Assembly (NCBI RefSeq): GCF_018777385.1
Contig: NZ_JAFJYB010000010.1
Span: forward strand, 1 to 33,635
Direction: 5' to 3'
Length of the DNA: 33,635 nt
Origin: Candidatus Symbiopectobacterium endolongispinus
Lineage (GTDB): Bacteria > Pseudomonadota > Gammaproteobacteria > Enterobacterales > Enterobacteriaceae
The stretch's first letter is position 1, and every line of letters begins with the position of its first letter. The position numbers and the translations under genes were made by a program. Under the pieces are notes generated by a model. That model searched no databases, was not told where the DNA came from, and was given only the letters and a program-made list of their open reading frames with translations. Of the stretch, positions 1 through 33,635 are shown in pieces.

Positions 1-118
1 TGTAACGCGGCGAATTTTTTCGCATAGAGTTGCATATCATTTTGCATACAAAATTACTTCAAAAAGTACGTTTTTTGCATTATGTAGAATGATTCGCGGG
101 GTTAGCTATGTGGCATAT
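1..118. other. Prophage right end with transposase-binding-site-like repeats
   Basis: The first 118 bases contain no gene. They hold a cluster of GCATA elements preceded by T-runs: around 15-27 (TTTTTTCGCATAG), 29-38, 39-50 and 71-83. The same element, inverted, is clustered at the other extremity of the window. Mu-family prophages end in 5'-TG and carry several MuA sites at each end. This window begins with TG and its first T-run starts at base 15, so base 1 is a good candidate for the terminal nucleotide. An alternative terminus at base 11 would also align with the other end but would start with CG. No flanking host DNA is visible to test for a 5-bp target duplication. Confidence 0.7.
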
Positions 119-120
119 TC

Positions 121-150
121 AAGAGAAAGCCCGCCGAGTGTGGCGGGCGG
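121..150 (-). terminator. Rho-independent terminator after the tail-fibre genes
   Basis: Read on the minus strand, GCCCGCC (148-142) pairs perfectly with GGCGGGC (135-129) around a 6-nt loop, and is followed by TTTCTCTT. It lies 18 bp after the stop codon of the tail-fibre assembly gene, the last gene of the late region. It fits a terminator for the late transcript before the right end. Confidence 0.75.
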
Positions 151-166
151 GAAGATGTAGCGATTA

Positions 167-795
167 TTATTGTGGCTGTTCCGGCCACTCGATATCAGGC
201 GCGGTACTGACATCAATACGATTCAACATCACCCGATAGGTTTTCCAGTCCGTTAATGCGGCTTTCTCTTCTTTCGTCGCCATATCCAGAACAACCGCAT
301 CACTCAGCGTTTGAATACGGGCATTCGCCACGGTAAGGCGTGAGGTTAATTCCTGTTGTGCTGCCTGCTGCGCAGCTTGTAATTCTGCCGCTTGCTTGGC
401 TTGCGAGTCTGTCACCCACTTTTCCCCGTCCCAGGCATCAAATTCAGTTGCCGGTTCAAGTAGCGTAAATCCTTCTGTCAATTCACCGATTGTGGTGATA
501 AGCGAGGCTTCTCGCGTCTCGGTGTTATAGGCCGTTTACCACGATAGTCCGGCACATGCTCCCAGCCTGAACCGTCAGGAGTGCGCAATAACGCCTGTCC
601 GACTGGGGGTAGCTCTGGTTCATCAGGGTAACTGTAGGCTGGGAGACCCACGCCGAGCATGAGGTATTCCATGCTGGCGCTTTGGTATTCGCCAGTGTTC
701 GAGTTCACATGGTAGACGGTGATCCATCCGGCCTTTTTGCTAAGGCCATTTTCGCCTAATTCGGCAGTTTCAATATTTGTGGAATAGTTGCTCAT
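167..795 (-). pseudogene. U: Tail fibre assembly chaperone (Mu gpU / Tfa family), frameshifted
   Basis: This chaperone family helps fold and attach the distal tail fibre and is encoded directly after the fibre gene. The first half (795 to about 537) begins MSNYSTNIETAELGENG. The second half, in another frame, contains the typical C-terminal block with EFDAWDGEKWVTD, then an Ala/Gln-rich helix and a short acidic end. Adding one A to the AAA at 535-537 joins them into about 209 residues, passing through GKTAYNTETREASLI. The start codon overlaps the fibre stop codon by one base (TAATG). As it stands, translation ends early in a shifted Arg/Pro-rich tail, so the chaperone is probably inactive. 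Confidence 0.85.
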
Positions 796-2714
796 TATGC
801 TGCTCTCACTATGTAGTTAAAGGCGATGTTACGCGGACGGTTTTCAGTTGCGGTGGGTACGACCTTCGATGCATCGAATGTATACTGACACCCAACGCCC
901 CCAAGATTATTATTAGATGGGATATAGCCCTCTAATCTAGTAAATGCGCCTTCCCACACCGACGATGAAGAGCCCTCTCCCCAAGCCAAACCATTATTTG
1001 CAAACTTCCCGGTGATATTTCTAATCGCATCTACCTGTCCAGACAGCAACGTGCGGCAAGAATGGGATAAGTCGTTTTGTTAAAAACCTGTCCGTTGCAT
1101 TTCAGAAAACCAGCAGGTGTAACGGCACCAGGGAACGGCAGCGGAATACCCGCAAATTCATCGACCGACAATGCGCCTATTGAAGTGGGTGTTAATGTGT
1201 GGCTATCAGGTGTTTTCCATAAGCCGTTTGAGTCGGCTACGGCGTTATGACCTTGAGATAAAACCCGCCCAACAACGCCGCCAATTGATGCACTAATGGA
1301 TTTATTATTCGCTACATACAGGTAAATATGTCCATCTTCTCTGAGCGTAATTGAATTATTTGCCGTCGAATGTTGGTTGGCGAAAATAGCACCGAAATCC
1401 GCCGCCCCTTATCCTTATATACCAATGAACAGTGTTATCTGCTTTTTGGCCCCGAATAAAACAGGATTGGTTATCCTCTAAAGGCTTAATTTGAAAAGCC
1501 TCAGAGCTTCTATTAAAGATTTTCTTTCCGGTAATTATTTGGTCAGTGCCAGTATCTGCAATGGAATAGGTAGCACCCGCACCAACCTGAACTTGTGGCA
1601 TCAAGCTACCGTGTAACAATGTAGGCGCTAACGCATCCCCCACATGCACGATATTCTGAGCATTGATGTGAACCAGGTTTCTTATAGCCCCATCCGTATA
1701 CGTCCCGCGAACACCTACGGCGTTTGCCGTTACGATGTTTGCTGTATGCGTTTTTATCGCAGTAACAGTTTGTACGGTATTAAGCGTTGCAACGTCATAA
1801 TTCACATATCCATTTGAATCACCGGCCTGAATTTTAACGTTAGATACAGAGGCTGATGGACCAGCAGTTAGGATAGAGTAAGTGCCGTTAACCTTTGTAA
1901 ACACCCCTGAGCCAAAGCGAATAGTTGATGCGTCGGTATTTATTCCGTCATTTCGAAATGAACGGGAGGAGTTAGCCTGTGCCCATGTATGCACAGTAGC
2001 GGCGGAGGTGATAGATAATGTCGTCTGGTTGTCTAGTGCTGGATTCAGATTTGCACTTGTTCATAGTGTAGACCATTCAATTGCAACACCGTTCGATATC
2101 TGTCGCAATCTGAAATCAACGCCGCCACCATTGTGCCCCAGCAAATCCCAACCATATGTTGCGGACTCTTGTACATGAAGCCCCGACGCACCTGTACCAC
2201 CAAAGGGGTTATCCGCATGGTTGGCTGTGTAGCTAAAGAACCCACACCCGGCAACACCTCCAGTAGCACCAGCAGCACGAGGACAGGCGTTAGCCCCCAG
2301 ACCATGACCACCATTGATAACCAATGCACTGGCAGTTGTGTCGTCTGGTGACTTCTGTACCTTGGAGGTATCTAGTTTCGTACCTAATGCAGTGTTAGTT
2401 TCGTCTTTGGTGTATGCACCAACATCCCCCGCGCCCAGCGTGATATCAGCGCTTAATGCTTTGTTGTTTACTTTACGCGTCTGGAGGACATAATTCTTTT
2501 TCAGCGCAGTCAGTAATTGATCGCTTTTAGCCGGATCGACTGAAACACCTGCATCGGCCAGGACGGCAAGAATTTCAGCCTGCGCATTTCTAATTGCGGA
2601 TTGGACGTTATTCATAAATAACGCCGTGACAATCGTTCCCAGCTCTCCCGTTAATGGATTACCGTCATGAAATGTATTATCAGGCGACTGAATGGGAGGC
2701 ATCTGATTTTGCAT
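795..2714 (-). pseudogene. S: Tail fibre protein (Mu gpS-like), several lesions
   Basis: Receptor-binding fibre. The N-terminus (MQNQMPPIQSPDNTF) carries the conserved head-proximal region of Mu/P2-type fibres. The middle is a low-complexity, Thr/Val/Asn-rich shaft, and the C-terminus contains FLKCNGQVFNKTTYPILAA and ends RPRNIAFNYIVRAA, as in many enterobacterial fibres. Lesions seen: an in-frame TGA at 2061-2063 (reads EWSTL-stop-TSANLN, probably an old Trp codon), a frame change near 1410, and another at about 1050-1062. At the last one the usual loop after PILAA seems to be missing, so a small deletion is likely. The start follows the gp48 stop by 2 bp. No invertible segment or recombinase lies nearby. 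Confidence 0.85.
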
Positions 2715-2716
2715 GA

Positions 2717-3286
2717 TTAACGTTCCTGATACGAAAAATAACAAAATGTGTGAGCGGGTTTCAGGTCATTGAATACCGTCTCAATAACCGCGTCACCGAA
2801 CGACAATAACCGCTCACCCACCGCCGATAATCCTGTCCTGAAGACGTATTGTTTTACCTGAATCCCCACGATATTGACGCGCCATGCCCAGATCACATCA
2901 TGGTGAATCATTGATTCACCGCACCGGCTGACACCAGTACGAAAGGGGCGTAATTCATCAATCGCGATGGTATAGCCGAGACGACTTGCAAGACGGGTAA
3001 AATAGGGAATACTGAGCCCACCGGTTTCAGTCAGCTTGAATAACACATTTTCCAGGCGCTGCTGATAATTGCTGTCTGCCGTCGGCGTAATATCGAGGAT
3101 GCGCTCCCAGTCGGTCAGCAGGCTTTGTGCATCAACCGGCGTGACAGCTCCCAGAACACGGTCTGACAGTCGCTGTACAACATCAAGAGAGGCACCCCCC
3201 GCATCTATTCAGCGGCAATAAGCGGCTGTGTCGTGTCGTAGACACGGGTGGAAGTAGCGACCCAGAAGCGTTTTTGTATCACTCAC
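2717..3286 (-). pseudogene. gp48-like tail protein (DUF2313 family), N-terminal frameshifts
   Basis: The family sits between the gp47 baseplate protein and the tail fibre in Mu and is thought to form part of the baseplate-fibre connection. The GTG start at 3286 overlaps the gp47 stop by 4 bp. The C-terminal two thirds, from SLDVVQRLSDRVLGAV to FCYFSYQER, is open. The first 30 codons change frame three times: near 3256, near 3241 and near 3208, each repairable by adding one base. Together these restore the original frame, but a TGA (3209-3211) falls inside the shifted segment. Repair gives about 190 residues, passing through LLPPVSYDTTQPLIAAEIDAGG. Internal starts could give only a truncated product. 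Confidence 0.8.
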
Positions 3287-4345
3287 AGGGCCACCACCTC
3301 AATATTTCCGGCGCGCATCCATTCAATCTTATTTTCATCCGTTACCGAATAGACGTTGACTGCCGGAAGTGTGATATTGCGATCAACCACCCCAGACACC
3401 TGCGAAATAATCATTTCTGCCTGGCTGCGGATAAACGGGTCGCCGGGAGCCAGTGTTTTGATATAATCCGTCAGCGCGGTAATAATGGCGGCGGTGGCAT
3501 CAGCCAGCGAAATACCATTTAATAAAACCCAGACGGTAATATCGATAGTTTTAACCGTGGTGCCGAGTACCATTGTATTTTTTGCGGTCACAGGACGGAC
3601 GTCATCAATATACGTCCGCACCGCGCTAATGATGTCGGCAGACGGCAGGCCATCCGCTGAGGTGATCACCACATCCACCGTCCCCAGCCAGCGACGCAAC
3701 GGATAGACATAGGCCGAGGCCACACCAGCCACACTTTGCGCCCAGCGTTTATAGTCATATTTATTGCCTCAGGCGGGCGGACGCCTGATCAGCTCAAGCA
3801 GACGGGCCAGCATTTCAGCATCCGTCCCCCTGTCGGTTCCGCCCGCCATCACACTGACCGTAACGGTGCTGTCAAAACCAAACAGCGCGCTGCGCTGGCG
3901 AATGTCCCTACCGCTGTGGCCGTCGTGTTGCCTGCGGCACCGCTGGCAGAGGCAATGACAGGAATAACCACCGCGCCATCCGCGCCGACTTTTCCCGCCG
4001 CCGTTGTCGTGTAGGACAGACTACCAACATTGATAACCAGCCCTGCCGTTGCAGGCGCACCCATATTGCCGGTTGCGGTGATGGTGCCGGTGGACGTGGT
4101 CGCAGCCTTACGTGAAATATCACGTAACCGGCAGTGCATCTCGAGGAACTCGGTATCGGCGGTGTCGGGGAAAATCTGCCGTACAATCCACCCCTGGTGC
4201 TGATACACACCGGTGATGACGCTGGCAACCGAGGAGGCCTGGACATAAAAATCGCTGTCCGTGCCGGTATCTGCGTCGGGTAACAGGTTACGGATATCAC
4301 GTAATATCCGGGTGCGGGTTTCCTTAAAGAGGGGATGTGCGGCAT
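3283..4345 (-). pseudogene. Baseplate wedge protein (Mu gp47, baseplate J-like), frameshifted
   Basis: Baseplate J family members form the wedges of contractile tails. Start ATG at 4345 overlaps the gp46 stop (TGATG). Three lesions are seen. A frameshift near 4326 (TTT, one T short) breaks after MPHIPS; the next frame continues KETRTRILRDIRNLLPDAD. A second frameshift near 3895 precedes the STVTVSVMAGGTDRGTDAEM block. An in-frame TGA at 3769-3771 sits in RRPPA-stop-GNKYDY, most simply an old Gly codon. From 3768 to 3283 the frame is open and holds YDYKRWAQSVAGVASAYVYP and the C-terminal domain. The repaired length is about 354 residues, right for the family. Confidence 0.88.
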
Positions 4346-4695
4346 CAGCTTACCCTCACCGGGTGTTTAAAGACCTGCTTTTGCCCCGCAGCATCAACAA
4401 CGTCAATCAGCAGAATGGCCCAGCCGGGGTTCCCGGCAGAGACAGAGACTGAAACCGACGTGGCGCGTTTATCATTAATCAGCTGCTTTAACGCCTCCTC
4501 AGCGTATTGCTGGGCCAGTTTGTACACGCGCGAAACGTCTTTTTCCCGTGCCAGCAGGTGCAGGCGGGAGCCCAACAAGTGGTCTGCCCACCATGAGCCC
4601 AAAGGGGTCACGAGGCGCAGATAAACGGCATTGGCTAATGTCGTTGCCGTCGTTCCGGTGTAGTCACCGGTTGTCGGGCTCAGTAAATTATCCAT
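4345..4695 (-). CDS. Baseplate protein gp46 (GP46/W-like family)
   Basis: A short, complete protein of about 116 residues beginning MDNLLSPTTGDYTG. It matches the GP46 family, whose members lie between the gp45 spike protein and gp47 in Mu-like phages and belong to the baseplate. The C-terminus (VDAAGQKQVFKHPVRVS) is the expected ending. I chose the ATG at 4695; an ATG 18 bases upstream would add a weakly convincing MLHSGG. A copy of the putative late-promoter element ends about 33 bp upstream, and the bases before the ATG (TCTGGCGGCATG) closely resemble those before the protease gene. It is one of the few intact genes of the tail region. Confidence 0.85.
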   Translation of the reverse strand: MDNLLSPTTGDYTGTTATTLANAVYLRLVTPLGSWWADHLLGSRLHLLAREKDVSRVYKLAQQYAEEALKQLINDKRATSVSVSVSAGNPGWAILLIDVVDAAGQKQVFKHPVRVS

Positions 4696-4727
4696 GCCGC
4701 CAGAATGCAGCATGGACACAAGAGAGG

Positions 4728-4747
4728 CAGAGGAAGGGGTTCAGTGG
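4728..4747 (-). promoter_or_regulatory. Late-operon element, copy 3 (short)
   Basis: On the minus strand this reads CCACTGAACCCCTTCCTCTG, 19 of 20 bases identical to the core of the two longer copies at 16938-16965 and 25260-25287. It overlaps the restored end of gp45 and lies 33 bp before gp46. About 25 nt further downstream is ATTCTG, a possible weak -10. It may be a late promoter, in the position comparable to the internal late promoters of Mu tail operons. This is inference from repetition and position. Confidence 0.5.
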
Positions 4748-5399
4748 TTAAGAGGGATTGCCGGCCAGTCTTGCCGCCCGAGTCGCCATCATGGCCGTGG
4801 TACGTCAGGCTAATCTTACCTGCTATGACATCGCCGTCCGTCGAATAGCTGCCGCCGGTTTGCGTGACATTACCCGTAAACGAGGCACTGTTGCCACCTT
4901 TGATTGCCAGGCCACCGTTGCTGGTGATTTTGCCCTGAGCCGTAACCTGCTCGCTGGCCGTGACCATCGGGGTATTAAAATCGGCTTTTTCTTTGGCGTT
5001 GACAACAAATTGTTTGCAGTTAACCCGGAACTCATCGCAGTCCGTTTCTATCAGACGCCCGCATTTAAGCACAATTCTGGCGCCTTCATCGGTATAGAGC
5101 GCCACTTCGCCCGGCTTGAGCGCCTGCAAGCGATAGGTTGCGTGCTCTGTCGCAATCACAATGCTGTGCGACGTTAGCCCGCCCAGCGGTAATACGATTG
5201 CCATCGTTCCCGGCAACGGGTTTGAGGTAAAGTCGTAGTGCTGAAACAGTTCACTGTCCTGCAGGGACTCTCCGGCCAGCCCTTTAGCCTGGAAGGTCTG
5301 CAACGGGCCGTTGCTGTTTACCCGCGTTAAACGGGTTCGGAACGCCAGGCGAATGCGGTTTAACACCCCGTTAATACGCCTTTCAATATCAGGCCACAT
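4741..5399 (-). pseudogene. Baseplate spike protein gp45 (Mu gpV-like), C-terminus frameshifted
   Basis: This is the tail-tip spike assembly protein. The start MWPDIERRINGVLNRI (ATG at 5399) overlaps the true stop of gene P. An N-terminal OB-like region with ELFQHYDFTSNPLPG is followed by a charged stretch, repeats of the KITSNGGLAIKGGNSA kind, and the metal-binding-type ending SLTYHGHDGDSGGKTG. After that Gly the present frame runs on to 4680 as a run rich in Leu, Pro and Cys. Adding one C to the CC near 4765 gives TGPAIPLNH and a stop at 4741, which I take as the original end (about 219 residues). The altered tail may still allow folding. Because P has also lost its frame, ribosomes finishing P now read straight into this gene. 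Confidence 0.82.
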
Positions 5400-6559
5400 C
5401 GACAATGACTGCCTCCCCTTTACCTTTGCGCTTGCGCTGTTTTTCTTCTTCGGATAGGCGTCTGGTATCCAGACACAGTCTTCTTTGAGCCTGAGCGTGG
5501 TGGTGGTGCCGTTCGGACGCCCACCGTTAAACTCGCGTCCCATCAGGAAATACACCGCATCGATACCGTGATACTCGCTGATAACGTGAATGCGCTGCCC
5601 TGGCTCCCATAACACACCGTCCGAGGTGCGGTGTCCGTGGACAATTGCCGTCAGGCTGTAACCGGATAAACGCGCGTCTGACAGCGCCTTGCGGGCGTGG
5701 TAGTTGATTTGTTCCTGATTATCCGCATCACCCACGACCATCACCTGAGGTCTGTAGTAACTGACCGTCGGGTCTTTTACCACCGCTTTCATACCGTGCT
5801 GGCCGGTCTCGGCGACGCCGGTACTCAGTCCAATATCACTGTCTGCGTCATCAACCACGTCGATGATCGCGGATTGCTTCGTGGACGAGTGCGCGTGGCT
5901 TTGGGCTAACACCGCCAGCTCTGAAAAGGATTTGTCTATCGAACTGGCATCGGACAACGACAGCACGTTATTGCCTTTACCGTCCATGCGCATGATGACT
6001 GAGGCTACCGTGGGTTTAGTGTAGTCCAGGCCACCGATGACCAGCGTCCCGTCCGGGGCAAACCACGGCCACAGGCCACGCGCGGCACAGGCACGCAGCA
6101 GCATGTCCCAGGCGCGTTCGCCAGGCCCTGCACTGATTTTGTTACTGCGAAGGGTGCCCTCGGACTCAATGCGGATCTTTGTGATACCCAGCTGGCGCAC
6201 GATTTGCGCTACCACATCAGGCAGTTCCATCTGGCGGGCAGTAAGTATCGGTGCGGCACAATCGACCAGTACCGCCGCATTGTCCCAGCCGGAAAGCGAC
6301 AAGGTAACACCGCCACGCGCCACGGTGCGCCGAACGCCGTCAATACGCCCGGTCAGCACGGTATCATCACCCACCTTGACTATGACCGGCGCACCGCGCA
6401 CCACATCGGGGGGTTCCCGGGCAGACCCAGGCTGACACTCCAGGCATCAGCGGGGATCAGAAAGTCGGAATCAATCTGGTAGCGTGACCAGTCGCCGTGC
6501 TGTTTACCGTTGATGATAACGGACACTGCCGCATTATCAGTGGCCAGATTACTCTGCAT
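5389..6559 (-). pseudogene. P: Baseplate hub protein gpP (Mu gp44), two frameshifts
   Basis: Mu gpP is a tail hub protein (Mu P/gp27-like fold) that binds the spike. The N-terminus MQSNLATDNAAVSVIINGK is cut at the run of six C (plus-strand G 6408-6413). With one more C the frame continues PPDVVRGAPVIVKVGDD and stays open through GGVTLSLSGWDNAAVLVD, AWDMLLRACAARGLWPWF and HRTSDGVLWEPGQRIHV. A second lesion is the A-run at 5440-5444: one extra A restores a Lys/Arg-rich end finishing EAVIVDVA with a stop at 5389. Without it the protein fuses to gp45. The start overlaps the end of N. The repaired length is about 390 residues. Confidence 0.87.
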
Positions 6560-8020
6560 AGGCATTCAGCACGTCCTCCATCGCCAGGTTATTCGGGTCA
6601 CGTAATTGCGGGTTGAGGCGTTGCAGCTCTGCCGCGCGGGAATAGTCCCCGTACCAGCGGTGAGCCATGAGATGAAGGTTGCCGGGGGTAGTGACGGTTT
6701 TCTGCATCAGTTGGGGTTTTTCGTTGATCACCGCTTCGGCCAGCGTCTGCACTGCCGCCGCGACAGTTGCCAGTTGGTTGATAACCGGCTCATACGACAG
6801 TCCCAGAGGCTGTGCACTGCTGCTGATATCATCCATCGTCGGTGCGTAGGTTGTCCGGATGATATCGATGGCGTCCTGTATCATCTGCCGCGTTTCGTTG
6901 GCTATCTTCTCGATATCGACCGGTGTTAATACCGCCGTCAGCGCACTATCGCTGAGGATGGCGCTGGCTTCATCAACGGCCTCCAGTGTCACGGCCACAG
7001 AGACAATCGTTATCAGTTCGACAATATCGCTGGCAACCAAATTCTGAGGCATATCAACCGGCGTATCGATACGCCCACTCACCAGACTGACCGGCATAGC
7101 CTGGACGGTCTGCAACGCTGAATAGGCGCTCGTCCAGTCAGCCATGATAACAGCGGGGTGGCGGTGTAATTGGCGGTGGCAATCTGCTGCTGAGTGACCG
7201 CCGTTGATACGCTGCCCGAGGTTACTGACGCGGTTGTATTACCGGATGTGTTGCCACCCGATGAACCGCCCCCGGATGTGTTGCCGCCGGACGATGACGC
7301 CCCGGACAATACGGTACTGCCGCCGCTGTTGACATAGGATGTGTGCAGCGAGCTTTTTGACGCGCCCATTTTTAACGACAGCGCAGAGCGCAGGTCACTG
7401 AAAAAAGCCGAGGGTGAATTGATAAAGTCAGTGGTGCCGCTGATAAACCCGCTTATGTCACTGCGGAAAATCGTTGTCATATTGAGTGCGGCTGTTGCCA
7501 GACCACGCACCTTATTCATCATCTTACGCGCCGTGCGCAATGGCTGCGTGACATTCTCCATCAGGGTATTGGCACTGTCTATCGCGGCCTGTACCTGGTT
7601 AAAAATCTCGTCGGCTTTAGATAACGGGGAGTCTTTGACGAAAAACTGGTTGCCGGTTTTTGACTGCACAAACTGAATATCCAGCGTGCAATAATCCACA
7701 TACTCGGCATAATGATTGACCTGGAGCACGCCGACCAGCATGTTTGGCATTAAACCAAAAATCGGGTGTATCAACTCGGCGGCACCGGGCTTTCTTAATG
7801 CCTCAAGTAGCGACTGGAGGCGTGACTCGTAATCATCGCCCCAGATGACCGCCTGGATCTGCGAGCTGTGCGGCTTGAGGCCCAAATCCTGAATATCCGC
7901 GCCGTCCACGTTGTGGTATTTGTGTTGGGCCATGTCACGCTGCGCACTGTCGCGGGCATTGATTACATCAAATTTAACGCCCCGGTAAGAGGCATCCCGT
8001 AACGACTCTTCCCAGGATAT
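6549..8020 (-). pseudogene. N: Tail/DNA circularisation protein gpN (Mu gp43), start codon lost and frameshifted
   Basis: The family (DNA circularisation protein N-terminus) has a conserved opening MSW-E-LR-ASYRGV-F. Here that opening is present as SWEESLRDASYRGVKFDV, but the codon before it is ATA (8018-8020) rather than ATG, overlapping the tape-measure stop as TAATA in place of the usual TAATG. The first internal ATG (7933) would remove about 30 conserved residues. A Ser/Gly/Thr-rich linker follows (SGGNTSGGGSSGGNTSG). The frame breaks at a CCCC run (plus 7155-7158); one more C gives TATPAVIMADWTSAYSAL and the complete C-terminal domain, including a LysM-like HRWYGDYSRAAELQRLNPQ. Repaired length about 490 residues, close to Mu N. 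Confidence 0.88.
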
Positions 8021-10436
8021 TATTGGTACGCTCCATTTGAACCGCGCGTGACCTGCTGGCTGTTAATTTCATTGACGGTTTCGGCAAGTACGCGGTCATC
8101 CACCTCAAGGCGGATAGTTGCCTGGATCGGACGTTCTGGTTGTTTTAGCGGAGACGGTGCAGGAGCGGGACGCATCACGTCCGGCAGACCAAGCGCGGCA
8201 GGCGGCAGACCATTGCCGATACTGGTTGGCTTGCTCCACCAGGTTGAGCTGTCATCTTTTTATCGGTTGATACTGTAAGTGGTTCGACACGAACGACCGG
8301 TGCGGGGCGAATACCCGCGCCAGTATCCGCTGACGCGCCAGGAACGGGCGGCGGACGAATGCCGGTGTTCTGGTTCAGTAGTGGAAACGTTGCGGGGGCA
8401 GCAGTGACATAACCGGGAACCCCATAACTTTCCGGCCTGGGGATATTTATAGCGCGCGGTTTATTCCACCACGCTTTGATTTCGTCCCAGGCATCCAGTG
8501 CGCCAGGCTGCGCACGTATCGAATCCTGTAGCCGCTCGGTATCGTTCGCATACTGATTCGTTGACAGGCGCTGGCGAGCGTCTTTATCACCACGCTCAAC
8601 CTGTACCAGCGGTGCATCCTGAGTCGCCTGATAGACGGAAAGCGGGACTAAGGCTTTTCCGGCGATACGACCTAATCGCCCCCACATATTAGGCATACGC
8701 GTTCCAAGGGGGGGCGTCACGGTCGGTGCGTTAGTGCCTGGCTGAACGGGAGGAACCGGCGGCGGATTTATCCCGTTACTTGAGAGTAATTTCCATGCAG
8801 CGAGAACACCACCGGCAGTGACTGCACCAGCCCCTAGAGCTTTGATACCAATTGTTGCCCCTGCAATAGCTGTTGTCAGCCCAGGGTATTCATTTGCATA
8901 ACCAGTCAACAGACCAGACAGGCGTGCGATCACATCAGAAAGTGGTTTAATTGAATCTACCTGCCCAAAATCAGCCGTATTCTTCATCTGCTCGGCTTTG
9001 AAGTCATTAGTCCCGGCAATAAGCTGATAGTTAATATCACCGGCGGTCTTCCCATCCTCTAGATTACGCTGCTCATTCGCTCCCTTGACAACATCACGGG
9101 CATACTGTCGATTACTGCGATAACCGATTAATGCCAACAGCGCTTCCTTATCTGTAATCACCTGTCCAACGGCAGAGCCTTCCAGAATTTTAGCCTGTGA
9201 CAACATAATCTGACGTCGGCCATCACCCTTAGCCAACTTTGCATCGAGTTTTTTATATGCCGGGTTAGTTGCAACAATCTTGTCTACGATGGCAACAAAA
9301 GCATCTAGGGAGTTCATCCCTTTACCTTGCGCATTGGCTAAACTTTCTGGCAAATCGATGCCTTTTCCATTTATCTTTATTCTGGATGCTGCATTTGCAG
9401 CATCTTGACTGGTTATTTTTCCTAAAAGGTTAGCAACATTATTGCCCGCTTGATCGCTACTCCCTGCTGTTATTGCAGCACTTTGATTAAGTCCCAACAG
9501 TACCGCAAAATCATTTAAGCCTTTCATCCCGTTGTTACTGGCTGCTGCTAACTGTTGTGGCAACCACTTCGCCATATCAGCCAGTTCAAATGAACCTGCT
9601 TGCCCCGCAGAAATAGCCATATTGAGTGCCTTGCTGACATCTTTATCCTCGATACCAAATGTTTGCTTTAACCGGATGGCTATCTGGGCTAAATCTGTGG
9701 GGGCGGCTCCGGCCGCAGTTGAATAGCGTTGCAGTTGCGGTAATAAAGTGTCGGCAGATTTCATATCGACCGCGCCGGAAGCCAGCAATGCATCAAGCGT
9801 ATCCGCTGCGGATTCTTTCGTCCCGCCACCTTCTTTGACTGAACGACGGATCAAGGCATCCATGCTTGCCATACCAGTCTTTCTGCCATCAACACCTTGC
9901 TCTGCGTAGGCCGTGTTCACCATCATCGCTAATCGACGCCCATAACCCATCTGGTTACGCACCGGCTGTGTGACAACAGCCGTCATGGCCGCAGCCCCTC
10001 CGGCAACGGCCATCGCTCCAGCGCCAACCGCACGTAGCTTGTCCATGCGGCTCATGGATTGGGCGGCACCGCTTAACCCCGTGCGTAACCGGCTGACGCG
10101 GTCTGTCATCGCACTGAATGCCCGTGATTGCTCACTGGCTGACATAACACCCATATGTGTAAGACGGCTGTACGCGGCGATGGTCTGCTGGATCTCGCGC
10201 TCGGAACGGATACCGAGCGAGGAGCGGGCGCTGTTGGCGCGTTTAAACTCCTCGCTCAACGCGCGGGATGCACGGATGCCTTGCTGGCTGTTCTGCTGCT
10301 GGGATTTCGCCAACTCGTCACCGGCTTTTTCCGCCGCTTTGGTCTGCGCGACTGCATCCTGCATCGCTTTGCGCAGCACCTTTGAGCTGGTATCGCGGGC
10401 GGCCAGTGTCAGGGCGAGTTGAAGATTGCGGGCCAT
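8020..10436 (-). pseudogene. Tail tape measure protein (Mu gp42-like), 3' frameshift
   Basis: It sets tail length and is threaded in the tube. The N-terminal 130 residues are helical and coiled coil (MARNLQLALTLAARDTSSKV), followed by the tape-measure core domain around QPVRNQMGYGRRLAMMVNTAYA. A hydrophobic Ala/Gly-rich segment (TAIAGATIGIKALGAGAV) and Pro-rich stretches come later. The frame is open for about 725 codons. At an AAAAA run (plus 8257-8261) it shifts; adding one A restores DKKDDSSTWW and an ending QATIRLEVDDRVLAETVNEI with stop at 8020. The repaired protein has about 805 residues. The last 80 residues are replaced by about 25 unrelated ones, so partial function is conceivable. 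Confidence 0.9.
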
Positions 10437-10439
10437 TGA

Positions 10440-10976
10440 TTATCTTCTCCCTTTCTTGTTGGGTTTTCTGGGGCGTTTCTGGCGCATTGACTTCACTCGG
10501 CGGGTTGTCTGGTCTCCGGCTGACGGGTTTTTACCGTGCAGCCGAGCCAGTGCCTGGATGTAGCCGTCCAGTTCTGAACGGCTCATTACCTCTATTTGCT
10601 GTCGGGTGATGCCGTATTTTCCGAGGGCGAGGACGACGCTGCGGTATCCGGCGAGGGCGCTCTCGATTCCATCAGCTTTTTTAAGGGCTGAGATTTGCGC
10701 GTCGATGAGGTCAAAATCCTCGTCGGACAACTGGTTAAGCAGCAGCTCCGTCGTCACGTTCTCCGCATCGATACCTTCAATCGCCACCACCCGCGCCAGA
10801 ATCCCGACGCGTTAGTGCATCCCTGCGGCGGCACCGTCCGTGGTGCCTTTCTCATCCTGGGTTTCTTCCAGGGCCGCGATGGTATCGCCCACCACCGGCA
10901 GACGAACGCTGAACGCAAAATGACGTTTACCGTCCAGCTCGACGCCATGCAGCAATGAACCTTGTTCCTTCACCAT
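10440..10976 (-). pseudogene. Tail assembly chaperone gp41, nonsense codon
   Basis: These chaperones coat the tape measure and are encoded between tube and tape measure, often with a programmed frameshift. The ATG at 10976 overlaps the tube stop (TAATG). The first 54 codons read MVKEQGSLLHGVELDGKRH onward to AAAGMH, then an in-frame TAA (10812-10814), then RVGILARVVAIEGIDAENV in the same frame; a Tyr or Gln codon is the likely ancestor. After LSDEDFDLIDAQISALKK comes a slippery-looking CTTAAAAAAG (10676-10685). The current frame continues into GYRSVVLALGKYGI and a basic tail, which resembles the extension normally reached by frameshifting. The plus-one frame gives a Ser/Pro-rich ending instead. 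Confidence 0.75.
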
Positions 10977-11352
10977 TATTCCTCCACCCGACGCAGTGCC
11001 TGAAACGTGATATCACGCCTGCCTTCGTTATCGACCGTATACTGCGCACCGACCTGGGTACTGTATGCATCCAGGTACGACACTTTTTCACCTCCACTGC
11101 CGGAGAGCGGGTACTGGGTGATCTTCACGCCCTCCATGCCCTACCAGTCCAGGTCGCCGCTCAGGGGATCACCACCGAGACCGTGACCTGATATTCCCGG
11201 ATGCCGCGCGAAAATCCTTTCGAACGCCCGGTTTTGTTCATCGTCTTGACCGGTTTACGCCCGGTCTGCGTGTCTTCTTTCAGGTCGGTACACTCGATTT
11301 CCTGTCCGTTGATCTCGAGGATAATTGCGCCAACATACTCTTCTAAGGCCAT
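10976..11352 (-). pseudogene. M: Tail tube protein (Mu gpM), frameshift plus amber
   Basis: Inner tube of the contractile tail, directly downstream of the sheath gene as in Mu. The N-terminal half, MALEEYVGAIILEINGQEIE to VTVSVVIP, is in one frame and then meets TGA. With one more C at the CCCC run (plus 11164-11167) the sequence continues LSGDLDW, then an in-frame TAG at 11141-11143, then GMEGVKITQYPLSGSG and a normal C-terminus AQYTVDNEGRRDITF to RRVEE. Two independent lesions in about 125 codons make loss of tail assembly likely. Confidence 0.85.
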
Positions 11353-11364
11353 GCTATGGACTCC

Positions 11365-12774
11365 TTACAACAACAGGTCGATACGACCGGCGAAAATATG
11401 CAACCCGTTCACCACGTCCGCCGGGATGCGGCCATTAAGTCGGTTGCTATCCTGCGAATCCCGCTCGATGATGAGCGCCGCTTTGTTCGCGTCCACCTCT
11501 TCGATGATCTCCAGTTCTTCGAGCTTGTAGAGCACGTCCAGCAGTTCGCTGCGTACCCGGTCAGGGGTGCGGGAACTCAGCTTGTCGCGCGGAAAACGCA
11601 ACGCGATACGCTCACGACACGCCTTGCGTACATAGTCGAGGGTGCGAATGGCGGTGATATCCAGCAGTGACACATCATCAACGCCCTCGGCGTTCTTGGT
11701 GTAGGTACTGATTGCCCGGACAATCTGCACCGCATCACCGGGGCCGACTTCAAACGGGGTCAGTCCGTTATATAGGGCGTTCTCCTGCTCATTACACCCC
11801 GGACGATCCGCAAGCGCGGTCACGTCCAGCGTGCTCATTGCCAGCGTGTTTAACGGTCTGGCGGGGTCTTCTTCGCTGGCGATAACGGCGGCATACGCCG
11901 CCGCAATCTGCGCCGATGTTTTCACCGAGCCGTTATGCCAGCCCACGGTAATACGACCATTGTTGATGCTGGCCGCCAGCGTTGTGACGGTGGACAGGGA
12001 TTTGTGCCATCCGGCCACGCCGATAGCACCGCGCTGCTCCAGCGGGTCGCTCACGTTGTCCAGGTGCGAGCGCAGGGCCGTTAACGCCGCCGAGGTGGCG
12101 TAAGGACTGACCACGATGTTATGACCGGCAGCAAACACTGCCGCCAGGGCGGGCGCAATATCCGGGTCAATACCGCCACCGCTCATCGCGGCCACAGCCA
12201 CCGTGATGCCGGTGGCCGTGCTACCGGCACTCAGCTTGATATCATTACCCGCTACCCCCTTGTTTTTTGCCGTCAGCGTGACAACGCCTGCCGCCACCGC
12301 TGACGTGACCGGCAGCGCGGTTTTTTGCGCAATGGCGGTATTCAGAGCCGCGGCCACAGTGGCCGCCGTGTCGTTAGCTGAAATCGCCACATCAACGCGC
12401 ACCGTTCCCACCCACAGGCTGAGCGCCCCCGAGGTCGTTGCCGTGCCGGTGACAGTGACTTTGCCGCTGGCGGCGGTTGCTGCGCTATCATAGCCGATTC
12501 CGATAATCTGCAACTGCAAATAGTTGTTACAGCCAATCGCCTCGGCGGCCATAAGGTGCGCCATCGAGCCACGTCCGAACAGGGTAGCGGCCTCTTCATC
12601 AGAGAACACATTGACCGCCTGGAGCGGTGTTGCGCTTCCGCTTTCCAGCATCAACACGTTTTGCCGATTGCCGGGCAACGTGCGCGCAGCCAGGCGGGTA
12701 TTAAACCCAAAGTATTTCCCTGGCTTGCGAATGCTGCTGCCGATTTGGTAAAACTCAACGTTAGGACTTGCCAC
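11365..12774 (-). CDS. L: Tail sheath protein (Mu gpL)
   Basis: Contractile sheath subunit of 469 residues. It is open throughout, which is unusual among its neighbours. It starts MASPNVEFYQIGSSIRKPGK and includes the sheath core segment GKYFGFNTRLAARTLPGN, an inserted Ala/Thr-rich domain (about residues 105-195), and the conserved C-terminal region around RTLDYVRKACRERIALRFPR and RSELLDVLYKLEELEIIE. It ends in FAGRIDLLL. Its start overlaps the end of the DUF2635 gene by 14 bp, and it is followed after 12 bp by the tube gene. Position, length and sequence agree with Mu L. Confidence 0.95.
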   Translation of the reverse strand: MASPNVEFYQIGSSIRKPGKYFGFNTRLAARTLPGNRQNVLMLESGSATPLQAVNVFSDEEAATLFGRGSMAHLMAAEAIGCNNYLQLQIIGIGYDSAATAASGKVTVTGTATTSGALSLWVGTVRVDVAISANDTAATVAAALNTAIAQKTALPVTSAVAAGVVTLTAKNKGVAGNDIKLSAGSTATGITVAVAAMSGGGIDPDIAPALAAVFAAGHNIVVSPYATSAALTALRSHLDNVSDPLEQRGAIGVAGWHKSLSTVTTLAASINNGRITVGWHNGSVKTSAQIAAAYAAVIASEEDPARPLNTLAMSTLDVTALADRPGCNEQENALYNGLTPFEVGPGDAVQIVRAISTYTKNAEGVDDVSLLDITAIRTLDYVRKACRERIALRFPRDKLSSRTPDRVRSELLDVLYKLEELEIIEEVDANKAALIIERDSQDSNRLNGRIPADVVNGLHIFAGRIDLLL

Positions 12775-12997
12775 GGTTCACCTCCTCATCGTCAACGGTG
12801 ATTTCTGCCACCCTGCCTTTCTTTGCCGCCGTAGTGGCTTCATCGTCGGGGACAATCAGCAAGTCACCTGCACGTACCTGGCGCAGGTAGTAAGCCGAAC
12901 GCGCCACCGTGACGGCCTCATCCGGGCCGATATAGTGGCGCGGGTTATCTTCCTGCGGCACCTGAATACCTGGCGCTGCCTTAACCTTGATTGTCAT
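12761..12997 (-). CDS. gp38-like small protein (DUF2635)
   Basis: A 78-residue protein beginning MTIKVKAAPGIQVPQEDN, with GPDEAVTVARSAYYLRQVRAGDLLIV, the typical DUF2635 sequence. In Mu-like phages this gene always sits just before the sheath gene; the role is unknown. I chose the ATG at 12997 because homologues begin with this short basic stretch and because it overlaps the preceding DUF1834 gene. The upstream 17 codons of the same frame look non-native. Confidence 0.85.
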   Translation of the reverse strand: MTIKVKAAPGIQVPQEDNPRHYIGPDEAVTVARSAYYLRQVRAGDLLIVPDDEATTAAKKGRVAEITVDDEEVNRGKS

Positions 12998-13643
12998 GAT
13001 GAATAATGTCCTCTGCATCCGGGTTGGCCGGGGTCTGGGGGATGTCATAGTTCAAACGGGTGCTTAACCAGTCCGGATCATCGGGACTGGTTTCACCGCG
13101 ATAGCCGTTAAAAATGCTGTCCGGGTGGAATGCTGACGGGCCGTCAAGCGGGTATTTGCCGTTCTCCAGTGCGGTTTCAAACCACTTGGTGTCGAACTCG
13201 CAGGCGAAAACCGACAGCGCCTGGCGCTCCAGGCGGGTGTTAAACAGCGAACGCACCCGGCCAGGCATCAGAAAATCGACCTTCAACCCAGACTCGGCCA
13301 GGTCTTGCCCGGATAACAACCAGCGCACCGCACTGACCATGCGATAGGTGCCCACTTCATTGAGGTTTGCGCCGCCGTGGCGTGAGGCTTCTTCGCTACG
13401 GACACTGCGCTCACCGAAGATCACCACGAACCGCCCGACAACCTCATACTTGCGTTTGCCGATATTGGCATTTCTGGTGTTCTGGATACCGCCAAACGTT
13501 ACCCATACGACAGGCATGGCACGGGCAACTTCTTCAGGTTCGCCGTCCAGTTCGCCACCGTAGGAGCACACGTTCGCGGTCATGCGCCCCATGCTTTTTT
13601 TAAGACGCGCGATCATGGCATTTTCAATATCGCGGATAATCAA
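12981..13643 (-). CDS. gp37-like tail completion protein (DUF1834)
   Basis: An intact 220-residue protein. It starts MIIRDIENAMIARLKKSMG, and the block MPVVWVTFGGIQNTRNA followed by RKYEVVGRFVVIFGERSVRSE is characteristic of the Mu gp37/DUF1834 family. Mu gp37 lies between gp36 and the sheath cluster and is thought to act in tail completion or head-tail joining. The start overlaps the end of the gp36 gene by 4 bp and the end overlaps the gp38 gene, so the three are translationally coupled. Acidic, Asp/Asn/Pro-rich C-terminus. Confidence 0.88.
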   Translation of the reverse strand: MIIRDIENAMIARLKKSMGRMTANVCSYGGELDGEPEEVARAMPVVWVTFGGIQNTRNANIGKRKYEVVGRFVVIFGERSVRSEEASRHGGANLNEVGTYRMVSAVRWLLSGQDLAESGLKVDFLMPGRVRSLFNTRLERQALSVFACEFDTKWFETALENGKYPLDGPSAFHPDSIFNGYRGETSPDDPDWLSTRLNYDIPQTPANPDAEDIIHHDNQG

Positions 13644-14070
13644 AATGCACCTCCCCCGGTGGCGTCCCGGTCAAATGCGCGACCCGATGACTGAAAACGT
13701 GCGCCGGAGCTGGTCTGCTGAATCACCTGGCCGTCAGGCATTTTGCCCAGCGAGACTTTCCCGTCGGCGACGCGCTCCAGATAACGCACCGCATCTTCAT
13801 AGCGCTCCCGGATTTGATCCGTCGATTGCACACCCGCGCCACACAGGAAATAACGGGCCATATCACAGCAACGCCCGACCAGAACACCGGGTGTATCCGG
13901 CCACGGCACCGGTAGCGACCGACAAGATAGCTGTCGATTTCAGCACTGGCGCGGGTCAACGCGCCAGACAGCACCCCATCATCGATATCCCCGGTGTACC
14001 TGCGGTCGGTGAGTTTGACGCACTCCAGCTCACCAAACGCGTGCACCATATCGTCACGGGTCGCGTACAT
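13640..14070 (-). pseudogene. gp36-like head-tail connector (DUF1320), frameshifted
   Basis: The DUF1320 family occurs directly after the capsid cluster in Mu-like phages and is likely a connector. The N-terminal part, MYATRDDMVHAFGELECVKL to AEIDSYLVGRY, is in one frame. The rest, from PWPDTPGVLVGRCCDMARYF to DRDATGGGAF, is in another. Adding one C at the CC opposite 13911-13912 joins them as GRYPVPWPDTP, giving about 143 residues. In the current frame the protein ends in about 60 unrelated Arg/Trp/Cys-rich residues. Start and stop both overlap neighbours by a few bases, which confirms the limits. Confidence 0.88.
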
Positions 14071-14462
14071 TATTTTTTCACCTTCGCAGTGTCAGTCGCT
14101 GCTAACTGCGCCTGGATCGCATCACGCTCGGCAGTCAGCGCTGCGTTGCTTTCTTTCAGCGCATGGCATTCACCGGTGAGGGCATCGAGGCGCTCGTTGA
14201 GCGATGACATCTGCTCAACACGTGTCAGCGCATCAGCTTCAAGCGTGGTAATACGCTCGCGTGCGGTTGCCAGCGCGGCAGCACTATCGCCATCGACCGC
14301 AGCATCAGCGCTGACACGCACAACAATCAACTGCGGCTCGCGCTCCAGTATCGCCAGCTCTGCGGCGGTGAAATGGCCTTCGGGGTAGGTCTGGGTTTTG
14401 GCGCTGTGCGCCATACCACAGCGACGAAAACCGTCAGTACGGGCAGTGATTTGGATCGGCAT
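14070..14462 (-). CDS. gp35-like protein (HI1506-like), coiled coil
   Basis: A complete 130-residue protein. The first 55 residues (MPIQITARTDGFRRCGMAHS, then HFTAAELAILEREPQLIV) match the small Mu gp35/HI1506-type proteins found between major capsid and gp36. Residues about 65-120 form a predicted coiled coil with leucines at heptad spacing (ARERITTLEADALTRVEQMS). It is basic at the end (AKVKK). Role unknown, probably virion-associated. It overlaps the capsid stop by one base and the gp36 start by one base. Confidence 0.8.
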   Translation of the reverse strand: MPIQITARTDGFRRCGMAHSAKTQTYPEGHFTAAELAILEREPQLIVVRVSADAAVDGDSAAALATARERITTLEADALTRVEQMSSLNERLDALTGECHALKESNAALTAERDAIQAQLAATDTAKVKK

Positions 14463-15370
14463 TATGCGGCCTCCCCGGTGGAGCCATAGGCCATCTGCCA
14501 GAACGCATAGCCGCCGTTGGCGCGGACTTCTGCACCAAAACGGAACTTCTTACGCATAAAGACATTGTCGTTGTTGTAGTCTGTCTGTTCGACGAAATCC
14601 GGCTTTTTACGCTCCTGGTAAATAATGGGTTTCACCGGCTTGCTGATATTGAACAGGAACCACTCGGTATCGGTTTTCAGTTCGGGGACGACCAGCACTT
14701 CCGCCGTGCCTTTGTACTGGTTCGGTGTGTTATCCGGGAAGCGGTCGGCGGTCATCAGGTAGTTGGCCTCATCCTCCAGGGCGGGCGGAACAACCAGCAG
14801 TCCAGGCAGAATTTTGAGCGACGCACCTTCCTCATCCTTCATGCTGCGCAGGGCTTTACGTGCTGCACCATAACTGGCCTGTGCGGCGGCAAGACTGGCA
14901 GTGGACAGCTTTTTCGTGCCCTTGTTCGACACAGACTTCCCTTTGACGGGATGGTCAGTATCAAAGAACGGCTGGCCGTCATAACACAGGTTGGTAAAGC
15001 CATCGCTGACCAGCGCAAACACAATATCGGCGGGCAGCTCTGCGGCAGACTGGCCCGCCGACTGCGCTTGGATGGCGTAGCCCGTCAGTTGATCGTCATC
15101 GATATCATTGCGATCAACTTTGACGGTGGCTTCCCAGTCCTTGTTACGGATGGTGTAATTAAACGCGGCCAGCGATTTAATGACCTTGTCGCCCACCCAT
15201 TCGCGCATTTTGGGAAAGCGCGACAACCAGGAATAATCGTTTTCCTTACCTGTTGATGGCACGGCCATCGCTACCTTTGTCCAGTCAGACGTGGTTTGGG
15301 TAAACGCTTTCTGAAAGGTGGTTTTCAGGTTGACGAAAATCTGTTTGACGTTCTTTACATTCACTAACAC
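14462..15370 (-). CDS. T: Major capsid protein (Mu gpT family)
   Basis: An intact 302-residue head subunit. It opens MLVNVKNVKQIFVNLKTTFQ and contains YSWLSRFPKMREWVGDKVIK, YTIRNKDWEATVKVDRNDID, FFDTDHPVKG and the ending FRFGAEVRANGGYAFWQMAY, all typical of the Mu-like major head subunit family. Upstream are the decoration-like protein and the protease, the usual order. It is complete although protease, portal and terminase are broken. Confidence 0.95.
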   Translation of the reverse strand: MLVNVKNVKQIFVNLKTTFQKAFTQTTSDWTKVAMAVPSTGKENDYSWLSRFPKMREWVGDKVIKSLAAFNYTIRNKDWEATVKVDRNDIDDDQLTGYAIQAQSAGQSAAELPADIVFALVSDGFTNLCYDGQPFFDTDHPVKGKSVSNKGTKKLSTASLAAAQASYGAARKALRSMKDEEGASLKILPGLLVVPPALEDEANYLMTADRFPDNTPNQYKGTAEVLVVPELKTDTEWFLFNISKPVKPIIYQERKKPDFVEQTDYNNDNVFMRKKFRFGAEVRANGGYAFWQMAYGSTGEAA

Positions 15371-15381
15371 GGCATTTCTCC

Positions 15382-15777
15382 TTAAATCAGAACCCAGACA
15401 CCATCGCTACCGACAGCCTGAACCTTCCCGGCAACCGGACGGGCATCGGCATTGCTGGTTTTAGCGACGGTCTGACTGTCAACGACATAACAATCTTTGC
15501 CGACGTCAGCCTGTGTCACCGCATCCACGCCGTGATTGGCAAACTGCCATGCGCGACCACGTCGTAGCAATGCATACACGCTGCCATTTCCGCCCGTACG
15601 GTTATCCACCCAGCCGTCACTGACGCCGAGGGTTATTTGTGCCGCAGTGGTTGTCGCGGGAACGGCATACCCGCCCGCATTGGCGGCGATGATATGCCAG
15701 CCAAAAATCTCCGTTGCCCCCGCGACAGTAACGGGGAACAGCAGCCCGTCACGGTGAGGCGTATTGCGATCACTCAT
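15382..15777 (-). CDS. Capsid-associated (decoration-like) protein
   Basis: A complete 131-residue protein starting MSDRNTPHRDGLLFPVTVAG. It is Gly/Ala/Val-rich with a beta-rich composition (FGWHIIAANAGGYAVPATTT, GKDCYVVDSQTVAKTSNADA). The place between protease and major capsid is where many Mu-like phages keep a decoration or stabilising protein; Mu itself has gp33 here. I assign the role from position and composition only. The ATG overlaps the restored stop of the protease gene by 8 bp, which supports that repaired end. Confidence 0.7.
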   Translation of the reverse strand: MSDRNTPHRDGLLFPVTVAGATEIFGWHIIAANAGGYAVPATTTAAQITLGVSDGWVDNRTGGNGSVYALLRRGRAWQFANHGVDAVTQADVGKDCYVVDSQTVAKTSNADARPVAGKVQAVGSDGVWVLI

Positions 15778-16910
15778 TGCTTTCTCCTTTTATGAACTTT
15801 GTCACATCAGCCGGATCAACGCCCATCATGGCGCAGATGGTGACATCCACTTCGCCGTCATCCGGGCTGGTGTCGGTTTTAGGTTTAACGCCTGCGGGCG
15901 GCTGGCCCCCCGGTCTGGTTAGTGGTCAGTGCGGCGATTTTGGGCGCTTTGTCCAGGAAGGTTTTCAGGCTGTCCGGGGAGGATTGCGCCAGGGATTCCG
16001 CCCAGGCTTTTTGCGCCGGAAGCAAACGGCCATCGGAGAGCGCGGCGGTAATAAGCTTGGCACTCTGTTGCTGCGCCAGTGCCGCGACGTTGCTGTTTGC
16101 AGTTTCCAGCGCCTGGGCGACGGATTGCTGCATCACCTCAACCGACACCCATTTGACCGGGTCTGGGTTGGCAATCTGCGCGGTGAGCGCGGCAACGTTT
16201 GCAGCATCCACCGTCAGTTTTTCAATCAGATTGAACGGGGTGGCAGACAGCGTCTGAAAAGATGCCGCAGCCGTTCCGGCGCTCGCTGAGGCCAATTGAT
16301 CAATCAGTTTGTTTAACTCGGCGGTAATGTCTTCTGCTGTTGCCGTAATCGGCAAATTCAGCATCCAGCGCAGACGCTCCAGTAATTCGTCCATAGTGTC
16401 CTTTTGGGTTGATGGTGTGACGGCCAGGAGTAAGGCAGCGGCAAGCATGACCTCATCCATGCCGTCAACAGCGGGGGTGTTGGTAAGCGCGGCGTGCAGG
16501 AGCTGCAAGACGCGGTCTGATTTGTCGTAGGAAAAAACCTGGGAAATAAAACGGTAGGCACCTTCGGCGATCATCTTCGCGGCGCTGTCTGTCCAGGTAA
16601 CATCGACCGCAAACAGACCGTCACCCTCACGCCATCCCAGCGTTTTGAACCACCCGGACGCAGGCGCAGGCAAGCTGTTCTTGGCTGCCCGCAGGGTCTG
16701 GTGTTCAAAGTCGATAACGTAAGGGGTTTGCCGTGCGTTAGCTGCCGCGATCAATGCCTGTGCCACCTCGGCAGTCATTATCCAGGCATCGCACTCGGCG
16801 GGACGGCCATCACGCGCCCGGAACTCACCAGCGGGGAACAACTTGATGACGCCGAGAGAGGCTTTATTGATTTCTGCCGACAGGGCGGCGACAAGCGGTT
16901 TTAGTTTCAT
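15770..16910 (-). pseudogene. I: Head maturation protease / scaffold (Mu gpI), 3' frameshift
   Basis: It begins MKLKPLVAALSAEINKAS and has the family blocks IKLFPAGEFRARDGRP, YVIDFEHQTL and PAPASGWFKTLGWREGDGLF (Mu I/GPV-type protease), then an Ala/Gln-rich scaffold-like C-terminal half. The frame is open for about 335 codons, then changes at six G (plus C 15906-15911). With one G fewer it continues GGQPPAGVKPKTDTSPDDGE to FIKGESNE and stops at 15770, overlapping the next gene. The present product lacks only about 45 C-terminal residues, so catalysis may survive. Reading is open 65 codons upstream of this ATG, across the late element at 16938-16965. I chose 16910 because the protein family starts there. 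Confidence 0.85.
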
Positions 16911-16937
16911 GTCGCCAGAGTACGAACGGCAGCGACA

Positions 16938-16965
16938 GGTGATCAGTGGAAGGGGTTCAGTGGGT
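16938..16965 (-). promoter_or_regulatory. Late-operon element, copy 2 (full)
   Basis: A 28-bp sequence identical to 25260-25287. On the minus strand its core is CCACTGAACCCCTTCCACTG: a direct repeat of CCACTG with 8 bp between. It ends 28 bp before the protease start, and TACTCT lies 25 nt beyond the CTTCC, a possible -10. The 230-bp interval between gpG and the protease otherwise holds only a short GC stem (about 16994-17008). The three copies each precede a late operon, which suggests an activator site read by a Mor/C-family protein. Not proven by sequence alone. Confidence 0.6.
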
Positions 16966-17140
16966 ATATAAAGAGGCTTGTTTTTATCTTGCCCCGCCAA
17001 ACGGGGGGTTATGACAATCGGTGTAACCCCTTTTAAACCCCGTTTAAATCGTGTTGTAAGCTCCTTAACGGTGTAAGGGGCGTTAGCGTATGGCGTGACA
17101 CCCAAAATCTGTCCTGTGGCGTTTTTATGAAAGCCAGGGG

Positions 17141-17692
17141 TTAACCGTCGATGACGCGTTGCAGATAGTTCTGCGCGGTGTTTTCCATACCGTCAACATC
17201 CGACTCGGTCAGGTGCAGAAACGGGCACGCGGGGATGGTGATTTTGTTCTCGCCGATGGTATTCCACTGCGAAAAATTGGATTTGGATTTCTTCACGAAC
17301 CGATTGCCGACGCTGCCATCTTTGTGCTGCTTGTAGTAAGCCCGCTGGCTGCGGGCGGGTATAGTGATGGTGCCGCCCTCCTGGTGGATACGCGCATACA
17401 CCACATTGGTGCCGACGGTGGCACTGTCGTTGTCGTGATACTCGCTAATGCTGCTAACAAGCCGCCCGCGCTTTTGCAGAATTTTACCGCCCTGGCGTGT
17501 CCGGACATAACGGGGGCTCCAGCTCGCCCTGGCTGGGCGTCCCTGCTGGGCAAAGTTTTCCTCGACCGCGTCATGCATGGCCGCTGCCAGTTCGCGCATC
17601 AGCGGCTGGCGCTGCTCCAGGCGGTTAATCAGCTCGCCCAGGCCACGCTCAAAGTCGCTAATGTCATATTTTATTTCGTAGCTACCGCCCAT
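17141..17692 (-). CDS. G: Virion morphogenesis protein (Mu gpG family)
   Basis: An intact 183-residue protein, MGGSYEIKYDISDFERGLGE onward, with the characteristic central GKILQKRGRLVSSISEYHD, ATVGTNVVYARIHQEGGTI and a Lys/Arg-rich hinge. In Mu the G protein follows gp30 and is needed for head and tail assembly (tail completion-like). It stands between the F-like minor head gene and the protease, as expected. The last residues (LQRVIDG) end 230 bp before the protease start, the gap that holds the late element. Confidence 0.9.
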   Translation of the reverse strand: MGGSYEIKYDISDFERGLGELINRLEQRQPLMRELAAAMHDAVEENFAQQGRPARASWSPRYVRTRQGGKILQKRGRLVSSISEYHDNDSATVGTNVVYARIHQEGGTITIPARSQRAYYKQHKDGSVGNRFVKKSKSNFSQWNTIGENKITIPACPFLHLTESDVDGMENTAQNYLQRVIDG

Positions 17693-17817
17693 AAATTACC
17701 CGGTGTATACTGAAAGTGCGGTGGATGGAGAGTTGTTTCCAATGGGTAACGGTTGCTGCTACGCCTTGAGCGTTTGAGCATGATCCGGTTCGAGTACGGC
17801 GCTGTTCATCCCACCGT

Positions 17818-19157
17818 CTAATCAAGACTGCCCCACAGCACTTCGTTAATCCCTCTGTTTTTCAGTGATTCATCATTCGCCAGGATTTTCCCTGTTCGTA
17901 TCAGATTGGTTTTTATCCGCTCTTTTTTCCACCCCCCGGCGGTCGGGCTTTTAGCTCACGATCAATAAACACAACCAGCTTGCCGAACGTATCAGGCAAA
18001 TCAAGCACATAGGTTAAGGCCGCATCGGCTTTCTGCGTGTTATAGAGAATGGCTCTGGGGTTCAGGATGAACTCTGGCAGGCGCTGCCATAGCGACTCAG
18101 GAAGCTGTGCGTCTTTGCTGTCACGTAGGGCGTGCAACAGATTCTCATCGGTCAAAGTGATCACCGCTGATTCCACCGCCATCCCTTTATCGGAAAGCCG
18201 ATCAACCACCTGCGGCGGCAGTGCGCCGACGTGCCGGAGCTGGCCGAGTGCCTGCTTGTTCAGCAGTGTGTTATTCACGAATGCGTTAACGTCGGTTGAA
18301 ACGGCATTTAACAGCGTCTCGTTACCCAGCGTCTGACGAACGGCCAGCGATGCCAACTGCGGCTCGGCGACGGCGGAGCGCTCAAGCAGCCGCTGACCGA
18401 GGGCAGCAAGATACCCCTGACCGGTGTTGTGACCAAAACCCGCATCCGGCGTATACAACTGGCCATTCCACTTAATCGCACTAACCCTGCGTGAATCATT
18501 CGGCCCCCACGCCTGTTCGACCTCGACGATCTCGCTGTGCTGGATGGTCACACCGCGTTTATCCACATCGGCCTGAGATAACGCACGGACGCGGCAACGG
18601 CAGTGATAACCGTCAGGCGGATACATAAACTGCCAGACCGGATCATCAATCCTGGCGGTGTAGCCATGTAACGCGGCATGGCTTGGGCGGATGTGGGTAT
18701 CCATGATCCCCACGCGCTGCAAGTAGGGACGAAAATCTGCGTTAGCGAGCTGCTCCTCGTACCGGCCCGCGTTATACGCCGCCTGCATATTGGTTTCAAA
18801 GATGGTGCGCAGACGGCGCGGGGTGAGCTTTTTCCCTTCAAGCACACCGTCTTCATCGGCCTTCAGTCCCGTACCCAGCCAGCCCTTTTGCGCAAGGACG
18901 GGAAGTAACTGCTGGTCAAACTGGCGTTGGGTGCCACCGTCATCCAGCCGCTTTTTAAAGGCTGAATTGATATCGGTCAGGATATTCTGCTTGAGGATCC
19001 CCGCGACGGTGAATGAGGTGGCATGTGCTCGGGCATCGACATCATGCCAGTTAAAGTCGATCACATAACCTTTTGACTCAAAATAGCGGATCGCTTCTTC
19101 GGGTTTCAGACCAATGGCATACTCCAGATTGACGTTGCCGGGGTTAGCTGTCGGCAT
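17818..19157 (-). pseudogene. F: Minor head protein (Mu F / gp30-like) with C-terminal nuclease-like domain, frameshifted
   Basis: The N-terminal part MPTANPGNVNLEYAIGLKPE and the F/SPP1-gp7 head morphogenesis domain are clear: FETNMQAAYNAGRYEEQLAN, RPSHAALHGYTARIDDPVW, and the metal-binding-like PPDGYHCRCRVRALS. The C-terminal 100 residues (LPEFILNPRAILYNTQKADA, LDLPDTFGKLVVFIDREL) look like the phage-linked barnase/EndoU/RelE-type domains often fused to this protein; that naming is inference. The frame breaks at six G (plus C 17932-17937). One more G restores PPGGWKKERIKTNLIRTGKI and a stop at 17818, about 446 residues. Today the protein lacks the last 35 residues. 125 bp of non-coding DNA follows. 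Confidence 0.85.
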
Positions 19158-20644
19158 TCAGTCGCCCCCTGACATCCGCCACAAACAGCGCCTGTTTCAG
19201 CAACTGCTGGAGCTGTGCGTCATCGAGCAAGGGATAGCTGGCCGCGCTGATATCCAGCGCATCGTCCGGCGTTGAGCTGGCGCTGTCCAATGCCTCCTGG
19301 GCCGGGTCTCTGATTTCACCTGGCACCGTGCTGAGTGCCGCAAAGGCGCGGTACGTGGAGACGGATAACCCGGCCAGCGGTGCCGGTGTCGGCGCACCTT
19401 CGAGCACCGGCTCGTTATTCTGCGGCACAGGGATACCGACTTTTTTATGTACCCATGACAGAGGGATGGATTTCATTCCGGCCTGGACGAGCGTAGACAC
19501 GCCGGTCGAGAACTTACCGATATCCTCCAGCTCGCTGGTATCAAAAACGAACTTAGGCAACCGGCGACGGCTGACCTGGTAGCCGTTAATGGATAAGAGC
19601 ATGTGTATCATGCCCTGGAAGAACCCGTGCAACTGTTTTGCGTCGGCGACCAGAATGTCGTGGCGCACTTCGTTATGGACGTTCCCTTGGGCGTTGGTTG
19701 AGGTTTTGCCGCCTGCCTGGCTGGTGAGCGTTCCCCCGAGTACCGCTTTTGATACCGTGCGTTCGCACCAGTCGATCATCGCCATAAACGGATCGAATTG
19801 CCCGGCGGCAGCGGCTTCAAACGAGATTTCACTACCCTGCGGGATAATACCGGCGGCGTTGTGGCCGAGTGTCACCAGGGCGTGCAATAGCGCGTTTTTT
19901 TTTGTTCTTCCGATGCCCCTTCCATGTACTTGCCGACGCGGGCGGGCAAGCCGTAAATTTCCAGAAACTCGGCAAAATCACGCACGCTGTAATTCTTGAA
20001 CAGATACGGCCAGACCAGCACGCGGTATAACCCGGACTGCGCCACGTAGCCCGATTTGGCATTGTGGGTATGCACCAGCCAGCCGAACGGCCACAGTTCG
20101 GCACCGTTCATGCTGCCATCTGACAGGCGCACCGTGTCATCAATCTCGGGGTTAGTACAGAACCAGCGATGCAGGCGCAGCGTGATTCTGTCGGGCAACC
20201 AGATATTCTCCTCAAATTCCCAGTGCTCGATTTCCTGAGCGGAGAAACCGTGGCCGATAGCTCCCGCTGCGTTGATATAATGTCTTCAAAATTGGCAATA
20301 TCATCCACCCACTCGGTGAGCATCGCCGTGAGATTCTTCTCTTCGGCGGTTGCGTTGCGCGGTGGTTCGATACTCCAGTCCAGCCCCAGCGGGGCATTCT
20401 TGCGCTTCGACATCTCGGAAAAGATATGCCCGTCCTTCTCGATCATGTCCTCAAACAAATCCGCCTGGGCGGATAAGTCGCCACACTCTGCGGCCTCAAG
20501 GATTCGTGGCAGGCGACGGATCGACAGGCCGCGTGAGGGATGTTCGGGAAAATGCCGCGTTATCTGTGCGACCCGCGCGGTCTGCGGGGATTTGAGTACC
20601 TCGCGGTTAAGCGGGCGACCAAACCGATCCAGAATTTGAGCCAT
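19144..20644 (-). pseudogene. Portal protein (Mu gp29, DUF935), two frameshifts
   Basis: The portal forms the DNA entry ring. The opening MAQILDRFGRPLNREVLKSP and the segment DMIEKDGHIFSEMSKRKNAP with GLDWSIEP are standard for the DUF935 family. The frame breaks near 20274-20281 (ATAT before NAAGAIGHGFSAQEIEHWEF). It breaks again at a run of nine A (plus T 19895-19903), after which the third part reads ALLHALVTLGHNAAGIIPQG and continues with GGTLTSQAGGKTSTNAQGNV to the end. Repair of both as one-base losses gives about 500 residues. The start follows the terminase stop by 3 bp and the end overlaps the F gene by 14 bp. Confidence 0.9.
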
Positions 20645-20647
20645 AAA

Positions 20648-22308
20648 CTACCAGCCTCCAGAGCCAAAACGACTACCCCGGTCATCAGAATCAGAATGAC
20701 GGGGAGCGGTGGTAAATGAAAATACGCCAAATCCAGACACGGCCTGCGCCCACAGTATATGTAAGGTATCCTGGCCGTCGTCATGGTCGGCCATCGGTAA
20801 GTGTCGCAACTGGTCAATCAGCGTTATCTGGCTGGGATGCAACCGTATCAGACCGTTTGCCATATGTGGCTGCAAGGACTCGATGCGCAACAGTTTATCG
20901 CTGTGCGGAGTGACGGCGCGTGCAGGCACAAGGATGCCTGCCGCCGCGCTGCGTTTTACGAGTTCGGTGCGCAGGAACTCCCGAAACTGAACAGCCTCAA
21001 CGGACCACACCAGACAGCCGTAAATACGCTGTAATTCGATAACATCAGAAATAATCTTGTCGGGCAGGCGCTTACGGATAGCCGCCTCGACCACATCCAG
21101 AATGCCGGTGTGGCGGTTAAAACCACCGACCATCAGTGCGGACGGGTCACGACTGGCACCAGCTTTGCCGAGGCTGGGGTCACACGCGCCATAGAAGATC
21201 CACTCATTAAGCCGGTTTACCCAGAACGTAATACAGTGGGCAAAAGGCGCATCTTCGCCACTGACCGGGTCATTCTGGTACTCAGAATCAAAGGTACTGT
21301 GACCGTCACGGGCGCGGATCAACATAAGCGTCAATATTGGGCGGGCTGACCATGACACCACCGCGCCCTCGTCCATTTCAAGCTTATAGCTCTGGTAGAA
21401 CGCGTTCGCCATCCATTCGCCGTTACTGTCGTTATTGCGCAGGATCTCCTCCCATTACTCCCACAACGACATGTTGACCGGCCACTGGTAACCGCTTTAA
21501 AGCGTGCTGCTTTCCACAGCGGATTTTTCAGGGTGCGCGACAGGACGGAATCGTAATGCAGGATGGTGCCGATATAGATAACGTCGAACTTGGCACCCGC
21601 GCCACCGAGCGGCAGGATGGTTTTTTCCAGCCAGTTATCCAGCTTGTCGCGCTGTTCCGGGCTGCGCACCTGCTCGTCGTTTTTGATATCATCCAGCACC
21701 ACCAAATCAGGGCGGTACGGGCCGTGGCGCAGACCGCGCAGCTTTTTACCGCTGCCCGCCACCTGCACCTTGATATCGTTGTGTGTGACAATGGTTCCGG
21801 CCTGCCAGACACGGCCACCACCTGCAACTTCGGGGAAATCCATGTCAATGCGGGGGTTAAACGCCAACTCGGCCTTGATGGCTTCCAACATCGGGTAAGC
21901 CTGATCAATGTAGTCCATCACGATGACCAGGTAATGCTTGAAGCCACAGATGATGCACCACAGCTAGAACAACTGACTGACCAGCGTTGATTTTGCCTCG
22001 CCACGCGGTGCGGCTATTGCATCATTTTCGCCTTTGGTGCTGGCGATAATTTCCGGCAAGCGCGTAAACAGGTACTTATGCAGCTCGCTCTTGTCTTTGT
22101 GGCGCACATAGTGCGGGAAGTAATGTTCGACAAAATAGTCATACCCGCTGACCGGGTCGAATACGCGTGCGCGTCGTTCAGCTATGGCCGCCGCAGACGG
22201 GTCAAAACCAACACATTCGGCTTCAATCGTCCGGCGTAGCGTTGCCGCCAGCTCCTCCAGTTCTTTGGCAAAGTCTTTGGCGGTGAGTTTGTTGGATTAA
22301 CGCGCCAT
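20648..22308 (-). pseudogene. Terminase large subunit (Mu gp28), four lesions
   Basis: Packaging motor and headful nuclease. The ATPase part has Walker A (AAPRGEAKSTLVSQ) and Walker B (RPDLVVLDDIKND). The nuclease part begins with the acidic motif FYGACDPSLGKAG. Lesions on the minus strand: TAA as codon 4 (22297-22299, MAR-stop-SNKLTAKDF), TAG at 21964-21966 (SQLF-stop-LWCII), a frameshift near 21487 (KAVT then QWPVNMSLWE after adding one C), and TAA at 21455-21457 (LWE-stop-WEEILRN). The three stops are each one transition away from a Gln codon. Repair gives about 553 residues. This gene cannot make a working terminase. Confidence 0.93.
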
Positions 22309-22512
22309 TTAATCCCCACTTAATGCCGCGTTAATCTCATTGATAATGCGCGTCTCGGCCTGATAGCAGGCTTCGCCGTAGCCCGGTAACAGATGGTGTT
22401 TTACGCCATCAGCCCAGACGAAAACATCGTCGTGGCAGCCCCGTTCTATACGGGTTATCTAACTTGCCATTACGGCGTTTTCATTGTTAATGCGAATTAA
22501 TTTGTCAGCCAT
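22309..22512 (-). pseudogene. Small unknown gene between DUF1804 and terminase, amber-interrupted
   Basis: The frame opens MADKLIRINNENAVMAS, meets TAG at 22459-22461, and continues ITRIERGCHDDVFVWADGVK to RIINEINAALSGD, stopping one base before the terminase start. The start overlaps the DUF1804 end by 8 bp. Restoring one codon (for instance Gln) would give a 67-residue protein. I do not recognise the family. The tight overlap on both sides and the good amino-acid composition on both sides of the stop argue that it was a real gene, perhaps a packaging accessory. Confidence 0.6.
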
Positions 22513-23005
22513 AACGTTTCCCTATCTCCTCGCCAAAGCCATCAAGGATGCTGACGAACGCTTCCAAGTGTTTAGGGTGCCGCTCACGGATGAACGTTGA
22601 CAGCAACTGGATAACCTCAATCGCAACAGACAGCTCACTGGTTTCCGGCAGGATCTTCTTGCTCGCCGACGTCGCCTTGTTAAAGGCATCCGCCAGGCTT
22701 GCCAGCAGTTCGACGCGCTCACGCGGTAAGATATCGGCTGCGCCGTTAAGCATTTCAAGCGTGGTCTAGTACTGCGTTACCAGCCCGGTTAATACCGCGC
22801 GACCAATATCCTCCAGGCCACCGCCCGCCATCACATGCGCCGCCCGCAACTTATCCTAGTCATCACCCGCGTCCTGCGCATCTTTCTTCCAGCGCCGTGC
22901 CGTTCCGAACGCAACGCCCGATTGCGCGGCGGCAATTTCAAGGGACATCTGCCCGAAAATGTAGGCCCGCCGCAGCTTGTCGCGGATTTCCTGCGGGTGC
23001 GCCAT
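22505..23005 (-). pseudogene. DUF1804 protein, probable small terminase, two amber codons
   Basis: It starts MAHPQEIRDKLRRAYIFGQM, a helix-turn-helix region (LEIAAAQSGVAFGTARRWKK), and continues in a single frame to GFGEEIGKRYG. Two in-frame TAG codons interrupt it, at 22856-22858 (AGDD-stop-DKLRAAHV, likely an old Trp) and 22766-22768 (VTQY-stop-TTLEML, likely an old Gln). No frameshift is needed. DUF1804 proteins lie just before the Mu-type large terminase and carry a DNA-binding N-terminus, so a small-terminase role is likely. The last third from 22753 is open but has no obvious start signal. Confidence 0.88.
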
Positions 23006-23285
23006 CACAGCCCCATCTGTGCTTTGATTAATAAAATCGTGGTGGTGATAAGCCCGCCCGCGACGCCACCGGCAATCGCGCCCTGGCGAACGGCGGCGGC
23101 TTCGATGCTGTCCATGCGATGCTCAATATGATCAAGCTGACCGGAGATCATCGACAGGTCAGCCGCCGGAAATGTCTGAGCCTGTAGCGCCGCCAGACGG
23201 TTTTTAATTCTATTCAGGGTTGGGTATCGATGCCTTCCACTACCGCACTGATGCGGCGCACACGGCGTTTTTGCCTTGCCTTCAT
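23005..23285 (-). pseudogene. Small membrane-anchored phage protein, frameshifted
   Basis: The ATG at 23285 overlaps the DUF2730 stop (ATGA). The first 23 codons (MKARQKRRVRRISAVVEGID) end at TGA after a CCC run (plus G 23217-23219). With one more C the frame continues PLNRIKNRLAALQAQTFPAA, then ISGQLDHIEHRMDSIEAAA, and a Gly/Ala-rich hydrophobic C-terminal segment (GGVAGGLITTTILLIKAQMG), about 93 residues in all. A basic N-terminus, a helical middle and one C-terminal membrane helix. I do not recognise the family. Its place in the packaging/lysis block is typical of small Mu-like genes of unknown role. Confidence 0.7.
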
Positions 23286-23524
23286 TTATCTGCTTTCCTG
23301 TCCAGTTTGTTATCAATGCGCTCAATCGAGCTTTTCAAATCACGTAACGTATCCATCAGTGATTCATGGTTGCGCAGGGCGTCATCACGCCGCTGGTAAT
23401 CATTCTTGATGCGCTCGACGTCAGCCCGCAGTGATTTCAGTGTCTCGCTAAGGCCGCGCACCACCAGGCCAAACAGCATCGAGATCAACGTCATTGCGCC
23501 ACCGAGCGTCCATTCGGGGCTCAC
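23282..23524 (-). CDS. Small coiled-coil membrane protein (DUF2730-like)
   Basis: An intact 80-residue protein, GTG start at 23524 overlapping the Rz stop (GTGA). It has one N-terminal hydrophobic segment (LGGAMTLISMLFGLVVRG) followed by a long charged helix with heptad leucines and arginines (LKSLRADVERIKNDYQRRDD, LRDLKSSIERIDNKLDRKA). This build and the place between lysis and packaging genes match the DUF2730 family of Mu-like phages. Function unknown. The family name is moderately secure. Confidence 0.72.
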   Translation of the reverse strand: MSPEWTLGGAMTLISMLFGLVVRGLSETLKSLRADVERIKNDYQRRDDALRNHESLMDTLRDLKSSIERIDNKLDRKADK

Positions 23525-24141
23525 TTGCTGCGCTCCTTATCGTCGTTATAAAACTTGTTGAGTTGCTCAAGCTTGCCGCGTAGCGTCAGGCACCATTCGC
23601 CGTAGTCGCCACTGTGGTTGAGGAGTCCGGTTGGGGAGAGTCCTCCTCGGGTGCGGGTGGCATAGGCGGAATATAAAGCAGCTCCGCCGGGGGCTTGTCC
23701 GGTGCCGGACAAGCCGTTATCGGTATAGCCGAGGTTGGCGCGTTAGAGGCGCAGGCTGTCAGGGCCAATGCCGGTAAAAGCATGACCATCATTTTTAATC
23801 GCATGGGGGATGTCCTTTTTACGCTCTTCATTGGCCTGTGAAAGTTCAGTTTGGGTTTGCAGCAGTTCGGCGGCGAGTTTGTCTGCGCGTGCTCGCTGTG
23901 CAGCCGTGTCCGCCAGGGCTTTTTGCAACGCGGCGGCGTATTGCTCGGCAGCCAGGCGCTTGTCCCGCTCATAATCCAGAATCTGCGCGGTTTTCTTATC
24001 GCTGCTATCCCGCAAGGTTTTGATAGTCGCTCGCAGATCGGTTTGCTTGGCGTGTTCTCCCGCGCTATGCCCGAACTTGTAGCCGAACGCGGCGACGGCG
24101 GCGAGTATCAGCAAGTGCGGCCAGTAGGTTTTAAATAGCGT
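23521..24141 (-). pseudogene. Rz: Rz-like i-spanin, probable lost start and one nonsense codon
   Basis: Inner-membrane spanin subunit. It has one N-terminal membrane segment (YWPHLLILAAVAAFGYKFG), then a long periplasmic coiled coil (QYAAALQKALADTAAQRARA, LAAELLQTQTELSQANEERK). The frame meets TAA at 23743-23745 (SLRL-stop-RANLGYTDNG; TAC to TAA is the simplest change) and then continues to GDYGEWCLTLRGKLEQLNKF and a stop at 23521 that overlaps the next gene's start. Just before the membrane segment there is ACG (24139-24141) preceded by GGAGG; an original ATG here is plausible. At present the frame is joined to the transglycosylase upstream. Rz1 is nested in another frame. Confidence 0.78.
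23586..23804 (-). CDS. Rz1: Rz1-like outer-membrane spanin lipoprotein (nested)
   Basis: A 72-residue frame wholly inside Rz. It has a lipoprotein signal: MRLKMMVMLLPALAL then the lipobox LTAC, so the mature protein would start at that Cys. It is Pro-rich afterwards (CPAPDKPPAELL, PPMPPAPEED), which is the signature of o-spanins. Nested Rz/Rz1 pairs are typical of phages of Gram-negative hosts; the pair fuses inner and outer membranes at the last step of lysis. This frame is intact even though its host gene Rz is broken. Confidence 0.85.
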   Translation of the reverse strand: MRLKMMVMLLPALALTACASNAPTSAIPITACPAPDKPPAELLYIPPMPPAPEEDSPQPDSSTTVATTANGA

Positions 24142-24145
24142 TAAG

Positions 24146-24740
24146 CTACGGCCTCCCCATGTCAGGTAACGCGGGGCCAGTTCATACAGAATGCGCTGCG
24201 GATAATGGCGATTCTCGCGCCAGTTGGTCGCAGCACGTCCGGCATTGACGGTGGCGACATGACCAAACCAGCGCTGACGGTCTAATCCACGCTGTGCCGC
24301 CAGTGTTTGATCGCGCTGCACCCAGCCCAACCCGCCGTTGTAGGCTGACAGCGTCATCGCCATACGCTCACAATCGCCGCGTGCGCTGACTCGCTCCCAT
24401 AGCCAGCGGTCATAGCGTGTTAAGGCGCGAATGGCTCATGCAGGATTGAAAGGTTGATTGGAGGATAATTCAGGTATGAGACGGCTGAACCATTCAGATG
24501 TTGAGGGCATAAACTGCGCCAGCCCCTGCGCCCCCACCGGGGAGACGGCGCGAAGGTTCCAGCCGCTCTCCTGGTGAAACTGAGCGGCAAAATCGGCAAT
24601 CGGGGCATCGATACCCCAATCCAGACGCGCACTGCGGATAACATCACTACGGAAAGCCTGTGCCGCAGCCGGTGGCTGGGCGGCGTTCGCATGACCAAAA
24701 AAGCCGCCAGCCCACAGCACACCAGTAGTGACCAATGCAT
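24146..24740 (-). pseudogene. Endolysin: secreted lytic transglycosylase (SLT), broken
   Basis: Peptidoglycan-cleaving enzyme of the lysis cassette. The transglycosylase core is clear: FAAQFHQESGWNLRAVSPVG (catalytic Glu in HQESGW), AQGLAQFMPSTSEWF, and AMTLSAYNGGLGWVQRD. Two or three lesions. A T-run at 24697-24702 (six; seven expected) separates the start MHWSLLVCCGLAAF from its continuation FGHANA-AQPPAA, so the reconstructed N-terminus is a signal peptide with an AxA site. TGA at 24436-24438 replaces the Trp expected in NPA-W-AIRALTRYDRW. Near the end, one more G after YLTWG would give a stop at 24146. Today the catalytic part reads in frame from the holin-like gene and is cut at the TGA. 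Confidence 0.83.
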
Positions 24741-24855
24741 CGAACAACTTCCACCAGAAGTTATGCCTGTCGGTGCTTGGTTGACCGTGTAACATCAACG
24801 TCATGCCCAAAATAAGCGACGCCAGCACTATCCAGGTGATCTGCGGCCAGCCCAT
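24647..24855 (-). pseudogene. Second small holin-like membrane protein, now fused to the endolysin frame
   Basis: Starts MGWPQITWIVLASLILGMTL: one hydrophobic segment, a short charged loop (HGQPSTDRHNFWW), then a second hydrophobic segment (LFDALVTTGVLWAGGFF). Two short membrane segments in under 60 residues suit a holin or antiholin next to a larger holin. At the T-run 24697-24702 the present frame passes into the endolysin (GHANAAQPP). With the run one T longer, this gene would end separately at 24647 and the endolysin would keep its own start. The start is 2 bp after the upstream stop. The exact native C-terminus is uncertain. Confidence 0.6.
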
Positions 24856-24857
24856 GA

Positions 24858-25211
24858 TCACAACCCCATCGCCACAGCCAGGCAGACGGCGGCAACGATA
24901 ATCGCACGGCGAATAAGCGCCGCCGCAAATACCCGATCACAGCCCGGTTTAACCGGATAGAGGCCGGATTGCATCAGGTCAGGCGAGTGCTCCAGGTATT
25001 GCCCCGGCGTGGCCTTGGGGAACAACGAGCGATCGAGCCAATACCCCAGCACGGCAGCCAGGGTGATAAGTGAAATCTTATAGATAACAACGGTAAGTTG
25101 CTGCGGCGAGACAAGGGCGATAAGCACCAATAACAACACAGCCATGAACTGCCAGCCCAGCAGCCGTTTAAGGCGGGTGATACGAAAGATTTTGTTGTTG
25201 AAAATGTTCAT
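24858..25211 (-). CDS. Putative holin, first gene of the lysis cassette
   Basis: An intact 117-residue protein. Basic N-terminus (MNIFNNKIFRITRLKRLLGW), two close membrane helices (FMAVLLLVLIALVSP; LTVVIYKISLITLAAVLGYW), a hydrophilic loop, and a C-terminal hydrophobic stretch (RRAIIVAAVCLAVAMGL). This matches the putative holins at the head of lysis operons in enterobacterial Mu-like prophages. Its GAGGTG ribosome binding site, 5 nt before the ATG, lies inside a perfect hairpin (25215-25238), and a full late element lies 49 bp upstream, so both late activation and translational control are plausible. Confidence 0.78.
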   Translation of the reverse strand: MNIFNNKIFRITRLKRLLGWQFMAVLLLVLIALVSPQQLTVVIYKISLITLAAVLGYWLDRSLFPKATPGQYLEHSPDLMQSGLYPVKPGCDRVFAAALIRRAIIVAAVCLAVAMGL

Positions 25212-25214
25212 GAA

Positions 25215-25238
25215 ACCACCTCGTATATGTGAGGTGGT
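25215..25238 (-). promoter_or_regulatory. Hairpin sequestering the holin ribosome binding site
   Basis: On the minus strand ACCACCTC, 8-nt loop ACATATAC, GAGGTGGT: a perfect 8-bp stem. The 3' arm contains the Shine-Dalgarno GAGGTG and is followed by TTC and the ATG of the holin gene. When folded, the site would be hidden. It is not followed by a T-run, so it is not a normal terminator for this strand. Timing of lysis is the obvious process to be tuned, but that is inference. Confidence 0.6.
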
Positions 25239-25259
25239 CAGTATTGAATTACGCGGGGC

Positions 25260-25287
25260 GGTGATCAGTGGAAGGGGTTCAGTGGGT
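25260..25287 (-). promoter_or_regulatory. Late-operon element, copy 1 (full), before the lysis cassette
   Basis: 28 bp identical to 16938-16965 and containing the direct repeat CCACTG-N8-CCACTG on the minus strand. It begins 4 bp after the stop codon of the zinc-ribbon gene. A TACTGA hexamer lies about 26 nt beyond its CTTCC, the same spacing as in copy 2, and could be the -10 of a lysis/late promoter comparable to Mu Plys. No good -35 is visible, as expected for an activator-dependent promoter. Confidence 0.6.
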
Positions 25288-25291
25288 TAGT

Positions 25292-25596
25292 TTAGTGTTT
25301 TACGTGCCATTCACTACTACAGTCTGGACATATAACCAGCTTCTTACATAGCGATATACGCGCTATCGCAAAAATTACTCCAAAGATCACGGGTACAGAA
25401 GGAAACAAAATGGAAAATGGCGCTGATACCAAGAGCGCTATCGCAATAAACCACCACGATACGTACCACGCACTATATTTCCTTTAACACCCATATGACC
25501 GCTGTAGCCGCATTTCAAGCATGTTACTGGTTTGAATTGTTTGTATGGTCGCAAATTCTCTAATATTTTTTCTGGGATTTTGTTTTGTTCGGTCAT
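25292..25596 (-). pseudogene. Small zinc-ribbon membrane protein, one frameshift
   Basis: The ATG at 25596 has AAGG about 12 nt upstream. The frame reads MTEQNKIPEKILENLRPYKQ and FKPVTCLKCGYSGHMGV, then ends early. Adding one A to the AAA opposite 25483-25485 gives KRKYSAWYVSWWFIAIALLV, a second hydrophobic segment (VPVIFGVIFAIARISL) and the ending VICPDCSSEWHVKH, about 101 residues. It thus has two CxxC pairs on either side of two membrane helices, likely one zinc site on the cytoplasmic face. It lies between mor and the lysis cassette. I do not recognise the family. Neither half alone is long enough to stand out. Confidence 0.65.
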
Positions 25597-25608
25597 ATCC
25601 GTGTTACC

Positions 25609-26046
25609 TTATAAAAACAATGATTGCTGTGAATGCGTTACTGTGTTCTTGCTCTCCCACACCAGTTCCCATGCGAACTGGTCAGAAAAGCCGTACTTGG
25701 GACAAAGTACCGTCATCGCCATCAGACCAGAGCTGCCGCCATCGCGTAACGCAGCAAACTCAGACAGAAAGCGCTCATTACGCAACGCTCTCAGGGCGCG
25801 ATCACAGCGTGGCAGATAGAGGATTTCACCACCAAAGTTTTTGACCAGCAACGCTGCTTTGTCTTTGCCAATCGTTTCTCGTAACAGTTCTGCACGCTGT
25901 GCGCCTAGCGCTTTCATACCTTTGCCAATCGGGAACGTCGTACCGCCAAACTTATTTAAAAGCTGGGCGGTTGCCGAAAAGCCGATGAGGTCGGCTATTT
26001 GCAGGACTACATCGGGCAGCAGCCCGGCAACGCGTTCCAGTTCCAT
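25609..26046 (-). CDS. mor: Mor-family transcription activator of middle/late genes
   Basis: An intact 145-residue protein. The N-terminal dimerisation part (MELERVAGLLPDVVLQIADL, FSATAQLLNKFGGTTFPIGK) leads to the Mor/C hallmark GGEILYLPRCDRALRALRNE, and a C-terminal helix-turn-helix (CPKYGFSDQFAWELVW). Mu Mor and C dimers activate the middle and late promoters with the host RNA polymerase. Only one member of the family is visible here, so it may serve both roles. It starts 2 bp after the restored gemA stop and is the last gene before the late elements begin, which fits control of the repeated element. Confidence 0.88.
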   Translation of the reverse strand: MELERVAGLLPDVVLQIADLIGFSATAQLLNKFGGTTFPIGKGMKALGAQRAELLRETIGKDKAALLVKNFGGEILYLPRCDRALRALRNERFLSEFAALRDGGSSGLMAMTVLCPKYGFSDQFAWELVWESKNTVTHSQQSLFL

Positions 26047-26048
26047 GA

Positions 26049-26461
26049 TTAACCCTCGATTTTTTGGCGACGTTTGGCGTCGATAATCAACGCCAGCATA
26101 AGCTTGGTCAATTGCTGTATATCCAGCCAGTCAACATATCGTACACCAAACATATGCTGTGCCATAGTCTCAGCATATTGCCACGGGCGCTTAGCATCAG
26201 CCAGCAGCGCCTCAATCTTGCCGAGTACGGTTTTTTGCTGGCCGGAACGCTCGGCTTGCGACCGTGCTTTTTCGCCTTGCGTGGGTAGCCCTGCTGGTGC
26301 ATATACTCCTTAACCTGCTCCAGTTCGGTGAGGGTACAAAGAGTGGATGAAGACTTGCCCGTCAGTCTGGCCAGCACACTGCGGTAGGTCACATCGTCCC
26401 ACCCGAGCGCAGTTTGACCGGCCTTGACCGCGCCAATCATGCGGCGTTGCTTAATATTCAT
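26049..26461 (-). pseudogene. gemA: GemA (Mu gp16, DUF1018), frameshifted
   Basis: Mu GemA modulates host gene expression and DNA supercoiling. The start MNIKQRRMIGAVKAGQTALG and TYRSVLARLTGKSS match the family. After KPSVPASKK the frame is lost at a run of six A (plus T 26231-26236). With one more A it continues TVLGKIEALLADAKRPWQYA, ETMAQHMFGVRYVDWLDIQQ, LTKLMLALIIDAKRRQ and stops at 26049, about 137 residues. The present frame instead gives a Leu/Trp-rich unrelated tail. The start overlaps the preceding stop (ATGA) and the restored stop lies 2 bp before mor. Confidence 0.9.
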
Positions 26462-26760
26462 GGCTGTTGCTCCTCACACTCATCACTTAATTGTGCGTGA
26501 CCGGTCACAGCCGTTAAATTCAAACGCCGAAAATCACGCGTAAACCAACATGCCGCCCCACCCTTAAACAAGCTATTACAGCCTGCAGGCAATGCCTCAT
26601 GACAACGAGGGCAAATGCCCAGTGCCGCTTCCTGCCGCGCCAGACGCTCGCTATCACAAAGTATCAGCAGAGAAACATAATCCGTCTTACTGTAAGGCTC
26701 CCGGCCCGGATTACAGCGCTTACGCGCCGCTGCCTGCTGTTTCTTGTTAAGGTTGGTCAT
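26458..26760 (-). CDS. Early protein with a CxxC motif, unknown
   Basis: An intact 100-residue protein, MTNLNKKQQAAARKRCNPGR onward. The middle has LGICPRCHEALPAGCNSLFK, a possible zinc-binding knuckle (CPRC, with Cys residues further on). Basic start and acidic, Glu/Gln-rich end. It overlaps the 211-residue gene upstream by 14 bp and gemA by 4 bp, so it is part of one early operon. I do not recognise a named family; similar CxxC proteins occur just before gemA in Mu-like prophages. Confidence 0.75.
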   Translation of the reverse strand: MTNLNKKQQAAARKRCNPGREPYSKTDYVSLLILCDSERLARQEAALGICPRCHEALPAGCNSLFKGGAACWFTRDFRRLNLTAVTGHAQLSDECEEQQP

Positions 26761-27382
26761 TGGTTACTTCCGCCTGCGCAGATTGTTTACTGGCGTTGTA
26801 GCGCTGGATGCCCCAAACAATCGCATGACAGATCCAAAGGTAGTGAGTCGTATACGTTTCAAATATGTGCCCCGCAAAATCATAGATGTCAATTCCAGGT
26901 AGATCGGCATCCTCCAACGCTCGCCATGCAGAATGCGCATCCTCGGAATTCATCTCGATAACACCGATGGAATCTTCAGCCAATTCCTTACCATGCTCGT
27001 TTTGCCCCTCATCAAGCCAGTTTTCGTGCCATTCCCTTAGAGCCGTCATAAACGCATCGTGATCCCATTCGAAACACAATTTCTGGTAAGAACTGCCCGC
27101 ACCTGCCTGTAGCTTCTCAGCCCAATAACCGGGATTAATACCGCGATCAAAATTACAGGCGAAAAACTCGAACATATCGGCGATGCGGCTGAACGTCCAG
27201 CATCCCACATCACCGGTAACGCACAAATAGCCCGGCCATGTAATCAGGTCGAATCGATAGCAGTTAGTGCCGGGACGGGAAAACTGCACATGTCGATACA
27301 GACCATCATCTCGATGGATCGTCATTAGGTAGCCACTCACGTTATCCAGAAAACGAACCTTTACCTCATCGATAGTTTTCAT
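26747..27382 (-). CDS. Conserved early phage protein of unknown function
   Basis: An intact 211-residue protein starting MKTIDEVKVRFLDNVSGYLM. It is rich in aromatics and acidic residues (YRFDLITWPGYLCVTGDVGC, FARGINPGYW-like segment at residues 77-88, FEWDHDAFMTALREWHENWL). A C-terminal hydrophobic helix (THYLWICHAIVWGIQRY) precedes a short polar tail. No catalytic motif that I can name. It overlaps its upstream neighbour by 4 bp (ATGA). Its survival among broken genes may be chance, or the gene may do something useful for the lysogen. Confidence 0.75.
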   Translation of the reverse strand: MKTIDEVKVRFLDNVSGYLMTIHRDDGLYRHVQFSRPGTNCYRFDLITWPGYLCVTGDVGCWTFSRIADMFEFFACNFDRGINPGYWAEKLQAGAGSSYQKLCFEWDHDAFMTALREWHENWLDEGQNEHGKELAEDSIGVIEMNSEDAHSAWRALEDADLPGIDIYDFAGHIFETYTTHYLWICHAIVWGIQRYNASKQSAQAEVTNDQP

Positions 27383-27825
27383 TCTGTCAGCGCCTCCAGC
27401 CGTTGTTCCATTTCAGGGGAAATCTGAGCCGCCAGACCTAAGCGCATCAGCCACTCGGACAGTTGGAATATTGCACCTGCCGGTGTTTCACAGTAGGGGA
27501 AATCAATAAATAGTGAAACACGCCAATAGCCACTCACACCACTGACAGTCACATCTTGTGTTAATACGCTCCCTGCTAACTCATGAAGCAATTCCAGACT
27601 GGCCGTTACTATAATCTCCCCGGATTCGAATTTTTTGAGACGGCAACCAACTCGCTCATTCCCGACGATACCAATAATCCTCTGGTCAAGTTCGCCAACT
27701 TTCGGGCGTAACACCAGCAGCTCGTCGCGGCAATTAGCCAGCAAATCGAGCCACCGCTCACCCAGGTCGGGATTATTGGCAATAAAATCATCCAGCAGAT
27801 GCAAATTAGCGCGAACATTACTCAT
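27379..27825 (-). CDS. Early protein, unknown
   Basis: An intact 148-residue protein from the ATG at 27825 (MSNVRANLHLLDDFIANNPD), which overlaps the upstream stop as ATGA; an alternative ATG 12 bases earlier is less likely. Segments: helical N-terminus with LDLLANCRDELLVLRPKVGE, a beta-rich centre (GCRLKKFESGEIIVTASLEL), VSGYWRVSLFIDFPYCETPA, and a helical acidic end (EMEQRLEALTE). I do not recognise the family. Context: early operon between the small arginine-rich gene and the 211-residue gene. Confidence 0.72.
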   Translation of the reverse strand: MSNVRANLHLLDDFIANNPDLGERWLDLLANCRDELLVLRPKVGELDQRIIGIVGNERVGCRLKKFESGEIIVTASLELLHELAGSVLTQDVTVSGVSGYWRVSLFIDFPYCETPAGAIFQLSEWLMRLGLAAQISPEMEQRLEALTE

Positions 27826-28037
27826 GGCAACCCCCACAGTTTTTTATGGTGCTCAATGGCCTGTCTCATTTCCCGCTGAATTGACGGCTTATAAACGCGA
27901 TTACCGCGTGCATCGTAAAACTCAAATCGGTATTTTCCCGGCAGTGCCGGTCGCTCTTTTACCTGGGTTCCATTATTCAGGCGGTAAATACGCCTTGCGC
28001 CGTTATCCAGGTATTCACAACTGCTCATGATTGCCAT
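27822..28037 (-). CDS. Small basic early protein, unknown
   Basis: A 71-residue protein starting MAIMSSCEYLDNGARRIYRL at 28037, with GGAAGG 7 nt upstream. It is basic (pattern YRFEFYDARGNRVYKPSIQR) and ends EHHKKLWGLP. The frame stays open 33 codons further upstream, but I read that part as belonging to the frameshifted preceding gene. The ending overlaps the next start by 4 bp. No known domain seen. Confidence 0.65.
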   Translation of the reverse strand: MAIMSSCEYLDNGARRIYRLNNGTQVKERPALPGKYRFEFYDARGNRVYKPSIQREMRQAIEHHKKLWGLP

Positions 28038-28416
28038 ACACACCTTCCAGAGTCTGGCTGGCGCGACGGCCCCTGAGCCATTGACCGCATGATGCAGACT
28101 GGCATTCTTACCGGCGACATAACCCGCAGCGTGCATCTTCGGTTCCCCGCGCTTTTTTAGCGTCTCGCATTTCTACAGATTTAAGCCCGGTACGCTGCTG
28201 TAGCTTATGGTGGTATGCCGAAATCAACGTGGCTTCCGTATCAGTGACAACAAATGAATCAATCACCTGCCAGACACCCAATACCCAGCCCTCACAGAAC
28301 GTGTCTGCGCGGGCAATCCCCACCGTTTTAACCATGTGACTGCCGCGTAAAGCAGGATAGGCATGATGAAACGCCGCCCCAACTTTATACTTCTGATTAA
28401 ACTCAATGGCGTTCAC
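28015..28416 (-). pseudogene. Early protein, unknown, probably frameshifted twice
   Basis: A GTG at 28416, overlapping the end of the DUF3164 gene by 14 bp, opens VNAIEFNQKYKVGAAFHHAY and continues VKTVGIARADTFCEGWVLGV, DSFVVTDTEATLISAYHHKL and SVEMRDAKK. There a run of six A (plus T 28153-28158) seems one too long. The shifted frame gives RGEPKMHAAGYVAGKNASLH. A second change at GGGG (plus C 28070-28073) would lead to RRASQTLEGVYGNHEQL and a stop at 28015, overlapping the next gene. The composite has about 133 residues. As it stands the product is 102 residues with a shifted end. I do not recognise the family. Confidence 0.6.
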
Positions 28417-29067
28417 GCCACACCCCCGCAATATCCAGCTGAATAGGTCGGTATTGGTCAGTATCACCAACGCGCTCATACACCCGGATATATGCGCTGG
28501 TAGCAACAACCTGGATCGCCTCCCCGATAGCCAACATCGCTTTTTGCCAGCGTTCATCATTAATGTCATACCGGCGCAGCGCTAACACCGCTAAGGTGCT
28601 CACAACCCCCTCTTTGTCAGCCGAGAATGCACGGTTGACCAACACTTTCAATTCTGGACGAGCATCCTCCGCCCACTCTTCCAGTAATTCGTCAATCAAG
28701 CCCTTAGCGGCCTGCAACCGCCCATCAAAAACCAGCCGCTCCGCCATCGCACGCTGGATCTTGTATTGACCGTCAAAGCTGTGGAGCGTGATATTCCCTT
28801 TCTTACCCCCAGCTTTACATCGTATTCGCTGGCTGACAGGTCTACGAACGCCGCAACATAGGCAAAGGTAGACTCCTTGAATTGCGCCATGAGGCGATTC
28901 AGTTCGATAGCCTTTGTGACAATTTCGCCGACCAACTGATCACGCGCCATATCGATGGGCTTTAATACCTTAACGGGGATAAATGCACCTTTTGCATCAA
29001 CCCAGTACCCAGCAGGCACGCTGGCTGCTTTGGTGAACTGCTGAAATGACGGACTATTAGTGAACAT
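28403..29067 (-). pseudogene. DUF3164 protein, frameshifted in a G-run
   Basis: The family lies in the early operon of most Mu-like phages; its role is unknown. The start MFTNSPSFQQFTKAASVPAG at 29067 has GAGGA 8-12 nt upstream. The hallmark GYWVDAKGAFIPVKVLKPID is present, followed by LSASEYDVKLG. The G-run opposite 28806-28810 has five bases; a sixth restores GKKGNITLHSFDGQYKIQRA and the rest of the protein (MAERLVFDGRLQAAKGLIDE to QLDIAGVWRERH), about 221 residues. In the present frame it ends about 50 residues after the run in unrelated sequence. The second part could start at an internal ATG (28747) but has no obvious ribosome binding site. Confidence 0.88.
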
Positions 29068-29260
29068 GAGTCTTTCCTCTTTTAATATTTGCTGAATGAA
29101 TTGCCTTATGGATTTTTTCATTAACGTGACCGGCGAGCCCCGCAGCTACTGCTATTGCAATAGTTTGAGCCAGACTACTATCATCGTTCTCTGGTTCTAT
29201 CTGGCATTGCACATCAATGCCACGCGCTTTATCAGCAATCGTAATTACCACCTTTGCCAT
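29057..29260 (-). CDS. Small early protein, unknown
   Basis: An intact 67-residue protein, MAKVVITIADKARGIDVQCQ onward, with an Ala-rich helix (LAQTIAIAVAAGLAGHVNEK) and a basic His-containing end. It starts 6 bp after the previous stop and overlaps the DUF3164 start by 11 bp. The short beta-strand opening followed by an acidic linker is common among early Mu-like genes of unknown role. No function can be given. Confidence 0.7.
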   Translation of the reverse strand: MAKVVITIADKARGIDVQCQIEPENDDSSLAQTIAIAVAAGLAGHVNEKIHKAIHSANIKRGKTHVH

Positions 29261-29266
29261 TGCGTT

Positions 29267-29500
29267 TTATCTCCATATCACATGCATACCGCGCCATACT
29301 GTCATTTTGACATTGCGCTGCACACCATTGCGGGTTTCAGTTATATCAACCGCGCCCTTTTCCCAGGCAATAAAGGGGCGGTCAACAACGATGACCGGGC
29401 GACGGAATTTTGCGTGATATTCCACGACGTTAATTCCAGAGCGCATCAGTCGATCAATGGGTTTCATTAATTCAGGGTTATTAATCGGTAACTGGCACAT
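29267..29500 (-). CDS. Small early protein, unknown
   Basis: An intact 77-residue protein, MCQLPINNPELMKPIDRLMR, then SGINVVEYHAKFRRPVIVVD and RPFIAWEKGAVDITETRNGV, ending in a basic aromatic tail (WRGMHVIWR). It begins 12 bp after the stop of B. Proteins of this kind follow B in many Mu-like prophages, but I know of no assigned role. Its composition (basic, beta-rich) would suit nucleic-acid binding, which is only a guess. Confidence 0.7.
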   Translation of the reverse strand: MCQLPINNPELMKPIDRLMRSGINVVEYHAKFRRPVIVVDRPFIAWEKGAVDITETRNGVQRNVKMTVWRGMHVIWR

Positions 29501-29512
29501 GGCATTACCTCG

Positions 29513-30404
29513 TTAATTAATCAGCATTTCGGCAAACTGGCGGACAGTCGCAATATTGACAGGCCGGTCATTGATATGACTGGTGCGGACTACGCCACGC
29601 AGTAATTTAAATAAGCGCCTGGCGTTGCCTTTGCTCTTCTTATAGAGAACAGCTCCCATTTCGGGGCTGAATGCCTCCGGTATCAGGTTTTCCGCGATAA
29701 CATCGGTATCATCCTGCGGTAAGGCGTTGCCGATATTCAAGGCAAACCCGACGCGGCTGTACAACTGCACGAACTCGCCGCGCTTGCCTTTCAGGTTCAG
29801 AATCAGGCGCGGCACTCCGGCCAGAACGATGCCGATCCCGCTCTTGTCATGGATACGGCGCAGCACCTCCAGTGCGCGATGCGGCAATAACTCTCCCTCA
29901 TCAATCATCAGCAGATAGCCCGAGTCACGCAGCTTGTTGACGCACAGCTCAAACAGCTCATGCATGTTGTCACGCGTGGACAGGTTGAGCCGGGAGCAAA
30001 TCTCTTCAAGCAAGACGCGGGCGGTGTAGCTCGGGTCGGCCTCAATGAGAAGGGCCGTTGAGTTATCCGCCTCATACGCTTTCAGCGCCATGGTTTTACC
30101 CAGTCCGGCCTCGCCATAAATCACGTTGATTTCGGCATCAACGTGCGCCAGGCGAATAATCTCCAGCGCTTTACGTGACGTGGATGTGGACACGAAACGC
30201 GCCTCAATGCGTTTTAATTTGTCCTTTTCACGAATACGCTCGATAAAATCAGTCACAACCTGGTTCGCCATCGACATCACCGTTATATTTACCTTGCAGG
30301 TACTGATTGATTACCGCAGGACTTTTCCCAATGGCACGCGCCACCTGAGATTGTGTTAACCCCTTGCGCTCCATCAGTTCGACTAACTGCTCTTTAATCG
30401 TCAT
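29513..30404 (-). pseudogene. B: Transposition ATPase / target-DNA activator (MuB family), split by a frameshift
   Basis: MuB binds target DNA and stimulates the transposase. An ATG at 30404, preceded by GGAGA, opens MTIKEQLVELMERKGLTQSQ and VARAIGKSPAVINQYLQGKY, an XRE-like helix-turn-helix as at the N-terminus of MuB; this frame stops after 51 residues. The AAA+ part follows in another frame: Walker A YGEAGLGKTMAL, Walker B GYLLMIDEGELLPH, and sensor region GIVLAGVPRL. Removing one G from the GG at plus 30268-30269 joins them as NGDVDANQVVTDF, about 296 residues. The ATPase part alone could begin at an internal ATG but would lack the DNA-binding N-terminus. Confidence 0.9.
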
Positions 30405-30440
30405 TTATGTTCTCCAGTCTCTAAGGCCGTCTGGTTGCCG

Positions 30441-32248
30441 TCAGATGGCTTTATTTTTCTGGCGCAAATAGTCTTCGCGCTCAGATTCAAATAAAAACAG
30501 CGGTTCTCGGTCATCATTACGTTGGCCGATATCCCCTTGCAGCAACGCGCCAAAATCAGGCGACTGCTCGATAGTGCGAACAGGGTGAAGCTCGGCGTCG
30601 ATTTCCTCCGCTTTCCTGTTAACAAGGACCATACGGCGGCTGTGACGGTCTTTGCGTACCTTCTCGATGTAATCAACAGGGAATGCTGCACGCGTGTTGC
30701 CGTTAACGATGGCAGTGCAAACAAAGGAGCCATCCAGCCGACGAACGGTGACACTTGAGGCGTCGTGAATATCGAATGCAACGAGAACCCCTTCGCCATC
30801 AACCTGGATCAACGCTTCGGCAAAATACTGGTTGTTGAAAATGGAAAGCCAACCGCGCTGCGCGGTGCGCTTGACCTGCGGGCGGAACATTTCGCGCAAT
30901 TCAGCCTCAGATAAGAGGTCAATCTCGGCGTCGGCCAGCAGCTCGGCGCGGTACTCGGCGGGTGTGTAATGTCCACCTACGGCGCGTAGGGGTAACTCGA
31001 TATGCCGGTGTTGCGTGTTGTATGCGGTGATTTCATCTTCAATCGCATCAATCAACTGGCTCCAGCTTGGTAGTTTGGCTATCGCAGATTTCTGCACCAT
31101 GTTTAATGTCTTATTCTGATTCAGTGCGTTCATCGCAGAATCAATCGCACGACTGGTGATACGCGCGGTTTCTTTATCTGCTGATTTGCCGTTATAGGTG
31201 GCAAACTTACGGGCAATACTGGCAGGGATCTCCTTGTTCAGACGTTCGATGATGCCGCGTGCCTGTGGGTTCCCCGGAATACCGGTAGGGTGTTCGATAC
31301 CCAGGCGCGGCAGAATACCGGTGATATCGGCATCCAGCAGTTTGCCCGTTTCACCTGCGCCATTATCGGAGTAGTACAGCAACGGTACGCCGTGGCGCTC
31401 TATGCCGTGACGCAGCGCATCGGCAACCGCCAGAGTGTTTTCGGCCAGCGCAAGGCTCCAGCCGACCACATAACGGGTGCGGCCATCGATGACCAGCGTC
31501 AGTTCGGGCGTAAACTGGCGCCAGTGGTCAGGATGGGCAACCTTCATTTTCATGCTGTGACCGTCACCGATCCAGGCGCCATAAACATAGGCACCCAGGC
31601 GACCAGTTCCGGTTGTTTGGCTTTTTTGTGTCCGGGAGCTAAAAGCGCCAGACGTTCCGAATTGTTTTTGGCTCTCAGATAGTCAACAACCCACTGATTG
31701 AGCGCGCGAACACTGACGCCAACGCGCTGGCCTTTTCTGGCATTTGCGAGGTCAACGTATTTTTGCAGGTGTTCAGGTAAATCACTTGAGCGTGACCGGT
31801 CACAGATAAAATCAATCGCCTTAATACGTGACAGGCCGGTATCTTCGAGGCGTAGCACTTCAACGACCAGCACCATGCGGGCATCGGCGATATCGCGTTG
31901 TTTCTGCGTCAGTTGGGCGGTTTTCTGGTCGAGCACTGCCGGACATTGGCGCACGATTTCAAGCAACTGGCTTGATGATGCTGTGGTTTTGGCTGCTGCC
32001 GGAGCCTTGACGGGTTGCTGTTGCAACAGGGTGTTGTAGTAGTACTCACGAATTTTATTTTGAATATCTGACGGCATTGAATCTAATGCATACTCATAAC
32101 CGCCGCCTTGCCCTGATCGCGGTCGAGAACTCCAACCTTCATTTTTTGCTCGAACAGAAACGCCAGTACGAGTACCAGGAAGACCAGGTAAACGCATAAA
32201 CGCTATTTCTTGAGCTGTATAATGTGATTTCAGGTTAATCCCACCCAT
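30441..32248 (-). pseudogene. A: Transposase (MuA family), internal deletion and frameshift
   Basis: DDE recombinase of the phage. The N-terminal part (GGINLKSHYTAQEIAFMRLP, WSSRPRSGQGGGYEYALDSM) is the end/enhancer-binding domain. An Iβ-like helix-turn-helix segment follows (RVGVSVRALNQWVVDYLRAK). The frame is lost near 31590-31597. In the second frame lie the catalytic residues: D in WIGDGHSMKM (codon 31563-31565), D in LYYSDNGAGE, E in ARGIIERLNK. The C-terminal part ends DYLRQKNKAI. Between the Iβ-like segment and the first catalytic Asp only about 30 residues remain, where MuA has a whole further subdomain (Iγ), so roughly 80 codons are probably deleted. I chose ATG 32248; a GTG at 32263 overlapping ner is possible. 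Confidence 0.92.
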
Positions 32249-32253
32249 ATTCG

Positions 32254-32533
32254 TTAGTTCCACTGACCTGAAAATGGTTTATGATAACGGGTAGTCCATA
32301 TCTGTTCGGGGGCAATTCCGATTGCATCGGCGATGATCCGTTCAGCTTTTGGCCAAGGGCGATCAAGTGCATTTTTTAAGGCTCCTGCGCTTTTATAGCC
32401 GTGGTGCAGATATAGCCGTGGTGCATAGATAGCCTGCGCAGTGACCAACCCTGTTTATGTAAAGCCGCCACGATATCGGCTCTGTGCCAGTCAGAATCAT
32501 TCTGGCTTTTTTTGTACCGTCTAATGTACTCAT
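32254..32533 (-). pseudogene. ner: Ner-like early regulator, broken by a duplication and a frameshift
   Basis: Ner represses the early and repressor promoters in Mu. The ATG at 32533 has AGAGG 7 nt upstream. With one more A in the A-run (plus T 32508-32514, seven) the sequence reads SQNDSDWHRADIVAALHKQG and WSLRRLSMHHGY. There a 17-bp tandem duplication (32394-32427) throws the frame. Removing one copy gives KSAGALKNALDRPWPKAERI, IADAIGIAPEQIW and TRYHKPFSGQWN, a standard Ner/Nlp DNA-binding domain of about 87 residues. The stop lies 5 bp before the chosen start of A. Confidence 0.88.
32394..32427. repeat. 17-bp tandem duplication inside ner
   Basis: Two adjacent copies, TATAGCCGTGGTGCAGA (32394-32410) and TATAGCCGTGGTGCATA (32411-32427), differ at one base. 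Because 17 is not a multiple of three the copy shifts the ner frame, and deleting one copy restores the family sequence exactly across the joint (SMHHGYKSAGALK). This looks like a replication-slippage duplication rather than a functional repeat. Confidence 0.9.
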
Positions 32534-32726
32534 GAATTGACCTCTAAGTCTGATTTTATAAGTACAATATGATCAAAAACGAGTTGTGTAAACCTGAATG
32601 TGAGTTTTTTCTGTTTTCAGGTTTTTATTACCGTGTATAAACCCATAAATGAGTTAAATAACATTGTTTTCATCGACTTATATCAAGGTGAAAAACAAGA
32701 AAAATCAAACGCTGGATTTTCACGTT
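32534..32726. promoter_or_regulatory. Early control region: operator repeats and divergent promoters
   Basis: 193 bp between ner and the repressor. A perfect 9-bp inverted repeat, AAACCTGAA (32590-32598) and TTCAGGTTT (32616-32624), with 17 bp between; the same half-site recurs at 32736-32744 inside the repressor gene and as AACCTGAA near the start of A (32229-32236). For the early promoter on the minus strand, TTTACA (32592-32587) and TATTGT (32569-32564) are 17 bp apart, with the -35 touching the left half-site. For the repressor promoter on the plus strand, TATAAA (32636-32641) with TTTTCA 16 bp upstream, overlapping the right half-site. The arrangement suits one operator controlling both directions. 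Confidence 0.6.
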
Positions 32727-33440
32727 ATGGCAAATAAACCTGAAAATGAGTTGATAATGGAAATTGGTACTCAAATTCGAGATCGTAGAACTGAGTTAAA
32801 GCTTTCAAGAGCATCTTTAGCGGAAGAGGTGGGCGTGGCTCTATCTACGATGCAGGCGTGGGAAAACGGAGAAAGGGAACCATCTGCAAGCAATGTTGTG
32901 AGACTGGCAGAAGCCCTCTCAACAAGCGCACATTGTTTAATTACAGGCAACAAGATAGAGCAAGAGACGCAGTCAGCAACGCCCCCGATTCAGGACGTTT
33001 TAGGGAATGACGTTGATTTAGAAGAGTTTGTATTTATCCCAAGATACGATGTAAGGGCTGCTGCCGGTTATGGTGCCATCAATGATTCGGAGGCTCCTAG
33101 GTTCCCAATGGCTTTTCGGCGGTACTGGATAAAAAACCACCTCAATGCCGATCCTCACCACCTGTTTGTGATAACAGTCGATGGTTCTTCTATGAACGGA
33201 ACTCTTAATGATGGCGATAGCATCTTGGTGAATGGTGCAGATACAGACCCGAAAGAGGGCATCTACGTTTTGCGCGTTGATGGACACCTGTTGGTTAAAC
33301 TGGTTCAGCGTATTCCTGGCGGATTGCTAAAAGTATCAAGTACAAACTCCGCATATGAACCTTTTACGGTGGACATGAACAATCAACCCGAAGATTTCGC
33401 CACCATTGGTCGTGTTGTGTGGTTTGGTAGGACAATTTAA
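32727..33440 (+). CDS. Phage repressor: XRE helix-turn-helix plus S24 (LexA/CI-like) peptidase
   Basis: Maintains lysogeny. N-terminal XRE domain (IGTQIRDRRTELKLSRASLA, VGVALSTMQAWENGEREPSA), a short linker, then an S24 domain with catalytic Ser in VDGSSMNGTLNDGD and Lys in HLLVKLVQRI. A probable self-cleavage site Ala-Gly lies in VRAAAGYGA. This architecture suggests RecA-dependent cleavage and DNA-damage induction, unlike the temperature-tunable c repressor of Mu itself. The gene is complete. The start could be 32727 or the ATG at 32757; neither has a strong ribosome binding site. It is the only plus-strand gene I support. Confidence 0.93.
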   Translation: MANKPENELIMEIGTQIRDRRTELKLSRASLAEEVGVALSTMQAWENGEREPSASNVVRLAEALSTSAHCLITGNKIEQETQSATPPIQDVLGNDVDLEEFVFIPRYDVRAAAGYGAINDSEAPRFPMAFRRYWIKNHLNADPHHLFVITVDGSSMNGTLNDGDSILVNGADTDPKEGIYVLRVDGHLLVKLVQRIPGGLLKVSSTNSAYEPFTVDMNNQPEDFATIGRVVWFGRTI

Positions 33441-33484
33441 AAGTGGTTTAAATGCCGATTAAACAGGATCAATCGGCGCTCAAA

Positions 33485-33635
33485 GTTATGCAGTTTTAAA
33501 CACAAAAAACTCGACTTTTGCTCATTTTTCGTTGAGCTATGCAAAACCTCTAAAACTCCATCAAAGCCGCGCCATTAAAGGCGTCGTGCTATCTAAAACT
33601 CTCCCCTTTAGCTATGTAAAAACGATCACTCCCCC
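33485..33635. other. Prophage left end with transposase-binding-site-like repeats
   Basis: No gene after the repressor. Four related elements face the same way: GCTATGTAAAAAC (33611-33623), GCTATCTAAAACT (33588-33600), GCTATGCAAAACC (33537-33549) and GTTATGCAGTTTT (33485-33497). Read from the outside they are TTTT-x-CATAGC, the same element as at the right end. This three-to-four-site layout is what MuA family left ends look like. The outermost T-run begins 13 bases inside the last base of the window, so if the next base were A the end would be 5'-TG with the T-run at position 15, exactly as at the right end. Confidence 0.75.

Follow-up and report, generated by a model that had tools for sequence, protein, structure and literature searches.

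In phage Mu the late promoters P-lys, P-I, P-P and P-mom depend on the activator C, and the middle promoter P-m on Mor. The Mor site is a 16-bp dyad of 5-bp repeats around a G/C-rich 6-bp spacer; its centre lies at -43.5, and the promoter has no -35 box (PMC4461284, PMC4287176, PMC4390567). A different type of late control has been described for lysis gene e of phage T4, where a hairpin hides the ribosome site of the gene and the late promoters coincide with its 5′ strand; it was shown experimentally that the longer early RNA is poorly translated and the late RNA is open (PMC3014915).

We compared with these systems a window of 33,635 nucleotides (the whole stretch of DNA analyzed) from Candidatus Symbiopectobacterium endolongispinus, in which a first-pass annotation had noted a repeated element heading late operons. 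As in Mu, a gene encoding a Mor/C-family activator is located just upstream of the lysis gene, and putative late promoters precede the lysis genes, gene I and a tail gene; the third promoter lies ahead of gp46 in the window and ahead of P in Mu. Whereas Mu carries Mor plus C, the window contains one Mor/C-type gene, as had been annotated (it scores 40.7 bits with the family profile, whose cut-off is 24.9; E 2.6e-10), and its operator sequence differs from that of Mu. Features of the locus are summarized in Table 1.

Table 1. Coordinates of the element copies, predicted promoter features and adjacent genes within the window.
Feature	Position	Strand	Remarks
Putative late operator of the lysis promoter (28-bp element)	25260..25287	-	20-mer core 25266-25285; dyad core GAA-N5-TC
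Lysis promoter, -10 hexamer	25239..25245	-	AATACT 25245-25240 or ATACTG one base on; predicted +1 ~25232-25233
Predicted hairpin	25214..25239	-	5′ arm 25239-25231, loop 25230-25223, 3′ arm 25222-25214
First lysis gene, holin (PF13272)	24858..25211	-	ATG 2 nt past the hairpin
Putative late operator of the protease/head promoter (28-bp element)	16938..16965	-	20-mer core 16944-16963
Protease promoter, -10 hexamer TACTCT	16917..16922	-	6 nt ahead of the ATG at 16910
Protease/scaffold gene I (PF10123)	15885..16910	-	predicted leaderless start 16910
Putative late operator of the gp46 promoter	4728..4747	-	19/20 copy
gp46 promoter, -10 hexamer CATTCT	4702..4707	-	6 nt ahead of the ATG at 4695
gp46 gene (PF07409)	4345..4695	-	predicted leaderless start 4695
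Mor/C-type activator gene (PF08765)	25609..26046	-	proposed binder of the element

Direct sequence comparison confirmed that the two 28-mers are 100% identical (chance expectation in 33.6 kb ~1e-8, by arithmetic) and that a third core copy, CCACTGAACCCCTTCCTCTG, matches at 19 of 20 positions; over the full 28 bp (4722-4749) its identity is 75%. All three copies read toward the late genes, i.e. those encoding the holin, the protease and gp46, and the lysis element lies ~320 bp past the end of the mor gene. An operator matrix, built from 35 distinct enterobacterial-type operators of relatives with the window excluded from training, scored the three sites at 33.8, 33.8 and 31.8; the next-best match in the window reached 7.9, and the best in 20 base-shuffled windows (one strand) was 14.3. 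A search of the organism's own genome with a 17-mer at up to two mismatches revealed no place beyond these three. The -10-like hexamers were found where they had been annotated, the originally proposed TACTGA and ATTCTG overlapping AATACT and CATTCT, respectively. The reported lack of a -35 box also held at the lysis promoter, the only one scanned, where no sigma-70 hexamer pair was found. The locus combines a -10 without a -35 (hexamer-pair scan at P-lys only) with a putative activator site at a fixed distance, as do Mor/C-dependent promoters, and the predicted centre of this site, at -43.5, is that of the activator site at Mu P-m (PMC4461284, PMC4287176, PMC4390567).

Among 128 sequences, a protease match was found in 97, a Mor match in 127 and both in 96. 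After subtraction of 18 loci without an operator pair and 15 duplicates, 63 loci were retained, and 59 after exclusion of four without a convincing lysis-side site (L093, L094, L095 and L123). These 59 Mu-like loci, found by pairing operators, carry an equivalent element ahead of both the lysis and the protease operons; the operator-pair rule found none in the 18 loci, which include Mu itself and the D3112/MP38 group. As the rule gave no pair in Mu, the element is not classed here as a Mu C site. The operator precedes the -10 by 26 bp in 55/59 P-I and 49/59 P-lys sites, and by 25 or 27 bp in the others (only 25-27 bp being allowed). When the spacing rule was lifted, the -10 score averaged over 36 loci with 71 sites was again highest at 26 bp (3.52 of 6; next 2.54). 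This distance of 25-27 bp puts the predicted centre of the element at -43.5, the position of Mor binding in Mu. The element heads late operons in relatives, as had been supposed, and is not scattered: all 74 distinct CCACTGAA-N5-TC occurrences were accompanied by a -10-like hexamer at 25-27 bp, in loci fetched by the element or by Mor (L004-L027 and L043-L083) and under a lenient rule of at least 3 of 6 -10 matches. Sites at the same three genes as in the window were identified in ST405-OXA48phi1.1, SuMu and Mannheimia 3927AP2 (the last scanned over the first 29.6 of 33.8 kb, and both SuMu and Mannheimia on the plus strand only), and at two of these genes in VW-6B. The core shared across loci is a short dyad, about GAA-N5-TC. 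The direct repeat CCACTG-N8-CCACTG, originally taken as the core, is present in two window copies, but the third has CCTCTG. Nor is it this repeat that is conserved across loci: the downstream half varies, and the Pseudomonas and Pasteurellaceae types lack the motif. Mean half-site agreement by lineage is 2.0-3.6 of 5, two of the five positions being largely fixed by the search pattern, and in the window's lineage the operator is a weak inverted repeat.

The element is very probably the operator of the single Mor/C-type activator of this phage, its three copies marking P-lys, P-I and P-46 as late promoters. Mor would bind as a dimer to two imperfect 5-bp half-sites separated by a C-rich 6-bp spacer, centred at -43.5 and replacing the -35 box, and would recruit the host's sigma-70 polymerase to a -10 that is weak; judged from the sequence, we consider this binding and recruitment highly likely. 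To the whole explanation, i.e. the Mor operator together with the leaderless late messages and the lysis hairpin predicted below, we assign a probability of about 0.7. In recombinant loci the operator seems to accompany Mor rather than the protease. Locus L106, compared with L039, L115, L118 and L119, has a protease identity of 96-98%, a Mor identity of 46% and an operator identity of 59%, and L098, compared with L096 and L097, has 99% identity in Mor, 47% in the protease and 91% in the operator. Mean operator identity was 0.64 in the 37 pairs with protease identity of at least 70% and Mor identity below 65%, and 0.80 in the 23 pairs of the reverse class (Mor high, protease low), these recombinant pairs representing few independent events and cut-offs chosen after the fact; the values were 0.87 for 171 both-high and 0.49 for 1274 both-low pairs.

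In 40 of the 63 loci, chosen by a -10-to-ATG distance of 5-8 nt and including L081-L083 in addition, the protease ATG lies about at the predicted transcription start, without a Shine-Dalgarno sequence. The gp46 start resembles that of the protease and looks likewise leaderless by prediction; its annotated position is exactly the predicted +1 in ST405, SuMu and Mannheimia. Since the start codons of P-I and P-46 fall at the predicted +1, the head and gp46 messages would be made without a leader, and they are probably leaderless. Gene I of Mu differs from the apparently leaderless window gene in having AGCAGGA ahead of its ATG, and leaders are present ahead of I in Pasteurellaceae and Neisseria-like loci. 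A hairpin at the I start was considered and rejected, as only 11 of 37 leaderless-type starts exceeded shuffles (at most 3 of 60).

At the lysis promoter, the 3′ arm of the predicted hairpin holds the Shine-Dalgarno sequence GAGGTGG of the lysis gene, and the 5′ arm would span the P-lys -10 to +1, with the predicted start inside it. RNA entering from the early/mor operon would fold and mask this ribosome-binding site, while RNA initiated at P-lys would lack most of the 5′ arm and leave the site open, so the lysis protein would be made only late, from late messages alone, a model that we somewhat favour. Opening energies were compared at 58 P-lys sites that had been selected on their operator and -10 and for which a start was found (L091 had none by the rule); at 57 of them the cost was at least 5 kcal/mol higher for read-through than for late RNA. 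For 54 of the 58 the value was reached by at most one of 60 shuffles (medians 16.9 and 5.65, shuffled 5.25); L092 has no hairpin, and L116, L124 and L153 did not stand out clearly from shuffles. In 20 leaders picked by hand, 7 of 11 pairs were changed on both sides (a count matched by 0/500 shuffles and by no slid register, where the maximum was 3), and a second covariation measure with further pair types, on these leaders, was not above shuffles (76/500). A set of 66 loci, from which 7 were excluded, had been picked for the presence of a hairpin and is not taken as a frequency. The analogous hairpin in Mu (lys) was not significant (40/200 shuffles). In the MP38 group a hairpin occurs ahead of the gene after mor (2/200 shuffles), but the operator was not found there.

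The element might instead be bound by another phage protein (Ner, the repressor or GemA) or by a host factor. In a set of 59 loci, from which L076, L080 and L116 were left out (protein under 100 aa), the operator tracks protease distance (partial r 0.312) and Mor distance (0.293) about equally (both p 0.001), so much of the covariation is explained by general relatedness, and the helix-turn-helix of Mor adds nothing beyond the rest of the protein (partial r 0.02, 59 loci). The correlation is also broken by L116 (both sites) and L123 (protease site), whose operators are close to that of the window, yet whose Mor is only 33% identical. Against a different binder stand the -43.5 position without a -35, as for Mu Mor, and the recombinant loci, in which the operator accompanies Mor and not the protease gene that it heads; we regard such a binder as quite unlikely. 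Of the distinct activator-operator pair suggested by the first-pass annotation, the position at operon heads, Mor's known position, the single Mor-type gene and the recombinant loci speak in favour, but the direct repeat and the helix-turn-helix covariation did not stand; the hairpin and the leaderless starts had gone unnoticed in that annotation. Solved structures searched with the Mor profile gave no match at 0.001. Exact phage repeats may also serve recombination, packaging or similar roles, but such a non-promoter function is most improbable here, as the element is co-oriented with operon starts at a near-fixed distance and other lineages carry different sequences at equivalent places.

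Transcription of the protease and gp46 genes could begin upstream, or another start codon could be used, in which case the messages would have leaders. Leaderless mRNAs are uncommon in enterobacteria, in the window the reading frame of gene I stays open further upstream and holds two TTG codons there, and some in-frame upstream start codon exists in 6 of the 40 loci. However, in 34 of the 40 an in-frame stop precedes any upstream start, none has a Shine-Dalgarno sequence of at least 4 bases, and the three annotated gp46 starts coincide with the predicted +1; we give leadered messages a minor, though real, share of credence. The lysis hairpin, in turn, could be a plain intrinsic terminator of the early/mor operon, its overlap with the late promoter being space economy. 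Downstream of the stem, a T run (five or more residues) is present in 23/23 Mannheimia-type and 5/7 VW-6B-type leaders, and in Pasteurellaceae and these five VW-6B-type leaders the hairpin may be a terminator. As a general account this is unlikely, since the T run occurs in 0/34 window- and ST405-type leaders, no terminator-like site was found in the window between 24800 and 26500, and T-run-free leaders retain the stem, its placement on the -10/+1 and the ribosome-site pairing.

The predicted lysis leader resembles the layout of hairpin and promoter shown for T4 gene e, but the two phages are unrelated, and where T4 employs its late sigma factor the window phage would depend on sigma-70 of the host together with a Mor-type activator. 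The lambda cI mRNA is leaderless. Open reading frames adjacent to a -10 are known in Deinococcus-Thermus (PMC12340547). In the window, likewise, the -10 lies a few bases ahead of the start codon with no ribosome-binding site, but, unlike in those cases, the phage is temperate and the operon is a late structural one that would depend on an activator. In Pseudomonas phage B3, TTTTCG-N6-CGAAAA occurs at three sites, one before the lysis region, one before I and one before a tail gene; B3 shares with the window a 6-bp spacer, in B3 within a nearly perfect dyad, and an apparently leaderless I, and differs in its unrelated operator, lysis genes that are not downstream of the early operon, and the absence of a hairpin at the holin start. 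Judged by titles, the literature matches listed, most subscription papers being outside their scope, do not describe for Mu-like phages this operator, a hairpin at the lysis gene or late genes without leaders, nor were these found in passages of papers on SuMu, KS10, Fc02, Shewanella Mu-like phages and Mu lysis. Text searches for the element strings returned, among the matches listed, only papers unrelated by title.

There is about an even chance that a widespread Mu-like group has activator-dependent late promoters without room for a leader, with head and gp46 messages starting on the start codon and the lysis promoter nested in a silencing hairpin, and that this arrangement arose separately from that of T4 gene e and was built anew from other sequences in the enterobacterial, Pseudomonas and Pasteurellaceae lineages. 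Two questions become directly testable: whether late structural operons are carried by leaderless messages, and how such a phage prevents expression of its lysis genes when early transcription may extend across them. The question of Mor specificity can draw on naturally occurring combinations of activator and operator, those of L106 and L116 in particular, and the succession of about GAA-N5-TC, 26 bp and a -10 offers a simple rule by which Mu-like prophages can be searched for late promoters and their start codons corrected.

The window holds a Mu-like prophage whose late genes lie on the minus strand, and the repeated element described in the first-pass annotation is real: identical 28-mers stand ahead of the holin and protease genes and a 19/20 core copy ahead of gp46, all three before late genes. 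Beyond these three, no site within two mismatches of a 17-mer of the element was found in the organism's own genome. When scored with a matrix derived from 35 distinct operators of enterobacterial-type relatives, with the window left out, the three sites reached 33.8, 33.8 and 31.8 (next best, 7.9). The search of relatives bore out the link to operon starts. A 20-mer pattern gave 25 matches in 24 stretches of viral contigs, and in the flanks printed every match precedes a -10-like hexamer and the start codon of the protease gene, a lysis gene or gp46. A single scan of a genome collection returned seven stretches, four with this promoter layout (Candidatus Symbiopectobacterium, Yersinia pekkanenii) and three without it (two Streptomyces, one Cerasicoccus), the latter close to the roughly 2 that chance is computed to give there for 19 fixed bases. 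Three of 295 genomes sampled from the host's family carry the 16-mer: the own genome (three copies), a second whose two copies show the promoter layout, and a third whose only copy does not; the reversed pattern had 0 matches in these 295 genomes.

Loci of Mu-like relatives were fetched via Mor-type proteins from IMG/VR (one list being the best 80 of 82) and from phage records. Comparison of the region after mor with that upstream of the protease gene in 70 distinct loci revealed lineage-specific elements occupying the same two places; in some loci, chiefly the MP38 group, null windows scored at least as well as the best pair, and no operator was found in the D3112-like group, which includes MP38. 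The core common to the lineages is approximately GAA-N5-TC; only this 70-locus search was independent of it, later operator searches having used its loose form. A stricter rule kept 63 distinct loci, 59 of them with a convincing pair.

Features of the window and of Mu-like relatives
Feature	Position	Sequence or remark
Element before holin gene	25260-25287	28-mer
Element before protease gene I	16938-16965	28-mer
Element before gp46	4728-4747	19/20 core
mor	25609-26046	minus strand
Small ORF between mor and lysis promoter	25438-25596	minus strand; 52 aa, one CxxC (TCLKCG)
ST405-OXA48phi1.1 (ST405) type operator		CCACTGAAGCCCGTCAA (pair search)
Pseudomonas VW-6B type operator		GTGACGAACCCCGTCCCC (pair search)
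Pasteurellaceae operator		GTGGAAGTTGCTCC and kin (pair search)
L091 operator		CTGCTGAACCCCTTC (pair search)
gp46 start, ST405	L162:1801	annotated; equals predicted +1
gp46 start, SuMu	L164:1518	annotated; equals predicted +1
gp46 start, Mannheimia 3927AP2	L038:29094	annotated; equals predicted +1
B3 site before lysis region	L042:11566	like TTTTCG-N6-CGAAAA
B3 site before gene I	L042:19835	like TTTTCG-N6-CGAAAA
B3 site before tape-measure gene	L042:26818	like TTTTCG-N6-CGAAAA

The gap between operator and -10 is 26 bp in 55/59 protease and 49/59 lysis promoters and 25 or 27 bp in the remainder, only 25-27 bp being allowed. When gaps of 14-39 bp were scored without that selection (71 sites, 36 of the 38 loci whose pair scored 17 or more; five sites lacking a GA-N6-TC core excluded), the mean -10 score was highest at 26 (3.52 of 6), followed by 2.54 at 23. 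With the -10 placed at -12 to -7, the predicted core centre lies at -43.5. According to PMC4287176 and PMC4390567, the Mor dyad of Mu has the same centre; it spans 16 bp and takes the place of a -35, its two repeats being 5 bp each and its spacer 6 bp and G/C-rich. The operators have imperfect half-sites: averaged by lineage, 2.0 to 3.6 of 5 positions agree, and at the three outer positions, those not fixed by the search, the mean is 1.38 of 3 in 56 distinct elements.

The best reading of the element is as late-promoter operator for the single Mor/C-type activator, whose binding is predicted. One Mor-type place occurs in the window; Pfam bears out this assignment, and likewise those of five divergent Mor-type places. 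Across the 59 loci, operator distance follows Mor distance and protease distance equally (correlation 0.77 each), and the partial correlations, the other being held constant, are alike (0.29 and 0.31, respectively). Recombinant loci separate the two as the operator's partner. The L106 protease is 96-98% identical to those of L039, L115, L118 and L119 and its Mor 46% identical; the operator before its protease gene is 59% identical to theirs and resembles L106's own lysis operator (18/22). L098 shares 99% of Mor, 47% of protease and 91% of operator identity with L096/L097. Against Mor stand L116 and L123, whose Mor is 33% identical to the window's, yet whose operator, at both sites of L116 and at the protease site of L123, is almost that of the window. 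L106, L116 and L123 are natural cases for studying operator choice. The helix-turn-helix segment of Mor, whose covariation with the operator the first-pass annotation proposed to look for, adds nothing beyond the rest of Mor in the 59 loci.

A stem sits between the lysis -10 and the start codon; its 5' arm begins within or right past that hexamer, and its 3' arm contains or borders the ribosome site. Read-through RNA from the early/mor operon would fold and hide this site, while RNA begun at the predicted +1 would stay open. For 59 lysis sites picked by operator and -10, with no hairpin rule (start codon by rule in 58), the median opening cost was 16.9 kcal/mol in read-through RNA, against 5.65 for RNA begun at the predicted +1 and 5.25 for shuffled leaders. 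The two RNAs differ by at least 5 kcal/mol in 57/58 sites, and 54/58 were matched by at most 1/60 shuffles. L092 has no hairpin at its lysis site, and weaker ones are seen in L116 and L124. The rule-picked start of L153 falls inside a full hairpin, and L091 has no start by rule, yet a stem is visible by eye. Among 20 hand-picked distinct leaders of enterobacterial and Pseudomonas types, both sides change in 7/11 pairs (22 cells versus 6.0 shuffled, 0/500), two misplaced VW-6B-like rows lowering the score; covariation by further pair types was not above shuffles (76/500). The same logic operates in T4 lysozyme gene e, where structured RNA gives 100-fold less lysozyme according to the review PMC3014915; here it is predicted. 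A T run follows the stem in Pasteurellaceae and 5/7 VW-6B-type leaders, where termination may supplement hiding or take its place.

In phage B3, whose lysis genes are not downstream of the early operon, the holin start has no hairpin (opening 4.4 versus 7.6 shuffled), a natural control of one case. The three B3 sites in the table are dyads. The B3 gene I start may be ATG 19887, 7 nt past CACTCT, versus the annotated 19857. In MP38 (L040), a hairpin GCCGCCA-CGA-TGGCGGC lies right before the ATG of the post-mor gene, just before 10759 (read-through opening energy matched by 2/200 shuffles). In Mu (L041, 10444-10484), a -10-like TAGACT has GCCATCA immediately behind it, and this heptamer could form a stem with TGATGGC at the start codon of lys; this hints at the same design and is not significant (40/200 shuffles). 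In VW-6B (L036), annotation places the lysozyme start at 9102; an ATG directly past the hairpin, about 48 nt earlier (about 9054), opens a 216-codon frame. Many enterobacterial-type relatives have the lysis operator further from mor, at about 350-560 bp.

Predicted transcript ends point to leaderless starts of the protease gene and gp46. In 40/63 loci the protease ATG lies close past the -10 (6 nt in 18, 7 nt in 19), 37 of the 40 having been chosen because this gap was 5-8 nt; L081-L083, counted as 9 nt from an overlapping -10, give 7 nt from TACTCT. None of these 40 starts has four or more Shine-Dalgarno bases, and in 34/40 an in-frame stop precedes any upstream start codon. Leaders or different spacings occur at the remaining 23 loci (Pasteurellaceae, Neisseria-like types). 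The gp46 start stands 6 nt past the -10 in L018, L033, ST405 (GTG) and, if CATTCT is taken as the -10, the window.

The whole is best read as a known kind of system, in which the operator is new, together with two unusual designs of gene starts.
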